A stretch of 64,000 bases of DNA from a virus. Shown here piece by piece: positions 1 through 64,000 of this stretch. A program made the position numbers and the translations under genes. Below the pieces are notes generated by a model, which saw only the letters and a list, made by a program, of their open reading frames with translations, was not told the origin of the DNA and did no database searches. Location of the stretch: the IMG/VR virus record IMGVR_UViG_3300025732_000020, positions 62,001-126,000 of that record; one strand, written 5' to 3'. The first letter of the stretch is position 1; every line of letters begins with the position of its first letter.

Positions 1-1
1 T

Positions 2-3000
2 ACAGCTGGTAACGTTGCAGCTTCGCTATTTGCTGGAAACACCACAACTAACATTACCATAGGTTCTGGACTGACCACAGGAACATTCACCGCGGGAGCA
101 ACTGGTTCAACCGGAGCGGTGTCCCTCTTCCCAGCAACAGGCACTCAGAACATCACGTTTGGTGGAGCGACGACTGGAACGATTACTATTGGTTCTACTT
201 CGGCCACTGCTGTTCAGTTACCAACAGGTAAAACTAAGATTGGTCAAACAACACTAGTACAAGGCGGTGCGGTAAGTATTACTTTGCCAACTTTAGCAGG
301 TACTCTTGCTATTACATCAGAAATTTTATCTAGTTCTACTACATCAACTCAATCAGGATACTTTGGAGATATCTTTTTATATGATGACTCTACTCCATCG
401 CATTATTTACAAGTAACTAATAGTGCAAACCTAACTGCTGCTAGATCATTAAGCATCAACGTTAATGATGCTAATAGAATTGTTTCACTTTCTGGAGATT
501 TAACTGTATCTGCAGCAGCTACCGTATCTGGAACCAACACTGGAGATCAAACTATCACCTTAACTGGCGATGTTACTGGCAGTGGTACTGGTTCCTTTGC
601 TGCTACTATTGGCAATAGCACAGTAACATTTGCTAAAATGCAAAACAGTTTAGCTACTGGATTATCTGTCATTGGCAGAAGTACCAATAGTGCTGGCGTT
701 TTTGCTGAGATATCCGCTGGTTCAGATGGCCATGTTCTACGAAGATCTGGAACTACACTTGCATTTGGAACTTTAACGCTAGAAAACCTTCCTGATGCGT
801 GGGTAAAACGTACAGTTAAAGCTTCAACAACTGCAGATTTAGCAGCAGCAAGTTCTACTACAACAACTTTAACTGGAACTTTAGTAGCATTCCCCGCTCA
901 AGATGGAGTTACTATTTCTGTAGGGGATAGACTATTAGTTAAGAATCAAACTACTGCAGCACAAAATGGTATCTATACACTAACTACTGCTGGTGTTGCT
1001 GGAACTACAGCATGGGTATTGACACGAGCAACTGACGCTGACAATTCTGGCGAGTTAGCTGGAGCTACAGTTTCTGTTGACCAGGGAACTACTCAAGGTG
1101 GATTTATATATGATACTAATTTTAAGACTACAGATACATTAGGAACCACAGCTTGTAATTTTAGTCGTATTCTTGATACTGGAGCTGTATCAGGTGATGC
1201 TACAGTAGCAAATAGTGGTGCATTAACTATTGCTAATAATGCAGTAACTTTTGCTAAGATTCAGAACAGTGCTGCAGCTGGTTTATCTGTCATTGGTAGA
1301 AGTGCTAACTCTGCTGGAGTATTTGCAGAAATAAATGCTGGTACAGATGGTCACGTTTTAAGAAGGTCTGGTACTGCAATAGGTTTTGGAGAGATTGCGA
1401 CTGCAGGTATTGCTAACTCAGCTGTAACATTCGCTAAGATTCAGAACAGTGCTGCAGCTGGTTTATCCGTAATTGGCAGAAGTGCAAATAGTGCGGGAGT
1501 TTTTGCAGAGATTGCTGCAGGTACAGATGGCCATGTACTATATCGTGCATCTAGCACTTCGTTGACATTTGGACAATTACCAACTGCAAGTATTGCTGAT
1601 GATGCAATAACTTATGCCAAAATTCAAAACGTATCTGCAACAGATAGATTACTTGGAAGAAGTACTGCTGGTGCAGGTGTAGTTGAAGAAATTACATGTA
1701 CTGCTGCTGGCAGAGCACTTCTAGATGATGCTGATGCTGCCGCACAAAGAACTACTTTAGGATTAGGAACAATTGCTACACAAGCATCAAATAATGTTTC
1801 TATTACTGGTGGTTCTGTAACTGGTATTACTGATATAACTCTTGCTGATGGTGGAACTAATGCATCACTAACTGCAATTAATGGTGGTGTAGTATGGTCC
1901 AATGCTACACAACTCCAAATTAGTGCTGCAGGTTCTCCTGGACAATTCTTAAAATCCAATGGTGCTGCTGCTCCTGCATGGACAACTCTAGAGATGAGTG
2001 ATATTCCTGGAGCAGTCTACAAAAAGTCAGTAAAAGCTGCTACCACTGCGGATCTAGGGACAGTTACATACGCTAACGGAACTGCTGGAGTTGGTGCAAC
2101 TATTACTGGACCAACTGGTGCTTCTGCAGTTGTATTCCCCACTCAGGATGGAGTTACTATCGCACTAAATGATAGAATTCTTGTTAAAGACCAGACAACA
2201 GCTGCTCAAAATGGTATCTATACACTCACAACAGTTGGTGTTGCTGGTACAACAGCATGGGTACTAACAAGAGCAACAGATGCAGATACTAATACAGAAA
2301 TAGGAGCTGCTGTTGTCGCTGTTGACCAAGGAACAACTAATGGAGGAGAACTTTGGACAACAAACTTCAAACCTATAGATACCGTTGGAACAACGGCAAT
2401 GGCCTGGAACGAAGTTATATATAATAACTTCTCTAGTCCTACTTTCTCTGGTACACTTACAACTGGTTCAACAATAACCGCTGGTAATACTCCTATATCT
2501 ATTTACCCTGGAAATACGACCACCAACATAACTATAGGCTCTGGTCTAACCACGGGTACGTTTACCGTTGGCGCTACTGGTTCTACAGGAGCAGTGTCCC
2601 TCTTCCCAGCAACTGGAGGACAATCAATTACCTTGGGCGGTGCAACTACAGGAACAATTACTATTGGTTCCACCTCTGCAGCGGCAGTCCAATTACCCAC
2701 TGGGAGAACTAAGATTGGCACATCAACCTTAGTTCAAGGATCTGCATTTACATACAGTTTACCGACAGTAACTTCAAGCTCAACTCTCGCAGTATCCAAC
2801 GTTGGTCTAAGTCAATTTGCATCTACAACTTCTGCTGAACTTGCTGGGGTTATTTCCGATGAGACTGGTACTGGTGCTCTAGTATTTGGTACATCACCAG
2901 CATTCACCACAAGTATAACAACTGGATCTACATCATTTGATTTAATCAATACAACAGCCGCTACAGTTAACTTTGCTGGTGGGGCGACTGCCCTAACAAT

Positions 3001-5905
3001 TGGTGCTACAGCTGGTACAACGACTATCAGAACTCCAATAACATCACTAAGTGGAGACCTTCAAGTTAATGGCGGAGATATAACAACAACTTCAACTGTT
3101 GGCACGTTATTTGATACAACTGCAACTACAGTTGATGCATTTGGCGCTGCGACATCGTTAAGTATTGGACATGATGGAACTAGTGCTTCTACGACCAATA
3201 TTGCAACTGGAGCATTAACTACTGGAACAAAAACTTTAAATATTGGTACTGGAGGTACTGGTACATCAACTACTAATATTAACCTTGGATCGCAAACTAG
3301 TGGTTCTAGAACTATTTCACAATCTGCAACAAATAATTTAAATAATCCAACTGTAATAGGATCTTCTACAGATGAAGCTCTTCGTGGGCCAATAGTTACA
3401 CTTACAACAACACCAACTGCTGGTGGAACTGGATATAGAGACGGTGTTAATACTTTTACTGTGTCTGGTGGAACTGGAACTTTAGCACAAGTTACATGTC
3501 TTGTAGGTGGAGGCGTAGTATTAAGTGTAGTTTCTACTCCAGTAGATGAAGGGAGAGGATATACTGCATCAGATTCAATAACTATAGGCACTCCTACTAC
3601 AACTATTGCAACTACTGCAGCATCTGGAACTGGAACTACTGCTACTATATCATTTGCAGCACAGTCTCAACTTGCTACTGTTACCGCATCTGGAACTGGA
3701 ACTGTAGCGACATTGACATTTGCAACACAAACATTAGCTCCATATCCAGTAGGGTCTACAATAACAGTATCTGGAGTAACTCCAACTGGATATAATGGAA
3801 CGTATACAGTCACTGCAAGTTCAGTTAATTCAGTTTCGTATGCAAATGCTACAACTGGAGCACAGACAGTAGCAGGCACAATATCAATTGTTCCATTTGT
3901 AGTTAATGGTAAAATAACAGTATCTGGAGTAACTCCAACTGGATATAATGCAACCAATGCAATTGTTACTGCATGTACTGCAACAAGTGTGTCATATGCA
4001 AATGCTACAACTGGAGCACAGATAGCAGCAGGAGTTATTCAGCAGGGAACTGCTCTATCCAACGCTACCATAACAGTATCCAGTGTTAGGCAGGCTGGAC
4101 TTCAAATTATAAACAATTCATATCCAAGACTAAGATTAGAAAATACTTCAACTACTGTAGGTACTGGAACCGAACTTGGATCAGTATTGTTTGGATGTAG
4201 AGACGCAAGTACTGGAGGTTCTGGAGATAAAGGAAGAATTATTGGTGTAGCAGAAAATAGTTCTGGTGGAGCAACAATTCAAGTTTGGACTTCAGACAAT
4301 GCAAATGAACCTACATTATGTGCTGCTTTTGGTGGAAATAATGACTTTAGATTATATAATTCTGCGGGAACTTATTTTCATGCATTCACTAATAATCCAA
4401 CAGGAGGAAATAGAACAATTTCTCTTCCTGATGCAAATATAACGTTTGCAGATGCATTTACAACATCTGGTGCTTTCCCACTAACATTAACCACTACTGC
4501 ATCAACCAATGTAACTTTACCTACTACAGGTACTCTTGCAACATTAGCTGGATCTGAAACATTAACTAATAAAACTTTAACAGCTCCTAGAATCACATCA
4601 GCATCTAGCATTGCCGATGCAAACGGTAATCAGTTGATTCTATTCCCTGCAACAGTTGCTTCTGCGGTTAACGAAATTACCATATCTAACGCTACTTTTT
4701 TTGGTGCTCCATCTATTAGCGCAACTGGTGATGATACCAACATTAACCTAAGTTTAAATGCAAAAGGTACAGGTAGAGTTACTGTTGGTTCAACTGGTCT
4801 TGGCATTAGAGATACTTCTGCTGCTTTTGATGTTACTCTTGTTGCCACTTCATCTACTCCTTTAACTGTTAACAGACAACTCACAATAGACGTTGTAAAC
4901 GCAGCTAGAACTATCAAGCTTGCTGGTAACTTAGATATAGCAAATAACTTCACAACTTCTGGAAACAATGCTCTAACATTAACAACAACTGCTGGCACTA
5001 ACGTTACTTTACCAACGTCTGGAACATTAGCAACCTTAGGCGGTGCGGAGACATTCAGTGGAGTCAAGACATTTACTGCAAACCCAAGATTAAATGATCT
5101 TATTAAACTTGAAGTTGGTACTAATGCCGATCTCTCATTGTATCACGATGGATCTAATAATTATATAGATACTACTTTAGGAAATCTTATAATAAGAGAT
5201 GGTACTACACAAAGAGTTCTCTTTGAAAGAACTACTGGCAGTCTGGCTCTAGGCGGCGTTACAACTCCAACTGCGAAGTTGCATCTGCCTGCAGGAGTAG
5301 CCACTGCAAGCGGAGCCCCATTAAAAATCGATAGTGGCGTAGTTTTAGCCACCCCAGAGGCTGACGCACTTGAATACGACGGAGTACTTCTCTATCACAC
5401 TCAAAATGACGCAACAAACGGGAATAAACGTGCAATCATCCCAGAATTTCAGTACATCAGAAGAAGTACTGATGTTTCTATCACAGCAGTAGCTTCTCCA
5501 GGCACGTCGATGTTCGGAGCGACTCTTAGACCAGCGTTAGTAGCCGGAAGGGTCTATGAAGTTGAGGCAGTAATATTTGCTCGGAAAGATACAAATGCTG
5601 GAACGATTACAATTCAAGCTTCGTTAAGCACGGGAACTTTTACTTTCTGTAGTCTACAGTGTAATAATGCTGCTACTTCTGTAGCTATAAATCAAACTGC
5701 TAGCCCAACAAATATAGTTACTACAGCCTCAGTTGCTGTAGCCCAGCAATTTGGAGTTACAATAAGAGGCCTAGTTGTGGCTGCGTCTAATGCAAGACTG
5801 GATCTATTGGCGTACGGATCTACGACAGCCTTAACAATACACTCGAGTTCTTTTATGAAAATAACTTGTCTGGGGACAGGGACTAGTTCTGGTAACTTTG
5901 GATAA
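2..5905 (+). CDS. Giant repetitive tail fibre protein (5' end outside window)
   Basis: The reading frame is open from base 2, so the gene starts before the window; at least 1967 residues are visible. It is Thr/Ser/Gly/Ala-rich with many short beta-strand repeats and several internal duplications, typical of a trimeric phage fibre. Recognisable fibre motifs are a TLTNKTL segment (near base 4565), DLSLYHDGSNNYID (near 5130) and TPEADALEYDG (near 5350). The last 150 residues form a beta-sandwich-like tip (VYEVEAVIF) of a kind seen on cyanophage fibre proteins. A valine codon at 119 could be misread as a GTG start, but the repeat unit containing it begins further upstream, as its second copy near 2590 shows. 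The likely role is host recognition or part of the distal tail. The exact fibre type cannot be told. Confidence 0.8.
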   Translation, partial: TAGNVAASLFAGNTTTNITIGSGLTTGTFTAGATGSTGAVSLFPATGTQNITFGGATTGTITIGSTSATAVQLPTGKTKIGQTTLVQGGAVSITLPTLAGTLAITSEILSSSTTSTQSGYFGDIFLYDDSTPSHYLQVTNSANLTAARSLSINVNDANRIVSLSGDLTVSAAATVSGTNTGDQTITLTGDVTGSGTGSFAATIGNSTVTFAKMQNSLATGLSVIGRSTNSAGVFAEISAGSDGHVLRRSGTTLAFGTLTLENLPDAWVKRTVKASTTADLAAASSTTTTLTGTLVAFPAQDGVTISVGDRLLVKNQTTAAQNGIYTLTTAGVAGTTAWVLTRATDADNSGELAGATVSVDQGTTQGGFIYDTNFKTTDTLGTTACNFSRILDTGAVSGDATVANSGALTIANNAVTFAKIQNSAAAGLSVIGRSANSAGVFAEINAGTDGHVLRRSGTAIGFGEIATAGIANSAVTFAKIQNSAAAGLSVIGRSANSAGVFAEIAAGTDGHVLYRASSTSLTFGQLPTASIADDAITYAKIQNVSATDRLLGRSTAGAGVVEEITCTAAGRALLDDADAAAQRTTLGLGTIATQASNNVSITGGSVTGITDITLADGGTNASLTAINGGVVWSNATQLQISAAGSPGQFLKSNGAAAPAWTTLEMSDIPGAVYKKSVKAATTADLGTVTYANGTAGVGATITGPTGASAVVFPTQDGVTIALNDRILVKDQTTAAQNGIYTLTTVGVAGTTAWVLTRATDADTNTEIGAAVVAVDQGTTNGGELWTTNFKPIDTVGTTAMAWNEVIYNNFSSPTFSGTLTTGSTITAGNTPISIYPGNTTTNITIGSGLTTGTFTVGATGSTGAVSLFPATGGQSITLGGATTGTITIGSTSAAAVQLPTGRTKIGTSTLVQGSAFTYSLPTVTSSSTLAVSNVGLSQFASTTSAELAGVISDETGTGALVFGTSPAFTTSITTGSTSFDLINTTAATVNFAGGATALTIGATAGTTTIRTPITSLSGDLQVNGGDITTTSTVGTLFDTTATTVDAFGAATSLSIGHDGTSASTTNIATGALTTGTKTLNIGTGGTGTSTTNINLGSQTSGSRTISQSATNNLNNPTVIGSSTDEALRGPIVTLTTTPTAGGTGYRDGVNTFTVSGGTGTLAQVTCLVGGGVVLSVVSTPVDEGRGYTASDSITIGTPTTTIATTAASGTGTTATISFAAQSQLATVTASGTGTVATLTFATQTLAPYPVGSTITVSGVTPTGYNGTYTVTASSVNSVSYANATTGAQTVAGTISIVPFVVNGKITVSGVTPTGYNATNAIVTACTATSVSYANATTGAQIAAGVIQQGTALSNATITVSSVRQAGLQIINNSYPRLRLENTSTTVGTGTELGSVLFGCRDASTGGSGDKGRIIGVAENSSGGATIQVWTSDNANEPTLCAAFGGNNDFRLYNSAGTYFHAFTNNPTGGNRTISLPDANITFADAFTTSGAFPLTLTTTASTNVTLPTTGTLATLAGSETLTNKTLTAPRITSASSIADANGNQLILFPATVASAVNEITISNATFFGAPSISATGDDTNINLSLNAKGTGRVTVGSTGLGIRDTSAAFDVTLVATSSTPLTVNRQLTIDVVNAARTIKLAGNLDIANNFTTSGNNALTLTTTAGTNVTLPTSGTLATLGGAETFSGVKTFTANPRLNDLIKLEVGTNADLSLYHDGSNNYIDTTLGNLIIRDGTTQRVLFERTTGSLALGGVTTPTAKLHLPAGVATASGAPLKIDSGVVLATPEADALEYDGVLLYHTQNDATNGNKRAIIPEFQYIRRSTDVSITAVASPGTSMFGATLRPALVAGRVYEVEAVIFARKDTNAGTITIQASLSTGTFTFCSLQCNNAATSVAINQTASPTNIVTTASVAVAQQFGVTIRGLVVAASNARLDLLAYGSTTALTIHSSSFMKITCLGTGTSSGNFG
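38..270 (+). repeat. Fibre module duplicated at 2510-2745
   Basis: This segment encodes a module with the motifs TNITIGSG, GAVSLFPATG and TGTITIGSTSA. A second copy lies at about 2510-2745 in the same gene. The protein copies are nearly identical while third codon positions have drifted, which indicates an old, selected duplication. Confidence 0.75.
614..1730 (+). repeat. Four-copy fibre repeat (TFAKIQNS / GLSVIGRS / DGHVL)
   Basis: Copies start near 614, 1234, 1420 and, more degenerate, 1594. Each is about 50 residues with the order VTFAKIQNS, GLSVIGRS.NSAGVFAEI and DGHVLRRSG. The second and third copies share near-identical DNA (for example cagaacagtgctgcagctgg), so recent exchange between them is likely. 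The first and second are separated by another duplicated module. Confidence 0.75.
797..1173 (+). repeat. Fibre module duplicated at about 2010-2424
   Basis: The encoded module carries VKASTTADL, DRLLVKNQTTAAQNGIYTL and AWVLTRATDAD. A second copy is at about 2010-2424 with the same motifs. This domain is familiar from many phage tail fibres. Confidence 0.75.
3757..4045 (+). repeat. Tandem pair of ITVSGVTPTGYN modules
   Basis: Two adjacent units of about 45 residues each begin with ITVSGVTPTGYN and end with SYANATTGAQ, near 3760 and 3913. Long runs of the DNA are identical between them (ataacagtatctggagtaac), which indicates a recent tandem duplication. Confidence 0.75.
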
Positions 5906-5923
5906 TATTTGACTTAGTAGAAC

Positions 5924-5966
5924 AATCCGAACCTTGACTGGTTCCCAAAACTGGATTTTTAGTTTA
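5924..5966 (+). terminator. Possible terminator after the fibre gene
   Basis: The stem GAACC/GGTTC with loop ttgact, and an outer ATCC/GGAT pairing, is followed by TTTTTAG. It lies just after the stop of the giant fibre gene. The outer stem is interrupted, so this is only a moderate candidate. Confidence 0.4.
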
Positions 5967-5969
5967 AAA
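5962..5969 (+). promoter_or_regulatory. Variant GTTTAAAG-type promoter motif
   Basis: GTTTAAAA, one mismatch from the recurring GTTTAAAG motif, lies 45 bases before the ATG at 6015. Its position fits the pattern seen at other genes, but the mismatch makes it weaker. Confidence 0.35.
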
Positions 5970-6014
5970 TAGATCTGTACACGCAATAAATTGCAACCAC
6001 ATAAACGTTTATTT

Positions 6015-6257
6015 ATGGAACCCACCGCACTTAAGGAAAACTTTACCACCCAGCTGGAAAAACTCGAAAAAGAGATTGGTCAACTCCGTACCGCCCTGGC
6101 CCAACGCCAAGAGCTCGCAATCAAACTCCAAGGCGCTATTGAAGCCATGCAACTTCAACTTGGTGAGGAACCCGGTCAAAGCGGCGCCGAGGGTGACGTA
6201 GTCGCCGATGCCGTAGCCGAGGTGGTGCCAGGTGAAGCAGCTACCGGCGCTGCTTGA
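6015..6257 (+). CDS. Small coiled-coil protein of unknown function
   Basis: This is an 80-residue protein. I chose the ATG at 6015 over an upstream in-frame non-ATG start at 5991, because the extra residues would be cut from an AT-rich leader. Residues 5-50 form a strong heptad pattern (LEKLEKEIGQLRTAL), so a coiled coil is likely. The tail is acidic and Ala/Val/Gly-rich (VVADAVAEVVPGEAA). Base composition is clearly richer in GC than in the fibre gene before it. Small proteins of this kind occur in T4-like cyanophages as far as I recall, with no known function. It is followed by two hairpins, so it probably ends its own transcript. Confidence 0.7.
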   Translation: MEPTALKENFTTQLEKLEKEIGQLRTALAQRQELAIKLQGAIEAMQLQLGEEPGQSGAEGDVVADAVAEVVPGEAATGAA

Positions 6258-6264
6258 TATAAGT

Positions 6265-6290
6265 GGGTTATACTCCTTCGGAGTAAACCC
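6265..6290 (+). other. Hairpin after small coiled-coil gene
   Basis: GGGTT and ACTCC pair with GGAGT and AACCC around a TTC loop. No T-run follows, so it is not a classic terminator; it may protect the 3' end of the mRNA. Confidence 0.45.
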
Positions 6291-6313
6291 AAGTCCAACT
6301 CAATAAGAAAATA

Positions 6314-6349
6314 GCGGGAAGGGAACCATGTTCCCTAGTCCGCCTTTTT
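6314..6349 (+). terminator. Rho-independent terminator
   Basis: A GCGG...CCGC stem with inner AGGGAA/TTCCCT around a CCATG loop is followed by CTTTTT. It lies in the convergent gap, and its T-run touches the stop codon of the minus-strand gene ending at 6348. It should stop plus-strand transcription into the minus-strand genes. Confidence 0.8.
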
Positions 6350-6611
6350 ATTGCTTAAATACAACCTCAGACTCGGAGTTCTTGGGATTACGTCTTCCTC
6401 CCGCCATATCAATCCGCCGAATCTTCATCCCCAGATCATAATACTCATCAAAAATATCCACCCTCCTTCCTTTAACAATATCACTTATTACTCTCCCGCC
6501 TTCTTCTTCTTCTGAATAGAAGATGACATAGCAATCATTGGTCAAATATTTAACATCTACCTGACCAAACTCAACATCCTCGGCGATTACTTTTATTTTA
6601 CTTTTTGACAT
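6348..6611 (-). CDS. Hypothetical protein (87 aa)
   Basis: This small, charged protein begins MSKSKIKVIAEDVEF and contains a run of acidic residues (SEEEEGGR). No domain is recognised. The ATG is preceded by GAAAG at a good ribosome-binding distance. It overlaps the end of the upstream gene by 19 bases and is the last of three small minus-strand genes. A strongly coupled three-gene operon of unknown role is the most that can be said. Confidence 0.6.
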   Translation of the reverse strand: MSKSKIKVIAEDVEFGQVDVKYLTNDCYVIFYSEEEEGGRVISDIVKGRRVDIFDEYYDLGMKIRRIDMAGGRRNPKNSESEVVFKQ

Positions 6612-6940
6612 CTTTCAGCAACCTCCAAGACTCTATCGATAAATCTCCGAACCATTTTTGCATCGGCAGGAACTATATCATCTTCGCCATAGTCGGTAAA
6701 GATTGACAAGTCAAATAGAGTTGGAAGATCAAATCTTGCACTAGAGGGATCAGGCCATCCGGTGGAGATGTATGAAAGAAACTCTTCTCTCATTGCACGA
6801 GGTATGAACCTCCCGCCGATTAACTGCCAAATCCCACCGTCCCAACAGAAAATATCTCCGTTAGCAAGAACCACTGTATCACCTGGAAGTTTTGACTCAG
6901 GGAATTGGGCATTACCGCCCCTTAGTCTGGTAATAATCAT
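6593..6940 (-). CDS. Hypothetical protein (115 aa)
   Basis: The protein begins MIITRLRGGNAQFPES and includes the stretch DTVVLANGDIFCWDGGIWQL, which resembles the carbohydrate- or fibre-type 'G.iy.wdg..W.' turns in phage structural proteins, though this is weak. Its ATG overlaps the stop of the upstream gene by one base (TGATG), indicating translational coupling. It is the middle gene of a three-gene minus-strand set. Function unknown. Confidence 0.6.
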   Translation of the reverse strand: MIITRLRGGNAQFPESKLPGDTVVLANGDIFCWDGGIWQLIGGRFIPRAMREEFLSYISTGWPDPSSARFDLPTLFDLSIFTDYGEDDIVPADAKMVRRFIDRVLEVAERCQKVK

Positions 6941-7119
6941 CAGTACTCGTCAGACGTATCTGGACTCTCTGATTCTATCATACTCTCATCGTCTTGACCA
7001 AAAACTTGATTAAGCGCCTGTTCAAGTTGAGTAATCATAGTCTGAGTAAGATACTTATTTCCCGACGCTTTAGCATCACTATAAGCATCAATAAGCGTAG
7101 CAAGTTCCTTCTTTCCCAT
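6940..7119 (-). CDS. Small conserved-type protein (59 aa)
   Basis: This short gene begins MGKKELATLIDAYSDAKASG and has an acidic C-terminus (QDDESMIESESPDTSDEY). The pattern of a short helical pair (LIDAYSDAKASGN... TQTMITQLEQALNQVF) is one I associate with small proteins common in T4-like cyanophages, with no assigned role. Start and stop are well supported: the stop codon shares one base with the next ATG at 6940. It is the first gene of the minus-strand trio and its leader faces the plus-strand promoter at 7124. Confidence 0.65.
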   Translation of the reverse strand: MGKKELATLIDAYSDAKASGNKYLTQTMITQLEQALNQVFGQDDESMIESESPDTSDEY

Positions 7120-7123
7120 GGAT

Positions 7124-7131
7124 GTTTAAAG
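7124..7131 (+). promoter_or_regulatory. GTTTAAAG motif, putative phage promoter
   Basis: There is a perfect GTTTAAAG 42 bases before the ATG at 7174. It starts the plus-strand structural cluster and fits the recurrent pattern in this window. Confidence 0.55.
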
Positions 7132-7173
7132 TAATATAGTTCTATAAACTATAAAATCAAGGTTTATTGCCTT

Positions 7174-7464
7174 ATGGCCTCTAACATTCGAGATTACGAG
7201 ATCTCTAAAACGTTTTCAAACGTAATACTTTCAAACATAGATGCCCAGCCAGATACCGATGGTATTCCTTTTGACCTGAGCAGTCCCGCGAAATTAGCTC
7301 AGGGGAGACTACAAGACGGTCTTGGAAATGCCTCACCGTTATTCCTTTCAAAAACGGTCGTTGAAGTTAATGCTGCTCCCACTACTATTGATTCTTTGGT
7401 TAGAAAGCAAGAAATTATGGAAGCAATTACCTACTCACAAATTCAATCACTGATTCTTGGTTAA
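7174..7464 (+). CDS. Small probable virion protein (96 aa)
   Basis: The protein begins MASNIRDYEISKTFSNV and has no recognised domain. It contains VVEVNAAPTTIDSLVRKQEIMEA, a weakly structured linker followed by a helix. It stands first in a plus-strand run of structural genes, six bases before the next gene, so a minor virion or fibre-connector role is inferred from position only. Confidence 0.6.
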   Translation: MASNIRDYEISKTFSNVILSNIDAQPDTDGIPFDLSSPAKLAQGRLQDGLGNASPLFLSKTVVEVNAAPTTIDSLVRKQEIMEAITYSQIQSLILG

Positions 7465-7470
7465 TTAATC

Positions 7471-7845
7471 ATGTCCACTTTCCCAACAAATTATTTTGAG
7501 TCAAAAGCTATTGCTAACGTCTCAGCAACTGCAGGAAGTCCCACTTCTTTACTAACGTCTTCTACTGTCCCACAAGGTGGATATATTATGATACTTAGTA
7601 TCATGATTGCAAATAAATCGGCTGGTACTAGAGACGTTAATATTCGTCTAAATAAACAGTCAGGACTTAGTGCCATGGTACTTTCCAATGTCTCTGTCCC
7701 TGCTAAAAATTCATTTGAAGTAATGGACGGCAATAAGTTCGTATTAAATTATCAAGACTCTCTTTCAGCTTGGGTCGATTCTGAAGGAGCAAATAATGTA
7801 GATATCGTAGTTTCTTACGTAATCTATACTCCAGCTACTGCTTGA
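7471..7845 (+). CDS. Small beta-sandwich virion-type protein (124 aa)
   Basis: The sequence is an alternating beta pattern: MILSIMIANKSAGTRDVNIR, then VSVPAKNSFEVMDG, then VDIVVSYVIYTP. This matches a small all-beta phage protein type that I recall from tail tips and cyanophage structural genes. It has no Shine-Dalgarno sequence at the ATG but follows the previous gene by only six bases, so translation may be coupled. The role is inferred as tail- or fibre-associated. Confidence 0.6.
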   Translation: MSTFPTNYFESKAIANVSATAGSPTSLLTSSTVPQGGYIMILSIMIANKSAGTRDVNIRLNKQSGLSAMVLSNVSVPAKNSFEVMDGNKFVLNYQDSLSAWVDSEGANNVDIVVSYVIYTPATA

Positions 7846-7863
7846 TAAAGGGAGAGTAAACAC

Positions 7864-10200
7864 ATGAGATACATTGGTTCTGGTTTTGGAGCTGGGGATG
7901 TTCAGATCGATGCTGACACCAACTCATTTATTAATATTAGGTCTTTTGGAGCTATTGGCTATGACGAGTATTTTACTGGAGTAGTTACTGATCTAAGATC
8001 TAATAGTAGCATATTAGATATTTCAGAGATACCCAACTTCTTTTCTAATTTAGATTTTTTTAAAGAAGGCAATGAAATAGAGGTATTTTTTACATCTAGT
8101 TCAACTACTCCAGGATCTAGTTTCAGTAATTTTGTATCTAATGCGCAAACAATTCTAGTCGGTTCTGGTCTTGATGCATCTAATTATGCCTCCGCACAGA
8201 CCTTAACGTACTATGTTTACGGATATGATCCATTTACCGGTAAATTTAGTCCATATAGAACTAGTACAACTACCTCTTTTAAATTACTAAACGATCCAGA
8301 TTTATTATTTGACGAAAATAATTACGTTCAACTACTTTTTTCTAGAAAAAGTTCTCAGATTATTCCATTAATTTTTAGAAAGTGGGGTAATCAACCTATT
8401 AAATTTTTAGGTGCCCCAGGAAATAGCATTTTTGGATCAGATACATTTATTACATTTAATGACAGAGGACTATCTCAAATTACTTCTTGGGATAGAGACT
8501 TATTACAGTCCATAAATACAATTCCATCTTTTCTACAAGGAATTTTATCTTATAGTAGTTCTTCTATTGCCGCCAGTACTATTTTAGAGAAAAGAACTCT
8601 TAAAATTACGAATGTTTATGTAAACTCTGGTACTATTGAACTTAAGGATATTAGTACCTCTCCGCAATCTTTTTCCACTGACCTAGTAGGTTCTTCAGTT
8701 AGATTTGTTTTCAATAGTACTAGTGCACTTAAAAAAGCTTTAAAAGAAGCAGCTACTAGCTCAATTAAAGAAATTTTTATTCCCTCAGGTACTTATCACA
8801 TCGGTAATGTATCGCTCTTTGATGATGATGATCCTTCGTACTACTCGGGGATTACAATTCGTGGAGCTGGAGACTCTACTGTCATCCGTAGAACTCCAAG
8901 TCACACTAATCCCATTAATAGTTACGGACTACTCGATATTAGAGGAAAGACAGTAACTGATGCCATCGGCATGATTACAGTTAAGGATATTGCGTTTGAT
9001 GGTAATAAGTTTAGTGTATTTACTACAGTGTCTCCACAGGGAGATTTCTATGGTATTTCTGATAAAAACAATGACTTTATTTACATAGAACGCGCTGATT
9101 CAGTAAGAGTTGAAGATTGCTCATTCTTCAATGGATTAGGATCATCCATGACTGTAGTTGAATCCAGTAGGATAAATATAACGAATAATAGAGTTTTTAA
9201 TCTTTCTAAGCCATACGAATTAAATACATCGCCCCTTAGACTAAGAGAAGTATCTAGAGCAGTTATCCAAGGTAACTTATTTGAGAACTGTACTGGTCCT
9301 TTAAGTGGAATTGGAATTGAAGGATCGGTAATCAACAATAATATTATTAATAGTTGTGGCCAAACAGGAATTTTACTTAATTCTTCAGAAAATTGGAATG
9401 CTCAAAATAACTTAGCATATAATGAAAATGGAAGCGTAATTAAGTCTGTAGATTTATATAATAACGAATATAGCCGAGTATCTATTGATGTTAAGAAGGG
9501 AATTCCGCTCACTACTACTTATTTCACTGTGACAGATAGTGGTCTTCCAGTAGCAATTTCAAAGGGTTCTATCAACGCGCCAATTTATAACCTTAATTCA
9601 AATTATCAACGAGGCGGTGCTGCTGTAGGTTATTTCCAGATACTAGAAGCTAAAGAGCAACTTGATGCGGGAATTTTTGGGGTTACTCTTCCAACTGCTA
9701 CAATAACTGAAAGTTCTGATGTAGAAACCTCAAATAGAGGAAGGAAGATTCTTGGAACTGCATCCATGAATTTTTTAAATACCACTGGTGTATCTCCTAC
9801 ATACGGATATTCCTACATAATTACTGCCTCTGTTGCTATTGGAAGGTTCCAGATTGATCGGATTAAATTTGAAACTCCCAGTACTTTAAGAGTTTCTTTC
9901 AGAAATTCCGCAGACATATTAAATATTAATTATCTAGCTTCTGGCAATAATTTGAATGATGGAATTCAAACTTCAGGAATAGGAATTCAAGGTTCTATCC
10001 TTCAAAGTTGGCCCGATGGAGTCCCTATCGATGTCGTAGCAGTAAATGCAGAGGATTCTTCAATTATTATCTCTACTCCCCAAGGCGTAAGTGATAAGTT
10101 TATCTCTTCAGAAGACAACTATAGAATTGCCGGTGGTACATTAGGAGTAGTGAAATATAACTACTTCATTGCTGATGGCAATGTATATGTATCTGAGTGA
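7864..10200 (+). CDS. Tailspike-like protein with beta-helix domain
   Basis: This 778-residue protein begins with a probable tail-attachment region (FINIRSFGAIGY is the usual start of pectate-lyase-like spikes). From about residue 290 it shows the right-handed beta-helix pattern: EIFIPSGTYHIGN, then GITIRGAGDSTVI, VKDIAFDGN, VRVEDCSFFNG, INITNNRVFN and VINNNIINSCGQTGI. Such folds occur in spikes that bind or cleave surface polysaccharide, so receptor binding or depolymerase activity is likely. No catalytic residues can be assigned by eye. The start has a good ribosome-binding site (GGGAGAG). The C-terminal 200 residues look like further beta domains. Confidence 0.75.
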   Translation: MRYIGSGFGAGDVQIDADTNSFINIRSFGAIGYDEYFTGVVTDLRSNSSILDISEIPNFFSNLDFFKEGNEIEVFFTSSSTTPGSSFSNFVSNAQTILVGSGLDASNYASAQTLTYYVYGYDPFTGKFSPYRTSTTTSFKLLNDPDLLFDENNYVQLLFSRKSSQIIPLIFRKWGNQPIKFLGAPGNSIFGSDTFITFNDRGLSQITSWDRDLLQSINTIPSFLQGILSYSSSSIAASTILEKRTLKITNVYVNSGTIELKDISTSPQSFSTDLVGSSVRFVFNSTSALKKALKEAATSSIKEIFIPSGTYHIGNVSLFDDDDPSYYSGITIRGAGDSTVIRRTPSHTNPINSYGLLDIRGKTVTDAIGMITVKDIAFDGNKFSVFTTVSPQGDFYGISDKNNDFIYIERADSVRVEDCSFFNGLGSSMTVVESSRINITNNRVFNLSKPYELNTSPLRLREVSRAVIQGNLFENCTGPLSGIGIEGSVINNNIINSCGQTGILLNSSENWNAQNNLAYNENGSVIKSVDLYNNEYSRVSIDVKKGIPLTTTYFTVTDSGLPVAISKGSINAPIYNLNSNYQRGGAAVGYFQILEAKEQLDAGIFGVTLPTATITESSDVETSNRGRKILGTASMNFLNTTGVSPTYGYSYIITASVAIGRFQIDRIKFETPSTLRVSFRNSADILNINYLASGNNLNDGIQTSGIGIQGSILQSWPDGVPIDVVAVNAEDSSIIISTPQGVSDKFISSEDNYRIAGGTLGVVKYNYFIADGNVYVSE

Positions 10201-10202
10201 TT

Positions 10203-10222
10203 GTTTAAAGTTAGTATAAATA
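10203..10222 (+). promoter_or_regulatory. GTTTAAAG motif plus adjacent TATAAATA
   Basis: A perfect GTTTAAAG (10203-10210) is followed by a perfect T4-late-type TATAAATA (10215-10222), ahead of the ATG at 10235. This is the only place I saw both together. If TATAAATA were used, the leader would be only about 7 bases, so GTTTAAAG is the better candidate. Confidence 0.5.
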
Positions 10223-10234
10223 TACCGGTTAAAT

Positions 10235-13200
10235 ATGGCCTCTAATGTTTCTGTAGGAAAAACAGCCCCAGTACCATTGGGGCAGCAACCTGCTTCTAAT
10301 TCTTTGCCTGTGGTTTTTGCGGAAGATCAAAAGCCGATTCCTGTCGAAGAACAAAATAAAGTACAATCGGAAGTTGCCCTGTCATTACTTGGCATCCCCC
10401 GCTCCGAAGTAGCGTTAGGTATTTTTGCTGACGTTAATACTTATGATGTTAATCCTACAGAGTGGGCTCAGTTCCCCTTAGAGAACGTTGCTATACAGAC
10501 CACTGAAGAAGAGGAGGGTACGGTACTCGATGGAGTAGTTCATATACCTACTGAGGCCGGTGCTCAACTTATTGCGTCTGATAAAAATACCACCATCTTA
10601 ACCTCTAAGAGATTCTTCCGTTATCAGCCTGGTCGTGTGTCCGCATCCACAATGGGTGTGAAAATGAACGTCACATCAGAGATAGAAACTGATACTCAAA
10701 AGGGTGCTCCATCGATTAAAAAGTGGGGTATTTTTGATAAGTTTGACGGATACTACTTTGAAATTGTAAATAACGGCATCGGAAACAACTTCCGTTGTGT
10801 AAGACGTACTCAGGCTATCATTCCAGGGGAACCTGCTGGTTATTCTGGAGAACTAAAATGGTTTAAGAACGGAGGTTCAGTAACTTCTGCAGATGCTAAA
10901 TTTAATGGATCCACTAACTTCGGACTTGCAGGAGTTGATCCAGTAATAATTAGAGATGGTCTGGTCTATGTAGCTGCAGCTATTTATGATCCTTCTTTGG
11001 TTTATAGCCCCGCTGATGTAAGGACTATCGATGGTAGTACTTCTCCAGAAAATCAACTGAAAAAATTTCAGTCAAATTCTGCATTTGCCTTAAGACTTGC
11101 TCAATATAATGGTTCAACGTATACTGAGATCTTAGCGAATAGAAAACATCAATTCCCATTCGACCAAAGTACGACATACTCACTGGATGACGCGTTTGGC
11201 GATGATAAGATGCAAAATTCATTCTTGAATTATATCAGAGCTGATGCACATTGTAATTTCTATGGATTGATTTCTAACTTAGCTAGAAAGGGAAATACTA
11301 CTAAAGTACTAAGTTCTTATGCCGAGTTAATTGACCCTGCTAATGATTGGCAACAAGTCTTTTTTGGTACTGGAACCAATGTTGAACAACAGACTCACGA
11401 TGCTATCTTAGGGGGGACAGGCGTCTGGGATCAGTCCCCTAGTACTACCAACAGTCAAGCTAAAGTTTGGAACCTTCTGGTTAATACGTTAGGTGGTAAC
11501 AATATTAGTCAGACAGATTTTACTAATGCAATAGGAGTACCTTTTACTAGGACTATTAGTAGTACTAATGGCAATGTAACTCTAAAAGAATGGTTTAATA
11601 TCTGTGTACCAAAACCATACAGATACGTGTATGAATGGAGACCTTGTAGAGCAATGTTCTCCGGTGACAAACTTGATGGAGATCTAACACCAGTAAGATG
11701 GTCCGATATTAACACATCCGCCGAGTTCTCATTGGGTGATTCTGATGGTCTTGTAAATAGACCAGGTGAGGTTATCTCTACTCCAGAAGGAATCGTAGAA
11801 TCTCAATCAGCATATAATATCGACTTCTCAAAGGTCACCATGTGGAAGACCGAGTACTCATGGTACGGTGCTGTTGGTGCTACTTTCCTTTGCTACGTGC
11901 CTACAGGAAATAATGAAGCAAGGTGGGTAAGAGTACATCATATCCGCGCATCAAACCAACACTCGGTCGCTTCGTTAGGTAACGCGTTCTTGCCAATTAC
12001 CTATCTCTGCCATGGAGGTATGAATAGCGGCTTAGATCCAAACAATAACGGAGTTGATATAGGCAACACTCTTGTTAAGTATGGTGCTTCTTACTATATT
12101 GATGGTGGTGATAAAGGTACTGTAAAACTTCTATCTAAATCTTCCGACTATAGTAGAACTGTTCCATCTGGAACAGTTACATTTACTCCTACTAGTTTCG
12201 ATGGGCCTACTAGTAGTATGATAACTACAAGAACTAGTTTGGGTGCTACTAATGATAAAACATTGGTTGGACTGATGGGCGCATATATCTCGGGGGATAC
12301 TACTACTAAGGTTAAGTGGATTGAGAAGAGTAGTACTACTGATGTGAAATTATACTTCACTGGGGTTATTCCTACTTCAGGGGCCGTTACATTGGTTGTT
12401 CCAAGATCGCAACAATCACTTCTCACCCTTAGAGCAAAAGACTTTATTAGTAACAGAGATGGAGAAAAAGTAAGAAATAGACTACAGATTTATCCTATAA
12501 AGTTAGGACTTGGGGTTTCCAAAGGTGAAGCTTCTGATCTTATTACAGTTCGTGGATTTAAAAATCCCCTCCTTATCACAACAAACTTAACAACTACTTC
12601 AACATCGTTGGCAACTACTGGTCTTACTGATACTATTAACACCAAGAGATCTATATTACCAATCGAGTTTACCTCAGGGCAAGTTAGTCAGATGGGACTA
12701 AGTTCTCTTCTTTCCTCTAATGGAAAGTACGTATTTGGATATTTCCTTGGAGGTAACGACCCAACTCTAGCTGGTAATACTACATCAGGTCAACCGATCC
12801 TTGGTAGAATCTATAGAGAAGACGGTAAATATTATTTTGCAAAATTCTTCTCTTATCCAGATCCAATATATGTCAAAGGTAATTTCATATACGAGAGGAA
12901 TCTCTCAGTTGGTGCCGCAGCAGAAGGACTATCTTTTTCCGAAAGAACTATCTCGACTACATCAGACGGATACGCAGATCAAACAAAATGGTCGAATCTA
13001 GAAACTGATGATCTAGCGACATTTGAAGAAATAACACGTCTTTCCGGTACACAAGTCGCTCAAGACTTTGCTCTTACTCCCGTCGTAGATACAGGAAATG
13101 AAATTTTCTCATATTACGTATCAAGAGGTGGATATCAATTTGATCTTCAAGATTATTTTGCATACAATAAAGAGTACCTTTCGTTCCCACTCACTGACGA

Positions 13201-13300
13201 GGTAGATGTGATTAGTGTCTTTGGTCATTTTGACATCCGAGAGTCAACTACTCCTAATGTATTCAAAGTTAATACTTCACTAACTTGGGAGGAGCAGTGA
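10235..13300 (+). CDS. Large virion structural protein with FRYQPG module
   Basis: This 1021-residue protein shares three modules with the next gene, in the same order: a LGIPRSE...GIF...Y segment (residues ~52-75), a KRFFRYQPGR segment (~125) followed by a YYFEI...RCVRR stretch, and a YSWYGAVGA...VPTGNNEARWVR segment (~545) ending in KYGASYYIDGGD. The FRYQPG and WYGA modules recur in structural proteins of T4-like cyanophages as I know them, without a defined function. No hydrolase motif is visible. It is probably part of the tail fibre, baseplate periphery or a head-fibre assembly. The next ATG lies three bases after its stop. Confidence 0.7.
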   Translation: MASNVSVGKTAPVPLGQQPASNSLPVVFAEDQKPIPVEEQNKVQSEVALSLLGIPRSEVALGIFADVNTYDVNPTEWAQFPLENVAIQTTEEEEGTVLDGVVHIPTEAGAQLIASDKNTTILTSKRFFRYQPGRVSASTMGVKMNVTSEIETDTQKGAPSIKKWGIFDKFDGYYFEIVNNGIGNNFRCVRRTQAIIPGEPAGYSGELKWFKNGGSVTSADAKFNGSTNFGLAGVDPVIIRDGLVYVAAAIYDPSLVYSPADVRTIDGSTSPENQLKKFQSNSAFALRLAQYNGSTYTEILANRKHQFPFDQSTTYSLDDAFGDDKMQNSFLNYIRADAHCNFYGLISNLARKGNTTKVLSSYAELIDPANDWQQVFFGTGTNVEQQTHDAILGGTGVWDQSPSTTNSQAKVWNLLVNTLGGNNISQTDFTNAIGVPFTRTISSTNGNVTLKEWFNICVPKPYRYVYEWRPCRAMFSGDKLDGDLTPVRWSDINTSAEFSLGDSDGLVNRPGEVISTPEGIVESQSAYNIDFSKVTMWKTEYSWYGAVGATFLCYVPTGNNEARWVRVHHIRASNQHSVASLGNAFLPITYLCHGGMNSGLDPNNNGVDIGNTLVKYGASYYIDGGDKGTVKLLSKSSDYSRTVPSGTVTFTPTSFDGPTSSMITTRTSLGATNDKTLVGLMGAYISGDTTTKVKWIEKSSTTDVKLYFTGVIPTSGAVTLVVPRSQQSLLTLRAKDFISNRDGEKVRNRLQIYPIKLGLGVSKGEASDLITVRGFKNPLLITTNLTTTSTSLATTGLTDTINTKRSILPIEFTSGQVSQMGLSSLLSSNGKYVFGYFLGGNDPTLAGNTTSGQPILGRIYREDGKYYFAKFFSYPDPIYVKGNFIYERNLSVGAAAEGLSFSERTISTTSDGYADQTKWSNLETDDLATFEEITRLSGTQVAQDFALTPVVDTGNEIFSYYVSRGGYQFDLQDYFAYNKEYLSFPLTDEVDVISVFGHFDIRESTTPNVFKVNTSLTWEEQ

Positions 13301-13303
13301 TAA

Positions 13304-16300
13304 ATGGCTAATAATTATGAAATAAAAGTAAAAAGTAACTCTTCTTCAAGAAATATTTCATTAAAAGGTCAATCAACTGCTCCAAGTACTTTTGAAAAGG
13401 AACTACAATTAGTAACCTACAGAGGTATCTCTCTTTTTTCTGACGAGGGAAATTCTCTTACGTCAGTTAAAAGAGTTCCTGATCCTAGAGACTTCTTAAC
13501 TTCTAGTTCTCTTCCAGTAGTGGTTGATCCTGACTCATATGCAGAGACAGCAATAAGTACAACTAATAAATTTAGTAAAAGAGACCCAGTTGCGTTGCCT
13601 ATAGAGGAAGTATTTAATGATGTAACTGAAACGAGTTCATCAATTCTAGGAATACCAAGAGGAGAGACTCAACAGGGTCTTTTTGGTAATGTTAGTTCTT
13701 ATGGCTTAGATAAAAAAGACTGGATTGTTTATAGTGGTTATCCAGATTGGGACCAAGGTGATTATTGGCAATACAAAAACTCCCCTTCTGGACGTCATCA
13801 ACCAACAATAGATTATGACGATGCTAAAAATTCTGCGATTGCAATCTCTTCCTATCCTGTTCCGTACACTACGCCTGGTAACCCTGTTCTCTATACGTTA
13901 ATAACTGGCGGGTCTCTTTCAAATATAGGTCCAGGCTGGGGGAGATATCTTCAGTCTTTAATTGCCATGTATATTATTGAACACATGGTAAATAACTTTT
14001 CCCAAGAAGAAAAAACAAGGTTCAGACTCGATTATTTAGATAATAATTATCCCAAAACCAGTTCTGGAAAGTTTAATAGGCTTTATTGGGATCAAATTTG
14101 GTTAGATATTGATCAAGGAAGATTTAAAACCATAGGCAATTTGCCAATTATCCCCCAAGGGCGTATAGAAAATATGTCTGGGGAAGGAGAGCAGGTTCTT
14201 CTTGATATATTTAGTTTAATTGATGAAACTAAAAATACTCCATATGTAACTGCTACTAGTCTTTCTGATAACGGAGGATTTAATCTTTTAAGAGCTAGAG
14301 AACTAGTAAAAGATTCAAATCAGTCAATACTATACAACTCCGCGTTCTTTGGTACAACTAGATATAGATGGCCTAGTAATAACAAGGGCCATTTTGAGAT
14401 TGCTACTCAGAAAGATGGAGACGTGTGGAAAGAGTATTGGTTGTTAGACTATGACTCACTACATGATGATTTAAAAAATTGGGAATTTAGAGTTTGGGAA
14501 ACTGACCCTCCGGCGGATTCTCCAGAGAAAAAATATAAATTGCCGTATTATAGAATTCTTAATAAAGAGTCTGCGTCTGAATCTTTAATTTTTGGCCAGT
14601 CTTGGCCCAAAACATATTCAGATCCTACTATTCCACAGATTTCAAATTCTATTAGTGAGGGGAATCTAATTGGTAGTAAAGAAAGTAATTATGCGGTTGT
14701 TACTTTAACATCAGCCCGTGCGTTTCGTTATCAACCTGGTAGAATTAGCGGATTTACGTATGGTGTAAGAGTATCTGAGGAAGGCGCCGGTCCTGGATCC
14801 ATACTTGAGTTTGGTGTGGAAAATTATACGGACGGATATTTTTTCCGCCTTAAAGATGGCACTGACTTCTCTATTGTTAGAAGATCGACAATACCTTTAG
14901 GCGATACGGACCTATTTATTGAGGCGGGATATCAAGAAAAGGAAGCATATATCAGTCAATTAACTGGGGTAGTCAAATATCGGGATCAATTAACAGATAG
15001 TGAAGTTCTAGATTTAGAACAGCTCGTGCTAGAGGGAAAAGAAGTAAAAGTATTTGAAACCGAAATCCAACAGGATATTATGAATGGGGACGGATTAAAT
15101 TCCCAAGGCGATACGGGTTATATTTTTAACCCAGATACCGTAACCATGTATAAGATCGAGTTTGGTTGGTACGGTGCTATTGGAGCTAGATTCTATATTT
15201 ATATCCCGACTGACAATGGAGATGCAAGATGGGTGACCCTTCATACGCTAGTAATTGAAAACAATATAGATAAGCCATGTCTAGAAGACCCGTTCTTCTT
15301 CTTCAAGTACCGCACTTATGTAGGTTCGCCATCACGTATCAGACTACCACAATTTATTCAAAAGTATGGCGCGTCTTACTACATTGATGGCGCAGATGAA
15401 GGCACAGTATCCGTATCTAGTGCTATAGCATCAAATAGAAAAGTTGAATCAAGTGATCTTGATGATGAGACTGGAGAAACCATCGAGCAGGAAATACCAA
15501 TTTATAAATGGTCATCTGTTCTTGGATTAAAACCTAAAAAGTATATTACCAATACTAGTGGAAATGAATTCTTTAATAAAAAAGAAATATTTCCTATTAG
15601 CGCCTCGGTGATTTCTACCGTTGACACCGAGATTAAATTCGTTAATCAATATGGCTGTGTTGATCATGGATTTACTTTCCAAGAGGGCTATAAGTGCGAA
15701 CTTCCAGAATCGCAAAGATTAAGAGGCAAATTTTTAATTAATAGATTAGAAACTGAAAAAGATACACTAATTGAACTTGGTTTTAGTGAAAAAAGCCCAA
15801 CTCCGACAATTTCATACCAAGGTCCAGATCCAGACTTCCCAGAGGCAAGTCTCAATCTATTAGATATTGATGGTATTGGATATACCACAGAGTATTTGGG
15901 AAATTCTAACTGGGAAGATTACTATACGTTTAAAGGTTGGGATTCTTATCGGTATGCTTTACAAGGCACACATATTATTGGAAATAAAATATTCTGCGCA
16001 TATGTAAATCCTGAGAATGAGTATCTGAATTCAGAAAAAGGATGGTCGAACTCTATTTCTACCGCCGCAATTTCAAGGGTAACTAGAAATTCGTATTATA
16101 GTACTCCAGCGTCACAAAGACCTTGGAGCAAAGGACAGCTTCTCTTTAGATACCCTGATACTTATTCACTTAAGTTTTCTCCATATAGAAAAGATACAAC
16201 TCTCATCTCTTCAGTTGGAATTACCTCAGGGGAGTTTTATCTATTATTTACAACTAAAGCTGGCGGAAGAGACAGTAATGGAGTACCATGCTCCGATGAG

Positions 16301-17824
16301 TACGTTGGTACTAGGTGTGATGGCAACTCTCATTTTGGAGATATTACTTTCGGAGTGATGTGGTCAAGAGGGAGTGAAGAAACCTATGCTAATCAACAAT
16401 ATCCTATTAGGATGGTTTCTAAAGACAGAGCAAGAAATCATCCCGATAGTTTTGGTATAATTAATCCAAGTATTGATGGGAGTAATATTCCAACCGGTAA
16501 TGCAGTTGATATTGAATTTGTTGATGCTACAAGTAGCACTACTGGAGTTGCTTATATTAAAGATAAAAAAATTCCCAATCCCGATGAATTTAGATATTAT
16601 GAGGGTCTTCCAGTAGATGTATTTAGTCCAGTTCTTAGAGATAATGTGCTTAAAGTATCTCAGGCTGGGTGGCTGCACGTTGGCGTCGGAGGAGTAGAAC
16701 AATCAGAAGCTGTACATGATACAGCTGGCGAGATTGATGACCAATTTCCTTCGCTCCCTGGAGTCGAAGGCGGCGAATGTCATGCTTTATACTGTAGAGT
16801 AGGGCCAATTGCACGAGACGTGAGTATCTTAACCGAGGACAACACAGGTGACTCCACTAAAGAATATAATGATAATGGAACTTTAAAACCCTATTATTAT
16901 TTAAAGAGTGACAGTCCGTGGCCTAGTGAGCTTTGGATTGATTCCGTGGGTAATCCTAAATTTGAAAATCTTACTGTAAAATCAATTACCACTAATGTAT
17001 CATCTATAGTAAAAACAATAGGAGAACCCCAAATATCTTTCCAAAGAGAGGGTACCTCGATTAGAGAGTATTTATTACCTGTGGTTAATGAAACTGGTTA
17101 TGATATAAATTCTGTGGGGGAAGGATTGATAAGTGCTGCTTACTCAGGTATAGCTTTATATGCCCCCTCACTCCTTAAAAAAGATGACATTTTACTCACC
17201 AGTACAGTTACTGGATCCGACATATTCCCAATTAGATGGTTTATCTCTATGAGAGAAGGGGCAGAGGTAGGCTCTTTAAGTGTAGGTCAAGATATTGGTA
17301 CTGGGATAGTACAATATCCATTTTCTCCTTTGGGACAAACTCTGAGTGTTGATCATTACTCAAATGAGGGCTTACATGACCGTCAAGATGGTGGGAGTAA
17401 CGACTTTGAAAAATCCGCAATTAAAACAATTAGAACTTTCTCGGAAGAAAACACATTAGATACCTCGATTAACTTTTCCGATACGTCCTATATTGATAGT
17501 TCTCTACCAAGTTCCCCACAGTCAAAGAGAAAAAAATGTCCTTCTTTCTTAAGCAAGAGTCTGCTTGTCGGAGCTTCCTCCTCTGGAGTAGGAGATTATC
17601 CTATCCGTTCACTTAAGTTTAAAGAAACAGGAGATAATCTAGGATCCTTCTATTTATCTAAAAATGTCCCCACTGAAATAGACCTTACTTCAATGTTTAA
17701 TATTTCCGCTGAATCTATTGGTCCTAGTTTTTGGAACAACAAATCATTATTTGTTATTGCTAAATCATTAGAAGATGAAATAGAAGGAAAAATTTCTATC
17801 ACACTGAACTATAAAGAACAGTAA
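13304..17824 (+). CDS. Giant virion structural protein, paralogue of the previous gene
   Basis: This 1506-residue protein repeats the modules of its upstream neighbour: LGIPRGETQQGLFGNV (~120), ARAFRYQPGR (~473) with a YFFRL...SIVRRS stretch, and FGWYGAIGARFYIYIPT (~620) ending with KYGASYYIDGAD. Large inserts separate the modules, including a Trp/Tyr-rich block (residues 145-175, 355-420). The shared order shows that the two genes arose by tandem duplication and then diverged strongly. Start: ATG four bases after the previous stop, with GGAGGAG upstream as ribosome-binding site. Likely a tail or fibre structural component. Confidence 0.7.
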   Translation: MANNYEIKVKSNSSSRNISLKGQSTAPSTFEKELQLVTYRGISLFSDEGNSLTSVKRVPDPRDFLTSSSLPVVVDPDSYAETAISTTNKFSKRDPVALPIEEVFNDVTETSSSILGIPRGETQQGLFGNVSSYGLDKKDWIVYSGYPDWDQGDYWQYKNSPSGRHQPTIDYDDAKNSAIAISSYPVPYTTPGNPVLYTLITGGSLSNIGPGWGRYLQSLIAMYIIEHMVNNFSQEEKTRFRLDYLDNNYPKTSSGKFNRLYWDQIWLDIDQGRFKTIGNLPIIPQGRIENMSGEGEQVLLDIFSLIDETKNTPYVTATSLSDNGGFNLLRARELVKDSNQSILYNSAFFGTTRYRWPSNNKGHFEIATQKDGDVWKEYWLLDYDSLHDDLKNWEFRVWETDPPADSPEKKYKLPYYRILNKESASESLIFGQSWPKTYSDPTIPQISNSISEGNLIGSKESNYAVVTLTSARAFRYQPGRISGFTYGVRVSEEGAGPGSILEFGVENYTDGYFFRLKDGTDFSIVRRSTIPLGDTDLFIEAGYQEKEAYISQLTGVVKYRDQLTDSEVLDLEQLVLEGKEVKVFETEIQQDIMNGDGLNSQGDTGYIFNPDTVTMYKIEFGWYGAIGARFYIYIPTDNGDARWVTLHTLVIENNIDKPCLEDPFFFFKYRTYVGSPSRIRLPQFIQKYGASYYIDGADEGTVSVSSAIASNRKVESSDLDDETGETIEQEIPIYKWSSVLGLKPKKYITNTSGNEFFNKKEIFPISASVISTVDTEIKFVNQYGCVDHGFTFQEGYKCELPESQRLRGKFLINRLETEKDTLIELGFSEKSPTPTISYQGPDPDFPEASLNLLDIDGIGYTTEYLGNSNWEDYYTFKGWDSYRYALQGTHIIGNKIFCAYVNPENEYLNSEKGWSNSISTAAISRVTRNSYYSTPASQRPWSKGQLLFRYPDTYSLKFSPYRKDTTLISSVGITSGEFYLLFTTKAGGRDSNGVPCSDEYVGTRCDGNSHFGDITFGVMWSRGSEETYANQQYPIRMVSKDRARNHPDSFGIINPSIDGSNIPTGNAVDIEFVDATSSTTGVAYIKDKKIPNPDEFRYYEGLPVDVFSPVLRDNVLKVSQAGWLHVGVGGVEQSEAVHDTAGEIDDQFPSLPGVEGGECHALYCRVGPIARDVSILTEDNTGDSTKEYNDNGTLKPYYYLKSDSPWPSELWIDSVGNPKFENLTVKSITTNVSSIVKTIGEPQISFQREGTSIREYLLPVVNETGYDINSVGEGLISAAYSGIALYAPSLLKKDDILLTSTVTGSDIFPIRWFISMREGAEVGSLSVGQDIGTGIVQYPFSPLGQTLSVDHYSNEGLHDRQDGGSNDFEKSAIKTIRTFSEENTLDTSINFSDTSYIDSSLPSSPQSKRKKCPSFLSKSLLVGASSSGVGDYPIRSLKFKETGDNLGSFYLSKNVPTEIDLTSMFNISAESIGPSFWNNKSLFVIAKSLEDEIEGKISITLNYKEQ

Positions 17825-17829
17825 TTATT

Positions 17830-20800
17830 ATGGAAGGATACAGTTTTATAAGACAGAATCGCCCCGAAATTGGATTAGTTAGTTACTATGACCTGGGCGA
17901 AATTTATAGCAGTGATGAAAGAGATGCTTTATTTAACATCCTTTTAGATCCAGACGCATTAGACCAGATCTATAATCTTTCTAGAAGTGGTCTTGTTAAA
18001 GAAGATATTAGAACTGCTGGAGGGCTAGAACTGCCAGTTTATCATTCTATGGCTATTTCTTCAGAAACCTCACGTGGTATTTCTAATAAAATTCAAAGCC
18101 TTATAAGAACTGACGGAGAGATCGGAGATCCTGGATTACAAGACTTCAATATTTCAAATTACTCTGATAATATTATAGTTCTTCATGGTGGACTTGCTGC
18201 CAATAACATTGAATTTAGGTATCTTGATGAGGAAGGAGAAGTTAAAAAAACTGTCGTTCCAACTTCCAGAGAGAGTCTTTTCAACTCCATTGTAGATAGT
18301 GCAACTGGAAAATTTTCAGAGGCTTCTTTCTCTTCTTTGATTAGAATAAGAAGAAGATCACATCTTAATAATCTAAACCTGAGAGCTACTAACCTGCTGC
18401 TGAATAGAGAGACAATTTCTGAGTCTCCTACTCATATTTTTAAAATTCCTGTATATGTAAGAACTCCTTCTAATACTAATCCAAAGTGCGAATTATTAGA
18501 ATGTTATTGCACAGTTAACTCTCCATTAATTATCCCAGTAAGAATAGGAACTTCAGGTACCATTTCTTTTTCAAGAGAGATAGGTTCAAAGGATCAAAAT
18601 CCTCAGGTTTCTTTTGTCTATGGATGGGAACTAAAACTACGTAGTGATCTTTCTATAGTAAAACAAGAAATAATTACTGACTCTAGAACTAGAGACGTTC
18701 AATCAATTAGCATTAATGTAACTGGAACTCCAGCTTCTAATAAGGAGTGTTTACTCTACGTTTATCTTGATCCAGAGCAGATTACCGAAATAGACTTATC
18801 CTCGCTAGGGATTGCAGAGCAAGCTGGTAAGGATATCGGCCTTATCGGATTTAATAATCTGAAAAAAATTAATATTAGTAATAATAGATTATCTACCCTT
18901 CCAACTTGGATAAAAGTACTTGATACTAAACTTATTGAATTAGATATATCTGGCAATGTCTGGGACGAGCCAGGGGGTATATACTCCACATTTGATTACC
19001 AAGACATGAGAAATTCCGGTATTTCAGGAATTTCAACTGCAGCGCCTCCTTCTAAAACTCTCACTGAGTTTATGTGTTATAGTGGATATAAAGCCTCCGG
19101 TGGTGGAAATAAAAATTCAAGTTATAAAGGATATTCTACGATCCAAGATTCCAATAATAAACTTTGGAAAGATTCTAGGAAAACTTCTATAGAAAGATTC
19201 AATTATCTTTATAATGGAAACCCAAGTAATCTTACTCAAGAGCCCATTCCAATTACTATCTCTGGCGAAGAAGGATTTAGAACTTTCACTCTATTGAACA
19301 AACTAAAATTAGGGTCTGAAATTTATGTATGTAATGCTGATTTCTCAAGAGTTTTTCCTAATCTATTTGATATAAGCATCGATTCGTCCAGTGGGGCCAA
19401 TCCTAATTTGCTAACTGGTTTAATACCAAAAATCAATAATACCTCTGTGGACCAGATTACTATTGATTATAGGGGACAGACTACTATGGAGGGCTCAATA
19501 GGATATATGGGAGATACTCCATTTTGGACTAATACTATTCAAAATATTAGTAATGGTACTATTACTACAAAATCAGCTTTTGAAACTGCAGCTGGAGTTA
19601 CTACATCTTTATCGCAGGAGGAGATTTTAAACGCTCCAAAGGGATTTATTGGGAAATATAATATCAAATCATTTAATCTTGCTGGAAGTAGTATTGTAGG
19701 CGGTATATTAACTGGCACCGATGATGTTTCTGGAACTAAAACTCTTGGAGTTACTCATCTTGTGAATAGTAATGACCCCACCGTTATCGCTAACGCGTGG
19801 AGTTCTTGGTTAAGTCAAACATCATATATTAGCTTCGATAGTTTTGGAAATGATTATAGGGATATTTACTTTAGAATTGCAAAAGGCTCGTCCTATAAGT
19901 GGATGAAATTATCCGAGGTAAACTTAAATTACATTTACGGGGTAGACAGTAAATATATTAGTTATAATGAAGGAGTTACTACAGAAAACTCCTCAGACAT
20001 CCTAACAGGTTTAGCATTACAAAATTTACAGGCGTATGCTGCAGCTTGGGGAGGAAAGATTTTTAGTATTAAAGATGTAGAATCAACGCTTAAAACCTTA
20101 CAAATAGGTAGGAATAGATGGAAGGGTTATACCGCAGATCTTTCCGATCCTGTAAGCAAATTTGAGTCATCCAACGGAAATTATAAATATCTTCTTCCTA
20201 AAAACTTTATATCACCATCAAAAGAAAATACCAAATTTGAAAGCCTTTCTATTGGAGAGTGTCAGAATTATAGTTCTGAAGATCAAAGATTTATTCTTAG
20301 ATCTAGTGAACTTAGTTCTTTCAAGGTACTTAACTATATTACTTTTCACAATTCTAAAATTTTTGGCGTTTTCCCAGCACTCTCGGCAAATGTTAATTCT
20401 GCGAAAATAAAAATAAACATTAGTTATAATAACTTTAGAGACTTATCTAATCTAGGAACAGATAGAAATCAGAAAGTTATTGAGTTATTTGCTAGTGAGC
20501 AGTCTTCTAGTTTCGGCGGATGTAGGTTACCTAATTTTTCAACTTCATCAACTAATATAACGAAGATAGACCTAAATAATAACTTAAGTACAAAAGATAT
20601 AAATGGTAAAGTATTACTCTCATGTTTGGCTGATCCTGACGTAATAGCAACTAAATCCCATCTGGGTACATTGCAGCAAGAAGTCTCCATTCCTCCCGTA
20701 ACTTGGAATGCGGAATCGGCTGATGGAAAAATCCATAGAATAGTCATAGCTTCTGGAAGTACTGATATATCCAAGCAGGTATATGTAAACGACGAAATAA

Positions 20801-21558
20801 GAGATACGAATGAGTCTGGAAATGTAATTGGCATAGTAACTCAAGTACATAAGAGTGGCACTACGGGATTTATCCATGTAACTGGAGTAAGATCAGATGT
20901 TAATATAGATTTCTCTGGTAAAACTCTCGCATTTATTAGAAGAGGGCAAATAGTTAGTAACTATTTCCAAGATATGTCTAATTTACAAGAATTAAACCTA
21001 CAGAATAACAGATTGGTTGGTAAAGTTCCCACATTTAAAGGAGCAAAAAATTTAAAAGTAGTAAATCTTACAAATAATCTTTTCACTGAATGGCCTGGCG
21101 ATGTATTTACCACCAAAGGATTCTTCTCTGGCGGTTCGGTAAAATTAACTAGTTTTGATATAAGAGAAAATCCGCTCAGTGTAGAGGCTATAAGACTAAT
21201 TATTAAAGAATTATACGACTCTAAAACAGCGAATAGTAAATTAAGTTATTCTGCTCTAAAGGTAAATGTTCAAAAAACTAAATGGAATGGAACCGGATAT
21301 AACACCGACTGGTCAAGGAGTGAAGTTTTCTATAATACAACATCTAAACAAGTGGACGATCCAACCTGGATCAGACCCACAAAAACAGTAGATTCTGGAC
21401 AGGTTGATGCAAACGGTAATCCTATATACACCCAAGTTCCAGATACTTCAGCAACTCCTCCAAAAATTACTGTAGTTTCTGGAGATCCACTACTCGATCA
21501 ATATAAAATTTTGATAGGAAAGTATGGTATATCATTCTCTGGTATAGCCTCCACGTAG
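17830..21558 (+). CDS. Leucine-rich-repeat virion protein
   Basis: This 1242-residue protein contains leucine-rich repeats in at least two regions. Residues ~315-385 show LKKINISNNRLSTLP followed by LIELDISGNVW. Residues ~1043-1120 show LQELNLQNNRLVGKVP, LKVVNLTNNLFTEWP and LTSFDIRENPLS. Further degenerate repeats (KIKINISYNNF, ITKIDLNNN) lie near 855-920. These match the L..L.L..N.L consensus of ligand-binding LRR proteins. It sits in a structural cluster right after two fibre-like genes, so an adhesin or receptor-binding role on the virion is inferred. There is no signal peptide or membrane segment. The early part (FSREIGSKD...VSFVYGW) looks beta-rich. Confidence 0.7.
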   Translation: MEGYSFIRQNRPEIGLVSYYDLGEIYSSDERDALFNILLDPDALDQIYNLSRSGLVKEDIRTAGGLELPVYHSMAISSETSRGISNKIQSLIRTDGEIGDPGLQDFNISNYSDNIIVLHGGLAANNIEFRYLDEEGEVKKTVVPTSRESLFNSIVDSATGKFSEASFSSLIRIRRRSHLNNLNLRATNLLLNRETISESPTHIFKIPVYVRTPSNTNPKCELLECYCTVNSPLIIPVRIGTSGTISFSREIGSKDQNPQVSFVYGWELKLRSDLSIVKQEIITDSRTRDVQSISINVTGTPASNKECLLYVYLDPEQITEIDLSSLGIAEQAGKDIGLIGFNNLKKINISNNRLSTLPTWIKVLDTKLIELDISGNVWDEPGGIYSTFDYQDMRNSGISGISTAAPPSKTLTEFMCYSGYKASGGGNKNSSYKGYSTIQDSNNKLWKDSRKTSIERFNYLYNGNPSNLTQEPIPITISGEEGFRTFTLLNKLKLGSEIYVCNADFSRVFPNLFDISIDSSSGANPNLLTGLIPKINNTSVDQITIDYRGQTTMEGSIGYMGDTPFWTNTIQNISNGTITTKSAFETAAGVTTSLSQEEILNAPKGFIGKYNIKSFNLAGSSIVGGILTGTDDVSGTKTLGVTHLVNSNDPTVIANAWSSWLSQTSYISFDSFGNDYRDIYFRIAKGSSYKWMKLSEVNLNYIYGVDSKYISYNEGVTTENSSDILTGLALQNLQAYAAAWGGKIFSIKDVESTLKTLQIGRNRWKGYTADLSDPVSKFESSNGNYKYLLPKNFISPSKENTKFESLSIGECQNYSSEDQRFILRSSELSSFKVLNYITFHNSKIFGVFPALSANVNSAKIKINISYNNFRDLSNLGTDRNQKVIELFASEQSSSFGGCRLPNFSTSSTNITKIDLNNNLSTKDINGKVLLSCLADPDVIATKSHLGTLQQEVSIPPVTWNAESADGKIHRIVIASGSTDISKQVYVNDEIRDTNESGNVIGIVTQVHKSGTTGFIHVTGVRSDVNIDFSGKTLAFIRRGQIVSNYFQDMSNLQELNLQNNRLVGKVPTFKGAKNLKVVNLTNNLFTEWPGDVFTTKGFFSGGSVKLTSFDIRENPLSVEAIRLIIKELYDSKTANSKLSYSALKVNVQKTKWNGTGYNTDWSRSEVFYNTTSKQVDDPTWIRPTKTVDSGQVDANGNPIYTQVPDTSATPPKITVVSGDPLLDQYKILIGKYGISFSGIAST

Positions 21559-21576
21559 TAGGGTGAATGACATAAT

Positions 21577-21584
21577 GATTAAAG
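21577..21584 (+). promoter_or_regulatory. Variant GATTAAAG promoter motif
   Basis: GATTAAAG, one change from GTTTAAAG, lies 28 bases before the ATG at 21613 in the only sizeable gap of this plus-strand cluster. Confidence 0.4.
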
Positions 21585-21612
21585 TAAATTAGAAAAAACT
21601 TAAGTAATCAAC

Positions 21613-23355
21613 ATGAGTGGACTAACTCGATTTAAAAATCTTTCAGAAACTGGCTTAAATCTAAAAACGTCTTTACAAAAACTCTATGCTCCAGGGATAG
21701 AGGATGATATTGAACTTTTTTCATTATCATCTTCTGTTTTATCTACAGTAATCTCTGGTCCTAAAGTACAAGATCCCACAGCTGAGTTTCCAGTAGAGAC
21801 TCAAATTTATGGACTAAGATCAGAAAAGATCGTAGAAAGAAAAGGAGTTGAAGATATTCAGTATGATAGAACACGATTTTTAACTAAATACTTTACTTTT
21901 ACTCCAGGTAATAAAGTATTTTTTAAAAACTTCTCCGTGAGTACTTCAAGTAATAAAGATTCATTTCATCCTCCGATTTTTTCAAATAATGGATCTATTC
22001 CAGATGTAGAGTTAGTCTATGGAGGAAGAGGTTTCTACTTTAAAAAAGGTTCCTCTAGCTCCTCTAGTATTTTACATGATGACAACGATTTTGAAAATGT
22101 TAATGATAATGTCGTAGTATTAAAAGACGTTATTTTAGAGGGGGTAAATAGTAAAAGAATCAGTGCAAAAGCAACATTGACATTCAAGGAAGAGACTTTT
22201 AATGATAAAACCCATGCAACAAACGAATCTTATGAAGATTTTAATACTAGGAGGTTTACTCTAACTGATGTAGTTATTACAGAGAGGGGTACTGGTTACG
22301 GAATTTTTGAAAAATTAAGAATTAAAGAAACTTCATCAAGTTACTCAGTTGATACAGAATTATCAACTTTGGTAAATACCGATACTGCGTCCATTAATAG
22401 TTTAATAATTCAGAGACAAGGCGGTGTTGCTTTTATTTTTCAAGACCCGATTATTAGGGTTAGACAGTACTACTATGAAGTAATAAATTCTGATCTGGAC
22501 GGATTTTTCTTATTCGATAGAAAGAATAATAAATATGTCTTTCTCGATAAAGATACCGAGATACTTAATATTCAAGATATTGATATAAGGCGAGAAGACT
22601 TTATTAGAGTAAATAACTTTACTCAGTTTAAATTCGCCTCATCTGGAGTATATCTAAGTACCTATGCCGAAACATCGTTCTTTGCTAATGGATCCATTAG
22701 TTCTAATATTACTAGTTTGGGCAACCAAGTAGGTAGAAATTTAGAATCTATCAGAACTACTATTCAAAACGCAAAGAAGCCGCAATTAGCTACTAACGCA
22801 GAGAATAAACTTGGGTATAGTTATAATGCTTTTGAGGGCAGAGATGTAGCAATTTGGCAAAGAGTAATAATTAGGGATCAAGATGATTTATTAGGAGCGA
22901 TTAGACAAGAAGGACTTAGTGGAGATGAAGTAAGAGACAATAGTTTAATCCCAGAGTTTGTTGTTACAAGTGGAAGTCAAAAGTTTACTATTCCTGGCCT
23001 ATACATCAAGGTAGGAGATGTATATAAAAGAGCTTATTCTACAAAAGATAAGCCTTTCTATAATACTATTTCTTCAGTGGTTGAAAATCCGACTATTAGC
23101 ACTAATACTAGTGAGAACAGAAATTCTCTTCCACTTGGGACTCTCAGTGCGGAAGCTTATGACCAATCCAGTGGATCTTGGTATGCTTATAATTCAGTAA
23201 TTTCTGAATTTGCTCAGAGAATATCAGTATCTTCACCGGCAGGAAAGAACGGAGCATTCTATTTTCACAAAAGTACTGCGATAACAGTAACAGAAAAACC
23301 CAATTCTGTCTCTGGGAAAAGGGTATATTCAGTTCCCTTATTCCAGGCAGTTTAA
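21613..23355 (+). CDS. Probable virion structural protein (580 aa)
   Basis: The protein begins MSGLTRFKNLSETGLNL and shows beta-rich, Asn/Ser-rich sequence. Residues ~88-120 (RFLTKYFTFTPGNKVFFKNF) look like a remote version of the FRYQPG module of the two giant genes upstream. A DVVITERGTGYGIF stretch resembles small GTGY turns in fibre proteins. No enzymatic motif is seen. It converges with the large minus-strand gene, and their stop codons share the palindrome TTAA. The structural role is inferred from company and composition. Confidence 0.6.
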   Translation: MSGLTRFKNLSETGLNLKTSLQKLYAPGIEDDIELFSLSSSVLSTVISGPKVQDPTAEFPVETQIYGLRSEKIVERKGVEDIQYDRTRFLTKYFTFTPGNKVFFKNFSVSTSSNKDSFHPPIFSNNGSIPDVELVYGGRGFYFKKGSSSSSSILHDDNDFENVNDNVVVLKDVILEGVNSKRISAKATLTFKEETFNDKTHATNESYEDFNTRRFTLTDVVITERGTGYGIFEKLRIKETSSSYSVDTELSTLVNTDTASINSLIIQRQGGVAFIFQDPIIRVRQYYYEVINSDLDGFFLFDRKNNKYVFLDKDTEILNIQDIDIRREDFIRVNNFTQFKFASSGVYLSTYAETSFFANGSISSNITSLGNQVGRNLESIRTTIQNAKKPQLATNAENKLGYSYNAFEGRDVAIWQRVIIRDQDDLLGAIRQEGLSGDEVRDNSLIPEFVVTSGSQKFTIPGLYIKVGDVYKRAYSTKDKPFYNTISSVVENPTISTNTSENRNSLPLGTLSAEAYDQSSGSWYAYNSVISEFAQRISVSSPAGKNGAFYFHKSTAITVTEKPNSVSGKRVYSVPLFQAV

Positions 23356-26300
23356 GCCACCCAAGTGGGTCTATTCCTAGTTAGGAGATTGATTTTATTA
23401 TCATTATCCTTATCTAGGAAAAGAAAAATGTTGGATTTCGTAGGCTCGTTATTTGTATAAACAAGAGCATCTTTATACAGATACGCATTGCTTACGCTCT
23501 GTGGTGTTACAGCTGGTATTTCAATGAGAAGTTTTGAGTTATAAGTTGTAGTACTTAAAGTAAAATCTGGTTTCTGTGCTGAAGTCATAGAAACCAAAAT
23601 ACTAGAAGTCTCACTAGTATCAAAATCTAATATTAACTTTTTATTGATTTGAAGATATTTACCACCTAAATCATTTATTTTGTTACTATCCGTAGATCCC
23701 CAATAAACGTCATATTGTCCTTCTGTAGAAGAAGTAATCTCAGAAGTACTAGCTGTGATTGCTAATAGTTGCAGATCTTGAGTATCGTAAGGGGGATAGC
23801 AAATACCCCCTAGTCCTGGGTCAGAAGAAAATACTGACTTATCATATCCAAAAGGAGTTACAATTTGAGCGGGTGGAGCAGGGATTTCAGATCCGTCCGC
23901 AAAAGGACTTACTTGAGTGGGACTAGTACTATCTTTTAAATATAAAGAGTCAGCAATTCCTAAACCTGCCCCAGAATCAATTTTTCTAAATTGGTATCCG
24001 GTGCTATAGACATAGTTAAAGTCTATAAAGTCATTAAAGGATATAGGATTATCTACTTTATTCTGTGATGAATCTATAACATATGAAGGAAATTTTGAGA
24101 ATGATAAGAAGTTATAAAAAATCTTACATTCTTTATTACCTACCAGAGTCGCTGGGTCAGTCGCGCCATGATCTATGGTAACTTTGGTATCGGCGTAACT
24201 ATAGGCAGTTACATAATATGCAACTCCGTTGATTTCTATACGTGTTCCTAGGTAGTCAGTATTAGTCCCTGTGATCCCTTTGAAAAATGTTGAGTTAGTA
24301 ATTGATACTACAGCTGGGTTTCCATCCGAAGAAATTGTTAGTTGAACTTCTTCAGTGGGTCTTGAAGTACCAATTAAGTCAAAAAAGTGATATACGTCCC
24401 CACCTGAAGTTATAAATCCAGTTAAGAACAAATCATTAAAGTCCGTGCTAGGCGCTGTGCCAATCTCAAATGGACTATCAGCAATTATTCTGTTAGTACC
24501 CGGGTTATCTGGGATTAAGTGTTTATTACCACTCAGAGTGCCATTTACATATTTAAATGCGACTGGGAATCCTTCAAATGCGTTACTGTTACCATTTACA
24601 TAGTCGGCTGATGTGGAATATAACTTGATTACGTCATCTCCAAAAGAAGAGATGTTATCTGACATATGTAGAGCCTTACCTACTTTGTTGGTAGTAGCAT
24701 CAGAAGAAGTAATTCCATAATTATTTACTGGGGTGCCGTAAATAACAACACTTCCACCTAATCCAACTTCATTTTCAGTAATTGTAAAGAACGTATAATT
24801 TTCCCCAGGGGTCCTTACCTCATTGGGTTGTAAAGGCTTTATCGTCTCATCCTTTTTCTGTCTTCCAATAAAAAGTAGTTTATTATGACTATAATCATAA
24901 TCCCTATCTGAAGTATTTACAGTCAGACTATTATCTATAGCTCCATCATATCGTGACTTATTATAGACATTTATTGGAGGTAATTCACCATAGATAATTT
25001 TATAAGCTTCATAATTGCTTTCAAGTTGTACTTTTTGAGGATTAGGTTCAACGTAGTTGGCGCCTATCCCTTCTAGCATATCATTCCTATTGGCGTATGT
25101 ATATTGGATGTTGGGATGGAAAATATACTCTTGCCAAAGTTCCTGCTCACTAAACTCGATAGGAGGTGCATTATAGACTCTATTAGTCAGAGCCACATAA
25201 ATAGGACCTGATGAGATTCCAAGATCAGAACTAGTTAAATTGCCGTCTGTTTGATTGATTTTAGCTCCTAAGAATCCTTGAGATAAAATCCAATCGTCTC
25301 CGTATATATTTGTTAAGTCTGGGGACGTCTCAGTAGAATAAGCAAGAATTTCTGCTATTTCATTGAAATTATTAACTAGGTTGACTCCATCAGTAGCTTG
25401 CCACGTAGCACCGCCATCTGATGTTTCTATTTTTACAATTGCTTTATAATCATTCCACTTAGTACTTTCTCCATTGGCGTGGATTTGATCTATTTCAAAT
25501 CCTGGAGTAAGTCCAGGACTTAATTTTGCTAAGTCTCGAGCTGTAATGTTTTCTTCACCTTTTTCTAGAACTAAAGCATCATATTCCGCTGGGTCTTCCT
25601 GTCCGAACCAATATCTAATTACTACAGGGACATAATCGTTGAAGATTTTCTTTGTATTTCCTTCAGGGTCACTAACTGTAACAGTATAGTCCCAACTTGC
25701 TCCATTTCCAGCTACTCTTTGAGTTGTTGGGGTACTACTGACAGTTTCTAGCGACATGGACTCATTAGACGGTCCTCCTTGGAGATAATACGTTCTATAC
25801 CCCGAGGAGTCATCAGTAGCTGATTCCTTCGTGGGCTGTGAATAGTAAGTGTCCGAATTATATGTATCAAGGGCAGTCTTCCAAGAGCCCTGCACTGCTC
25901 CTGTACTTGAGTTATACCCCGTTATTTCAAAATAATCAATCTTGATGTGCCCAGAAACTTGTGTTAAAAATTTACCAAAAACACTACCACTAATTGATCT
26001 CTTCATCCAAAAGTCCATTTTTAGGCCCCAATTATATGGGTTTGATACTGCTTTTGGAAGAGAATAAGAAAAGGATATATTACCGTCTCTAATTACAGGA
26101 AATGAGGGATTTATGAGAGCGTTTGTAGTTGTATATTCTGATCTGCCTCTATAATCTTTTTTATAAGCTCCAGACCACCACCATTCTTTTTCTATATCTG
26201 GAACAAACTCTCCATCTTTAATATATCCAACTCTGTGAGTGTCAAGTATCTCTTGGGGGGATGCCGGAATATAATCGGGGCCATTTACTACAGGAGCATT

Positions 26301-26846
26301 TGGATCATTTTCGTCAATATTTAAATCATGAGTATAGAACGGAGGAGGGTTTGTATGAGAATATAACTTTCCTGTCTCTGTACCATCCTCTGTTTCATCC
26401 AGAGGAACAGTGTACTTAAACATTGCAGTTCCTTGGCCTTGGAAGACAGTGCCTCTTCCAGCGAAGAATTCTAATTGCTTAAGTCTATCAGCAATTCTTT
26501 GTCTAGGATTTACTAATGGAACTAAATTTCCAGATTTAGTTTCTAAATTAAGAGAACTATTTGATAAAATGGCTAGATCTTCATTTTTAAGACCATAGTT
26601 GATAATACCATCTAAGATCTCAAGATCTGGATATAAAAATTTTCCCTCAGTTTGTTTTTCTGCGGGATCTTGGATATCAAGTAAAACTTCACTAAGAGCC
26701 TGTGAAGCATCACTAATATCGGAAAGGGCTAGATCTCTTACTAAACCTCTATATTTTACCTCTGTTTCCAAAGGTATTTTTAATTGGCTAAGAGGAGGTA
26801 GATTTGTCGATACTTTTACTCTTCCTGTTCTAGAGTATCTAGCCAT
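23352..26846 (-). CDS. Large virion structural protein (1164 aa)
   Basis: The protein begins MARYSRTGRVKVSTNLPPLS. The N-terminal 110 residues are helical and charged (LSDISDASQALSEVLLDIQD), and the rest is beta-rich with many aromatic and Gly/Asn turns (for example WWWSGAYKKDYRGRSEYTTT). No known domain is recognised. Length, composition and position among structural genes point to a tail or fibre component. It is preceded by a perfect GTTTAAAG motif 33 bases upstream, at the end of phoH. A four-base overlap with the converging gene means both must end at the same spot. Confidence 0.65.
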   Translation of the reverse strand: MARYSRTGRVKVSTNLPPLSQLKIPLETEVKYRGLVRDLALSDISDASQALSEVLLDIQDPAEKQTEGKFLYPDLEILDGIINYGLKNEDLAILSNSSLNLETKSGNLVPLVNPRQRIADRLKQLEFFAGRGTVFQGQGTAMFKYTVPLDETEDGTETGKLYSHTNPPPFYTHDLNIDENDPNAPVVNGPDYIPASPQEILDTHRVGYIKDGEFVPDIEKEWWWSGAYKKDYRGRSEYTTTNALINPSFPVIRDGNISFSYSLPKAVSNPYNWGLKMDFWMKRSISGSVFGKFLTQVSGHIKIDYFEITGYNSSTGAVQGSWKTALDTYNSDTYYSQPTKESATDDSSGYRTYYLQGGPSNESMSLETVSSTPTTQRVAGNGASWDYTVTVSDPEGNTKKIFNDYVPVVIRYWFGQEDPAEYDALVLEKGEENITARDLAKLSPGLTPGFEIDQIHANGESTKWNDYKAIVKIETSDGGATWQATDGVNLVNNFNEIAEILAYSTETSPDLTNIYGDDWILSQGFLGAKINQTDGNLTSSDLGISSGPIYVALTNRVYNAPPIEFSEQELWQEYIFHPNIQYTYANRNDMLEGIGANYVEPNPQKVQLESNYEAYKIIYGELPPINVYNKSRYDGAIDNSLTVNTSDRDYDYSHNKLLFIGRQKKDETIKPLQPNEVRTPGENYTFFTITENEVGLGGSVVIYGTPVNNYGITSSDATTNKVGKALHMSDNISSFGDDVIKLYSTSADYVNGNSNAFEGFPVAFKYVNGTLSGNKHLIPDNPGTNRIIADSPFEIGTAPSTDFNDLFLTGFITSGGDVYHFFDLIGTSRPTEEVQLTISSDGNPAVVSITNSTFFKGITGTNTDYLGTRIEINGVAYYVTAYSYADTKVTIDHGATDPATLVGNKECKIFYNFLSFSKFPSYVIDSSQNKVDNPISFNDFIDFNYVYSTGYQFRKIDSGAGLGIADSLYLKDSTSPTQVSPFADGSEIPAPPAQIVTPFGYDKSVFSSDPGLGGICYPPYDTQDLQLLAITASTSEITSSTEGQYDVYWGSTDSNKINDLGGKYLQINKKLILDFDTSETSSILVSMTSAQKPDFTLSTTTYNSKLLIEIPAVTPQSVSNAYLYKDALVYTNNEPTKSNIFLFLDKDNDNKINLLTRNRPTWVA

Positions 26847-26879
26847 AGTATTTTACTTATACCAAATAATAATAATAAT

Positions 26880-26887
26880 CTTTAAAC
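26880..26887 (-). promoter_or_regulatory. GTTTAAAG motif, minus strand
   Basis: A perfect GTTTAAAG, read on the minus strand, is followed by ATTATTATTATTATT, with the ATG of the 1164-residue structural gene 33 bases downstream. It touches the phoH stop codon. Confidence 0.55.
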
Positions 26888-27619
26888 CTATGATTTTGAA
26901 CCGTAGAGATCTGAGTAGGCATAAATTACAGACTTTACGAAATCAGAACGAACAATTTCATTATATCCAAAGTTAACATGACCTACCGATTGGTTAGATC
27001 CAAGACGACGAAGAGCATCTGATAAGCCATCACCGCCATAACGATTTGCTAGGTCTCTTTGGACTATATCCCCAAGAAGGGCAATGGAGGAATTATCGCC
27101 AAGACGGGTGAGGATCGTCATTACCGAATGAGCGGTAGCATTTTGCATCTCATCAGCAATAATCATGCATCTGTGCAAAGATCTACCTCTGAGGTGCTCA
27201 ATAGGTAGAAACTCAATGACTTTTTTCTCAAGGAGATAATCAGCCTTGCCTTTTTGCATAAATACAGCAAGGGAGTCACGGATCGGCATGATGTGAGGAG
27301 CAATCTTCTCCTCAAGGTTACCTGGTAAGAAGCCTAGACCCTGTTCCCCTGGAGTAGATACAATTGGCTTTACATAATAAATTTTTTCAATTTCCCTCTT
27401 ATGGAGTTTTTCACATGCTGCATGAATCGAGAGGAGAGTTTTAGCAGTTCCAGGAGGCCCGGTTAGAATCGTCAAAGTTTTTGTTTTCAAATACCTCATT
27501 GCATCAACCTGGGAAGGATTCATAGGTAGAAGAGGTTTATGCTCTTCAAACTTGGGATTTGATGCCTGAATCATGTCGCCTTGTTCAATTCTTTGACGTC
27601 TAGAGGATTTTCTTGCCAT
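26888..27619 (-). CDS. phoH: PhoH-like P-loop ATPase
   Basis: This is a clear PhoH family protein. From the upstream-most ATG (27637) the Walker A motif GPPGTAKT is at residues 60-67, followed by the conserved YYVKPIVSTPGEQGLGFLPG, the Walker B-like MIIADEMQNAT (158-168) and the sensor LLGDIVQRD. I chose the ATG at 27619 (MARKSSRRQ), since the six extra residues of the longer form look like leader; neither start has a strong ribosome-binding site. PhoH is an ATPase, often linked to phosphate stress or RNA metabolism, and is very common in phages, including cyanophages; its phage role is unsettled. A terminator-like hairpin lies just upstream, so expression may depend on readthrough. Confidence 0.9.
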   Translation of the reverse strand: MARKSSRRQRIEQGDMIQASNPKFEEHKPLLPMNPSQVDAMRYLKTKTLTILTGPPGTAKTLLSIHAACEKLHKREIEKIYYVKPIVSTPGEQGLGFLPGNLEEKIAPHIMPIRDSLAVFMQKGKADYLLEKKVIEFLPIEHLRGRSLHRCMIIADEMQNATAHSVMTILTRLGDNSSIALLGDIVQRDLANRYGGDGLSDALRRLGSNQSVGHVNFGYNEIVRSDFVKSVIYAYSDLYGSKS

Positions 27620-27644
27620 GAGAGGGTTAATTTCCATTGATACG

Positions 27645-27681
27645 AAAAAAGACCCAAAAAGAGAAATCTCTTCTGAGTCTT
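27645..27681 (-). terminator. Terminator-like hairpin directly upstream of phoH
   Basis: On the minus strand a 15-pair stem (AAGACTCAGAAGAGA with TCTCTTTTTGGGTCTT, with G-U pairs) is followed by TTTTTT. It lies between the small virion gene and phoH. It fits the end of the upstream transcript, or an attenuator in the phoH leader, because the GTTTAAAG motif lies upstream of it. Confidence 0.7.
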
Positions 27682-27694
27682 ATGGATTTATATG

Positions 27695-27712
27695 TCTATG
27701 GAGGGACATAGA
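27695..27712 (-). other. Small hairpin in the phoH leader
   Basis: Six perfect pairs (TCTATG/CATAGA) close a six-base loop that reads TCCCTC on the minus strand. It lies between a GTTTAAAG motif and the terminator-like hairpin and could be part of the same leader RNA. Confidence 0.45.
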
Positions 27713-27733
27713 TTGTCTTCGTATCCTGACAAA

Positions 27734-27741
27734 CTTTAAAC
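27734..27741 (-). promoter_or_regulatory. GTTTAAAG motif upstream of phoH
   Basis: A perfect GTTTAAAG on the minus strand, right after the stop of the upstream gene. The start of phoH is about 100 bases downstream, with two hairpins in between, so the leader would be structured. Confidence 0.5.
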
Positions 27742-27744
27742 TTA

Positions 27745-28092
27745 TTAAGATACTCTTATTCTGAGAAAACTACCTGTTCTGTACACTCCTCCGATAGGAA
27801 CTGGATTTGGATCTAGAGCAGCTTGGGCATCATCTGAAAATTCTCTTATGCCGGTGAAATCAATACGATCAAAAGTAACTGTTCCTCCAGAGCGATCGCC
27901 ATATCTTCTTATTGTCCCAGTAGAATCTGCATAATAGACCTCGTCTAAAACTTCATTTAAAAATAACTCCCCCCGGTACATGTTAGAGGAATTATTGTCA
28001 TGTAGGTTTTGTAAATATTCCTTATCATGCGTAGAATCCGATGTAAATCTAATTCCCCAGCGGTGAAAAGGAGGCTGTGGAGTAGCGGGCAT
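27745..28092 (-). CDS. Small virion-type protein (115 aa)
   Basis: The C-terminus reads EFSDDAQAALDPNPVPIGGVYRTG, close to the short 'adnaAA...vG.lYrtg' motif found at the ends of many phage tail and fibre proteins. The middle (RGELFLNEVLDEVYYADSTG) resembles the 'GEl.....lyvgd..G' fibre N-terminal turn. It is preceded by a perfect GTTTAAAG 29 bases upstream of the ATG. Function is not known; a small structural or decoration protein is inferred. Confidence 0.6.
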   Translation of the reverse strand: MPATPQPPFHRWGIRFTSDSTHDKEYLQNLHDNNSSNMYRGELFLNEVLDEVYYADSTGTIRRYGDRSGGTVTFDRIDFTGIREFSDDAQAALDPNPVPIGGVYRTGSFLRIRVS

Positions 28093-28121
28093 TTTCTTAT
28101 TTAGTAACTAATTATATTAGT

Positions 28122-28129
28122 CTTTAAAC
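28122..28129 (-). promoter_or_regulatory. GTTTAAAG motif, minus strand
   Basis: A perfect GTTTAAAG on the minus strand, 29 bases before the ATG at 28092, in a divergent intergenic region. Confidence 0.55.
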
Positions 28130-28163
28130 TCTGAAACTATTACTCAGGTAAAAAGTTGAGGTT

Positions 28164-28191
28164 ACTTTTTAACTTTAACTTTTAACTTTTA
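28164..28191 (+). repeat. Short tandem ACTTTTA repeats upstream of kinase gene
   Basis: Four abutting units read ACTTTTTA, ACTTTA, ACTTTTA and ACTTTTA. They cover and overlap the probable -35 region of the promoter at 28182-28210 and could bind a regulator. Confidence 0.5.
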
Positions 28192-28210
28192 CAAACTAAC
28201 CTGATATAAT
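28182..28210 (+). promoter_or_regulatory. Sigma-70-type promoter of the kinase gene
   Basis: The -10 box is a perfect TATAAT (28205-28210) with a TGA extension just before it. TTAACT lies 17 bases upstream as a -35 box with 4 of 6 matches. The ATG at 28237 follows at a normal distance with GGAAGAAG as ribosome-binding site. It looks like an early promoter read by host polymerase. Confidence 0.65.
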
Positions 28211-28236
28211 ATTTTAGTAAGTAAGCTGGAAGAAGT

Positions 28237-28800
28237 ATGTATCCTCACACAATCGTAGTCCTCGGGGCTGATCGAGTTGGAAAATCTAGTATCGTTAAAA
28301 ATACTCAAGATGAGTTGATCTCCCGCGATGTATGTGTCCGTTCACTTCACTTCTCTGGACCTCAACCTCATCATCATACTCCCATCCAGCAATACCTCGA
28401 TCCTTTTCAATCTGCCATTGAGGAAAAAGCTCAAGTAGTTATCTGCGATCGTGGATTCTCAGAGGTATGTTTTTATGAGAAGTTCCGCCGTCACATCGAG
28501 ATCTCAGAAGAATGGGCTAATTCCGCCGAGTCTTTCTTCTCTGCTTACAGTCAGACGATTAAAGTTTTTCTTATTGAGCGGAACTGGGAATGGAGTCTTC
28601 CTCATCACATTATCGAAGTTAATGACCTCTATCCAAATTGTTCCGATTATTTCCTAGAGATGCAACTCAAAGTTAGGAAAAAAGAGCATGAGGAGTATTA
28701 CTCCTATATGAAGGACTATCTCTCTAACCGCTCGCTTCTTTCAGACGTTCAGATTATCTCTCCCACTTCCAAAAGTTTCTCTTTGGCTAATGTGGTTTAA
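28237..28800 (+). CDS. P-loop (deoxy)nucleotide kinase-like protein
   Basis: The 187-residue protein has a Walker A motif GADRVGKS at residues 10-17 and a VVICDRGFSEVCFYE motif at 67-81, which matches the DR(Y/G/H) segment of thymidylate and deoxynucleoside kinases. The fold and length suit a dNMP or deoxynucleoside kinase that would supply precursors for phage DNA. The usual LID region (VFLIERNWEWSL) is only partly like a bacterial Tmk, so the substrate cannot be named. It lies alone between divergent promoters, with its own sigma-70-type promoter, and its stop codon overlaps the GTTTAAAG motif of the next gene. Confidence 0.7.
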   Translation: MYPHTIVVLGADRVGKSSIVKNTQDELISRDVCVRSLHFSGPQPHHHTPIQQYLDPFQSAIEEKAQVVICDRGFSEVCFYEKFRRHIEISEEWANSAESFFSAYSQTIKVFLIERNWEWSLPHHIIEVNDLYPNCSDYFLEMQLKVRKKEHEEYYSYMKDYLSNRSLLSDVQIISPTSKSFSLANVV

Positions 28801-28802
28801 AG
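28795..28802 (+). promoter_or_regulatory. GTTTAAAG motif overlapping kinase stop codon
   Basis: A perfect GTTTAAAG contains the TAA stop of the kinase gene. The next ATG (28834) is 31 bases downstream. Confidence 0.55.
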
Positions 28803-28833
28803 ATCTTTGAATAGATATAGGAATTATTACCCT

Positions 28834-29556
28834 ATGGCAACCGTACTTAACACCGGTCTTCATCGTAAGATCGGCATGGAGTTTGAATATAAAATCTCCT
28901 TCCAAGAGTTTCTAACCGAGGCCATCACCTCACCTCTTGTTTCCTCGTATAACTCTGGTTCTAATACCCCAACAGCGCGTAATCAGTTTGTAGATAATTT
29001 CTTCACTTGTGGGCCTTCGATGGGATTTGAGGCTAAGCGTGCTGCTTATGGAGCCCTTGAGTTGGTTGTGGGCGCTCTGGTCGCTAATGCAAATGTCCCT
29101 GCTGCTGACAAAACTGCTCTCAACGACCAACTTGTTAACATTACTCGTTATGTCGGTTTGACAGGCGATGGCGACTTCCATTTCATGGTAGCCACTTTCA
29201 ACCTCGCAGAGACCATTTCATATATCACAGCTGATGTGGTCCCCGCTCCTCAGGCACCTACCGGTACTATCGTAACTCTAACCCTCCTTGATGGAGGAAG
29301 TGGATATACCGATACAGTTGATGGAACTGCCGATGGTGAGATTACCGTTGCATTCAACTCTACCGAATCCGCCAATCCCGTAGGATATACAGCTGGAGCC
29401 GGTACAGTATCTATCGATGCCGGTGAGGTTATTTCTATCGATGCTATCACTAATGGTGGTGCTGGATTTAAGGTTGGTCAGATCGTGACAATTACTCATG
29501 CCGGAGCGGATAATGGTGACACGCCTGCCTTCGCTGAGGTAACTGCCGTTTCGTAA
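28834..29556 (+). CDS. Probable structural protein with C-terminal beta domain (240 aa)
   Basis: The first 135 residues are helical (MATVLNTGLHRKIGMEFEY...GALELVVGALVANA). The last 100 are a repetitive beta domain with two GG.GY/GF turns (LDGGSGYTDTV and NGGAGFKVGQIV), as found in add-on domains of virion proteins. I set the start at the ATG at 28834, not the upstream non-ATG codon at 28807, because the GTTTAAAG motif lies between. It is followed after 12 bases by the tail lysin gene, so it is probably a tail component. Base composition is richer in GC than in most structural genes nearby, as seen in abundantly made proteins. Confidence 0.6.
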   Translation: MATVLNTGLHRKIGMEFEYKISFQEFLTEAITSPLVSSYNSGSNTPTARNQFVDNFFTCGPSMGFEAKRAAYGALELVVGALVANANVPAADKTALNDQLVNITRYVGLTGDGDFHFMVATFNLAETISYITADVVPAPQAPTGTIVTLTLLDGGSGYTDTVDGTADGEITVAFNSTESANPVGYTAGAGTVSIDAGEVISIDAITNGGAGFKVGQIVTITHAGADNGDTPAFAEVTAVS

Positions 29557-29568
29557 TCCAGGTAAGAT

Positions 29569-32500
29569 GTGTCTAGTCTGTATCGGTGCAAAGCTAGAGT
29601 AGCCTATAAGCCTTTCAATTCTGAGAGGCTTATTGTCTTCGAGGAAAAACAAATCCAAGAGCTAAATGTAAAGCTCAAATGGAATAATTCTTTTTCCTCA
29701 ATGAATTCACAAGGTGCCGATTCGGCAGGCACCTACACATCTGCAATAAGTCAATCAACCTGCCAGGTTACCATCTCCGATCCGTACTTAACCGGGGCGG
29801 CCTGGCCTGCTTTATTTGACGCTGCTTCAATGTGGTCAGCGTCTAATACAGCTCAAACAAATAACATTATTTTACCTCCCTGCGGTAAGGATCAAGATCC
29901 AGTAAGAGATAAGTGTTTTAACTATGGATCGATAGATGATTCAGCACTTGTTAATTCTGACGGGTCCTCCAGAGAACTATCAAGTACCTTTGCACATATC
30001 ATAATTTCGCTATGGTACGAGGTAAATGGCACGTCATTTGGCTCTGATTATTACTTCAGGGTAAATAGAATTAGTATTAATCACGGAGCTAACTTCCCGT
30101 CTGTGACTTTGGCGGGAACTGATCCTAAAAGTGTAGTCTTCAACCAAAACCTTATCAACGTTAAGTTTGATGAGGGGATGTCAGTTGAAGAGGCATTAAA
30201 GAAAATTGCTGAGGAAACCGGATATAAAGCTAGTTTCTGTGTTCCTCCAGGTGGAAAAACAACTGATCCATATATCCTCCCAAGATCATTAATCTACAAA
30301 GGCGTTACTCCTGATGAGGCAATGAAAAAACTCATCGGGGCTACTGGCGGCGCAATGCTCTCCCTCCCCATAAAAGAACACGGGAATACCGTAAGTATTT
30401 GCACTCGTGGAGACCAGGTGGGAAGCTGCACAGTATTTTACCTTGGTAAGGGTCTCTATGAATCGTATCAGATTGACGGAGAGCCCCCTGCCACATTTGC
30501 TCTAAGAAATACTCAGAATGGCGCCAGCATTAACAACGGAGATCCATACGTCTCCGCAAGTTTTGCCGCAGAAAAATACTCCCTAAAGGAAGTAATTAAG
30601 CAAAAAAGAATTAAGGCACTTGAGAAAGTAAAAAAAGTCACTTTCCCAGATCTCTTCAAACCTTGTGAAAAGAGGTGTCAAGGGCCACTTAAGACCGGAT
30701 ATGGATGGACCGGAGCAGGTCCTAATGTAGAAAATAAAAGATACACGGATGTAAACTTTTATGGCATTGCTCCTAATGGTACCCAAGCGATTTCTTATCT
30801 CCCAGGTAAGGTAGAAAGTGCCTCGGAAGAGGAGGGGAAGGTAGTTGTTAAGACTGAGTTTTGGTTACAGATTTGTAAAGATGATAAGTCAGAGAAGTGT
30901 TTCGGTCGGTATGTATACCAAGAGTCTACCAATCTTTCCAAGGTAAAAGTAAAACGAGGTGATGAAGTAAAAGTTTCACAGGAGATCGGTTCATCGGAGA
31001 GTAATAAAAAAGAACTAGTTAGGTTTTATGTACTTGGTCATACTAACGAGTATACCACTCTAGATCCTCAACTTATTTGGAATTGGGCATCTCCTGCTGA
31101 GACTGCCGCGGACTTCCAAAACAAAAATGCTCCCACTGGACCCGGTAATAGCGTAGTAACTCCTGCGCCTAAACAATCCCTCAAAGACTGGAAAGCAACT
31201 ACAACTGCTAAACCTAATAAGGTCTTATTGATGGCTGGCCACGCCGATTTTCCATCAGGTGCGCCTAATGAAAGAGAGTTAAATATAGAACTAGTAAAAT
31301 GGGCGCAACGTAATGCCCAGGCATATGGCATCTCTGATTACATTGAGGTGTATCTACCCTCCTCATCAAATCTACCAGAGAATGATCCACGTTCTCAATT
31401 TAGCAAAACTTCTCAGGCAGCAAGTGCTGGCAAACAGGTAATTGAAATCCACAATGATGCTGCTTCAGGGCATAGTGGGGTAATACCACCAACAGGGGGA
31501 AAAAGAATCTGGCAATTAGACGATGCCCTTGCATCATCATATGGATCCTTTAGTGTCAACCACCGAGATGGATTAGGCGTTCCTAAGAGAGGAGGAACAA
31601 TACTCGAGGTAGGTAGGATGGACGGAGGAACTACGAGAGTATTTACTTCTGGTACTCCTGCTCAAAAGGAGGCATTATATAAGCAACTTATGGATCCCGT
31701 AATGAGATCTATAGCTCAGGAAAAAGCTCGGAATGCTGGAACTGCCACTCCTTCCCCACAACCTACTCAAGGGCCTAATGGATCTGGGGGATTTGATGGA
31801 TTTGTTGGTAAAGTAGGTGATACCGGTAACTCCTATGGATCACACGTTCATGTCGAAGCAGTTCCAAGGAATTCTGTTACAGAAACAGAATTAGATAGTC
31901 TAGTATCCAAATATGTAAAATTTGCTGGTAAGTCTAGGGGAAGAGGATTTAGTGGGCATGGATATCCTGGTATTGATTACCCGGCCCCAGAAGGAACGCC
32001 AATATACATAATTGGCGGAGCGTCCGTTTCCCAGATAGAGAGTACTGGTTGTACTAATGGAGATAAACGTTGTGGCGGTGGATTTGGTAATAGTCTTCTT
32101 ATTAAAACTCCAGAAGGAAAAGTACTTAGATTGGCTCACCTTCAAGGTAAATCGATCCCTCCTAATCTACCCGGTCTAACAAGTTCTGACTCAGGTGGTA
32201 ATACAGAACCAACTATTGCTACTGCCCCGTCAAATAAAGCTTTGACTATTGAGACTTCTTTTAAGGGAGTACCACGTGCCCTGCGAATCACCCCAGGGCG
32301 GACTGTGTTGTCTTTCGTTACTGACTACGACAAATGGCTCGATAATGGAGGGCCGCGTGGCCAAGATCCATCCACAGACCCCGGCGTCTGGATACCTTCA
32401 AGGTTTAGGAACTGGTTTGTAGGGGAAGTGGATTTTGTTTGGAGGCAAGGGGACCTAAGAGTTAACATCGAGGCAAGTAACGCCTGGGGTAATAGTGTCA

Positions 32501-33207
32501 TCTCAGCTCCGACATTCTCAGAATATCTCCAAGGGAAGAAAGGCGCCGGGGAGTTTGAAAAAACTAATGATTACTATGGATACATAAGATCCATTGGCGA
32601 TCTATGTTTCCCGATTAAGAAGGAAGATGGGAAATTGAGCGACTCGTGCAAAGAAAATTGTAGAGAGGCCCAAGAGTTTTACAAGAAGTATGGTTCTGGT
32701 ACTCAAGAGGATACTGGAGCAAACGGTTCCTCTGGGTCGTTCCCCGCTGCAAATTGTAAGACAGGAGATCCAAAAAAGGACGCTATTATAAATGCCCTCT
32801 ATTCTGCAGGTTTAAAAACCCCTAACGCACTTGCTGGGGCACTTGGTAACCTCCAGGCAGAAAGTGGATTTGATCATAATGTTCATAATACTTCCAAGCA
32901 AGGAACTACTTGTGTTACAGTATCTGGAGTACCAGAAAAGTGTTATGGGTTGGTTCAATGGGGAGGTTCCCGTAAAACAGAAATTATTGCCAAATGTGGC
33001 CAAACAAGCACATTACAATGTCAGCTTGAGTTCATGGTACAGGAAGTGAAAAAGAGAGGTGGGGGTGTGGTAGAAGGTATGAATAGTGCTTCGAGTGCAT
33101 CAGCAGCGGCTGAAATATGGAGAACAAAATACGAAGTTGGTAGTGGAGGAATAGCGGAAAGGCAACAATATGCTGAACAGATAGTTAAAACTATTACGTG
33201 CGGATAA
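29569..33207 (+). CDS. Giant tail lysin / baseplate hub with three murein-hydrolase-like domains
   Basis: This 1212-residue protein uses a GTG start with AGGTAAG upstream. Residues ~1-540 look like a tail-hub region (DEGMSVEEALKKIAEETG, as in secretin- or hub-type domains). Residues ~550-715 resemble an Amidase_3 zinc amidase: GH at 557-558, NERELN at 567, EIHND (H628) and LEVG (E680). Residues ~742-860 carry M23 endopeptidase motifs in reversed order: GSHVHVEA (H759, H761) comes before HGYPGID (H797, D803) and LAHL (H857). Residues ~1070-1210 match the phage tail lysozyme type (GALGNLQAESGF with E1098, then YGLVQWGG). The likely role is cutting the peptidoglycan of the host during injection. 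Several Cys residues (CEKRC, CKENC) may form disulphides. Confidence 0.8.
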   Translation: MSSLYRCKARVAYKPFNSERLIVFEEKQIQELNVKLKWNNSFSSMNSQGADSAGTYTSAISQSTCQVTISDPYLTGAAWPALFDAASMWSASNTAQTNNIILPPCGKDQDPVRDKCFNYGSIDDSALVNSDGSSRELSSTFAHIIISLWYEVNGTSFGSDYYFRVNRISINHGANFPSVTLAGTDPKSVVFNQNLINVKFDEGMSVEEALKKIAEETGYKASFCVPPGGKTTDPYILPRSLIYKGVTPDEAMKKLIGATGGAMLSLPIKEHGNTVSICTRGDQVGSCTVFYLGKGLYESYQIDGEPPATFALRNTQNGASINNGDPYVSASFAAEKYSLKEVIKQKRIKALEKVKKVTFPDLFKPCEKRCQGPLKTGYGWTGAGPNVENKRYTDVNFYGIAPNGTQAISYLPGKVESASEEEGKVVVKTEFWLQICKDDKSEKCFGRYVYQESTNLSKVKVKRGDEVKVSQEIGSSESNKKELVRFYVLGHTNEYTTLDPQLIWNWASPAETAADFQNKNAPTGPGNSVVTPAPKQSLKDWKATTTAKPNKVLLMAGHADFPSGAPNERELNIELVKWAQRNAQAYGISDYIEVYLPSSSNLPENDPRSQFSKTSQAASAGKQVIEIHNDAASGHSGVIPPTGGKRIWQLDDALASSYGSFSVNHRDGLGVPKRGGTILEVGRMDGGTTRVFTSGTPAQKEALYKQLMDPVMRSIAQEKARNAGTATPSPQPTQGPNGSGGFDGFVGKVGDTGNSYGSHVHVEAVPRNSVTETELDSLVSKYVKFAGKSRGRGFSGHGYPGIDYPAPEGTPIYIIGGASVSQIESTGCTNGDKRCGGGFGNSLLIKTPEGKVLRLAHLQGKSIPPNLPGLTSSDSGGNTEPTIATAPSNKALTIETSFKGVPRALRITPGRTVLSFVTDYDKWLDNGGPRGQDPSTDPGVWIPSRFRNWFVGEVDFVWRQGDLRVNIEASNAWGNSVISAPTFSEYLQGKKGAGEFEKTNDYYGYIRSIGDLCFPIKKEDGKLSDSCKENCREAQEFYKKYGSGTQEDTGANGSSGSFPAANCKTGDPKKDAIINALYSAGLKTPNALAGALGNLQAESGFDHNVHNTSKQGTTCVTVSGVPEKCYGLVQWGGSRKTEIIAKCGQTSTLQCQLEFMVQEVKKRGGGVVEGMNSASSASAAAEIWRTKYEVGSGGIAERQQYAEQIVKTITCG

Positions 33208-33891
33208 ATGATACCAGCAGTAATAGCCAGCGGGATAATGGCGGCGGTTTTAAACTCCGCCAAGAAGCAATTACTTGAGACTGCTAAGTCCCAACTAATT
33301 AAGTCACAAAAAGAGGCTTTAAGAAAAGACCTACTCGCTAAAGTCTCCCAGCAATACACCCGCGAAGCTGAACACAACTTTAGTCAGTATATCAGAGCTC
33401 TCGAATCAGCTCAGGTGGAGGTAAGCTTTGAAGGAAAACCTGGTGAGGCTTTCATTACGAGAGCGCAGTCTGCAGTCAGAGAATTAGAGAGCTATATTGA
33501 CAAACAGAACCCCGACGGCGCAGTTATCCAATTCCTTAAAAAACGATACAATGAGGAGGGAATTAATATAATCACCGGGAGATTGTACGCAGGTCATCTT
33601 GTAAATAAAAAATCTCAAGGGGTCTATGAGATAGCAAACAAGATGGGTTATGCCGCTCCAGTGGATAAAAGAAAGCCTTGGTTGTCTAGCGAGAAGACAA
33701 CTCAAGGGATCGAAGAGATGATGGCAAATGCCGCTCAAGAGATTTTTGAACTTAGTTTTGAAGACCTTGATTTGAGTTCTGACTTTGCTTTATTAAAGTT
33801 TACTCCTGGAGGCACTGGATTTAAACCCTCGCAAAAAATGTCCAACAAACCTCCCACTAAAAAATCTAGTAAGAAGAAAAAACGGAAGTAA
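33208..33891 (+). CDS. Basic helical protein after the tail lysin (227 aa)
   Basis: The start abuts the lysin stop codon directly (TAAATG). The N-terminus is hydrophobic for about 16 residues (MIPAVIASGIMAAVLN), followed by a long Lys/Gln/Glu helix. The C-terminus is a strongly basic tail (KKSSKKKKRK). No family is recognised. Coupling to the lysin gene suggests a tail assembly partner, chaperone or baseplate component. It converges on the minus-strand operon with a one-base gap between stop codons. Confidence 0.6.
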   Translation: MIPAVIASGIMAAVLNSAKKQLLETAKSQLIKSQKEALRKDLLAKVSQQYTREAEHNFSQYIRALESAQVEVSFEGKPGEAFITRAQSAVRELESYIDKQNPDGAVIQFLKKRYNEEGINIITGRLYAGHLVNKKSQGVYEIANKMGYAAPVDKRKPWLSSEKTTQGIEEMMANAAQEIFELSFEDLDLSSDFALLKFTPGGTGFKPSQKMSNKPPTKKSSKKKKRK

Positions 33892-33892
33892 C

Positions 33893-34591
33893 TTATCCGT
33901 AGTACTTTGATCCCTTTTCGAGATTAGCCTTAGCACTTAGGGCTTGGAGTCTAGCATTGATGGCATGGTAGTCAAACCAACTCTCAGCAAGAGACGTGTC
34001 TTTAAAATAACACTTAGTCCCACGGCAATACACATCTATCCTTTCAAGATCAACCTTTTCCTCCCTGCACCATTCCTCAACAAGGCTCTTAAATGGGTAA
34101 GAATGGTCAATATGAAACTCCCCGGCATTAATAAATACCCCATGAATAGGGCATCTCATGGGTTTCCTTTTAAGCTGGCGATTTACACTTAGTCTAAATG
34201 TTTTAATTTGTGGCTCGATGATTTGTCTCATAGCCACCAAAACATCCATTTTATTCTGCTTGTACTCAGGAATTGGTTTGACTCTAGGGAAAAGTTCGTC
34301 TGTGACCTTGCCTTTTCCCAGCCAAATTTCCCTCTTCGACCGAGAAGTTACCATGACAACGCCTCTTACAGCTTTGCCTTGGAACTTTTTATTTCGTATT
34401 TTATACTTAACTTCCCCGCGGTCCTTAATTACTTTCCACTTAGGGATTAACTCTATTACACTATCTAAGAAGTCTTTATCGTTGTCTTTTACAAAGTAGT
34501 TGCATTCTGTTCCACTGACAACTTCTGTCCACTTTTTTTCAAAGGCTCCCTTCGTGTATTCATTACCTTTGATGGATATGACGCGTCGCAT
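33893..34591 (-). CDS. DCL (DUF3223)-like / HNH-like protein
   Basis: The N-terminal half (FEKKWTEVVSG...DKDFLDSVIELIPKW...VMVTSRSKREIWLG) resembles the DCL/DUF3223 domain, named for a plant chloroplast RNA-processing protein and found in some phages. The C-terminal half has CPIHGVFINAGEFHIDHSYP followed by DYHAINARLQALSAKAN, which looks like an HNH-type nuclease fold with zinc-binding Cys and His. The match is by memory of motif spacing only. The gene begins inside the sigma-factor gene, overlapping it by 103 bases, and is the last gene of the minus-strand late-type operon. Confidence 0.5.
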   Translation of the reverse strand: MRRVISIKGNEYTKGAFEKKWTEVVSGTECNYFVKDNDKDFLDSVIELIPKWKVIKDRGEVKYKIRNKKFQGKAVRGVVMVTSRSKREIWLGKGKVTDELFPRVKPIPEYKQNKMDVLVAMRQIIEPQIKTFRLSVNRQLKRKPMRCPIHGVFINAGEFHIDHSYPFKSLVEEWCREEKVDLERIDVYCRGTKCYFKDTSLAESWFDYHAINARLQALSAKANLEKGSKYYG

Positions 34592-35274
34592 AGGATAAAC
34601 TCAATAAGTTGTTCTGAATATTTTTTAATATCATCCGCATTTTTAAGATGGGGATTTTTACGGACAATTGTTGATACCGATCTTTTCTTAACAAGGTAAT
34701 CCATGAGAAAAGTCTCGTCAACTGGATCTAAATCAGTAATCTTATGGAGAAGGTCGCGATGGCTCATCATGAAATCCCCCATTGTCATTTCTGACTCATA
34801 CTCTGGCTCAATAATGTTACAGTATTCGGTGACAGGAGAAAAACTCATAGCAAATGCTTGGCGAACTGCTCGGATTTTTTTCACAGGGACCTGGATTTTT
34901 TCTGCAATCTGCTCATCGGAGATGTCTGGATCAGCAATTGTATATTTGCGGATCTTAAGATACAAATCGGAGTAGGAACGCGGGATTTTAACTAGTCGGG
35001 AATTATCTCGTAGGTAATTCAGCATATGAAACTGCAGACACCTATTCACCCAGGTAGAGAAGTTGGCGCCCTTACTCTGGTCCCAAGAATCGTAAATTTT
35101 TACTATATACTCAAGAGCAGCGTCCCTAAGCTCCTCATAGGGCAATCCAGTAAATGAGGAGATTTTTCTGGCAACTTGAGAAGCCTTCCACATCTGTGAT
35201 ATAATTTGCTCATCGCGTTCAGACTGCCTTTTCCGCGACTTGCGTTTTTCCTGCTTTTCGGGTTCTATACTCAT
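34489..35274 (-). CDS. Phage sigma factor (sigma-70 family, regions 2-3)
   Basis: Residues ~45-100 match sigma region 2: GLPYEELRDAALEYIVKIYD, then WDQSKGANFSTWVNRCLQFH, then LNYLRDNSRLVKIPRS. These are the core-binding and -10-melting helices. Residues ~116-140 (DISDEQIAEKIQVPVKKIRA) match region 3. No clear region 4 (-35 binding) follows, although a divergent one cannot be excluded. The 261-residue protein has a very basic N-terminus. It probably redirects host RNA polymerase to phage promoters, as T4 gp55 does. It overlaps the thioredoxin gene by ATGA, so it is translated with the terminase/baseplate operon. The recurring GTTTAAAG motif is a natural candidate for its target. Confidence 0.8.
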   Translation of the reverse strand: MSIEPEKQEKRKSRKRQSERDEQIISQMWKASQVARKISSFTGLPYEELRDAALEYIVKIYDSWDQSKGANFSTWVNRCLQFHMLNYLRDNSRLVKIPRSYSDLYLKIRKYTIADPDISDEQIAEKIQVPVKKIRAVRQAFAMSFSPVTEYCNIIEPEYESEMTMGDFMMSHRDLLHKITDLDPVDETFLMDYLVKKRSVSTIVRKNPHLKNADDIKKYSEQLIEFILCDASYPSKVMNTRREPLKKSGQKLSVEQNATTL

Positions 35275-35588
35275 GAGTTTTCAACTGCTCCGATGATAAA
35301 GTCTTTGAGTTGGGACTTTGCCAAAATTCCGTCAGTGTTAAGTCCTAGGAGGCTTGAGTCCTCTCCAAATACAGCGAAGTTTGGAGTCCCATCACAATCA
35401 ATCTGGTCGCAAAATGCCCAGTCATCAGTGGTAACGTCCCATTCCCCAAATCCAATGGCAAAATGTGGATATTCTTCGGCTAGTTCATTAGCTGTTTCTG
35501 CCCAGACTGGCTTCATTGCGTTACACGCAGCACATCCAGGTTGGTGGAAGAAAACAACTCTATGTTTAAATTGTTGTTGATCAGACAT
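35271..35588 (-). CDS. Thioredoxin-like protein (CAAC active site)
   Basis: This 105-residue protein has a thioredoxin fold pattern: VVFFHQPGCAACNAMKPVW with the active-site CAAC at residues 19-22, then WDVTTDD, and a TPNF cis-proline loop near 68. Thioredoxins reduce protein disulphides. In phages they can serve ribonucleotide reductase or act as DNA polymerase processivity factor (T7 uses a host one). Here the partner is unknown. Its own promoter (TGGTATAAT) lies in the gap after the terminase gene, and its stop overlaps the sigma-factor start by ATGA. Confidence 0.8.
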   Translation of the reverse strand: MSDQQQFKHRVVFFHQPGCAACNAMKPVWAETANELAEEYPHFAIGFGEWDVTTDDWAFCDQIDCDGTPNFAVFGEDSSLLGLNTDGILAKSQLKDFIIGAVENS

Positions 35589-35618
35589 AATTGTATCCTT
35601 GCAAGTAATACGCTATGT

Positions 35619-35627
35619 ATTATACCA
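35619..35627 (-). promoter_or_regulatory. Extended -10 promoter for thioredoxin and sigma genes
   Basis: TGGTATAAT on the minus strand is a perfect extended -10. CTGCAA lies 17 bases upstream as a poor -35. The thioredoxin ATG at 35588 follows 30 bases downstream. It would allow the sigma factor to be made early by host polymerase, independently of the baseplate operon. Confidence 0.6.
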
Positions 35628-37241
35628 TTAGAGGTATCGTGTTGCAGACGATTTAGGGTTGGTATTAGTAACTATTTTTCCAATATCACTAGAGGCACGG
35701 CGGGACCCGCCTCTATAAAACGGATCATGGACCAAGCGAGGAAGTTTCTGCCTATCTCCGCCATGAACTGTCCTTCCACCCATGATCTCATCGCGATAGA
35801 CGGTAATGCCATAGACAAAAGCATCGACAAAGTCATCGTTTTTGATATATGGGAAAGATGTCAACTCAGACATCCTCTCCCCTAGGTTAGGAAGGTTTTC
35901 GTATAGGGAGACTAGATTGTCCTCGACAAGGGGGGCAATAGCATTGGCCCTAAGTACTTTATCCTTATTAGGTACTAATTCTTTAATCGAGATATTTATA
36001 GTCCGCTTAAGTGTTTGGATGAGAGGGACACCTTGTGCTCTACCTTCGATGTATATACATCTAATCTTCCAGGTCTTTACCAACTGTGGGAAAATCTTCT
36101 CAAGATCTGGGAACTCCATTCGCTCAAGAATATAGTGAACTAAATGTAATTTACTTTCTCGTTTATCATATCCCCAAATACAAATGGCCGTAAAGTCATT
36201 CATACGATCGGCCTTATACGCCGTGTCAATGGTGGCATAGATATAAGAATACTTGCCTTTATTCTTACTATGGTACTCAAACCAGTGTTCTTTAAATATG
36301 GCCCCTTGTTCACCCGCCGGCCTTCCTTGATATAGAGAGTTAAAGTCTTTATCACCAATGGATTTTTTAATTGCCTCAAGGTTCTCTACGGGGAAGAACT
36401 CTGGCCAATGAGACTGACCCAACTCTCTCCCCAGTACATCGTTCTCTTCATCGACGCATAGAGCTGGAACATTGAGTTCCCTCCAGCCTTCGGGGTCGGC
36501 TTTCAACAACCTGCCAATAACATCATCGACATGGAACCTCGTGCCCATGGAAATGATGGCGTTGTTAGGAAGACCACGAGTGAGAAACTGTGCCTGTGTC
36601 CAAGCAAATGTGCTCTCCATAACCGTCAATGAGTTACCATCCGCCAGAAGGTCATCAAGAATTCCAACTCCAGGCAACTCATCATCACTAATCACTCCGA
36701 AGCCAAAGCCGGTAACACTGCCGCCCGCCGAGGCAATTTTAATCAATCCGCCATTGCCATTACGGATGGCACTAAGATTACACTTATCTTTATCAATCTC
36801 ACACTCGGGGAACAACCATTTAAAACTCTCATGAGAGACATACTCAATAACAGCTCTGGAGTTCTCATTAGTGAGTTGAAGAGCATATGAACTCATGATA
36901 AATTGAGCGGTAGGACTACGACCCATTTGCCAAGATGGGAATACCTTGGAGATGAGTAGAGACTTCCCAGTACGAGGAGGAAGGGAAATTGCACTTTGCT
37001 TATATTCCTTTTCTCCGTCACCGATCCTCTGCAGGAAGTTACCAATCACCTCATGGACTTTAAAGGGTTGGAACTTACCAGCAATAGGCACTTCAGATGT
37101 AATAAATCTGGCATATGTTAAAAAATCTGTTCGGCATTTTAGCCTGAGGAGTTCTTGCTTATCCGACGGAGAAAGAGAAGCAAGATTAGCCTCCATTTCT
37201 TTAACTAATTTTTTTTCTAATTTTACCTGAGATTTATTCAT
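35628..37241 (-). CDS. terL: Terminase large subunit
   Basis: From the ATG at 37241 the ATPase domain shows Walker A SLPPRTGKS (86-94), Walker B GVGILDDLLAD (191-201) and coupling motif SMGTRFHVDD (231-240). The C-terminal RNase H-like nuclease has ATIDTAY (D339), IYIEGRAQG (E399) and NDDFVDAF (D470, D473). It packages DNA into the prohead and cuts it. The motif style is of the Terminase_6 type rather than obvious T4 gp17. I chose the ATG because it overlaps the HNH gene stop as ATGA; a TTG five codons upstream is less likely. The adjacent HNH gene separates it from the baseplate genes of the same operon. Confidence 0.92.
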   Translation of the reverse strand: MNKSQVKLEKKLVKEMEANLASLSPSDKQELLRLKCRTDFLTYARFITSEVPIAGKFQPFKVHEVIGNFLQRIGDGEKEYKQSAISLPPRTGKSLLISKVFPSWQMGRSPTAQFIMSSYALQLTNENSRAVIEYVSHESFKWLFPECEIDKDKCNLSAIRNGNGGLIKIASAGGSVTGFGFGVISDDELPGVGILDDLLADGNSLTVMESTFAWTQAQFLTRGLPNNAIISMGTRFHVDDVIGRLLKADPEGWRELNVPALCVDEENDVLGRELGQSHWPEFFPVENLEAIKKSIGDKDFNSLYQGRPAGEQGAIFKEHWFEYHSKNKGKYSYIYATIDTAYKADRMNDFTAICIWGYDKRESKLHLVHYILERMEFPDLEKIFPQLVKTWKIRCIYIEGRAQGVPLIQTLKRTINISIKELVPNKDKVLRANAIAPLVEDNLVSLYENLPNLGERMSELTSFPYIKNDDFVDAFVYGITVYRDEIMGGRTVHGGDRQKLPRLVHDPFYRGGSRRASSDIGKIVTNTNPKSSATRYL

Positions 37242-38080
37242 TCTGATATTCTCCAACCTTTATGTTGTTTTAATTTCCCACTATTTACTCTAGATAAATG
37301 GGCTTTGTTTAGTTTTAAATTTGGATATAAATTACTCAATTCCGTTATTTTTGCTTCAACTATTCCGTACTCTTCATGATACCATTTTATCTTTTTTTCT
37401 TTAAAATCTATTCTCCTCCATCCTCTATGCTGATTTCTTTTTCCATTATGTACAGCCCTAAGATATGAATCATCTAAGTTCATATCTTTGTATATTTTTT
37501 TCATTTCAAATATACTTCCTTTATATACTCCGTGTATGTCATGGACAAATATGTATTCTGTTCGTTTTAAATGAGTTTTATTACTTACCTTCCTAGAAGT
37601 TTCTAGGTCTTTACACCATCCCTTATGATGAGTCCTTCTACCAGAAGAAACTAAATATAATAATGAGAAAGTTAATTCTGGATGTTTTTTACAAAGTTCT
37701 TCTATTGAACCCGTAAATTTACCATATTTATTGTGATAAAATGTTCTTATAGTTTTTCTTTTACTTTTTAAATGTTCTATATATTTATTTCTAATTTTTT
37801 CATAGTCTTTGGATCTTTTTATATTTAGTCTATTCGATAAGAAGAAAAAAGCTATCAAAGATTTTGTTGTTCTAGGATGCAAATTTCCGTGTCTTTTACT
37901 AAAATATTTATATAATAATTTATGACATAAGAAATGTTCCCTAGTAGTTAAAGAAACTATAAAATTATTTTTTACTATACTTTTTGGTATAATATGATGT
38001 TTTTCGCAAAAATTATTGGGACATTTATTTCTAGATAATGCCTTTCTTATAATATTAAAGTAAGTCTTTCTATAATTCAT
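37238..38080 (-). CDS. HNH homing endonuclease with three NUMOD-like repeats
   Basis: The N-terminal HNH core is CEKHHIIPKS (residues 25-34), followed by TTREHFLCHKLL. Three DNA-binding repeats follow, each with an 'E..k..P/N.' helix and ending in GKR..H(K/R)GWR: HHKGW near 153, QHRGW near 227 and QHKGW near 275. The gene is far richer in A and T than its neighbours and sits between the baseplate hub and terminase genes. These points fit a mobile, free-standing homing endonuclease, which would cut phage genomes lacking it next to terL. The start is only 6 bases after a GTTTAAAG motif, so it appears inserted between that motif and terL. Confidence 0.8.
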   Translation of the reverse strand: MNYRKTYFNIIRKALSRNKCPNNFCEKHHIIPKSIVKNNFIVSLTTREHFLCHKLLYKYFSKRHGNLHPRTTKSLIAFFFLSNRLNIKRSKDYEKIRNKYIEHLKSKRKTIRTFYHNKYGKFTGSIEELCKKHPELTFSLLYLVSSGRRTHHKGWCKDLETSRKVSNKTHLKRTEYIFVHDIHGVYKGSIFEMKKIYKDMNLDDSYLRAVHNGKRNQHRGWRRIDFKEKKIKWYHEEYGIVEAKITELSNLYPNLKLNKAHLSRVNSGKLKQHKGWRISE

Positions 38081-38086
38081 AACTTA

Positions 38087-38094
38087 CTTTAAAC
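38087..38094 (-). promoter_or_regulatory. GTTTAAAG motif upstream of HNH and terminase
   Basis: A perfect GTTTAAAG on the minus strand, only 6 bases before the HNH start codon. It was probably the leader of the terminase gene before the HNH gene inserted. Confidence 0.5.
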
Positions 38095-38125
38095 TAAAAA
38101 GTTTCAAAACATGGTTCAAATTTGT

Positions 38126-41074
38126 TCAACAATCTGCCCTGCCTTCTTGACTTCTGCCTTGTTCATAATTGATTTGGTCTAGGATAGATGAGATTGTTTG
38201 TTGGGAAGACGGAGACAGGCCAGAATTGGGAAGATCAGAATATCTAGATGATAGTGAGTTACCCAAGAGCGAGTCAGGTTCTGGTGGTACTGGGGAATTT
38301 ATCTTAGATTCCAAAGAATCCTTAAGCACTTTATTCTTATCTCGCTTTGTTTTACACTTACCGAATGTAGGCGGAAGTTTTTTAGGTATTAGTCCTAAGA
38401 CAAAGTCAGCAAGATCAACTAGATCTTTTGCTGGCTCTAGCTCTTTCCATTCACCGTGAGCAGTCTTTAAAAAGTTATTAGTTATAAATAAAGCTTCTTT
38501 TTTAGATGCAGAGTTTAATTTAGCAATTTTTGTTATATTTTTAAATACGTTAGTAAGACTGTCTGTTGGAACAACTCCAACCTTGCCCCCTTTCTTTCTA
38601 TGGTCAAGTCGCCTTACATAATTATAAGTATCTTTAATAGCTTTGGACGTCTCAATGATACTCAAAAGAGTCTGGGAGAAGAACGATGTGTTACCTACCA
38701 TTAACTTGTTAATAAGTCGGTACTGAGCATCTATAAGTTTTCTTTCAATAGACTCTACCTTAGTTATATTATTATCAGTCTGCTTAAATCCTTTCTCAAT
38801 CGCTTCAAAAGTATAGGTTAATTCAGACCATAACTCCGGCCAATCAGCATGTTTCGCTCCTTCAATCCTATCAGCCATCTCTGAGAGTCTTTTAACCCCA
38901 GTGATAAGTTGAGTTAAATCCCATTGGTTCCCTCCAGAGTTGCATAAATCTTCGCCTATTTTGGTGGGTATTAGGTCTAAAATATCAGATAGTGGATTAT
39001 TGTTGTTATTAGTAAGATCTCCTTTAGGAGCATATGAACTATGATTAGTTGATACAACGCTTCCACAAGGGTCTAGTAATTTATTACCATCTGAGTCCTC
39101 GCCATGTTTTGTTTTTCTACACTTAGGATCACATGGACACTCTGCTCCTTGACCTCCAAATAATCCCCCTAAACCAGGTATACCTCCCAAGACAGACGCC
39201 ACTGGGTTAATGCCCGTCAGAGCAGAAAAAGCACTCAGTCCAATACCAGCTGGTCCTAAGAACGACGTGAATTGCCCTCCTAACCCAACTAACTGAAGTG
39301 CAGACGTAGCCAACTGAGGCACACCTTGCAATCCGCCAAGATTAGGAATACCGGAAAGATTTGCAAAATTAGATGCTAATTGAGCAATTTCACCAAAATC
39401 CCCATTAGAAAGTTTGCCAATAATGTCCCCAGAAACAAGATTAGAAATCCCGTCAATCCCTCCCATCGTAGAAATGATTTGATTAACCGAGTCCGGTAGG
39501 GATTGATCTAAGGCACCTACAGCACTTCCAATGATATTTTTTATTGAGAGTGGTTGGCCATCAAGGATATCTTTTCCAATGTCCCATACTGGAGAGACAA
39601 ATTGTGCTACTTCGGGAGGAAGTTGAGACATTCCGTACATTGTTGCAGCATCTATAGCACCCAATGCCCCTCCGGCCATATAAGCTGAGTACACCCCAGC
39701 TACCTGAGAAGGCAGGTCATTAAATGCTTGGTTGAAAGAAGTCTTACCAATTACCTGCAGAGCACTATCTAGAGAGTTATTTTTAATCCCTTGAGCGAGT
39801 ATATCGCCCGCCCCGCCTGCTGCACGAAGGATCTTCTCTAGTTCACTATCAATCTCTCCACCTTTGCTGATTGCTGAAATTATCTTAGAAGTTACCGCCT
39901 CAATGGATTGATTAGAATTACTGGCAATAACAATCTTCCCAAGATCCCCAAGCATATTAACCCCATTAAACTCTTTTGGTAGAGCTTTTGCGGCTATCAT
40001 TGCTTTTTTAAGTGCTGGATCAGATGCCACTGGGGCAACTTGACTTCCTGCTTCTTTTAAAACTTTTTCTTTTGCATTACCAACTATATTCTGAGAAGAA
40101 GGTGATGCATTTTGCTTAAGAGCCTCTATTGGTTTTTTAGATGCTAAAAAATCTTTTCTCTTTGGCGGTGGGTCTTTAGGATAAAATTGAATTGGTTTTC
40201 TTGATCCAGAACTCACCCACTTCATCTGCTTTTGATATCTCACGCAGATGGCAAGTTCAGAATCCAATCCCGTATCAACAACCACTTCCATCCCATGGTT
40301 CTTTTCAGTGCAGTCTGGAAGTGTAGTACGAAATACAACCGGAGGAGATGATAGTGGCGCCCATGAAAAGTCTCCGTTTTCATCCCTTCGACAGGTTAAC
40401 ATTGTCGATCTAAATTTTCTATCCTCAGTAAATTCCCTCACATCGCCCTCTAGTGCCTTGGAGCATTTTGGCATTCCAGATTGTTTAGAGAGGTTAGTAG
40501 TTACAGGCGATTCTACGACTCCAGGGTCAAAACCTTTCTCTACGATCTTTCCATTGGTAATAGATTTCCAAGAGTAGATGGGGTCTCCGCCTTCTTGGGT
40601 ATTGTTACGGCGAAGGCAAATAACTACATCTTGACTTACCTCATTCTCGAGTAGATAGATCCGCCCGGCGTTATCCTCATTGCACTTCATCCCTGGATCA
40701 GAAGAGGCATTACCTGCCTCCATCTGCTCACCGAGTATCGTGAGTTGGATCGGGGTACCTACCCCAGTACCACGTGGATCTTTGTTAAAAATCTGACTAA
40801 CAAAAGCATCATTGGTATTTCCACCCGCCTTAGAAATAAGACAAGGGGCCCCAATATATTGTGAACTTAATTGACCTTTATGGCTTCCTTGGACGTACAT
40901 CCAATCTGAAGTCATACCTGCATAGAGTGCCTTTACTCTCCCTAACCGCTTAGGGTCGGAAACAGAAACAATAGTCCCTATTTCATTAAAGGGATCACCG
41001 AAAGGCCCTCCTATAGCTTCTAAACTACGCGTAGCGAGTTCTTTAAGTCCTTGAAATTCGTCAAAAAATCCCAT
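38126..41074 (-). CDS. Baseplate hub-like protein with OB-fold domain
   Basis: Residues ~30-105 carry an OB-fold of the gp5/VgrG hub type: GTIVSVSDPKRLGRVKALY, then SDWMYVQGS, then GAPCLISKAGGNTNDAFVSQ. The middle (~350-690) is Gly/Ala/Leu-rich and hydrophobic (LGGLQGVPQLATSALQLVGL), with a Cys cluster afterwards (CPCDPKC). The C-terminal part is helical (TDNNITKVESIERKLIDAQY). No lysozyme domain is visible, consistent with a separate tail lysin in this phage. At 982 residues it is longer than most hubs. It lies three bases downstream of the gpI-like gene in the baseplate operon. Confidence 0.75.
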   Translation of the reverse strand: MGFFDEFQGLKELATRSLEAIGGPFGDPFNEIGTIVSVSDPKRLGRVKALYAGMTSDWMYVQGSHKGQLSSQYIGAPCLISKAGGNTNDAFVSQIFNKDPRGTGVGTPIQLTILGEQMEAGNASSDPGMKCNEDNAGRIYLLENEVSQDVVICLRRNNTQEGGDPIYSWKSITNGKIVEKGFDPGVVESPVTTNLSKQSGMPKCSKALEGDVREFTEDRKFRSTMLTCRRDENGDFSWAPLSSPPVVFRTTLPDCTEKNHGMEVVVDTGLDSELAICVRYQKQMKWVSSGSRKPIQFYPKDPPPKRKDFLASKKPIEALKQNASPSSQNIVGNAKEKVLKEAGSQVAPVASDPALKKAMIAAKALPKEFNGVNMLGDLGKIVIASNSNQSIEAVTSKIISAISKGGEIDSELEKILRAAGGAGDILAQGIKNNSLDSALQVIGKTSFNQAFNDLPSQVAGVYSAYMAGGALGAIDAATMYGMSQLPPEVAQFVSPVWDIGKDILDGQPLSIKNIIGSAVGALDQSLPDSVNQIISTMGGIDGISNLVSGDIIGKLSNGDFGEIAQLASNFANLSGIPNLGGLQGVPQLATSALQLVGLGGQFTSFLGPAGIGLSAFSALTGINPVASVLGGIPGLGGLFGGQGAECPCDPKCRKTKHGEDSDGNKLLDPCGSVVSTNHSSYAPKGDLTNNNNNPLSDILDLIPTKIGEDLCNSGGNQWDLTQLITGVKRLSEMADRIEGAKHADWPELWSELTYTFEAIEKGFKQTDNNITKVESIERKLIDAQYRLINKLMVGNTSFFSQTLLSIIETSKAIKDTYNYVRRLDHRKKGGKVGVVPTDSLTNVFKNITKIAKLNSASKKEALFITNNFLKTAHGEWKELEPAKDLVDLADFVLGLIPKKLPPTFGKCKTKRDKNKVLKDSLESKINSPVPPEPDSLLGNSLSSRYSDLPNSGLSPSSQQTISSILDQINYEQGRSQEGRADC

Positions 41075-41077
41075 CCA

Positions 41078-43231
41078 TCATTCCTCTATGATTATTTCCG
41101 GCTCAAAGAAACCATCACCTACTGCCCAAAGATCCGCTGATAAATAAGCATATTGAGTGCGTTTATTTAGATTATCAGGAAGCCAGTTTTTGGCAATGTA
41201 ATTTACACGGTCCCATGACTTCCCGCCTCTATTGTAATAATAAGGAACTCTAAAGAATACATTTCTACTATCCTCTTGAGTAGTTACTCTTGAAACTCCT
41301 GCCACTATCTGATTAGTAAAGTTATTAATTCCCAAATCTGACTCTCCACCCACTTGGAGAATATCATGCTTATATGGCCAGAGAGGAGGAGCTTCCGTCT
41401 CAACATCTCTTAGACCATTTCTTGGATTTGTTATTAACACTTTATATTCTCCTTCAGAGTCGTTGGAGCCGTTTGCGATGCCTGATATCTCTACCTCTTG
41501 CGGTATATGAGACTTTAAATCAAAAACAGAAGAAAGGAATGCAAAAGACAGTAAACTACCTTTCGCCTCCATTAGACCATTCCATTTACCATCGTAAACT
41601 TTTAAGTTATTTGTTGGAATGAGACTAAGTAATTTTGTATTAGTATCATAAACTTTTCCTTTGTAGTTATATCTATTAGGTGTAAAAGTTTGAGATATTG
41701 AATTATACTCAATAGTATTAATTTCATTAAGACAGATTTTAAGACTATTATCTTCTGATGGTTCGGAAGTCCAAATAGAGTTTGTTGTAAAAGGAAATTG
41801 ACTAAGTGCCTCGCCCTTAGGAGTTTTTACTTCCCCTACGCCAGGGACCGACACAGTTTTTTCTCTGTCAAACCAACCAAAAGCATTTTTAATAAGTGCT
41901 ACTTTGATTTTTCTTTCCCATCTTGTATCCCAAAGATCCCCTGTGAGTCCTACGTGCTGAGCAAGCCAATCAAGGACTAATGGCGAGCAGGTTTCTAGAT
42001 CTAAGTAATCTTGATAGAATGATGAAATCTGGTCTTTTTTCTTGGAGAGAAAATCATCGACTCCGCTAGTTAACCACTGAGATGGTGACTCCGAATCAGA
42101 AAATAATGTATCCGAGCGATATGCTTCTGAGATACCAGGCAGTCTTGAGTATACTGGACGTGCAATAGATGTCTTTTGATAATCTAGTTGTCCTCTCTTT
42201 AATGAACTATTTGTTACTTGAAGAATATTATTAAAAAGATCTTTTACTCTATCATAGACTACCGATATAAACTTGAAATTAGTATGAATTCTCGCTTCTC
42301 TATATAGCCATTCATCCTCGATAATATTGGAGCACTGCTCAAACCATAATTGAGGTAGTGATGAGAAAAGAGATAGTACCTGATCCTTGATTTCTACCCT
42401 TACTCCATCCTCATGTAAAACGCCGGAGATGAATCCTTGGGTTTTTTGTGGATAAACTGATATAATAAAAGATGAAATAAATCTATCTTTTCTATTCTCT
42501 AGGCCTATAAGATTTGTTTTGGGAGGATTGCTTACTACAGTTAGTCTTTCATCAATGACTTTTATCGCAGTATCAATAAAATCCTCTGAGAAATAATATT
42601 TTGGTGGAAGATATATCTTTGTATATTTAGATGCTGGGGACGTAATGTCGAGAGTTACTACCTCAGAATTATTGAATCCTGCCGCTTTGCCACGGAGTAT
42701 AGTATTCAATGAGATTTCTTCGGTGCCATTTTTATAATAGATTACTGGAAGTCCAGAGTTGTAAGTATTGAAAGACTCATATTTCCACTTCTTGTTTCTA
42801 ACATAAGAGAGTTTGCCAATAAGGCATTTTCCAGGATTACAAAGATCATCAGTCCCTTCTCCTTCCTTACAGGTAAGTCCATCTCTGGAGCAACTTTCCA
42901 TGCCTACGCGTCCGATCCCGCCAAGAGAATGGCCATGGGCATAGATCGGAAATCCACCGATATCGCCATCCTCAGATGTGACTTCAATATCAGAATACGT
43001 ATGTCCTATATTTTTATATATAAATCCATTCAGATCTAAGTTATCTTTCTGTACTTCAATAACCTGATCTCTGGGGGTATTTATGTCTCTTGATTCAAAG
43101 ACAATCTTCCCAAGTTTATGAGCAAAGATTTTTTGCCTTTTAGTCCTATCAAACTCCAGGATAATATGACCTGAAGAAAGAGAAGGATTTCTTCTTTTCG
43201 ACTTTATACTATCCCAAGTTGTTAGGTTCAT
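41078..43231 (-). CDS. Baseplate protein, P2 gpI-like domain
   Basis: The 717-residue protein contains, near residues 410-455, CSPLVLDWLAQHVGLTGDLW followed by KIKVALIKNAFGWF, matching the tail protein I (Tail_P2_I) pattern that follows gpJ in many contractile phages. The N-terminal 400 residues are a phage-specific extension with Cys-rich stretches (ESCSRDGLTCKEG). The C-terminal part is beta-rich. The start overlaps the gpJ-like stop by four bases, the same order as J-I in P2-like baseplates. It would form part of the baseplate wedge. Confidence 0.7.
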   Translation of the reverse strand: MNLTTWDSIKSKRRNPSLSSGHIILEFDRTKRQKIFAHKLGKIVFESRDINTPRDQVIEVQKDNLDLNGFIYKNIGHTYSDIEVTSEDGDIGGFPIYAHGHSLGGIGRVGMESCSRDGLTCKEGEGTDDLCNPGKCLIGKLSYVRNKKWKYESFNTYNSGLPVIYYKNGTEEISLNTILRGKAAGFNNSEVVTLDITSPASKYTKIYLPPKYYFSEDFIDTAIKVIDERLTVVSNPPKTNLIGLENRKDRFISSFIISVYPQKTQGFISGVLHEDGVRVEIKDQVLSLFSSLPQLWFEQCSNIIEDEWLYREARIHTNFKFISVVYDRVKDLFNNILQVTNSSLKRGQLDYQKTSIARPVYSRLPGISEAYRSDTLFSDSESPSQWLTSGVDDFLSKKKDQISSFYQDYLDLETCSPLVLDWLAQHVGLTGDLWDTRWERKIKVALIKNAFGWFDREKTVSVPGVGEVKTPKGEALSQFPFTTNSIWTSEPSEDNSLKICLNEINTIEYNSISQTFTPNRYNYKGKVYDTNTKLLSLIPTNNLKVYDGKWNGLMEAKGSLLSFAFLSSVFDLKSHIPQEVEISGIANGSNDSEGEYKVLITNPRNGLRDVETEAPPLWPYKHDILQVGGESDLGINNFTNQIVAGVSRVTTQEDSRNVFFRVPYYYNRGGKSWDRVNYIAKNWLPDNLNKRTQYAYLSADLWAVGDGFFEPEIIIEE

Positions 43232-44517
43232 AGCAAGTATAGATCAGTATAAGTATAGGTTAAGGGGCTAAAATCGTTTATTGAAGTAAAAGTAACTTGG
43301 GCGTTATATAATTTATAAGAAACAATCCCAGAAGGAGCAGAGAAAATCTGATTATCTGAGTTGATAACATCGATGTAATTATAATTACACTTACTCAGTA
43401 CCTCATCCTCCTCTCCACTAAACCCTGCGCAAAGTCCCTCTAGATTTGCGCTATCCTTGATCATGAGTTTCATATCCAAGGTATTAACAGATTTTACGTA
43501 TGAGTACTCATATATCTTCCTTAGTAAATCTTGGTAGGAAAGGTTTGATCCAAGTGGTAGGTTAATTGGATTAATATACTCTTGCATTATCCCGAGGATC
43601 TGACTTGCTCTTAAGTCTATATTTCCGGCGATCTCGGCGGGGTCATAATATACTTCAATAACTAAGTCTATTGGAACTATTTCTGGGGTAATGATTGAAA
43701 CATTAGTACCCAATGTAACTCTATTTCTAATAGATTCAATTACATATTGCAATGTTGTATCAGAAAGCGGGTTACCATTCTCATCCCCCATGCAGATAAC
43801 TATGTTCCCAGAAAGTACTGAAGATAACTGGTATCTTTCCTCATAGGTTAATACTTTTACCAACGAGGCTTCTGGGGCAAGAATAGTAACCTCATTTTTA
43901 AAGTCAGTCGCAGTAGTTAAATTTCTTCTGCTCAATACCTCAAAAGCTCTTTGCTTCATCGAATTAATGGACTCAAGATCTTTTCCGCCTGCCGCGGAAT
44001 CATTATTTCTTAAGGACTCAAGTCCGACAAAAGCACGTTCGATTTTATTAATTTCACCTTCACCAACATTATATATCGATCCCCATTTACTTGAGCGGCA
44101 AATAATAGTTTTTGAATCTTCTGATTCTAGAATTCTTACTTCTTTTAAGAGTTCATATTCAAGGCCACTATTTGAATAAACTTTTGTTCCTTGCGGGATG
44201 ATAACTACTTTACTATACCCAGGTACTTTGTAAAATGTTATATCCACTAGAGCCTTAGCCCCGATTCTTCTTTGAATACCGAGTTGTCTTAACCACTGCA
44301 GACTAAAAGCCTCTGGAAGATTGTTCAGATAATAAAGTAGCTCTGATTGAGCAAATGCCTGACCCTCACTAATCGCTGCAAGAGGAGAAGCTGGAGTAAA
44401 ATCATTTAACTCCCCACCCGACTCCAAACTGATCCTCGTCTGAATAGCACGGACTAAAGCCGCTGTATTACGACTATCTAACTGTAATGGGAGAATTGGT
44501 CCGTAAATGTTTGACAT
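43228..44517 (-). CDS. Baseplate wedge protein, gpJ-like (Baseplate_J)
   Basis: The 429-residue protein fits the P2 gpJ / T4 gp6 family. The N-terminus has FTPASPLAAISEGQAFAQSE (about 41-60). The central part has ALVDITFYKVPG and VVIIPQGTKVYSNSGLEYEL, the 'iP.Gt.v.s..g..f.t' core, then ESINSMKQRAFEVLSRRNLT, the 'd.e....R' region. The C-terminus has VDLVIEVYYDP-type strands. Length is normal. It shares single-base and four-base overlaps with the genes on both sides, so the baseplate genes are translationally coupled. Confidence 0.82.
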   Translation of the reverse strand: MSNIYGPILPLQLDSRNTAALVRAIQTRISLESGGELNDFTPASPLAAISEGQAFAQSELLYYLNNLPEAFSLQWLRQLGIQRRIGAKALVDITFYKVPGYSKVVIIPQGTKVYSNSGLEYELLKEVRILESEDSKTIICRSSKWGSIYNVGEGEINKIERAFVGLESLRNNDSAAGGKDLESINSMKQRAFEVLSRRNLTTATDFKNEVTILAPEASLVKVLTYEERYQLSSVLSGNIVICMGDENGNPLSDTTLQYVIESIRNRVTLGTNVSIITPEIVPIDLVIEVYYDPAEIAGNIDLRASQILGIMQEYINPINLPLGSNLSYQDLLRKIYEYSYVKSVNTLDMKLMIKDSANLEGLCAGFSGEEDEVLSKCNYNYIDVINSDNQIFSAPSGIVSYKLYNAQVTFTSINDFSPLTYTYTDLYLL

Positions 44518-45575
44518 TAGAATGTATTGGAGAATTTGCGAGAAGACATAGGAACTCCATCTTCCTTATCTGCATTAAGGATCTTGGGTAAAGACCCGGT
44601 ATCAAAGTAGTCCCCATTTGACATAGTAGCAGGATCGTATGTCAATAGGTTATTAATTCTGGGGCCAATGAGACTGATTTCGTAAATATCTCTGTCCGCT
44701 TTGTTCAGACCTGGAATATTACCAAGTTGTCCCAAGACAGACGCCGCGTTCCATACGTCAGAATCAGTAAGTACTGAAGATATTGCTGATGGTATATCTC
44801 TTAATGACTCCGCTCCTGAAGGGTTAAATATAGTCTCAAGAGAAATCCCCGAAGGATAACCAACATACCCGTCAAAAATAGAGTCTTTGAACGAAGCAGG
44901 GACCGATGATGCCCCTTCAAATCCTGGATAAGCAATATCGGAGTAGTAACTCTGTGGGGTTAGATAACCTGACGTAAAAGAAATCCCTTTGAAATCTTTA
45001 TCAAGATCAGTGGTTTCAAGTAAAGGTACAGTAGTATTTTTAGGCGGTACACTTACTTTAGTATGTGGATTATTCCCTGCTACTGAGGCGATAAAATTAA
45101 TATCTTGTCCAAAGACAGGATCTAAGGTTATATCAGAGATGATTTTTTTCGCTAAAGAATTAATATCTCCATAACCTGGGAAAGAATACTCCAAGGAGTT
45201 TACCAAGTAATCCTTCATACCATTACCATATTCAGATAAAGAATCCATTTCTGAATATAGGTCTTTAGGCAAAGAAGATCTAACTTTATTTTCCCATCCT
45301 GCCCCTAGTTTCTCATCGACATAATCAGCAAAAAGTTCATTATCGTCGTACTCTTGTAAAAGAGTATCAATCATTACGTCGATAAAGTACTCCTCAGAAC
45401 CTAAAAAGTTTTGGAAAAAATCCGATGGAAGTTGGGGATCGAAAACCTGAGTAGGAGAGTTTGCTATGATCTGATTTTGAACTTCTCTGAATGAATCTAC
45501 ACTGCCGTAGGCAACTGAGGCTAACCCACTCAGTGTGCTAAATTCATCAGTAATATACCCTACTTTCAAGGTCAA
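44517..45575 (-). CDS. Probable baseplate-associated protein (352 aa, TTG start)
   Basis: No family is recognised. The protein begins MTLKVGYITDEFSTLSGLAS and is acidic, with a helical N-terminal half (EEYFIDVMIDTLLQEYDD) and a Pro/Ser/Gly-rich second half. No ATG is available in the first 30 codons upstream of conserved-looking sequence; a TTG preceded by AAAGAG is the likely start. It is the first gene of the minus-strand baseplate operon, one base overlapping the gpJ-like gene, and a GTTTAAAT motif lies 19 bases upstream. Confidence 0.6.
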   Translation of the reverse strand: MTLKVGYITDEFSTLSGLASVAYGSVDSFREVQNQIIANSPTQVFDPQLPSDFFQNFLGSEEYFIDVMIDTLLQEYDDNELFADYVDEKLGAGWENKVRSSLPKDLYSEMDSLSEYGNGMKDYLVNSLEYSFPGYGDINSLAKKIISDITLDPVFGQDINFIASVAGNNPHTKVSVPPKNTTVPLLETTDLDKDFKGISFTSGYLTPQSYYSDIAYPGFEGASSVPASFKDSIFDGYVGYPSGISLETIFNPSGAESLRDIPSAISSVLTDSDVWNAASVLGQLGNIPGLNKADRDIYEISLIGPRINNLLTYDPATMSNGDYFDTGSLPKILNADKEDGVPMSSRKFSNTF

Positions 45576-45594
45576 AACTCTTTGCTCTATTAGA

Positions 45595-45602
45595 ATTTAA
45601 AC
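45595..45602 (-). promoter_or_regulatory. Variant GTTTAAAT motif for the baseplate operon
   Basis: GTTTAAAT on the minus strand, one mismatch from GTTTAAAG, 19 bases before the TTG start of the first baseplate operon gene. It faces a plus-strand copy 11 bases away. Confidence 0.45.
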
Positions 45603-45613
45603 GATAGTAAGTA

Positions 45614-45621
45614 GGTTAAAG
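45614..45621 (+). promoter_or_regulatory. Variant GGTTAAAG motif for fibre genes
   Basis: GGTTAAAG followed by ATTATC, as after the copies at 62857 and 26887. It lies 25 bases before the ATG at 45647 and starts the plus-strand fibre cluster. It is paired back to back with the minus-strand motif. Confidence 0.45.
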
Positions 45622-45646
45622 ATTATCAGACAAACCTGTATTGTTG

Positions 45647-46198
45647 ATGGCTGAAGCAACGTTCCAACAACTAACTACTCTCCTTCCAGGAGAAGAACCA
45701 TTTATCGGTGACCTTGAAGAAGGCGAAGTATGTATCAATGTTGCTGACGGTAGGATGTGGGCAGGAGACTCTATTAGTACTCCTGTTGAGTTGGGCGGGG
45801 CGGTTAAAAACCATCCTATTGGTCAACTTTTAACTTCAAATTATTTGGAGGTTGATGTATCATCCCCAGATAATTTACCCATCGCAAATACAAATCCGTT
45901 GGACATCCCCGCTGGGTATTACAGAGAGCAAAGAATACTACTCAGATTCCCAGAAGTTCCATTAGATGACTTCTCTACTTATTTTGACTATCCAGTTGAT
46001 TGGGGCAGTGAGGTTAGTTGGAAAACTTATTCCTCAGCATTTACCTGGGGAGGAGGAGATGAGATCTTAAATCCAATGGCTAATAATCCTGTTGATTTTT
46101 ACAAAGCCCAAGGAAGAATAATCTTGGTAGAACTGAGTTCTTTCGGTCCAAACTCTTATTGGATGGGAAGAGTTCTCTGGGTTAACTCTAATTCTTAA
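45647..46198 (+). CDS. Short fibre-type protein (183 aa)
   Basis: The N-terminus MAEATFQQLTTLLPGEEPF and IGDLEEGEVCINVADGRMWA match the 'GEl.iN..dg.l..gd' module at the start of many phage fibre proteins. The rest is beta-rich with aromatic residues (FDYPVDWGSEVSWKTYSSAF). The ATG at 45647 is preferred over a TTG two codons upstream. It probably forms a short fibre or connector next to the long fibre gene that follows after 15 bases. Confidence 0.65.
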   Translation: MAEATFQQLTTLLPGEEPFIGDLEEGEVCINVADGRMWAGDSISTPVELGGAVKNHPIGQLLTSNYLEVDVSSPDNLPIANTNPLDIPAGYYREQRILLRFPEVPLDDFSTYFDYPVDWGSEVSWKTYSSAFTWGGGDEILNPMANNPVDFYKAQGRIILVELSSFGPNSYWMGRVLWVNSNS

Positions 46199-46213
46199 TT
46201 TATACCCTCGATC

Positions 46214-49200
46214 ATGCTAGATAAAATTCAGTTCCAGAATGGAACGATCGTAACTAAAGAATACCTCAATGAAACCCAGAAGGGCACGAGCTTTTCTGCT
46301 GAAACTTCCCGTTCAAATTTTTATTCCGAGCCGACCAATTCCGAGCATGCTGAATGGGCAATTGGTCAAAGGGACTCACTTAAGGATTGGGAAGTAGCCG
46401 ATCCTAGAGAAGATAATGAAACTGCCATCGGCCGTCTTGCTCATGATGGTATTGTCTTAAAGTCTTACGATCCTGTTACTGGTGCTAAGGTATGGGGTCC
46501 TCCAACCTTGATAGAGACCTCTGTGGGCAGTGGAGTCTACGGAGTCTGGGTCGAGGCCGGTAGTATTGTTTTATCGGATGGCCTTCCTATCTCTTGGAGC
46601 GTACAATTTGTACAATTAGTAAGTGGGCTAACTACTAACTACCTGTATATTTCAGAAGAAGAGGCAAGAAAAAATATTGAAGATGGAGAATCAGTAAAAA
46701 TCTCTATCGGCTCAAACTTGCCGTCAGTTTCTAATCCCCATATTCCCCTAGCAAAATTAGTCTTAAACGCAGATGGAACTTCGTTAGCCACTAATGAAGA
46801 TGGAGACTATGTGGGGGCTGGATACACCGACCTTCGCCCTTCTCTTTACATCGGTAATCTAAATACATATCCTAAGATTCTTAGAAATACTGAGATTAAA
46901 GAAGACTCATACATTGCAAAGAGTTGGGAAAGAGTTATTGCTGATACCTCCAACGGTTCGTTGATTGTCTCCCTACCATCTTCCCCTACAGATTCCGACC
47001 GCATTGCTATCGTTGATATCTCTGGTACGTTTGATAGGTACCCAGTAGTAATTCGCCCTGGAGATGGGACGAAGATCAATGGTTCTATTGATGATTGGAT
47101 CGTAAATATTAGAGACTCACACCTAGAACTCTTCTATCATGACGCAACATCGGAGTGGAAGTTTGAGGAGACCCCCGGTGGTGATTGTAACCCCGTCCTT
47201 GGAACATTCTTGAGTTGTGGTGGTAAAGAATTTATCGGTCAAAGACTAGCCACTGAATGCCCAGATGGTCAAGTAGTTCCTGTAACTTTCCCGAATACGC
47301 CCGATGGTATATATCGTTATGAGGCATCTACTCAAAAATGCTATAAAGAGTACTATGAAAAAGTAGCTATTTATGCAAATGGGGAAGGTGGACTCATCCC
47401 AATTAATGATGCTCCTAGGTGTTTAAAAGATACCTCTGGAGTGGTTACTGCAGCTACAGTAAAAAATATCATTTATGTAGATCCGGCTACAGGTGAAGAT
47501 TCCCTTTCAAATAATGGGTTTGATTCAAATAAACCGTTTAGATCTATCGAAAGAGCACTTATCGAAGCCGTAAGAGAAAGTCGTAGAGCTGGTCAATATA
47601 ACGATCGTTATGACCGCGTGATGATCGAGTTAGCTCCAGGTGATTATTACGTTGATAACTCACCTGGTACTAGCAGCGTTCCAGCACTCTCCACTGGAAG
47701 TAACTACGTCCAGAGAGTGGACACAGGATTTGAAGTATTACAATCTTCAAAAGAAGATCGAGCGTTAAAAATTCAAATCGATTCACTGAACGCCACTAGT
47801 ACTCAGCCACCAAATGCTATTAACTTAGGAAGAATTATTTATTCTGAGAGTGGCGGTGTTGGAAACATCGTAAAAATAGAAAAAACTGACTTTAATTCTT
47901 CTATCTGGAGTATTACTCTGGAATATGTTAGTGGTTCTTTCTTGGTTAATGATAAGATTTATTATGATAATCTTTCAATTATCAACCCATCGAGTGGCGG
48001 TTTAATCGTACCTAGAGGTATTTCCATTGACGGAGTCGATCTACGTAAAGTTCGGGTTAGACCCATGTATGTGCCCGAACTTACTCCAACTACTACTGAG
48101 CCTCAAAGAAAGAAAACTGCTATATTTAAAGTAACTGGCGGTACATACATCTCCCTACTCACATTTACTGATAACCCTCAGTATGCTCGTTCTCATAACA
48201 CTGTAGTTTCAGTAACTTTTGCGTCTGAGGCCGAAATTAAAGGGTCAGGTGATGAAGTATCTTACTATACGAAATTAAATTCTCTATTTAATACTCTAGA
48301 TGGCTGGGGAGGTCAAGGACTTGAAGCTCTTAATGCTGAGACTACTATCGTTGCTCCAATACCTCAAAGCAAAAATCTTAGACAAACTGACGAAGAAGAA
48401 AACCAAACAGGACTACCTTTCTCTGACTCTAGAGATAATTCTCCAGTTTCCTACCCTGGTCCAACTAAACTATATAGAGATGATTCTTCCTCTTCAAGAC
48501 CATTTGACTTACCAGATATTAACTCCACCAGATCTTCATCTCCTTACGTATTCAACTGTTCTGTAAGATCTATCTTTGGACTTAGCGGAATGTGGGCTGA
48601 TGGGGCCCTAGTTTCCGGCTTCAAGTCGATGGTAACTGCCAACTTTACTCAAGTTTCATTACAAACAGATCCTAATTGCTACAATGAGGAGGCATATTAC
48701 CTAGATCCTCCTACAAACAAACAAACTGGTTCTGGTAAAACTTATAGAGTAAGCCCCAATGATACTTTTAAATATCGCCACTGGGGATTCAGAGGAAGTA
48801 ATGATGCTACTATCCAAATAGTATCTTGCTTTGTAATCGGTAATGCTGATCACTTTATTGCAGATAGTGGAGCTGACCTTTCAATTACAAACTCCTGCTC
48901 AGACTTTGGTGATGTTTCTTTAAGAGGTATCGGATATAAGGATAAATCCTTTAGCCAAGATGAAGGTGTCTCTGGGGTAGGTGATTATAGAGGGACCAGA
49001 CTATTAGAAATTATCCCCCCTCTACCATTAAAGTATGCCTGTAAGAAGGACCAAGAGACAGACCCGGTATTAAATAATTGTTTCGCTGACCGTCCTGCTA
49101 CTATAGTTGATACGGAAATTAACACCGGATTAATTATTAATTATGGTAGAACTAAGAAATGGGTCGAAGAAAATGCAGTAGGGTTTAAAGCACCGGCAGA

Positions 49201-51202
49201 AATTAGAATCTATTTTGACAATAGTGATATAACTCCATTCAACGAGATTAATCCCCCAAGCGCTGATAATGCAGCCTTTGGTCAGTTTTCTTATACTAAA
49301 GAAAAATCAGACGGAACTTTTGTACATGCTGGAGGAACTTCTTTTGTAAATAGACGTAGAATTTATGTCTCTGGATTTGATGAAGCGGGTAACTCAATCT
49401 TATATGCTGGAGAGATAAAACTACCTAGTGCTAAGTCTCCTGGATATTCTCAATTAGACTCTAGATCTAAAGTATTTTTCTGGGATTCTCTGGAAGGGTC
49501 TTGGTATTTTGCAGTGGATACTTCACAGATTGTGGAGGAAACCAATGACGATGATGGAGACGGCTTCCTACTTAAGAAGTTTGATTTTGCATTTAAATAT
49601 GTCATTGCTCCAGGCACAGCTCCTAATCAAACTGTGGCTGAAATTCCATATATTTTTGATAGGACATCTATTAAGATTATCAGAGGTGTTGACTCTAGGA
49701 CTAATGATGAAAGGGTATATAGAGCAGTATTGTCTGGATTTGATAAAAAAATTGGTATCAGAAGACCACAACCATACTACATTCTTGAAAAGCAAGTAAC
49801 TGAAAAAGGTTATCCTTTAAACCGTGGAGATTTAATTGATGATCCTTTAACGATTACCCAGGTTATCTCATATAATGATGTATTCCGTCCTGGAGTACCT
49901 AAGGATAAACTAGTACTTGATGTTGATAAGTATATCACTTATATTACAACAGGATCTACTGCTAGGGACGTATTCGCTGGGGGAGTATTTCCAGATATTG
50001 ACCTCGATGAGCCAGAATTAACTCAAGATCCCGCTAATTCAATTACTAGAATTGCTTTAGAAAAGTTAAAGGATAGGCCAGGAGTTGAGTTCGACGGTAA
50101 TAGGTCGATTGCTCCTAGCACAGAAAGGATTCTGTTAAGAGATTCACTTTCCTCAAGTGAAGAAGGAATTCTAATTGGACTTCGTCGTCCTTCAGTTATT
50201 AGAGCATCTGGCCACACGTGGGAATGGACAGGATATCTTAATTATGATACTGCTTTCCCAACCTTCCAAGGTGACCCCTTGGAGCAGGATTTCGCCCTTG
50301 GTAAAATTATCGTTGAGGATAATGGTGGTAGAGTATATGCCACAGGTATGAATGAGGAAGGCAGTTATTATATTGGTACTACGGTCTTCGATCTTCGCTC
50401 CGGTGAGCAATATGCTATTCCTCTAAAGGCAGATAATGAGCCTGGAAATATCACAAACCAGGTACTTAATAATGTAATCATTAAGAATACCGTCTTAATG
50501 AACGATAAGAGTAAAATCCTTTTCCAAGGATCTGGGGAAATTCTCATTTCTAAAGATACTGAAATTAACTCAACTACTGGATTTATAGACTCTTCTCACA
50601 AAGCATATGCATCTACTACTAAGGCCGGATTTGTTCAATTAGCCAAGAGTGAAGAGATTGCTGGCGCTAGAGGCCTTAGAGGCTTATCTGGTATTTCTGA
50701 CAGAGTAGTTGTATCTGCTCTACAACTTGCCCAAGAACTTGATACTAGACTTTCAGGATTCGTTCAAGGAGGTACTGGAGTAACTGTAGGAATTACGCCT
50801 AATGCTGGGGACCCAGATGATCCAGAAGATGATTTCAATCAGTACACTATTTCTATTGGCCAACCTGTAGAAACGAATTCTGATGTAGTATTTAATAGTG
50901 TAACAGCTGCTCAAGATATTTGCGCTTTCTCTGATATCAGGTTAAAGCAAAACGTTATTTCGATTGATGGTTCATTAGCAAAGATTGAAGGTCTTCGTGG
51001 CGTATCTTATGAGCTTAAAAATGACCCAGGTGTTCCTCACCTCGGCCTGATTGCTCAAGAGGTGAAAGAAGTTGTCCCTGAGGTAGTTCTACATGACTCG
51101 GCTTCTGATATGTACAAAGTATCATATCAGTCTCTCATCCCGGTCCTCATTGAGGCTGTTAAAGAACTCTCTGAAAGAGTCAAGAAACTGGAAGGTAAGT
51201 GA
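46214..51202 (+). CDS. Long tail fibre with C-terminal S74 self-cleaving chaperone
   Basis: This 1662-residue protein starts with a virion-attachment region. Near residue 420 it has NIIYVDPATGEDSLSNNG followed by KPFRSIERALIEAVRES and a beta-helix-like region, a combination I associate with VrlC-type structural proteins of cyanophages. The C-terminus is a Peptidase_S74 intramolecular chaperone: FSDIRLKQNV with the catalytic Ser at 1573 and Lys at 1578, then GVSYELKND, HLGLIAQEVKEVVPE and a terminal coiled coil (VKELSERVKKLEG). The chaperone trimerises the fibre and then cuts itself off at the Ser. The fibre probably binds the host surface. Confidence 0.8.
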   Translation: MLDKIQFQNGTIVTKEYLNETQKGTSFSAETSRSNFYSEPTNSEHAEWAIGQRDSLKDWEVADPREDNETAIGRLAHDGIVLKSYDPVTGAKVWGPPTLIETSVGSGVYGVWVEAGSIVLSDGLPISWSVQFVQLVSGLTTNYLYISEEEARKNIEDGESVKISIGSNLPSVSNPHIPLAKLVLNADGTSLATNEDGDYVGAGYTDLRPSLYIGNLNTYPKILRNTEIKEDSYIAKSWERVIADTSNGSLIVSLPSSPTDSDRIAIVDISGTFDRYPVVIRPGDGTKINGSIDDWIVNIRDSHLELFYHDATSEWKFEETPGGDCNPVLGTFLSCGGKEFIGQRLATECPDGQVVPVTFPNTPDGIYRYEASTQKCYKEYYEKVAIYANGEGGLIPINDAPRCLKDTSGVVTAATVKNIIYVDPATGEDSLSNNGFDSNKPFRSIERALIEAVRESRRAGQYNDRYDRVMIELAPGDYYVDNSPGTSSVPALSTGSNYVQRVDTGFEVLQSSKEDRALKIQIDSLNATSTQPPNAINLGRIIYSESGGVGNIVKIEKTDFNSSIWSITLEYVSGSFLVNDKIYYDNLSIINPSSGGLIVPRGISIDGVDLRKVRVRPMYVPELTPTTTEPQRKKTAIFKVTGGTYISLLTFTDNPQYARSHNTVVSVTFASEAEIKGSGDEVSYYTKLNSLFNTLDGWGGQGLEALNAETTIVAPIPQSKNLRQTDEEENQTGLPFSDSRDNSPVSYPGPTKLYRDDSSSSRPFDLPDINSTRSSSPYVFNCSVRSIFGLSGMWADGALVSGFKSMVTANFTQVSLQTDPNCYNEEAYYLDPPTNKQTGSGKTYRVSPNDTFKYRHWGFRGSNDATIQIVSCFVIGNADHFIADSGADLSITNSCSDFGDVSLRGIGYKDKSFSQDEGVSGVGDYRGTRLLEIIPPLPLKYACKKDQETDPVLNNCFADRPATIVDTEINTGLIINYGRTKKWVEENAVGFKAPAEIRIYFDNSDITPFNEINPPSADNAAFGQFSYTKEKSDGTFVHAGGTSFVNRRRIYVSGFDEAGNSILYAGEIKLPSAKSPGYSQLDSRSKVFFWDSLEGSWYFAVDTSQIVEETNDDDGDGFLLKKFDFAFKYVIAPGTAPNQTVAEIPYIFDRTSIKIIRGVDSRTNDERVYRAVLSGFDKKIGIRRPQPYYILEKQVTEKGYPLNRGDLIDDPLTITQVISYNDVFRPGVPKDKLVLDVDKYITYITTGSTARDVFAGGVFPDIDLDEPELTQDPANSITRIALEKLKDRPGVEFDGNRSIAPSTERILLRDSLSSSEEGILIGLRRPSVIRASGHTWEWTGYLNYDTAFPTFQGDPLEQDFALGKIIVEDNGGRVYATGMNEEGSYYIGTTVFDLRSGEQYAIPLKADNEPGNITNQVLNNVIIKNTVLMNDKSKILFQGSGEILISKDTEINSTTGFIDSSHKAYASTTKAGFVQLAKSEEIAGARGLRGLSGISDRVVVSALQLAQELDTRLSGFVQGGTGVTVGITPNAGDPDDPEDDFNQYTISIGQPVETNSDVVFNSVTAAQDICAFSDIRLKQNVISIDGSLAKIEGLRGVSYELKNDPGVPHLGLIAQEVKEVVPEVVLHDSASDMYKVSYQSLIPVLIEAVKELSERVKKLEGK

Positions 51203-51205
51203 TCT

Positions 51206-53332
51206 ATGGCAGAAGGAATAAGATTTAAATCGAATGGAGAAATTGTAGTAGAAGCTGGGTATCAGTATGTAAAAGGCAAATTAGACATTTGGTGGAATGA
51301 TAATGCAAATGACTGGGGTATTGCGTTAAATAGTCTGTCTTTTTCCGATGCAAATGGTACCGTTTCATGGCAAAGAGGAGGCTCTGAGAGTGGTTCTACT
51401 GATAGAAGCTTTAAATTATTAGGAGATCCTAACTCAAATACCATCTATTCTGTAAGTTATACCTCTAAGGATTGTCCTCTTAGACTTAATAAGGAGAGCG
51501 ATTCCAAGTTATCATTTTATGATGATGATGGTACTGACAATAATGCTACAGTAACACTTAGTACTACTGAACCAAAAAAATTCGATTCTACCACCACTCC
51601 CCCGACGGATGGCGGAACACCACCGCCGCCGCCGCCGGTCACAGTAGATTGTAGCCCTGGTCCTTGGTCTGAGTCTGTTCCACCTACCTGTGGTAGCCCG
51701 CCCCCAGGGGTATCGACTCCTGGCGGATTACAAATTACAGCAGCTGGGAGTGAAATTACTCTAAATCTTAAAAATTATGCCAATAAGTTGGTTACTCTTA
51801 AAGTAACTCACCAAGTTGGCGAGGGGACTGCATGGACTCAAGGATTTAGTTTTAATATCCCAAATTGCTCAGATATTAGTCCTGATCCTGGAGGCCTCCC
51901 TTACTCCAAGCAGCCATATTCAAATCCAAATATTTCTGGAACAAATATTATTTATATCTATAATGTAGATGGCGGAGACTACGATTACAAGTTTACTTGC
52001 AGTTCAGTTCCCGGCCCAGCACCTTGGCGCCAACTCTACACTCAGAAATGCGATCCCTCATGTGATGAAAATGGAGAAAACTGTTCGACATATTGCTATT
52101 GTGTAGAAGCAGGCATAGAAACTTTTTCACCATGGCCTTATTGTACGGTTGGGGTGGCTATTTCTAAAAATGGCGGTAATAAAGTCCAATGGCAATATGA
52201 AGATGGTGGCGGGGGCGATTACAATGACCAGTATATTACTGTTGAAGTAGTTGAAGTAAGAAATACGGTTGAAAGTACTGGTCCAATTTGCTCTTCTGTT
52301 ATTAGAAGTAATGTATGGGTACCTGATACAGCTGATAGTTCAGCTGATGGGAAATGTATTAGTGATTATAAGGACCATTCTGAAAAAGTTAGGTTTAGAA
52401 TTCCTTCACTCAAAGCATCTAAATTATCAATCACTCCTCCTGTTTGCTACTCATCATTCAGAGGAATATCAGGTGCACTTAGACCAGAGGATGACTTAGG
52501 AGTAGTTAGCCCAGACTACTCAGTTTTACATTTAATGGACGAAAACTCTAGAAGAACAACATCTTTAGTCACTGACTCTGATATCACCGTTGAGGTTTTA
52601 AAAGAAGATGATACTTATATCAGTCCCTATGGCGAATCTAATCCAAGTTCAAATACAAATCTAGGGACTACAGATAGAAAGCACTATTTAGTTACTTTTA
52701 ATGATGGGACAGAGATCATTGGCGATAACGCGAATAACATCACTATTTCTGTAGGTCAAGGCGTAACAGCCGATGGATTAAATACGCCTCCAGTTGTGTT
52801 CAAACAAGAAAAAGTAGCTGGAACAGTTAATAGTTTACGTGTATGGTTTTATATTAATTACGAACAAAATGCGCAACAAACAGATGATTTAGTTCACATC
52901 TTCGATGATGAAACTAATACCACAAGCAGTTCCAGTATATTATCGGATGAAGGAGTTACGATTGTCCCACAGGCTGTAAATGATCCAGGTAATGAAGTTG
53001 AAGGATATAGTACATTAAGCGCAACTAATAAAAAACATTATTTAGTAACGTTTAGTGACTCAACCATTGTCAATGCGGATGCTTCGAATATTTCGTTTGA
53101 AATAAATCAGAATCTAACAGCTTCTGGGGATACCTATAAAATCTCTTTAGTTAAAAGAGAAAGAATTGATGATAAAAACATGAGAGTATGGTTTACATCA
53201 TATAATAGTTCTAAGCCGGCCGGTTTGGAAATTGATAACACATTTGTTAGAGACTTCTCTGTAGCTAGAACTAAAAAAATTAACTTCTCCGGTAACGCGT
53301 TTACTAGAAGCTGGTATTTATCCACAATATAA
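51206..53332 (+). CDS. Cys-rich fibre-associated protein with proline linker (708 aa)
   Basis: Residues 1-120 form a beta domain (MAEGIRFKSNGEIVVEAGYQ...LDIWWNDNANDWGIALNSLS). A run of six prolines follows (GTPPPPPPVT, near 140). The middle is rich in Cys (CDPSCDENGENCSTYCYC, near 285-300), unusual for an intracellularly assembled virion. The C-terminal half holds two related beta domains with KKHYLVTF/RKHYLVTF and ITISVGQ/ISFEINQ motifs, an internal duplication. It lies three bases after the long fibre and is probably a fibre tip or partner. No enzymatic motif is seen. Confidence 0.6.
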   Translation: MAEGIRFKSNGEIVVEAGYQYVKGKLDIWWNDNANDWGIALNSLSFSDANGTVSWQRGGSESGSTDRSFKLLGDPNSNTIYSVSYTSKDCPLRLNKESDSKLSFYDDDGTDNNATVTLSTTEPKKFDSTTTPPTDGGTPPPPPPVTVDCSPGPWSESVPPTCGSPPPGVSTPGGLQITAAGSEITLNLKNYANKLVTLKVTHQVGEGTAWTQGFSFNIPNCSDISPDPGGLPYSKQPYSNPNISGTNIIYIYNVDGGDYDYKFTCSSVPGPAPWRQLYTQKCDPSCDENGENCSTYCYCVEAGIETFSPWPYCTVGVAISKNGGNKVQWQYEDGGGGDYNDQYITVEVVEVRNTVESTGPICSSVIRSNVWVPDTADSSADGKCISDYKDHSEKVRFRIPSLKASKLSITPPVCYSSFRGISGALRPEDDLGVVSPDYSVLHLMDENSRRTTSLVTDSDITVEVLKEDDTYISPYGESNPSSNTNLGTTDRKHYLVTFNDGTEIIGDNANNITISVGQGVTADGLNTPPVVFKQEKVAGTVNSLRVWFYINYEQNAQQTDDLVHIFDDETNTTSSSSILSDEGVTIVPQAVNDPGNEVEGYSTLSATNKKHYLVTFSDSTIVNADASNISFEINQNLTASGDTYKISLVKRERIDDKNMRVWFTSYNSSKPAGLEIDNTFVRDFSVARTKKINFSGNAFTRSWYLSTI

Positions 53333-53646
53333 TGATTACATCGATCTCCTCCTCTGGGCGTAAAGCCCGACCACCTAAATGGTGGGGAGGGTTAGTTGAA
53401 AAAATCCCTCAGATTTATTTGCCTTGGCTCAGACCAAAAGTCTGGACACCAGAACTAGCCAATAAATGGGTCAATACTATCCCATCTAAGTGCCCATTTG
53501 AAAGACAATGGTGGGTGGGGGACAGACTGGTACTTTTCATCCCAGCTCTCTGTTCCCTCAATCCCTTCTCTACTCAACTCTACTCCCTCCGCCTTGAGGC
53601 TCAGACCTATCTAGTTCACTGTGAGTCGGATAAAAAATCAGTTTAA
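53332..53646 (+). CDS. Mo-dependent-nitrogenase C-terminal-domain protein
   Basis: Residues ~40-98 match the Mo_nitro_C domain: TPELANKWVNTIPSKCPFER, then IPALCSLNPFSTQLYSLRLE and AQTYL. The CPFER and LCSLNP motifs are diagnostic in my memory. Despite its name the domain is found mostly in small cyanobacterial proteins without a role in nitrogen fixation that I know of. The N-terminus is basic and Trp-rich (GRKARPPKWWGG). The start overlaps the stop of the previous gene by one base (TAATG). Its stop overlaps a GTTTAAAG motif. This supports a cyanobacterial host. Confidence 0.75.
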   Translation: MITSISSSGRKARPPKWWGGLVEKIPQIYLPWLRPKVWTPELANKWVNTIPSKCPFERQWWVGDRLVLFIPALCSLNPFSTQLYSLRLEAQTYLVHCESDKKSV

Positions 53647-53648
53647 AG
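53641..53648 (+). promoter_or_regulatory. GTTTAAAG motif overlapping a stop codon
   Basis: A perfect GTTTAAAG contains the TAA stop of the Mo_nitro_C gene. The next gene starts 106 bases on, with a sigma-70-type box between. Confidence 0.5.
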
Positions 53649-53682
53649 AAATGTAACAGGCGCTCCCTCTGGCGAGTGTCTG

Positions 53683-53691
53683 TGATAGAAT
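53683..53691 (+). promoter_or_regulatory. Extended -10 promoter TGATAGAAT
   Basis: TGA plus TAGAAT, followed by ATCCAAGT. The same box and downstream sequence recur at 59873 (TGATAGAAT then CTACAAGT). No good -35 is seen, so the TG extension may compensate. It precedes the highly biased gene at 53755. Confidence 0.55.
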
Positions 53692-53754
53692 ATCCAAGTG
53701 AGCAAAGAGAGATCTTTCCTCCAAGAGACCATTACACTAAGAGAATTAATTAAC

Positions 53755-54684
53755 ATGGCAACTTTCAACATTACGACCATTGACCTGAGCACCAATGCTC
53801 CTCAACTTGCTCCGCTCTCTGGCCGTGAGTATAATGCTGACTATACTCAGCTTCCTAACGCAAACCTCCCTAAGGCTATGCGTAAGGAACTCGATACTGT
53901 CTTCCAGTTTCTGACCGGTCAAGAACTCCCTCTTGATGAGAACACCTTCCTCATCAAAGCCCGCGATGGCGTGTACTTCCGTCTCTTCGGCCCCGTCCTT
54001 AAGGTTGGTGCTGACGGCGTCGAGGGTACTGAGACTGGTAAACTTTACGTTCAATGGGGTCCCCGCTTCATCCCCGTTGAGATCGCAAAGGGCGGTTTCA
54101 TGACTGCCGATGGTCGTGAGATGGAAGCCGAGTTTGGCTCCTTTAACTTCTCTGGCCGAGGCGAAGACCCCTGCCTCTTCATCTCTGTTGATACCGAAGA
54201 TGGCCAAACTGTCCTCCCTGTAGCAGTACGTTTCAGTGACTGGGAAAATCCCACTGAACCCAAAGCCCTCAACGCTCTTCTTAAGAAAAAGCCCGAGGAT
54301 GTTGTGGCTCTACTCCAACCCGTAACTGCAAAAGGTGCTGCTTCCGGTCCTCGCATTGAAGCCGATGAAGAAGTCGATTTCCGTGAGCTGGATGTAAATA
54401 CTCCCTACTCGGTTGTCGGCTACTACCCCTGTAAGACTTCTTATGGTCTGACCTATCGTATTCTGATTGATAACCTCCCTGAAGAGGGTAAGGTTTCTGG
54501 CGCATGGGCACATAGCTCCATCCGTCCTCTCTTGGCTACCAAGCCCGAGATCAATCGCGAAAAGCCCGCTACCCTCACTCTGCGTAGTAAAGAAGAACTC
54601 GATTCGGGTAAGATTCGTATCCGCTCCACCCTTCTGTTGGCTCAACAAGAGGCTGATGAGTCTGCACTTAACCTTAATTTCTGA
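53755..54684 (+). CDS. Hypothetical protein with strong codon bias (309 aa)
   Basis: The protein begins MATFNITTIDLSTNAPQLAP and ends ADESALNLNF. No family is recognised. It is acidic, with a beta-rich middle (GKLYVQWGPRFIPVEIAKGG) and a C-terminal stretch that could form an OB-like barrel (NTPYSVVGYYPCKTSYGLTY...GKIRIRSTLLL). Codons are markedly richer in C and G than in the structural genes, a sign of high expression. I chose the ATG at 53755, after the promoter, not an upstream in-frame GTG at 53698. It stands between its own promoters and a terminator. A DNA-binding or replication-linked role is possible but not shown. Confidence 0.65.
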   Translation: MATFNITTIDLSTNAPQLAPLSGREYNADYTQLPNANLPKAMRKELDTVFQFLTGQELPLDENTFLIKARDGVYFRLFGPVLKVGADGVEGTETGKLYVQWGPRFIPVEIAKGGFMTADGREMEAEFGSFNFSGRGEDPCLFISVDTEDGQTVLPVAVRFSDWENPTEPKALNALLKKKPEDVVALLQPVTAKGAASGPRIEADEEVDFRELDVNTPYSVVGYYPCKTSYGLTYRILIDNLPEEGKVSGAWAHSSIRPLLATKPEINREKPATLTLRSKEELDSGKIRIRSTLLLAQQEADESALNLNF

Positions 54685-54705
54685 TCTATTAAGAGATTGA
54701 AATAC

Positions 54706-54740
54706 TGCCCTAGAGGATTAACCTCCCTCTGGGGCTTTAT
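54706..54740 (+). terminator. Probable terminator after the 309-aa gene
   Basis: GCCC and AGAGG pair with CCTC(T) and GGGC around an ATTAA loop, with one bulge, followed by TTTATAG. It separates the gene before it from the GTTTAAAG motif at 54742. Confidence 0.6.
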
Positions 54741-54741
54741 A

Positions 54742-54749
54742 GTTTAAAG
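54742..54749 (+). promoter_or_regulatory. GTTTAAAG motif after terminator
   Basis: A perfect GTTTAAAG right behind a terminator and 22 bases before the ATG at 54772, the arrangement expected of a promoter. Confidence 0.6.
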
Positions 54750-54771
54750 ACATATTACCACTAGGTTTATT

Positions 54772-55299
54772 ATGGATAATGAGTTAAGAGTACCAGATGG
54801 CTGGGGAGTGGCAGAATATGCCGAGCCTGGTAAAGACACCGGTAAAACAAATAAAAATGTTGAGTTAGTCTCGCCTGGTCCACAGTCTGGCGAAGATGAT
54901 TACCATTCCCAATATGTCGATCCAGAAGGGAAATTCGGTGCTGCTAAAACAGAAAGAGGATCTTCTGACCATTGCTCCTATGGCGGAGAAGAGGCTAATC
55001 AACAAGAACCTGAAGGTTCCCAACCTTATGACGTAGGTCAACTCCATCTAGAAGATAAAGAGGTAGTTGTTGAGGATGGTAGACAGAGAGGTTACCACTA
55101 CTACCTCGTGACCCATCCCGACGAGGAGTACTTCTATTCCGTGATTCCCAAACTCCGTGGCAACAAGGAGACCTATAAGAGTCCTCGTAAATCAACCCGT
55201 AAAGAGGCCCTAGAAGCTGCCTATAAGGTTCTTAATGTAACTCTTCCCGCTTCTATTTCAGATCAGATGCATTACGTGTATCCCGAGTCAGAAATCTGA
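54772..55299 (+). CDS. Hypothetical protein (175 aa)
   Basis: The first 100 residues are polar, acidic and low in hydrophobic residues (DDYHSQYVDPEGKFGAAKTE), so probably disordered. The C-terminal part (GYHYYLVTHPDEEYFYSVIP followed by KSPRKSTRKEALEAAYKVLN) looks like a small folded domain with a basic helix. No family is recognised. It is followed by the nrdB promoter, which overlaps its stop codon. Confidence 0.6.
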   Translation: MDNELRVPDGWGVAEYAEPGKDTGKTNKNVELVSPGPQSGEDDYHSQYVDPEGKFGAAKTERGSSDHCSYGGEEANQQEPEGSQPYDVGQLHLEDKEVVVEDGRQRGYHYYLVTHPDEEYFYSVIPKLRGNKETYKSPRKSTRKEALEAAYKVLNVTLPASISDQMHYVYPESEI

Positions 55300-55305
55300 T
55301 ATAAT
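55297..55305 (+). promoter_or_regulatory. Extended -10 promoter of nrdB
   Basis: TGATATAAT, a perfect extended -10, overlaps the TGA stop of the upstream gene. The nrdB ATG is 35 bases downstream. No convincing -35 is seen. Confidence 0.65.
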
Positions 55306-55340
55306 AAAATTCTTTTTCAATCTCACTCAAACCGCCAATC

Positions 55341-56336
55341 ATGTCCAGTATCCTAGAGCACAATAAAATGATCTTCAAGAAGGACTCTGGGTTTGATTTC
55401 CCAGAATTCTATGACTACTATGAGCGGACCGTGGCTAGTGTCTGGAGGCATCAAGAAGTTGCCATGGAATCAGACCTTCGTGACTGGCAATTTAACTCCA
55501 CGCCTGATGAGCGGGCTGTGATCGCTGGGATTCTTAAAGGGTTCGTTAGTGCTGAGCTAGGTATTGGGTGTTATTGGGCTGATGAGGTATGCCGCATCTT
55601 CCCTAAACCTGAGATCCAGGCAATGGCTAAAGCATTCTCTTTCTTTGAGACAATCCATGCTGCCGCCTACTCCTACCTCAATGATGTCCTCGGCCTCAAG
55701 GAGTATGAGGAGTTCATCAACGATCCTGTCGCCTGCTCAAAGATCGATACATTTTTTTCCAAGTATCCAGACAAGGTGTCCCTTGCTGTTTTCTCTGGAG
55801 CAGGAGAAGGCGTAAGTCTATTTAGTTCATTTGCTGTGCTCCTCAGCTTCAATAAAGATGGCCGGTACAAAGGTCTTGCCCAGATCATCTCATGGAGCGC
55901 TATCGATGAGCAGACTCACTCTGAGGCAGGTTGCCAACTCTTCAAGAGACTCGTGGAGGAAACCGGACTTTCCGACGCTGACCGTCAGGCGATCTATGAA
56001 GGTTTCCAACTCGTAGTTGACAAAGAATCGTCCTTTATTGACCATATTTTTAATTCAGCAAATATCTCCTCAATCGATGCTGAGGAGTTGAAAGCTTATA
56101 TTAAGAACAGAGCAAACGAACGCCTACTTCTCCTCGGCCTTGACCAGATGTTCAAACTAACCACCGAAGAACTTACAAAGGCAAAATCAATTTCCTCTTG
56201 GTTTGATCCGATGGTCAAAGGGGCAAGTAGTACGGACTTCTTTGCTGCTTCTAAAGATGGTGCTAACTACGTTGCCAAAGTCTCTCAAGATTTTATGGCT
56301 GTAGATCTTTCCGCCTTGGACCTCGTTCTTGCCTAA
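55341..56336 (+). CDS. nrdB: Ribonucleotide reductase small (beta) subunit, class I
   Basis: The 331-residue protein has all six metal ligands of a class I radical subunit: E72 (AELGIGCYW), E103 and H106 (FFETIHAAAY), E156 (GAGEGVSLF), E190 and H193 (IDEQTHSEAG). The spacing E72-E103 (31) and E156-E190 (34) equals that of E. coli. The radical tyrosine position is Y110. The first ligand is Glu, where class Ia and Ib enzymes have Asp, as in the Ic type and, as I recall, the manganese Id type. It pairs with the nrdA gene 1.6 kb downstream to make deoxynucleotides for phage DNA. The two are separated by small genes and two homing endonucleases. Confidence 0.92.
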   Translation: MSSILEHNKMIFKKDSGFDFPEFYDYYERTVASVWRHQEVAMESDLRDWQFNSTPDERAVIAGILKGFVSAELGIGCYWADEVCRIFPKPEIQAMAKAFSFFETIHAAAYSYLNDVLGLKEYEEFINDPVACSKIDTFFSKYPDKVSLAVFSGAGEGVSLFSSFAVLLSFNKDGRYKGLAQIISWSAIDEQTHSEAGCQLFKRLVEETGLSDADRQAIYEGFQLVVDKESSFIDHIFNSANISSIDAEELKAYIKNRANERLLLLGLDQMFKLTTEELTKAKSISSWFDPMVKGASSTDFFAASKDGANYVAKVSQDFMAVDLSALDLVLA

Positions 56337-56339
56337 CAG

Positions 56340-56495
56340 ATGATCAAAGAACCAATCTGCATTAAAGGCCACTGGGTAGTTGAGCTATCTGACGGTTATC
56401 AGATCAAATTCAATGATGGTGAAACTGCCCAAGATTTTTATCTACTAAACAAAGCTAGAGAAGAACAAACTCATGGCAATACATCCGAATCCTGA
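56340..56495 (+). CDS. Small protein after nrdB (51 aa)
   Basis: The sequence begins MIKEPICIKGHWVVELSDGY and reads QIKFNDGETAQDFYLLNKAR further on, a compact beta-then-helix pattern that looks like a folded small domain. The start is three bases after the nrdB stop, and the end overlaps the next gene by 23 bases. No family is recognised. Confidence 0.55.
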   Translation: MIKEPICIKGHWVVELSDGYQIKFNDGETAQDFYLLNKAREEQTHGNTSES

Positions 56496-56679
56496 TAGAA
56501 GTGACGTCTTGATGGCGAGGGATCATGGCACAATGTGCCTTATCACTGACCCTAAAGCCGACAAGTATCTTCGCAGAACCAGAACGTCCAAAGTAACCAC
56601 TCCACCAGAAGACAGATACTCCCGCCCATGTGGTGGTAAGGGCGGTTTTGATGATTATTGCGAAAGGATGGCGGAATAA
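56473..56679 (+). CDS. Small protein of unknown function (68 aa)
   Basis: The sequence begins MAIHPNPDRSDVLMARDHGT and is polar and basic, ending CGGKGGFDDYCERMAE. No domain is recognised. It overlaps the previous gene by 23 bases, and its stop shares a base with the ATG of the homing endonuclease gene (TAATG). The compact packing supports a real gene. Confidence 0.5.
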   Translation: MAIHPNPDRSDVLMARDHGTMCLITDPKADKYLRRTRTSKVTTPPEDRYSRPCGGKGGFDDYCERMAE

Positions 56680-57419
56680 TGTACCATTTTGTGTATCTTT
56701 CTTTTGAAGATTCAAAAGGTGGAAGAAATTATATAGGTAAAAGAAGTTGCTTAAACCCCTATGACAATTATTTAGGGTCTTTTTCAGACACGTCTTTTAA
56801 TCCAACAAATAAAATTATCCTATCCTATTATAAGACCGCTGAAGAAGCAATAAAAGGAGAGATTCAATGGCAAAGAGTTTTTAGAGTAAAAGATGATTCA
56901 AATTTTGCTAATCAGGTATATCAGACCGATGTAAAATTTGATTGTACTGGCAGAAAACATAGCGAAAAAACTAAATTAAAAATGTCTATCTCTCAAAGAG
57001 AATGCCAAAATAGGCATGATGTTAAAATTAAAAAAAGTGAAAATATAAGAAAAGCGTTAAAGAATGAAGAGATAAAATTAAATCACTCATCTCAGATGAA
57101 GAGAATAGGAAAACAAAAGGAGTCTCAACTTAAAAAGTCTATCTCTTTAAAGAAATTGAATGGTGCAGTCCATTCACGTAATGAATGGAAAGTAAGACAA
57201 AGTATTTCTCAGGTGAAAAGTCAAAATGATCCTGTTACAAAAGAATTAAAATCTAGAAGAATAAAAGAGGCAATGCAAAGTGAGCAAGTAAAAGATAAAC
57301 TAAGAAGTAGAAAAAATCCTCAAAAGGGAAAGATATGGGTAAATGACGGATGCAATTCTTTAATGGTTTTTCCAAATGAGGTACCTGAAGGATATAAGAG
57401 AGGGAGGTCTAAAAAATGA
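56679..57419 (+). CDS. GIY-YIG homing endonuclease (Seg-like)
   Basis: The N-terminus MYHFVYLSFEDSKGGRNYIG is a GIY-YIG nuclease start, with FVY and YIG motifs 15 residues apart. It is followed by NPYDNYLGSF and an internal GRKHSEKTKLKMSISQR, a NUMOD3-like DNA-binding helix. The C-terminal WVNDGCNSLMVF...GYKRGRSKK matches the short tail of T4 Seg-type enzymes. The gene is much richer in A and lysine than its neighbours. It likely cuts phage DNA lacking it and spreads into the nrd region. I chose the ATG at 56679, which overlaps the previous stop. Confidence 0.82.
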   Translation: MYHFVYLSFEDSKGGRNYIGKRSCLNPYDNYLGSFSDTSFNPTNKIILSYYKTAEEAIKGEIQWQRVFRVKDDSNFANQVYQTDVKFDCTGRKHSEKTKLKMSISQRECQNRHDVKIKKSENIRKALKNEEIKLNHSSQMKRIGKQKESQLKKSISLKKLNGAVHSRNEWKVRQSISQVKSQNDPVTKELKSRRIKEAMQSEQVKDKLRSRKNPQKGKIWVNDGCNSLMVFPNEVPEGYKRGRSKK

Positions 57420-57838
57420 GAGATGGCATGAATAATTTTCGTACCCCTGATGGGTGGAGGGTTAGAGGAAGGGAACAAGGAGGAAGAGATTTTTCTGACT
57501 CAAAAGAAGTCTGGAAGCAATGGCGTAGTTCCCCTTACGAGGTAAGTAATACTGGAAAGGTAAGAAGAAAGGGAAGTAACGAGGTCCGTAAACCAAGAGA
57601 CGATGACCGCAAACACCAGAGAGTGAATCTCACCTGGGATGGAAATAGAGAAGAACCACCTTTACACCAGATGGTTATGGAACTTTTTGGTCCTCCTAAG
57701 CCCAAGGGTGAACATATAGTCATCTTACATAAAGATAATGATGGGACTAATAATGCCATCTCAAATCTCAAATGGGGAACTAGGTCGGAGAACGTCCAAC
57801 AAGCCCACGATGATGGACTGATTAAAAAGTCAAAATAA
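57416..57838 (+). CDS. HNH endonuclease with NUMOD4 motif
   Basis: The protein has a NUMOD4-type stretch WKQWRSSPYEVSNTGKVRRK at residues ~31-50 and an HNH_3-type core: LHQMVMELFGPPKPKGEHIV followed by LHKDNDGTNNAISNLKWGTR and SENVQQA. These are typical of phage homing endonucleases. The start overlaps the stop of the GIY-YIG gene by four bases (ATGA). Two unrelated homing nucleases in tandem between nrdB and nrdA show that this is a hot spot for such genes. Confidence 0.85.
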   Translation: MRDGMNNFRTPDGWRVRGREQGGRDFSDSKEVWKQWRSSPYEVSNTGKVRRKGSNEVRKPRDDDRKHQRVNLTWDGNREEPPLHQMVMELFGPPKPKGEHIVILHKDNDGTNNAISNLKWGTRSENVQQAHDDGLIKKSK

Positions 57839-57853
57839 AAACTCAATAACAAC

Positions 57854-57896
57854 CTAACCTAACAACCTAGTAACATTACCGTTACTGTTGGGTTAG
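57854..57896 (+). other. Hairpin between HNH gene and nrdA
   Basis: CTAACC pairs with GGTTAG and GTAAC with GTTAC around an ATTACC loop, with an internal loop between the stems. It is followed by TTTGC, so it could be a weak terminator for the endonuclease transcript. Confidence 0.45.
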
Positions 57897-57910
57897 TTTG
57901 CTATGCTCCA

Positions 57911-57919
57911 TGATAAAAT
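57911..57919 (+). promoter_or_regulatory. Extended -10 promoter of nrdA
   Basis: TGATAAAAT lies 20 bases before the ATG at 57940, matching the TGATATAAT and TGATAGAAT boxes at other metabolic genes. No clear -35. Confidence 0.5.
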
Positions 57920-57939
57920 AAACTACCAACTCTGATAAA

Positions 57940-59856
57940 ATGCCTGAACTTCAAGTACCGGAATGGATGAGCAAGGAAGCCGTGGATACCCTTTCACGTG
58001 GATATCTCTATCAAGGTGAGACTCCTCGTGGGATGTATGAGAGGGTCTCCCATCAAGCTGCCAAACTTCTCAACTATCCTGAGATCTCCCAAGATATTTT
58101 TGAGATGCTTTGGAAGGGATTCTTGGGTCTAGCCACCCCAGTAGCAAGCAATTTCGGTACTTCACGAGGGCTGCCCATCAGTTGCTACTCAAACCACCTC
58201 TCTGATTCTGTCCCATCCATTTACTCCCATCTCAAAGAATCCGCAGCACTCTCTCAACATGGAGGTGGAGTAGGAACTTACTTTGGGGACATTCGTCCCG
58301 CTGGAGCGCCTATTTCCTCTGGAGGTAAGAGTACTGGCATTGTGCCTTGGATGAGACAGTATGACCAATGTGCCTCTGTTGTCTCTCAAGGCGGTGTGAG
58401 ACGTGGCAGTTTTGCACTCTACCTCCCCATTGACCACCCCGACCTGCCTGAAGTACTGCGTTCTAAAGACCACTCGCAAGGTGACCCACGCGATTTTATT
58501 GATAGTAACATCGCTGTAACCATCTCTGATGAGTGGGTGGAGAGTATGATCCGTGGGGATAGGGATAAGCAAAAGATTTTTGGCGAGGTACTTAAAGCTA
58601 GAATGATTAGCGGGTCCCCTTACATGATCTTTATTGATAATGCCAATCGTGCCAATCCAGAGTGCTATACGCAACGTGGACTTAGTGTAAAACTTAGCAA
58701 TCTCTGCTCTGAGATCTTCCTTCATACCGATGAGAACCATACCTTCGTCTGTGTACTTTCCTCACTGAATCTCTCGCGTTGGGAGGAGTGGAAAGATTGG
58801 ACAGGTCCAGCAACTGGCAAAACTGCCCCTGAACTGGCTGTATACCTCCTCGATGCTGTCGTTGAAGAATTCTGCCACAAGGCCGAACGTCTCACGTCTC
58901 TTGGAAGAGCCGTACGCTTCGCCCGTAAATCCCGTGCTCTGGGCCTTGGGACCATGGGTCTTCATGCTCTTTATCAGTCTAAAGATCTACCCTTTGCATC
59001 TGAAACCGCTCGTTCTTTGAACATCGAAGTCCACGAGTTCATCAAAGAAAAAGCAACTAAAGCCTCTAAAGATATGGCTGCCACTTATGGCGAGCCTGAA
59101 TGGTGCCAAGGTACTGGCCTCCGTCATACCCACCTCATGGCTATTGCTCCAACCAAATCTAACTCTGTGATCTGTGGGGCTGGAAGTGAAGGTATCGAAC
59201 CCATCGATGCCAACTATTATGTTGCTAAGCAAGCTAAGGGCACTTTTGTTCGTAAAAACAAGTACCTCGTTGAGTATCTTGAATCGATTGGCCGTAATAC
59301 CGAGGAGACCTGGGAGTCAATTCTAGAATTCCGTGGATCGGTGCAACATCTAGACTTCCTTGATGATTATCACAAGGATGTATTTAAGACTGCACGGGAG
59401 ATTGACCAGTTTGAATTGATTAAACAAGCATCCGATCGCCAAAAATTTGTCTGCCAAGGGCAATCAATTAATCTCTTTGTTGATCCCGAAGCCTCTCCTG
59501 ATTATCTTTTCAGACTCCACCTCAGTGCATGGAAAGGAGGACTCAAGTCCCTTTACTATCTCAAGAGTAGTTCTCTTCTTGTAAAGCGTAAAAAGCTTGA
59601 GACTTCATCTAAAACCGCGAAGATCATCACCAAGGAAACCTGTCCATACTGCGTCATGGCAAAATCCCTTCTCAGGTCGAAAGATTACAAGATTGAAGAG
59701 ATTGACCGATCTGAAGTTCCAGACTCAGAGTTTCCTTACCGCACTGTTCCTCAGATCTGGATTAATGGACACCACATCGGAGGATATAATGAACTGGCAG
59801 AAAAGATCGGTACTCCCGAAAAACAATATGGTGAATGTGCTGCCTGCGAGGGTTGA
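57940..59856 (+). CDS. nrdA: Ribonucleotide reductase large (alpha) subunit with built-in glutaredoxin
   Basis: This 638-residue class I catalytic subunit lacks the N-terminal ATP-cone. The redox pair is C82 (GLPISCYS) and C271 (FVCVLSSLN). The thiyl-radical cysteine is C256 in SNLCSE, with N254 and E258. The radical-transfer tyrosines are Y539-Y540 (LKSLYYL). Residues ~558-626 are a glutaredoxin: ITKETCPYCVMAKSLL (C568, C571), RTVPQIWING and HHIGGYNEL. After it comes the C-terminal CAAC (C633, C636), the swinging tail that normally ends NrdA. So a glutaredoxin sits between the core and its tail, which should deliver electrons within one chain. It converts ribonucleotides to deoxynucleotides together with NrdB. 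Confidence 0.95.
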   Translation: MPELQVPEWMSKEAVDTLSRGYLYQGETPRGMYERVSHQAAKLLNYPEISQDIFEMLWKGFLGLATPVASNFGTSRGLPISCYSNHLSDSVPSIYSHLKESAALSQHGGGVGTYFGDIRPAGAPISSGGKSTGIVPWMRQYDQCASVVSQGGVRRGSFALYLPIDHPDLPEVLRSKDHSQGDPRDFIDSNIAVTISDEWVESMIRGDRDKQKIFGEVLKARMISGSPYMIFIDNANRANPECYTQRGLSVKLSNLCSEIFLHTDENHTFVCVLSSLNLSRWEEWKDWTGPATGKTAPELAVYLLDAVVEEFCHKAERLTSLGRAVRFARKSRALGLGTMGLHALYQSKDLPFASETARSLNIEVHEFIKEKATKASKDMAATYGEPEWCQGTGLRHTHLMAIAPTKSNSVICGAGSEGIEPIDANYYVAKQAKGTFVRKNKYLVEYLESIGRNTEETWESILEFRGSVQHLDFLDDYHKDVFKTAREIDQFELIKQASDRQKFVCQGQSINLFVDPEASPDYLFRLHLSAWKGGLKSLYYLKSSSLLVKRKKLETSSKTAKIITKETCPYCVMAKSLLRSKDYKIEEIDRSEVPDSEFPYRTVPQIWINGHHIGGYNELAEKIGTPEKQYGECAACEG

Positions 59857-59881
59857 TCTCACGCCCAATCCGTGATAGAAT
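59853..59881 (+). promoter_or_regulatory. Sigma-70 promoter for the pyrophosphohydrolase gene
   Basis: TTGATC (-35, overlapping the nrdA stop) and TAGAAT (-10) are spaced by exactly 17 bases, with TG before the -10. It resembles the box at 53683 in sequence and in the CAAGT that follows. This is the best sigma-70 match in the window. Confidence 0.75.
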
Positions 59882-59912
59882 CTACAAGTAAACATTGTTC
59901 CTAATCAGTTCC

Positions 59913-60368
59913 ATGAATTTCGACTATTCTCAGTTCATCAATGAAGGCTATGCTTCTCAGCAAAAATACGCAAAAGCTGCTGGTCAACCCGGCCCACTTG
60001 ATGAAAATCTCTCTCGGGAAGATCGCCACGCGAAAGTAATCGAGTACATGGGACATCTTATCGAAGAAACAATCGAGGCTCGGGTATATGTCCCTCGCCG
60101 AAGCTGGAAGAATAACGAGCCTTCTTTCCTCGACTCCGACAAGAACCGTGAGGAGTTTATCGCTGAGATGTTTGATATCCTTCTCTTCCACCGAGCAGCA
60201 CTTGCATATGCTGGCGTAAGTGGCGAAGAATTTGCAGAAATTGCCGCTAAGAAAATGAATTACAACTCCAAGCGAAAAGACCACAACGTTAATGGTACTG
60301 AGGAGGCTTCGCAGAATCCCACCGAAGAACTGCAGGGTAATTGCAAATCCGCTGATTTCAATGGCTAA
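59913..60368 (+). CDS. All-alpha NTP pyrophosphohydrolase (MazG / dUTPase-like)
   Basis: The 151-residue protein has the motif pattern of all-alpha NTP pyrophosphatases: HLIEETIEAR (E51, E52, E55) and EEFIAEMFDILLF (E81, E85, D88), which bind the metal ions that hydrolyse the nucleotide. MazG and dimeric dUTPases share this. In a phage it would clean up dUTP, or change nucleotide pools. The helix between the two motifs is extended (RSWKNNEPSFLD), as in dimeric dUTPases. I chose the ATG at 59913 over a TTG at 59895. It overlaps the next gene by eight bases. Confidence 0.72.
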   Translation: MNFDYSQFINEGYASQQKYAKAAGQPGPLDENLSREDRHAKVIEYMGHLIEETIEARVYVPRRSWKNNEPSFLDSDKNREEFIAEMFDILLFHRAALAYAGVSGEEFAEIAAKKMNYNSKRKDHNVNGTEEASQNPTEELQGNCKSADFNG

Positions 60369-60525
60369 AGATTACAGGGCATTTGGCGAAACCAAGTGCC
60401 ATTTCTGTGACGGGAGAGGATTTATAATCCTCCAACAATCAACTCTGGAGGGTAAAATCCTCCCTAACCACGTAGAAGAATGTGAGCGATGCAATGGACA
60501 AGGATTTTTTAAGCAAGATAGCTAA
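60361..60525 (+). CDS. Small zinc-finger protein (DnaJ-like CxxCxGxG)
   Basis: The 54-residue protein has two half-sites, CHFCDGRG and CERCNGQG, about 27 residues apart. This is the pattern of one DnaJ-type zinc module. It would bind one zinc ion. The ATG lies inside the end of the previous gene and the end overlaps the HNH gene, so all three are coupled. The function is unknown. Confidence 0.7.
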   Translation: MAKDYRAFGETKCHFCDGRGFIILQQSTLEGKILPNHVEECERCNGQGFFKQDS

Positions 60526-60979
60526 AGGACAGATCCTTGTCCTTAACGCAACTTACGAACCAATAAACATAACCTCATGGAAGAGGGCATTTGTTCTCCT
60601 TTTAAAGGAAAAAGCACAACTTGTTAATCACAGAGTAATCAGACTTCTTGAATATATCAAGATTCCTTTTACAAAATTAAAAAACAACAAACCAACTAGA
60701 AGTGCTATTTATCAACGAGACGGACACAAATGCCAATACTGTGGATCCACTCGTAAACTGACCATCGATCACATCATTCCTAAGTCTAAAGGTGGTACAG
60801 ACTCATGGGATAATTTAGTTGTTGCTTGCTCTTCTTGTAATATTAGGAAAAGTGATAAGTATCTAGAGCATACCGGAATGAAACTTATTCGTAGGCCTGT
60901 TCAACCACGTACTCACCTAGATATTGCCATAACTCAGACAAATATGGCAGAGTGGAAAGAGTTTTGCTTTATGGCTTAA
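60494..60979 (+). CDS. HNH endonuclease of cyanobacterial type
   Basis: The sequence ILVLNATYEPINITSWKRAF, then RSAIYQRDGHKCQYCGSTRK, LTIDHIIPKSKGG and CSSCNIRKSDKYLEH, follows the HNH family common in cyanobacteria and their phages, with two CxxC zinc sites and the catalytic DH in the middle. It may cut DNA or assist packaging; many phages have an HNH protein near terminase, but this one is far away. The ATG at 60494 is used; a GTG at 60482 in the same frame is possible. It overlaps the zinc-finger gene by 32 bases. Confidence 0.8.
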   Translation: MDKDFLSKIAKGQILVLNATYEPINITSWKRAFVLLLKEKAQLVNHRVIRLLEYIKIPFTKLKNNKPTRSAIYQRDGHKCQYCGSTRKLTIDHIIPKSKGGTDSWDNLVVACSSCNIRKSDKYLEHTGMKLIRRPVQPRTHLDIAITQTNMAEWKEFCFMA

Positions 60980-60981
60980 TA

Positions 60982-60989
60982 GATTAAAG
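60982..60989 (+). promoter_or_regulatory. Variant GATTAAAG motif before terminator
   Basis: GATTAAAG lies 43 bases before the ATG at 61033, but a strong terminator follows at once, so this copy may not drive the gene. Confidence 0.3.
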
Positions 60990-60993
60990 TTCG

Positions 60994-61023
60994 GAGGGAG
61001 GAGGAATCTTCCCTCTTTTTTTT
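60994..61023 (+). terminator. Strong rho-independent terminator
   Basis: Nine pairs (GAGGGAGGA with TCTTCCCTC, one G-U) close a GGAA tetraloop, followed by eight Ts. It ends the nrdA-to-HNH run of genes. Confidence 0.9.
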
Positions 61024-61032
61024 ATTGTAGTA

Positions 61033-61599
61033 ATGGACTTTTACTTCTCGTTTGGCAAAAAGAGACCTTCGGAAAAATCGACGGTTATCTCCGCTGCATT
61101 TATCTGGGGTATTTTAGAAGTAATTATTGACCCTCTACTTGATTTTATTAATCGTAGAGTATTGAATAAAATAAAAGGAGAGGAATTAAAACGGGTATTT
61201 GACGAGTTGGATATTTTCTGGCTTAGAAATGGTTTGAATAAAGACTACTCTGAGTCTGAAGTAAGACTAATCATCTCTATGTTTTTAAGAGCTATAAAAG
61301 ACGACCATCTGTCCCGTAAGGAACTCTTAACTCTTGTTGACTTTGTTCAGAGAAAGTGGTCGTCCTCTGAGGCATTACAAAAAACATTTACCCAGGTCGA
61401 TGAAGTTATAGAAGCTAGAGTAGAAGCAACTGTAGACCAAGCCATAGAACTCTATGAAAAGAAATATATGGAAAAGCCACAAACCCCAGAGGAATTTGTG
61501 GTCAGTACTGCCGAGATTATCTTTCATGAGCCAGATGGTAGCACGGCTCAAGAGTTACTCGGTGGGATGATAGAAATTAAGAGTAGAATTATTTACTAA
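61033..61599 (+). CDS. Hypothetical protein with one hydrophobic segment (188 aa)
   Basis: The N-terminus is MDFYFSFGKKRPSEKSTVIS and a hydrophobic stretch (VISAAFIWGILEVIIDPLLDF) spans residues ~18-38, possibly a membrane helix, though it contains charged residues. The rest is helical and charged (KELLTLVDFVQRKW, VDEVIEARVEATVDQAIELY). No family is recognised. It converges with the methyltransferase gene with a four-base overlap. It is only 10 bases from the strong terminator before it. Confidence 0.55.
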   Translation: MDFYFSFGKKRPSEKSTVISAAFIWGILEVIIDPLLDFINRRVLNKIKGEELKRVFDELDIFWLRNGLNKDYSESEVRLIISMFLRAIKDDHLSRKELLTLVDFVQRKWSSSEALQKTFTQVDEVIEARVEATVDQAIELYEKKYMEKPQTPEEFVVSTAEIIFHEPDGSTAQELLGGMIEIKSRIIY

Positions 61600-62810
61600 A
61601 TAACCCAGAGGGACTTCATCGGATCTTTAGAGGCAGTATTATTCTGCCTTAAGATTTTGTATGTGCCATCTCCTTGGGTCTCAGGATCGATCCATTCTCT
61701 GTTACCATCTAGAGCTTCAGCAATCTCTCTAATCCAGTCTGCAGCAGTACATGCCGGAACATTCTGGCAAATCACATTACTATGCTTAGTTGGAATTTGT
61801 ACCTTTTTGGCATAATCATCAGGGAAACCCATGAGGGCTAGACCCTCAGAAACGGTTAACCATCTGTCCTCATGGGGATGCATCAGATGAGGAAGAGTTT
61901 TCCACATAAGCGATTGTGTTCTATACCATGCAAGTTTCATACTTCCGTCCATGATATTCTTTCCGGCTCTTTTTTTCTCCAAGGTGTAGTTGAGCCAGCG
62001 ACTTGCTCTCTCATCCTTGACTACTCTAGCGGCTTCTTCTAACCACCCTGAGTCATAGATTACGTTCCATACGGACGTCATTCTCTTAGAGGCAACATGA
62101 GCTAGAATGTCCTGCTTTGTAGACCCGGTAAACTTAGACTCAATAAACTGCCAGAGGGGGTCTGCACTAGGAAGATTTTTATTATTTGACACCGACTCCG
62201 TAGGAGCGAAATGTCCCTCTCCTAGGAATTTATGGAAAGGCAGGAAGTCTTTTTTAACTGGCGCAAGGACCGGGACCTTGTTACCCTTCCACAAGAAAAA
62301 GAAACTTCTTGTCCGTTCTTGTGGCACGCCATGATTAATCGAGGTGGTCTTTACCAAACTCATTGTATAGCCATTTGCCTGGGCGAGGGAGTTAATTCTT
62401 TCTGCAAACTCCTCTCCCATCTTGGAGTAGAGAGTTGGGGCGTTCTCGACCATAATTGCCTTAGGAGCAATTTTCTGCATAGCAAACTCAGCAGCATTGT
62501 ACATATGCATGTTACTAGGAGCAGAACATCCACGTGGGTTGTTTGCTTTATCCCCAGAGGTGGTGTTGGCCATTGAGAGCCCAGCGCATGGAGGAAGTGA
62601 CGTTACAATATCTACATAGTCAGTAGGATAGTTCTTCTCATCGAAATCGTAAAATGGCACCTTATCCATGTACTTGAGACAGTACTGATCATTCGCACCA
62701 AATACACTCCCCCAAGATGCAATCCACTTCGGATCTGACTGAAGGGCAATCGAAGTTCCTACAACACTTCCCCCTACGAGAGGGATGATATGACCATGAG
62801 TATACGTCAT
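61596..62810 (-). CDS. DNA cytosine-5 methyltransferase
   Basis: The 404-residue protein has the m5C methyltransferase motifs in order: a variant motif I (PLVGGSVVGTSIAL), the catalytic motif IV with C75 (SLPPCAGLS), motif VI VENAP (121-125), motif VIII QERTRSFFF (164-172) and motif X-like QNVPACTAADW (about 349-359), with LMGFPDDY before it. It methylates cytosine at C5 in a specific sequence. In phages this protects DNA from host or rival restriction enzymes. The target sequence is not predictable. No partner restriction enzyme is seen. It is transcribed divergently from the last two genes. Confidence 0.85.
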   Translation of the reverse strand: MTYTHGHIIPLVGGSVVGTSIALQSDPKWIASWGSVFGANDQYCLKYMDKVPFYDFDEKNYPTDYVDIVTSLPPCAGLSMANTTSGDKANNPRGCSAPSNMHMYNAAEFAMQKIAPKAIMVENAPTLYSKMGEEFAERINSLAQANGYTMSLVKTTSINHGVPQERTRSFFFLWKGNKVPVLAPVKKDFLPFHKFLGEGHFAPTESVSNNKNLPSADPLWQFIESKFTGSTKQDILAHVASKRMTSVWNVIYDSGWLEEAARVVKDERASRWLNYTLEKKRAGKNIMDGSMKLAWYRTQSLMWKTLPHLMHPHEDRWLTVSEGLALMGFPDDYAKKVQIPTKHSNVICQNVPACTAADWIREIAEALDGNREWIDPETQGDGTYKILRQNNTASKDPMKSLWVI

Positions 62811-62811
62811 G

Positions 62812-62820
62812 TGATATAAT
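62812..62820 (+). promoter_or_regulatory. Extended -10 promoter TGATATAAT
   Basis: A perfect extended -10 (as at 28202 and 55297) right before the minus-strand methyltransferase ATG. The transcript would start near 62827 with a hairpin (62826-62845). Confidence 0.6.
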
Positions 62821-62825
62821 AATTA

Positions 62826-62845
62826 AGTCTAGAGTTCCTTAGACT
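62826..62845 (+). other. Hairpin at the predicted 5' end of the transcript
   Basis: AGTCTA pairs with TAGACT around an eight-base loop (gagttcct), followed by AAAAA. Its position at the predicted start site suggests mRNA 5' end protection, or a regulatory leader. Confidence 0.45.
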
Positions 62846-62856
62846 AAAAATCCTCG

Positions 62857-62864
62857 GTTTAAAG
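62857..62864 (+). promoter_or_regulatory. GTTTAAAG motif with downstream ATTATG
   Basis: A perfect GTTTAAAG, 22 bases before the ATG at 62887, which has GGAGGA upstream as ribosome-binding site. Both promoter types occur in this gap. Confidence 0.6.
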
Positions 62865-62886
62865 ATTATGGAGGATAAATTTAGCA

Positions 62887-63183
62887 ATGGATAAAAAACT
62901 CTCGGCTCAAGACTATATGGAAATCTTGAAAAAGAAACGTCAAGATGGCTCGTATGACTATGCCGATCGTGTCTTTTATAAAGGCAAAGTAATGCTTAAA
63001 TGCCCCCCAGGAGCTACTAAGATGGGGAACACATGCGTCCCATCTGCTGCCACTGCAGCTGCCGCTGGACCAGGTAAGAACTGGCAAAAAGATCTCGGAG
63101 GCATTAACCCTCAACAAGTTCAGCAATTAGGCGTTGCAAAAACGTCTAAGGATGTAAAAAAAGCTAGGGAAAAGAATGGATGA
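62887..63183 (+). CDS. Small basic protein (98 aa)
   Basis: The protein begins MDKKLSAQDYMEILKKKRQD and has two cysteines in KCPPGATKMGNTCVPSA, followed by an Ala-rich linker and a basic, helical C-terminus (DVKKAREKNG). The CPPG...CVP pattern is one I recall from small cyanophage proteins. No function is known. It overlaps the next gene by eight bases and may form a unit with it. Confidence 0.6.
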   Translation: MDKKLSAQDYMEILKKKRQDGSYDYADRVFYKGKVMLKCPPGATKMGNTCVPSAATAAAAGPGKNWQKDLGGINPQQVQQLGVAKTSKDVKKAREKNG

Positions 63184-64000
63184 GCCAATCATCGTTACTA
63201 ATGGGCGATTCTCGGTGTCTATAGGTATCTCTAAAAAACAAATTCAAAACACAGATTTTTCTGGAATAGAAAAATTAGAACCTGGAGTGCCCGATGGTGC
63301 CACTGTTTGGAAAACACAAAGTGGTAGAACAGTAAAAAGAAATCCAGTCACTAATAGATGGTCTTACGTTGATCTTCCTAAATCAGTAAAGAATGATTCC
63401 GATGATCATGAAGCTATTGAGAAAGAGATTAATGACTTTCTTTCTAACTCTGTAGAAGAATTGATTAAGGAATTAACAACAGAAAGCACTATCAATAGAC
63501 CAGATATCTCTGGGGAGATTAAATCAGAAAAAAGCCATGGGAAGTATACATTAAGCTTAGATGAAGCTAAGTCTTTTCATGAATACCTAAAAAATCCAAA
63601 GTCACAGGAGAAATATTACGTTAGTGCTGACAGTGTAGATAATGTAATAGATAAGTTAAAACAGTCTCCTAATTTTACAAATAACCTTAAAAGGATAGCC
63701 TCTAAAGGAAGCATATCCACTAGAGGAGTTAACCTTGAAGATAGGGCTCGTAAAGTAATAAGGTTTTACCTATCTACTGGCGGTAGGTGCGCTGTTACAG
63801 GCGAAAAAATGAGTTTTAGTAATCTTCAATTAGATCATAAGATTCCTTTATCACTAAAAGGCTCAGATACAGAGGATAACTGGGCAATGATGAAACCAAA
63901 ATTCAATCAATTTAAGAGAAACTTACTGGGAGATAAGTTATTTAATAAATTAAATAAAGAAATAAATCTTCCAGAGCATTTAAGAAAGATAAGACAATTA
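63176..64000 (+). CDS. HNH nuclease-domain protein (3' end outside window)
   Basis: The frame is open from the ATG at 63176 to the window end, giving at least 275 residues. The N-terminus (MDEPIIVTNGRFSVSIGISK) and GVPDGATVWKTQSGRTVKRN form a beta domain. Near residue 215 is GGRCAVTGEKMSFSNLQLDH, followed by KIPLSLKGSDTEDNW and KFNQFKRNLLGDKL, an HNH arrangement with the catalytic DH and the later N. The long charged middle has no recognised domain. It could be a homing endonuclease or a structural protein with an added nuclease. The role is not clear. Confidence 0.65.
   Translation, partial: MDEPIIVTNGRFSVSIGISKKQIQNTDFSGIEKLEPGVPDGATVWKTQSGRTVKRNPVTNRWSYVDLPKSVKNDSDDHEAIEKEINDFLSNSVEELIKELTTESTINRPDISGEIKSEKSHGKYTLSLDEAKSFHEYLKNPKSQEKYYVSADSVDNVIDKLKQSPNFTNNLKRIASKGSISTRGVNLEDRARKVIRFYLSTGGRCAVTGEKMSFSNLQLDHKIPLSLKGSDTEDNWAMMKPKFNQFKRNLLGDKLFNKLNKEINLPEHLRKIRQL

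Follow-up and report, generated by a model that had tools for sequence, protein, structure and literature searches.

In the Bacillus phage SPO1, a sigma cascade of gp28 and gp33/gp34 redirects the host polymerase, with phage sigmas that are made from host-type promoters and act at promoters consisting of two boxes. Late transcription of phage T4 depends on gp55, together with gp33 and the clamp gp45, at TATAAATA (PMC2988020, PMC7892883). The lineage whose cultured type is S-TIM5 has structural genes different from those of T4-like cyanophages, and its cultured members (S-TIM5, S-TIM54, S-TIM61 and S-TIM66) have Synechococcus hosts. Neither a promoter assignment for S-TIM5 nor an earlier description of the promoter proposed here was found in the literature searched.

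The DNA analysed, a window of 64,000 nucleotides, comes from a contig of 135 kb that belongs to a TIM5-like cyanomyovirus, a relative of Aurunvirus. The contig phage shares 86 reciprocal best matches with S-TIM5, its TerL is 68% identical to that of S-TIM5, and homologous terminase and structural genes are present; the phage is TIM5-like and not T4-like. Fourteen perfect copies of GTTTAAAG are found in the window, as compared with 4.2 +/- 2.1 in dinucleotide shuffles (none of 100 shuffles reached 14), and 29 in the contig, where Markov models of order 1-4 predict about 8. A sequence-only reading had listed ten of the window copies, all with the correct coordinate and strand; the four it missed are intragenic (15928, 17617, 49183 and 49815 on the minus strand), and the copy at 17617, conserved at 93152 in S-TIM5, probably reflects coding constraint. 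That reading had also proposed comparing densities inside and outside genes, and these are not equal: 10 of the 14 window copies lie in noncoding DNA, which makes up 3.7% of the window (p = 4e-12), and 21 of the 29 contig copies lie in the 6.1% that is noncoding (p = 7e-20), leaving eight inside genes. A start codon shortly downstream, claimed for most cases, was found 22-42 nt away at seven of the ten sites, the exceptions being 27734-, 53641 and 38087- (Table 1). The last is doubtful because it is too close to its start codon for a -10 element, and it is probably not a promoter. The five one-mismatch forms previously listed all lie 25-45 nt before starts as scored by a weight matrix trained only on other genomes, without the contig phage; GATTAAAG is the most frequent variant, and one-mismatch forms taken together show no enrichment (85 versus 91).

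Table 1. Candidate promoters and sigma operon features, in window coordinates (G numbers denote relatives of the contig phage; distances run from motif to start codon).
Feature	Position	Strand	Gene	Evidence
GTTTAAAA variant, candidate promoter	5962..5969	+	6015-6257	10.1 bits (matrix built from other genomes only); 45 nt to start
GTTTAAAG, candidate late promoter	7124..7131	+	7174-7464, structural, S-TIM5 gp008 homologue	perfect; 42 nt to ATG; perfect before orthologue in 6/6 other TIM5-like genomes
GTTTAAAG, candidate late promoter	10203..10210	+	10235-13300, structural, gp120 homologue	24 nt to ATG; perfect in G009, G007; GATTAAAG in S-TIM5, S-TIM54
GATTAAAG variant, candidate promoter	21577..21584	+	21613-23355, gp117 position	12.5 bits; 28 nt to start
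GTTTAAAG, candidate late promoter	26880..26887	-	26846-23352, structural, gp116 homologue	33 nt to ATG; orthologue copy perfect in 5/6 relatives
GTTTAAAG, candidate promoter	27734..27741	-	27637-26888, phoH	96 nt to ATG; S-TIM5 copy ~82 nt before phoH, 103972-
GTTTAAAG, candidate late promoter	28122..28129	-	28092-27745, structural, gp114 homologue	29 nt to ATG; perfect in 6/6 relatives
GTTTAAAG, candidate late promoter	28795..28802	+	28834-29556, structural, gp112 homologue	31 nt to ATG; perfect in 6/6 relatives
Phage sigma factor, 261 aa, candidate reader of GTTTAAAG	34489..35274	-		Pfam Sigma70_r2 3e-5; PHROG sigma 6e-17
Thioredoxin-like gene, first of sigma operon	35271..35588	-		Pfam Thioredoxin 2e-7; order kept in S-TIM5, S-TIM54
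TGGTATAAT, putative host-type extended -10 promoter	35619..35627	-	sigma operon	TGnTATAAT upstream of 52/55 homologous sigma genes
GTTTAAAG, doubtful site	38087..38094	-	38080-37238, inserted homing endonuclease gene	6 nt to start; gene missing at this place in S-TIM5
GTTTAAAT variant, candidate promoter	45595..45602	-	45569-44517, gp100 homologue	identical variant in G010, G009, G002, G007; perfect GTTTAAAG before S-TIM5 orthologue
GGTTAAAG variant, candidate promoter	45614..45621	+	45647-46198, gp099 homologue	perfect GTTTAAAG before orthologue in S-TIM5, S-TIM54; single-change forms in four others
GTTTAAAG, probable promoter	53641..53648	+	53698/53755-54684	wholly or partly noncoding in the gene calls; GTG 50 nt away or ATG 106 nt away
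GTTTAAAG, candidate late promoter	54742..54749	+	54772-55299, structural, gp094 homologue	22 nt to ATG; perfect at every orthologue found (five genomes)
GATTAAAG variant, candidate promoter	60982..60989	+	61033-61599	13.3 bits; 43 nt to start
GTTTAAAG, candidate late promoter	62857..62864	+	62887-63183	22 nt to ATG; perfect in G010, G002, G007; absent in S-TIM5, G009

Across the lineage, GTTTAAAG ranks first for enrichment among 8-mers upstream of genes in seven of seven TIM5-like genomes (p = 1e-12 to 1e-27), one of which has 53% GC; the same script, run as a positive control on the T4-like cyanophages Syn9 and S-PM2, returned TAAATA words, the gp55-type late promoter. Set against the reversed word, GTTTAAAG occurs 36 versus 8 times in S-TIM5, 38 versus 6 in S-TIM54 and 34 versus 7 in G010, with no excess in the T4-like cyanophages Syn9 (3 versus 7), P-SSM2 (7 versus 10) and S-PM2 (7 versus 18) or in the Microcystis phage MaAM05 (16 versus 12). 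The counts are 14 and 4 in the cyanophage Cr-LKS4, which carries a remote sigma factor, and we draw no conclusion of promoter use there because none of the copies lies 10-60 nt before a called start. Orthologous structural genes keep the upstream copy in 11 of 16 cases in S-TIM5 (other 8-mers, 2%) and in 10/13, 6/8, 7/7 and 7/10 in the remaining four of five relatives (other 8-mers, 2-10% across the five), even though most of these orthologues are 30-60% identical in protein. In S-TIM5, a copy precedes 17 of 47 annotated structural genes and 8 of 150 others (p = 5e-7); the 30 structural genes with no perfect copy directly upstream speak against a promoter role, as do the eight intragenic copies in the contig, though many of the 30 are inside operons. 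The motif had been said usually to begin structural gene groups, and a link to structural genes is seen. The motif is real and specific to the lineage, with its position, orientation and conservation established.

A logo of 105 non-redundant sites, in which the eight bases are fixed by the selection of sites, has A/G before and A/T after the 8-mer (extended consensus RGTTTAAAGWW), AT-rich sequence to about +23, and nothing at -35. Hexamers resembling a -35 box occur at chance (36 versus 34), consistent with the view that no conserved box lies further upstream. The spacing from motif to start codon has a median of 27 nt, equal to that of the gp55-type motif TAAATA, and is often 19-22 nt.

The sigma factor gene in the window was absent from the sequence-only reading. 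Region 2 of its product matches Pfam PF04542 at 24.1 bits (cut-off 24.0), the best solved-structure match is to regions 2-3 of a cyanobacterial SigA (1e-5), and region 3 is present, as alignments to SigA and SigF reach about residue 149-174. For region 4 there is no Pfam match; Foldseek alignments, led by sigma-70 factors, span most of the chain of a model that is weak overall (mean pLDDT 60.6 from 24 sequences, low confidence, and a poor 54 from 7), within which helices 184-229 reach about 72-83. Residues 60-111, the promoter-reading segment, are near-invariant in 58 homologues whose overall identity falls to 61%, and on alignment to SigA, R78, C79, F82 and L85 stand in place of the tryptophan pair and the -10-reading positions after it. 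The DNA-reading segment of this sigma is thus both frozen and altered. Although similar in sequence over regions 2 and 3 to cyanobacterial SigF (group 3) and SigA, its nearest profile matches, the protein differs from them in these replacements and in having no Pfam match to region 4, and it scores 41.7 bits against the SigF family cut-off of 261, far below. Close relatives are found in viral contigs only, with none in the 84,980 bacterial and archaeal genomes scanned. The orthologue in S-TIM5 is gp108 (66% identical, operon order shared), annotated as an RNA polymerase sigma factor or SigF and given no promoter in the annotation or literature searched. The sigma operon carries a host-type promoter sequence, TGGTATAAT, and GTTTAAAG precedes it at 0 of 55 loci.

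The reading that we favour, at a probability of roughly 0.85, is that RGTTTAAAGWW is the late promoter of TIM5-like cyanophages, working as a -10-type element with no accompanying -35 box. Host housekeeping sigma with the host RNA polymerase would first transcribe the phage sigma operon from the conserved TGGTATAAT; the phage sigma would then bind the host core polymerase and open DNA at GTTTAAAG, with transcription starting roughly 6-10 nt downstream and mainly serving groups of virion structural genes, which lie on both strands. Initiation at GTTTAAAG, its reading by this sigma and late expression of the genes are what we infer from genome comparison. The earlier suggestion of a phage-specific transcription system with a -10-only promoter gains support from the lineage-wide enrichment, the lack of the motif in T4-like cyanophages and in six Synechococcus/Cyanobium genomes, orthologue retention, -35-less logo, spacing and phage sigma gene.

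The motif is most likely read by the phage-encoded sigma factor, a pairing suggested by the genomic evidence. It is unlikely that GTTTAAAG is instead a phage promoter element read by a host sigma (of group 2 or 3, for example), or by SigA with a phage activator, while the phage sigma serves other promoters. Cyanobacteria do have several sigma factors, and the phage sigma is nearest to their SigF and SigA by profile, but the motif is lacking in T4-like phages that infect marine Synechococcus and Prochlorococcus, and we found no phage promoter class other than GTTTAAAG and the host-type TGnTATAAT as a possible target of the phage sigma. Nor is the motif in excess in six Synechococcus/Cyanobium genomes, and on this lack of excess a host promoter element was rejected; a separate 300-window host test is weak because its DNA has 66% GC. 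Less probable still is an activator-binding box like the T4 MotA box with a host -10 element downstream. TATAAT-like words between motif and start are somewhat commoner than in shuffles (67 versus 48.5, of 109), and because of this excess a second downstream element may conceivably exist, but no downstream logo position exceeds 0.3 bits, the spacing is that of known -10-only late promoters, and such short distances leave little room to fit in a further -10 element, a transcription start and a ribosome-binding site.

The closeness of the motif to genes, on the coding strand, would also suit an element of the leader RNA or of translation, or a site for protein binding or packaging, which we consider very improbable: the copies lie at least 18 nt upstream, outside the ribosome-binding site, and the structural-gene bias and a geometry near-identical to gp55-type promoters point to initiation. 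A leader RNA hairpin was rejected, the leaders folding no more strongly than shuffles (mean -2.84 versus -2.75 kcal/mol). Chance overrepresentation of an AT-rich 8-mer, with which the chance-level count of one-mismatch forms would agree, is scarcely credible given the excess in the contig and the sharing of the motif with the 53% GC relative, and it is refuted by conservation across genomes, at orthologues so diverged in protein.

The T4 late promoter had been offered as an analogy, and it holds in part. The gp55-type promoters of T4, Syn9 and S-PM2 are likewise -10-only, with no -35 box and AT-rich sequence just downstream (PMC2988020, PMC7892883), and in both systems structural genes on either strand are preceded by promoters and the phage encodes a sigma-70-family factor. 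The 8-mer differs from TATAAATA, as had been remarked, and so does the phage lineage; because the contig phage is TIM5-like, GTTTAAAG is not a drifted gp55 promoter, and a T4-like late promoter is ruled out by this identity and by TATAAATA being at chance in the contig (12 versus 12-14 expected from Markov models). The TIM5-like sigma, which keeps regions 2-3 and possibly region 4, is not a recognisable gp55 homologue: tblastn at 1e-5 gives no match for it in Syn9 or S-PM2, and its PDB profile matches do not include T4 gp55, though the two may share remote descent within the sigma-70 family. As in SPO1, a phage sigma from a host-type promoter would send the host polymerase to new promoter sequences; here, the motif shows only a single box, and only a single sigma gene was noticed. 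We lean towards the view that a -10-only late promoter class arose independently in a non-T4 lineage along with the lineage's own sigma, whose rewired region 2 is without the usual -10-reading residues and whose region 4, if kept, may have stopped reading a -35 box; the need that gp55 serves in T4 would then have been answered in a second, separate way.

The late-gene switch of the TIM5 lineage would thus be unlike that of the better-known T4-like cyanophages. With a promoter and its likely reader in hand, transcription units, nested genes and expression classes may be predicted in TIM5-like metagenome contigs, and a sigma whose promoter-reading segment is frozen and altered, paired with its likely target, would make a clear case in which to study changes in region 2 specificity.

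The contig from which the window is taken (bases 62001-126000 of 135,407) is, judging from its genes, that of a TIM5-like cyanomyovirus. Its terminase shares 68% identity with its counterparts in the Aurunvirus phages S-TIM5, S-TIM54, S-TIM61 and S-TIM66, as against about 32% for the next cyanophage among the matches listed, and 86 reciprocal best matches link it to S-TIM5, which together rule out a T4-like identity. A separate observation concerns L157 (NHGE01000071.1), filed under 'Euryarchaeota archaeon TMED129', whose psbA product is 94% identical to that of the phage; the contig is probably phage or cyanobacterial DNA that was misbinned.

The sequence-only reading proposed the 8-mer GTTTAAAG as a -10-only phage promoter from ten perfect sites, all of which are present on the strands given; four further copies in the window are all intragenic. 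Both comparisons that it called for support the proposal: the window holds 14 perfect copies against 4.2 expected (none of 100 shuffles reached 14), and 10 of the 14 fall in the 3.7% that is noncoding (p = 4e-12), as do 21 of the contig's 29 in its noncoding 6.1% (p = 7e-20); for the whole contig, Markov models of orders 1-4 predict about 8 copies. The T4 late box, TATAAATA, shows no excess over chance in the contig. One intragenic copy, conserved in S-TIM5 (93152-93159), lies about 205-215 nt from the end of a gp119-type structural gene, where it probably reflects coding constraint or, possibly, an internal promoter for gp118. The copy at 38087 is just 6 nt ahead of the start of a homing endonuclease gene immediately upstream of terL, a position where S-TIM5 has none.

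With uniform gene calling in ten genomes, the 8-mer most enriched between 5 and 60 nt ahead of gene starts was GTTTAAAG in each of the seven TIM5-like genomes (p = 1e-12 to 1e-27), one of which has 52.7% GC, ruling out base composition as the cause. For the T4-like Syn9 and S-PM2 the same script returned not GTTTAAAG but TAAATA words, as expected for phages with a gp55-type late promoter. Whole-record counts of GTTTAAAG and its reversed word were 36/8 in S-TIM5, 38/6 in S-TIM54 and 34/7 in the relative G010, and 3/7, 7/10 and 7/18 in the T4-like Syn9, P-SSM2 and S-PM2; six Synechococcus/Cyanobium genomes had no excess. The motif characterises the TIM5-like lineage, and no earlier description of such a promoter was found among open-licence PubMed Central papers.

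Before orthologues of at most 80% protein identity, GTTTAAAG is retained in 11/16 cases in S-TIM5, 10/13 in S-TIM54, and 6/8, 7/7 and 7/10 in the relatives G009, G007 and G010, whereas other 8-mers of those regions are kept in 2-10%. The proteins behind conserved sites are mostly 30-60% identical to their S-TIM5 orthologues. Imperfect copies are often single-change forms (GATTAAAG, GTTTAAAT, GGTTAAAG, GTTTAAGG), which accounts for the five one-mismatch sites of the sequence-only reading, all recovered by a matrix trained without the contig's genome. One-mismatch forms as a whole class are not enriched, and the matrix alone is too unspecific for genome-wide prediction (at 8 bits, 106 contig sites versus 69 in reversed sequence). 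GTTTAAGG is rare in the pooled TIM5-like genomes (14 copies), with 9 sitting 15-50 nt before starts, a placement as strong as that of the consensus.

The consensus of 105 non-redundant sites is (A/G)GTTTAAAG(A/T)(A/T), with an AT-rich stretch of some 15 bases after it; no position upstream exceeds 0.25 bits, and -35-like hexamers occur there at chance frequency. The distance to the start codon (median 27 nt, first quartile 22) is near that of the gp55-type motif of Syn9 and S-PM2 (27 and 23). Motif aside, the best-conserved columns among orthologues are -1, +8, +16 and +17 relative to where the motif begins, a pattern that fits a putative transcription start near +14 to +17.

By the published S-TIM5 annotation, a perfect copy lies 5-70 nt upstream of 17/47 structural and packaging genes and 8/150 others (odds ratio 10, p = 5e-7). 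The tendency is reversed for host-type TGnTATAAT-like elements (1/47 versus 16/150), though without significance on its own (p = 0.08). The head maturation protease gene, outside the window, contains a GTTTAAAG that lies 23-26 nt ahead of an in-frame methionine (Met179 in this phage, Met185 in S-TIM5), is conserved in S-TIM5, S-TIM54 and G010, and in every case includes TCG, a rare codon for serine (6.8% of serine codons). Together these features suggest a nested scaffold protein that would be transcribed from its own late promoter, on the pattern of lambda C/Nu3.

Features of the sigma operon and selected motif copies (window coordinates unless marked)
Feature	Position	Strand	Remark
Sigma factor, 261 residues	34489-35274	minus	Pfam Sigma70_r2, PHROG sigma
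Thioredoxin-like gene	35271-35588	minus	first in sigma operon
TGGTATAAT	35619-35627	minus	TGnTATAAT copy of sigma operon
GTTTAAGG			ahead of tail sheath gene
GTTTAAAG in gp119-type gene	17617-17624	plus	
Homing endonuclease gene	37238-38080	minus	
Head maturation protease gene	contig G000:C1:33476-35410	minus	
GTTTAAAG in protease gene	contig 34900-34907	minus	

The likely reader of GTTTAAAG is the phage sigma factor, whose best solved relative is cyanobacterial SigA (across regions 2-3) and whose orthologue in S-TIM5 bears the annotation sigma factor or SigF. Among 84,980 bacterial and archaeal genomes scanned, none yielded a close relative. Its AlphaFold model is weak (pLDDT 60.6), with leading PDB matches that are nearly all sigma-70 factors or complexes covering most of the chain. 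Residues 60-111, assigned to regions 2.2 to 3.0 by the SigA alignment, have few variable positions among 58 homologues with identity down to 61%, and within FSTWVNRCLQFHMLNYLRD only Q81 varies, in one homologue. By the same alignment, R78, C79, F82 and L85 replace the tryptophan pair and next -10-reading positions of SigA. Unusual DNA-reading residues in a frozen segment fit with a promoter that is itself unusual and frozen.

In the sigma operon, the thioredoxin-like gene is followed by the sigma gene; in S-TIM5 and S-TIM54 a small gene takes the former's place. Among the 55 loci with enough upstream DNA, the host-type extended -10 element TGnTATAAT precedes the operon in 52 and GTTTAAAG in none. 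In this reading, transcription would initiate at GTTTAAAG and the genes behind it would be expressed late. The simplest scheme would be a cascade in which the host sigma transcribes the phage sigma operon, and the phage sigma would next switch on the GTTTAAAG genes.

Follow-up and report, generated by a model that had tools for sequence, protein, structure and literature searches.

The gene at 29569..33207 (+ strand) of the 64,000-nucleotide stretch of viral DNA analysed here (the window, part of a 135-kb virus record) raises the question of how several cell-wall hydrolases can be accommodated in a single structural protein of a phage tail. Its open frame has a GTG start and codes for a 1212-aa protein, described below as a multi-enzyme baseplate hub. 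A preliminary description had proposed that three different murein-hydrolase-like domains lie behind a hub region in this one chain. Our analysis agrees with that proposal, the lysozyme and M23 domains being recognised by Pfam and the amidase by its fold and residues. The reportable result is however a different one, namely that the M23 domain bearing the catalytic residues is, on the basis of sequence and models, a circularly permuted predicted enzyme with a spread well outside this gene.

The hub gene and its virus

The window virus is an uncultured, contractile-tailed, S-TIM5-like relative. Genes around the locus are ordered PhoH, structural gene, hypothetical, structural gene, hub gene, two hypotheticals, SigF, hypothetical and TerL, and Tail_P2_I and Baseplate_J genes are found near the hub gene. 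The window virus is syntenic with Aurunvirus S-TIM5: both S-TIM5 and S-TIM54, isolates of Aurunvirus, have the same gene order, and their hub orthologue (AEZ65701 and UYE97289, respectively) is annotated as 'virion structural protein'. These orthologues have the hub, an inactive M23, a permuted M23 and a lysozyme in common with the window protein but are about 30% identical to it, lack its amidase and have their enzyme content unannotated in the records. Synechococcus is the host of the S-TIM relatives.

The hub protein recurs identically in other IMG/VR contigs (L001 and L004), and about 40 distinct near-full-length relatives were found. Since the same protein is repeated in other contigs and the domain order is kept in the isolates, an assembly or frame artefact was ruled out.

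Several other genes of the window, all on the minus strand, are recorded here as separate observations. A 280-aa ORF at 37238-38080, flanked by TerL and the following structural gene, shows HNH/NUMOD-looking repeats by eye and is a candidate homing endonuclease; S-TIM5 has no gene at that spot. An HNH-like HIDHSYPFK motif was likewise noticed by eye in a 232-aa ORF (33893-34591), the counterpart position of which is occupied in S-TIM5 by a hypothetical gene. The start of the 982-aa protein of 38126-41074 resembles by eye a gpV/gp5 OB-fold spike, and a Pfam and PHROG search with this protein gave no match. SigF is adjoined by a 105-aa thioredoxin-like protein (35271-35588) with a GCAAC motif, also seen by eye, and a C-5 cytosine DNA methylase (Pfam 73 bits) is encoded at 61596-62810.

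Architecture of the hub protein

The full protein was modelled with AlphaFold from 37 sequences, which gave a mean pLDDT of 69 and a pTM of 0.34, the amidase, M23-type and lysozyme parts being confident and the hub of modest confidence. VIA-align comparison of model 1..963 (window 13..975) returned the A-1(L) hub (PDB 8kea) as best match with a Z of 14.8; further matches were the Pa193 hub (9b45, Z 13.1), VgrG1 (4mtk, Z 12.7), Mu gp44 (1wru, Z 11.5) and T4 gp27 (1k28, Z 10.2), and many hubs of the gp27/gp44/gpD/VgrG fold matched this stretch at Z 10-15. In alignments to single-chain hubs, which extend over model 1..about 963, the enzyme block is skipped. As hubs match over model 1..963 and an amidase_3 match falls within it, the enzyme block is placed as an insertion in the hub fold, with the lysozyme after it. 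The product of ORF 29569-33207 is, on a model of modest confidence, a baseplate hub of the gp27/gp44/VgrG fold. This fold is split by an inactive M23-like domain, an optional amidase_3-like domain and a circularly permuted M23 domain, and a lysozyme of the phi29 type comes after it. Hub part 1 (residues 1-370; 29569..30678, +) was delimited by structural alignment to known hubs at a modest local pLDDT, and hub part 2 (residues 885-1005; 32221..32583, +) supplies the remainder of the hub fold beyond the inserted enzymes.

A hub with many enzymes is thus of a known kind, given the precedent of A-1(L) gp15, the solved trimeric hub of an Anabaena myophage, for which the published account reports lysozyme, endoglucanase and peptidase as extra domains and activity of two of them on Anabaena cells (PMC10966104). 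The preliminary description had stated that one or two such domains are the norm for tail lysins, which may hold as a general rule, but the three extra domains of gp15 already depart from it. Both proteins are hubs that carry hydrolase-type domains, and they differ in enzyme set and insertion points; the A-1(L) peptidase domain has no detectable sequence kinship to the window M23, and the consulted passages of that account make no mention of a permutation (PMC10966104).

The amidase_3-like domain is an optional insertion at residues 540-728 (31186..31752, +), identified by fold match and motif residues. Its fold was matched by AmiP (7b3n, Z 14.1, rmsd 2.9 over 152 aa, model residues 538-710) and by two other amidase_3 structures, 7agm (Z 13.5) and Rv3717 (4m6g, Z 13.4). 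H558, E568, H628 and E680 are invariant in all 13 amidase-bearing members, the first three being putative metal ligands and E680 the putative catalytic residue, with roles assigned by motif. Comparison of the domain with Pfam and PDB sequences did not recover the amidase_3 identity: the window protein has no match to PF01520 and, among the 13 members, two reach an E of 0.05 at best. No Pfam gathering-score match being available, the domain was therefore named 'amidase_3-like'. Its nearest annotated relative is the C-terminus of gp94 from the Microcystis phage Ma-LMM01 (28% identity). In that phage the amidase stands on a gp5-like OB protein, whereas the M23 is canonical and carried on a separate, adjoining gene, gp95.

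The C-terminal tail lysozyme (residues 1060-1212; 32746..33204, +; PF18013, 5e-22) matched Phage_lysozyme2 (PF18013) over residues 1072-1207 at 78.9 bits, the cut-off being 28.2. It is homologous to phi29 gp13 (3csq), with E values of 3e-16 to 4e-17 (3csr, 4e-17), and E45 of gp13, which we take to be its catalytic Glu, aligns to E1098, the candidate catalytic Glu of the window protein. Lysozyme and M23 are also combined in one tail protein in phi29 gp13, but this is a podovirus tail knob with neither hub nor amidase, and its M23 is presumably canonical and C-terminal.

The preliminary description did not include a degenerate M23-like copy, a putative pseudo-enzyme in canonical order at residues 372-512 (30682..31104, +; pLDDT about 85). 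It was matched by PF01551 with 19.6 bits over residues about 388-500, in the normal order of the profile (10-76), and by canonical M23 in hhalign (93.1%, E 3e-7). The HxxxD and HxH residues of M23 are missing from this copy in the aligned members, and a PDB sequence search with its profile gave nothing meaningful. M23-fold rows are present in the Foldseek list of the full model; they probably stem from the inactive copy, because the isolated permuted domain yields none. The copy is probably a scaffold or wall-binding part.

Among the profiles that had been suggested for the three enzymes, Phage_lysozyme2 and Peptidase_M23 (37.0 bits, in partial stretches) were recovered and Amidase_3 was not. 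A profile match was lacking for one of the three domains rather than two, and catalytic residues were missing from none. The expectation that three different bonds of peptidoglycan would be targeted is backed by sequence, fold and conserved catalytic residues, as predicted activities.

The permuted M23 domain

The second M23 region, at residues 741-868 (31789..32172, +), is a natural circular permutation of M23 as judged from its motif order, a swap test and an AlphaFold (AF2) model. The C-terminal M23 half comes first, with strand 6, strand 7 and the HxH motif (H759 and H761; 31795..31863, +), and was located by the Pfam profile (about 65-88) and PDB alignments. The N-terminal half comes second, with H797-x5-D803 and the AHL His H857 (31930..32172, +; Pfam profile 4-54), and is backed by hhalign (98.7%, E 2e-16). 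The 37.0-bit match of PF01551 to the whole protein (cut-off 28.7) consists of three partial stretches, and the permuted domain alone scored 30.8-30.9 bits against the same cut-off as separate stretches, seen by Pfam as two stretches in reversed profile order. Residue-level alignments to five solved M23 structures were also matched in reverse order. HxH lies ahead of HxxxD...AHL in 37 of the 37 aligned relatives having the region, and all permuted members depart from the M23 order of Hx3D, then HxH, described for the InterPro extent (PMC9662197); hence the domain is termed a circularly permuted derivative of M23 and not a canonical member. Canonical M23/LytM domains (LytM 4zyb, ShyA and 3slu) share both halves and the catalytic residues with the window protein, in which the order of the halves is reversed.

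Exchange of the halves in silico restored a single Pfam stretch covering 2-90 of the 96 profile positions, and in none of the four cases tried did the score fall. In the swap test, the best single-domain score after such an exchange was measured against a profile of 22 canonical M23 domains. The score went up in 43/43 permuted sequences, from a mean of 27.8 to 53.2 bits (+25.4), and coverage from 35 to 92 of 111 profile positions; the window domain rose from 22.5 to 45.7 bits. All 22 canonical controls became worse, with a mean loss of 60 bits relative to native scores that are inflated, since the same controls built the profile. The AF2 model of the isolated domain (pLDDT 92.6, pTM 0.88) is one confident domain, with seven core strands in the order 6-7-1-2-3-4-5 when the numbering follows the motif order of LytM. 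The isolated domain was also submitted to a PDB fold search and to VIA-align, both order-dependent; M23 was not among the matches, which consisted of weak RRM-like rows with Z no higher than 4.3. These rows were judged to be chance, a verdict confined to them and not extended to other families. The absence of M23 from a sequential fold search is expected because of the permutation and constitutes no independent proof of the M23 fold.

The residues of the M23 active site are strongly conserved: H759 in 43/43 members, H761 in 42/43 (one Asp), D803 in 43/43 and H857 in 42/42. The first zinc His is at its normal place in 37 members and is Tyr in six, the window phage included. A His is found two residues early in 6/6 of the latter (H797 with Y799 in the window protein), and this coupling occurs in hub and tape-measure contexts alike. 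The coupling argues that H797 takes over from the usual zinc ligand. The M23 zinc ligands and catalytic His are kept in the window protein, with the first His shifted by two. As a separate observation, HLD stands for HLH in the permuted M23 of L025 5346-5789 and L027 7311-7754, and this second motif type is also found in the Acinetobacter, Moraxella, S-EIVl and P60 versions.

The HxH and HxxxD/AHL pieces could in principle be decayed remnants of two half-domains, produced when M23 copies recombined, in an M23 that is enzymatically dead. The degenerate copy just upstream and the Tyr at the canonical zinc His of the window phage would suit such an origin, but we consider it very improbable: both halves and the catalytic residues are retained in 42-43 of 43 diverse members, every Tyr member has the early His, the identical order recurs in unrelated proteins and the model forms one confident domain. 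It could also be argued that the permuted domain is a folded binder of metal or peptidoglycan that serves in wall binding or regulation, with the cutting left to lysozyme and amidase, as degenerate M23 (LytM) domains are known to act as regulators (PMC9662197) and some permuted members have HxD for HxH. This proposal, though less improbable than the former, is unlikely, given that the full catalytic set is conserved in the permuted domain whereas the neighbouring inactive copy lacks it in the aligned members. We therefore favour a catalytically competent permuted M23 as the prediction.

Spread, module exchange and proposed role

Beyond the hub family, carriers of the permuted order include tape-measure proteins (Acinetobacter phages and prophages), a tail protein of a Moraxella phage, the TMP_3-type proteins L117 and L154, a gene of Synechococcus phage S-EIVl annotated as 'peptidase M23 family', stand-alone genes of 228-239 aa and a T7-like internal virion protein. 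A P2-type gpD hub (L103 3-1301; Phage_GPD 50 bits) has a permuted M23 at its C-terminus, and P60 gp33 shows the permuted order with weak scores and was also recovered by fold. The collection was scanned with a subset of the permuted-domain alignment, all 37 sequences being too diverse. A split-profile test counted 121 permuted versus 90 canonical ORFs, redundancy included, and bacterial M23 proteins in the same scans were mostly canonical. A BFVD search with the permuted domain returned only four proteins at E <0.01, including those of S-TIM5 and P60 and a tape-measure protein. The candidates from Thermus P74-26 (TMP), S-SRP01, CHP58, Sf-CH1a and a fecal phage have the canonical M23 order and were rejected.

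In a review of M23 domains the motif order is given as Hx3D followed by HxH, and no permutation is mentioned (PMC9662197). Nothing relevant on a permuted M23/LytM domain was found in the open-access papers searched, a result that does not by itself establish novelty. We think it likely that naturally permuted M23 (LytM) catalytic domains form a class of their own among the peptidoglycan hydrolases carried by virions, one that is widespread but has so far gone unrecognised. Its members would occur in hubs of myoviruses and of the P2 type, in tape-measure proteins and T7-like internal virion proteins, and as stand-alone genes of phages, and fold searches that depend on sequence order would miss them.

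Within the hub family, enzyme modules swap by recombination among near-identical hubs. Pairs with hubs 99% identical have permuted M23 domains of 51% identity (L008/L013), lysozymes of 42% (L053/L024), or an amidase of 68%, a lysozyme of 32% and a permuted M23 of 61% (L025/L029). These three pairs mark recombination hot spots inside one gene. The amidase is absent from most hub relatives, S-TIM isolates on Synechococcus included, and a tree built from hub residues only implies at least five gains or losses of it.

The preliminary description had tentatively attributed the third enzyme to the thick peptidoglycan of cyanobacteria, which would make the protein an ordinary multi-domain tail lysin. 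A Synechococcus host for the S-TIM5 relatives and the three extra domains of the A-1(L) hub lend this some appeal, but the scattered distribution of the amidase speaks against it, as does the presence of the permuted M23 in Acinetobacter and Moraxella phages, and we regard the attribution as highly unlikely.

The best explanation, and a very likely one, is that the hub carries a folded hydrolase block with a permuted M23, plus a lysozyme, and that these enzymes would open the wall after contraction. The hub would form a trimer around the spike and be driven through the outer membrane by sheath contraction, upon which the three enzymes would make a local opening in the wall: the lysozyme would cut glycan strands, the amidase the MurNAc-L-Ala bond and the M23 domain the stem-peptide cross-links. 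The permuted M23 most likely originated by duplication or fusion, then trimming, of an ordinary M23 domain, and its new ends would allow it to be housed within a structural protein. The hub would be retained while recombination exchanges the enzyme modules.

M23 domains are among the best-studied wall hydrolases, and a natural permutation in which the active-site residues are preserved would make a useful example for the study of protein evolution. If the assignment is true, lysin engineering would gain a domain with new ends that is insertable into loops, and the annotation of many phage structural proteins would be corrected. The interchange of modules on near-identical hubs would offer a direct test of whether wall chemistry shapes the entry step.

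Follow-up and report, generated by a model that had tools for sequence, protein, structure and literature searches.

M23 peptidases are textbook cell wall hydrolases, and the order of their motifs has been taken as fixed: along the chain of canonical members (PF01551, including LytM, lysostaphin, zoocin A, and Csd3), HxxxD comes first, followed by AHL and then HxH. On phage tails, the phi29 tail-tip protein gp13 combines a lysozyme with an M23 domain in this canonical order. Like the protein studied here, Ma-LMM01 gp94/gp95 bring together an amidase-like domain in a baseplate protein and an adjoining M23 gene; there, however, M23 is encoded separately and keeps the canonical order. Circular permutation of peptidoglycan peptidases is described for subfamilies of NlpC/P60 in one report (PMC6403190). 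These are likewise permuted wall peptidases, but they are cysteine peptidases of another fold, and no sequence relation to the domain described here is claimed. For M23, we found no earlier report of a circularly permuted member in the open-access papers searched. Here, we analyzed a 64,000-nucleotide stretch of viral DNA (the window; positions 62,001 to 126,000 of IMG/VR record IMGVR_UViG_3300025732_000020). Taking the evidence as a whole, one of its segments is very probably a naturally circularly permuted M23 domain within the tail-hub protein of an S-TIM5-like cyanophage.

A multidomain tail-hub protein of an S-TIM5-like cyanophage

The carrier of the permuted domain is a tail-hub (baseplate-type) protein of 1212 aa, encoded by an open reading frame with a GTG start at positions 29569 to 33207 of the plus strand, as are all features of this protein given below. 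The GenBank relatives of the window virus are the S-TIM5-like cyanophages S-TIM5, S-TIM54, S-TIM61, and S-TIM66, whose gene neighborhood is similar; PhoH lies upstream of the hub gene in the window, as it does in S-TIM5 and S-TIM54. Homologues of the hub protein in these phages are annotated "virion structural protein," and that of S-TIM54 is 32% identical over 81% of the window protein (tblastn). Homology outside the M23 segment, together with gene neighborhood, places the window protein among the S-TIM5-like hubs. Two neighboring reading frames were also noted. The first (34489 to 35274, minus strand), flanked by the hub gene and the terminase, occupies the position of the SigF gene of S-TIM5-like phages, an assignment made by position; the second, a small frame upstream of the hub gene (28237 to 28800, plus strand), weakly resembles thymidylate kinase (phrog_761; E = 4 × 10−4).

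Several domains and conserved segments could be delimited along the hub protein. A conserved hub motif, VFYLGKGLY (30433 to 30459; alignment A4 and scan), served as an anchor for one of the censuses described below. It is followed by a stretch that is M23-like and in normal order but degenerate (residues 402 to 480; 30772 to 31008; PF01551, profile positions 11 to 76 or, in the search of the whole record, 10 to 76), in which reading of the residues revealed neither HxxxD nor HxH. This stretch, which contains a hairpin that is absent from the permuted domain, is presumably inactive. Next is an amidase-like domain (residues 505 to 715; 31081 to 31713; phrog_30576 and motif survey), for which tblastn gave similarity to a baseplate protein of Microcystis phage Ma-LMM01. 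By motif, an amidase-like domain is present in the window and in L014, L019, L020, L024, L032, L033, and L036; it is an insertion in the window phage and is absent from L003 and S-TIM54. The permuted domain itself spans residues 741 to 872 (31789 to 32184), as delimited by profiles, a rotation test, alignment, and the model of a relative. Directly downstream lies a conserved hub segment, TSFKGVP...YIRSIG (32254 to 32598; alignment A2 and motif survey), and the protein ends with a phage tail lysozyme domain (residues 1072 to 1207; 32782 to 33189; PF18013, E = 5.3 × 10−22).

The motifs of M23 occur in reversed order

Within the permuted domain, the first motif is GDTGNSYGSHVHVEA (residues 750 to 764; 31816 to 31860), the HxH motif with His759 and His761, which belongs to the C-terminal half of canonical M23. 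The H..D motif of the canonical N-terminal half, HGYPGIDYPAPEGTP (residues 797 to 811; 31957 to 32001; His797, Tyr799, and Asp803), comes second, and LAHL (residues 855 to 858; 32131 to 32142; His857) comes last. The domain therefore has the C-terminal M23 half (GxxGxTG..HxH) at its start and the N-terminal half (H..D..AHL) at its end, so that the order is HxH, H..D, AHL rather than the canonical one, clade-wide. The first-pass annotation of this DNA had proposed that the order of these motifs is reversed while each remains intact. Their order was borne out at exactly these residues of the open reading frame; their intactness was not, given that the residue four positions before the aspartate (D-4) is Tyr799 and the nearest histidine is His797, at D-6. 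The annotation made no mention of the degenerate stretch at residues 402 to 480. Its further proposal, that the M23 domain is circularly permuted, is supported by swapped profile matches, the rotation test, structure comparison of a relative, and clade-wide conservation, and we regard it as almost certain.

Both halves match M23 profiles, in exchanged positions

Both halves of the domain are homologous in sequence to M23 (PF01551). A profile built from five permuted domains matched solved M23 chains in two stretches of swapped order (for example, on 3slu, profile positions 59 to 119 preceded positions 3 to 26). With a 23-row profile, the order was swapped in all five alignments shown, among 30 chains listed; the second half of the profile aligned to the first part of M23 and its first ~25 positions to the M23 end. 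In hhalign comparisons of profile A3 with 71 canonical sequences, A3 positions 1 to 47 aligned to positions 79 to 125 and A3 positions 39 to 136 to positions 1 to 95 (Prob 98.0 and 97.6, respectively), and the two alignments cover the domain between them.

A PF01551 search of the whole 135-kb virus record, with a curated cut-off of 28.7 bits, returned two places, both below threshold: the degenerate stretch at residues 402 to 480 (profile 10 to 76) and residues 800 to 860 (profile 4 to 54). The latter match comprises the N-terminal half only and scores 16.6 bits, so that the segment alone misses the cut-off; two stretches together give the whole hub protein 37 bits, the best of them being residues 402 to 480. 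Permuted copies fall under the Pfam cut-off and carry the annotation "virion structural protein."

For the rotation test, 80 bacterial M23 loci were fetched, of which 72 remained after motif filtering; the profile made from their 71 distinct sequences was rotated in steps of four columns. Across 23 permuted domains, the mean score of the best stretch increased from 22.9 bits without rotation to 41.5 bits after rotation by 84 columns, and the rotated profile gave a single continuous match in 23/23 domains, compared to two swapped partial matches with the unrotated profile. The preferred cut fell at columns 76 to 88, in the loop that connects the YAH strand with the GxTG..HxH strand. Four canonical domains used as controls behaved in the opposite way (115.4 bits before and 69.2 bits after rotation), and shuffled domains scored ~0. 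These results indicate that the old termini are fused, that the AHL-HxH loop is open, and that the canonical VxxGxxVxxGQ hairpin is missing. In this arrangement, the original N and C termini of M23 are joined such that the HxH strand runs through a helix and a linker into the segment leading to H..D. The new termini lie in the loop that ordinarily links the AHL and GxxGxTG..HxH strands, from which the VxxGxxVxxGQ hairpin has disappeared. A natural permutation of this kind shows which M23 loop can open with the active-site residues conserved, and permuted M23 domains offer scaffolds for enzyme engineering.

Predicted structures are compact, and that of a relative resembles M23 modestly, in its second half

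An AlphaFold2 model of the window domain, built with 23 sequences, reached a pLDDT of 85.3 and a pTM of 0.83; apart from the ends, it was weakest at fragment residues 51 to 70, around the altered motif. No M23 structure was present among the best 50 matches listed by Foldseek against the PDB or among the entries listed by VIA-align. Against viral models (Foldseek, BFVD), the window model matched S-TIM5, P60, and two others with TM scores of 0.55 to 0.63 (E ≤ 0.001 for three of the four). The corresponding domain of a relative, L254, was modeled with 37 sequences and higher scores (pLDDT 94.7, pTM 0.89). Among the best 50 Foldseek matches listed for this model in the PDB there was again no M23, but the six best VIA-align entries were all M23 structures: Csd3, LytM (twice), lysostaphin, StM23, and a gonococcal M23. 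The similarity was modest (Z of 4.4 to 5.6; rmsd of 2.5 to 3.1 over 80 to 84 residues), and it was mostly model residues 47 to 143 that aligned to the beginning of the M23 domain (for example, LytM 185 to 270). A match restricted to the second half is what a sequential aligner can recover from a permuted fold, here a predicted one.

The order of the motifs does not by itself separate pairing of the halves within one chain from pairing between chains. Tail hubs are commonly trimers, and the domain could accordingly be a domain-swapped M23 in which the halves pair between subunits of the hub trimer. We consider this improbable: the monomer predictions for both the window and L254 are compact and confident, and a rotated canonical profile with its tails simply joined matches every one of the 23 domains continuously. 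Permutation within a single chain remains the preferred reading.

The reversed order is conserved across the clade

The same order was sought in other phages and was found almost throughout the hub family. A first census, based on the conserved hub segment that follows the domain, yielded 35 loci representing 28 distinct proteins (L003 and its copy counted together), of which two end before the motifs. Among the 26 distinct relatives left, which hold both motifs, 25 have the reversed order. The exception is L045, in which a canonical M23 occupies the slot of the permuted domain; a search with this canonical M23 matched only L045 itself. The same protein (L045:2412-7118, 1569 aa) was observed to have an amidase-like domain at its C terminus in place of the lysozyme. 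A second census was anchored only on VFYLGKGLY, ~450 residues upstream of the domain, and returned 51 loci (41 distinct proteins); the two sets share contigs. All 51 loci showed the reversed order, and the rotated profile outscored the unrotated one in each. L045 is missing from this census because its hub motif differs. The reversed order is also present in four named isolates, S-TIM5, S-TIM54, S-TIM61, and S-TIM66.

Two further explanations fare poorly against this distribution. Chance likeness of motifs or an assembly error, in favor of which we found nothing, has a negligible probability, considering that the order is common to independent contigs and isolates, that both halves match M23 profiles, and that shuffled domains score ~0. 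Permutation is known to arise by duplication and subsequent trimming, and with a degenerate M23-like stretch just upstream, the domain might be all that is left, without function, of tandem M23 domains whose outer halves were lost. This is very unlikely in view of the uniform order in the 51 loci and four isolates, the retention of most active-site residues in both halves, and the purifying selection described below. The permutation itself may nevertheless have originated by tandem duplication; no tandem M23 intermediate was seen.

Profile A3 detected no permuted M23 in 1578 bacterial genomes from four phyla (386, 398, 398, and 396 genomes), in many of which only ~10 to 11 candidates were scored. 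Three genomes gave matches with E ≤ 1 × 10−10, all of them partial (49 to 119, 27 to 114, and 49 to 117) and in canonical order. As a positive control on phage records, A3 recovered S-TIM54 (133.5 bits over positions 3 to 123), S-TIM66 (94.3 bits), and S-TIM5 (84.1 bits) and missed P60. Matches on a Sagittula plasmid appeared permuted by their coordinates and were rejected once the sequence was read, which was canonical. A scan of genome contigs with profile A2 found no relative. Finally, a DNA pattern scan based on motif order returned at least 120 stretches; 80 loci were taken, 25 open reading frames had the motif pair in frame, and the four of these that were M23-like (L288, L294, L310, and L338) were all on hub-family contigs.

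A related permuted domain in T7-like cyanophages

T7-like cyanophages have the same permuted layout in the C-terminal domain of an internal virion protein, namely, P60 gp33 (L051:25285-25776), S-CBP1_0035 (L052:3728-4180), and DSL-LC07 (L056:189-3182). This domain aligned to A3 in one stretch (hhalign; Prob 98.3, E = 1.6 × 10−14), and P60 was also a Foldseek match in BFVD. Unlike the hub domain, the T7-like version resides in an internal protein rather than a tail hub, has Ser at the canonical zinc-His position, and reads HLD at the position of HxH; among 72 loci fetched, 69 were complete, and HLD was present in 68 of these 69. The T7-like version is possibly inactive or has another metal site. 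In S-SRP01, a protein that resembles its S-CBP1 counterpart in start and gene position carries a canonical M23 at that place. The available part of the P-SCSP1u structure paper does not mention a peptidase or M23 (PMC10575957).

Active-site residues are largely retained under purifying selection

In an alignment of 37 permuted domains (A5), the first HxH histidine, the aspartate, and the xH[L] histidine were each conserved in 37/37, the second HxH histidine in 35/37, and the HxxxD histidine in 34/37. The window domain retains His759 and His761 of HxH, His857 of xHL, and Asp803, and it lacks a histidine at D-4. This departure is found in the window, L228 (the same as L003), and L235. The window and L228 read HGYPGID and L235 reads HNYDGAID, such that a histidine lies two residues before the tyrosine in all three exceptions; the repeated His-x-Tyr pattern may reflect displacement of the ligand and not decay. 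Zinc-binding and catalytic roles were transferred from LytM. Selection on the domain is purifying (Ka of 0.20 with saturated Ks for the window versus L003; Ka/Ks of ~0.17 for L233 versus L238). In two other hub-family domains (L257:2419-2835 and L259:6377-6793), HLD replaces HxH, as in the T7-like cyanophage version, with HxGxD intact.

Compared to M23, then, the domain shares sequence homology in both halves, the HxH, Asp, and AHL residues, and, in the L254 model, a modest likeness in fold over the N-terminal half. It differs in that the halves are reversed, the AHL-HxH loop is opened, the hairpin is lost, and, in the window, the HxxxD histidine is replaced. Because of the motif order and, in the window protein, the altered HxxxD, it is not an M23 domain in the strict sense; judged by its sequence, it is a permuted M23 derivative, and it likely works like M23. 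The chain would fold into a single M23 domain and form a single zinc site from Asp803, His761, and either His797 or, with lower probability, Tyr799; the remaining active-site histidines would be His759 and His857. On this model, the M23 module on the tail hub would target host wall peptides during entry. Alongside the amidase-like and C-terminal lysozyme domains, it would most likely cut host peptidoglycan as the genome passes from the tail through the wall.

An active peptidase is probable in most of the clade. For the window phage, with its shifted histidine, we lean only slightly toward activity. We also entertain the possibility, tentatively, that the permuted domain has lost its enzyme function in this phage, where Tyr occupies the zinc-His position, and instead binds peptidoglycan or plays a structural part. 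Consistent with such a loss are the replacement of His by Tyr in 3/37 domains (Tyr799 in the window, and likewise in L228 and L235), the upstream M23-like stretch that has already shed its motifs, and the near-universal HLD of the T7-like loci; set against it are the histidine at the same offset in every exception (HGY or HNY), the retention of the remaining active-site residues, and the purifying selection.

The domain is exchanged as a cassette

Comparison of 46 distinct hub proteins revealed several pairs that were near-identical on both flanks and only 40 to 53% identical inside the permuted domain; in such phages, hub-gene identity outside the domain was 94.6 to 99.8%. The divergent blocks match the permuted domain closely: residues 524 to 679 for S-TIM66 versus S-TIM5 (99.8% identical outside), 539 to 649 for L225 versus L228 (98.4%), and 544 to 682 for L258 versus L259 (98.1%). 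At the DNA level, identity between S-TIM61 and S-TIM66 (L007 and L008) dropped from ~95 to 100% to 41 to 56% in the block and then recovered. The divergence of this domain amid near-identical hubs indicates that it is exchanged as a cassette, and swapping of a single domain between near-identical cyanophages suggests selection on the wall chemistry cut by the tail.

We think it reasonably likely that these observations describe a natural permuted M23, apparently not reported before, that is common to the hub of S-TIM5-like myoviruses and an internal protein of T7-like podoviruses. Within the myovirus hubs, this domain would be a hot-swapped cassette whose exchange boundaries coincide with the permuted ends, such that the permutation may have eased insertion into, and exchange within, the hub. 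Replacement was also observed at the C terminus, where the lysozyme (~165 residues) differs in two otherwise similar hub pairs, L243/L245 and L242/L244.
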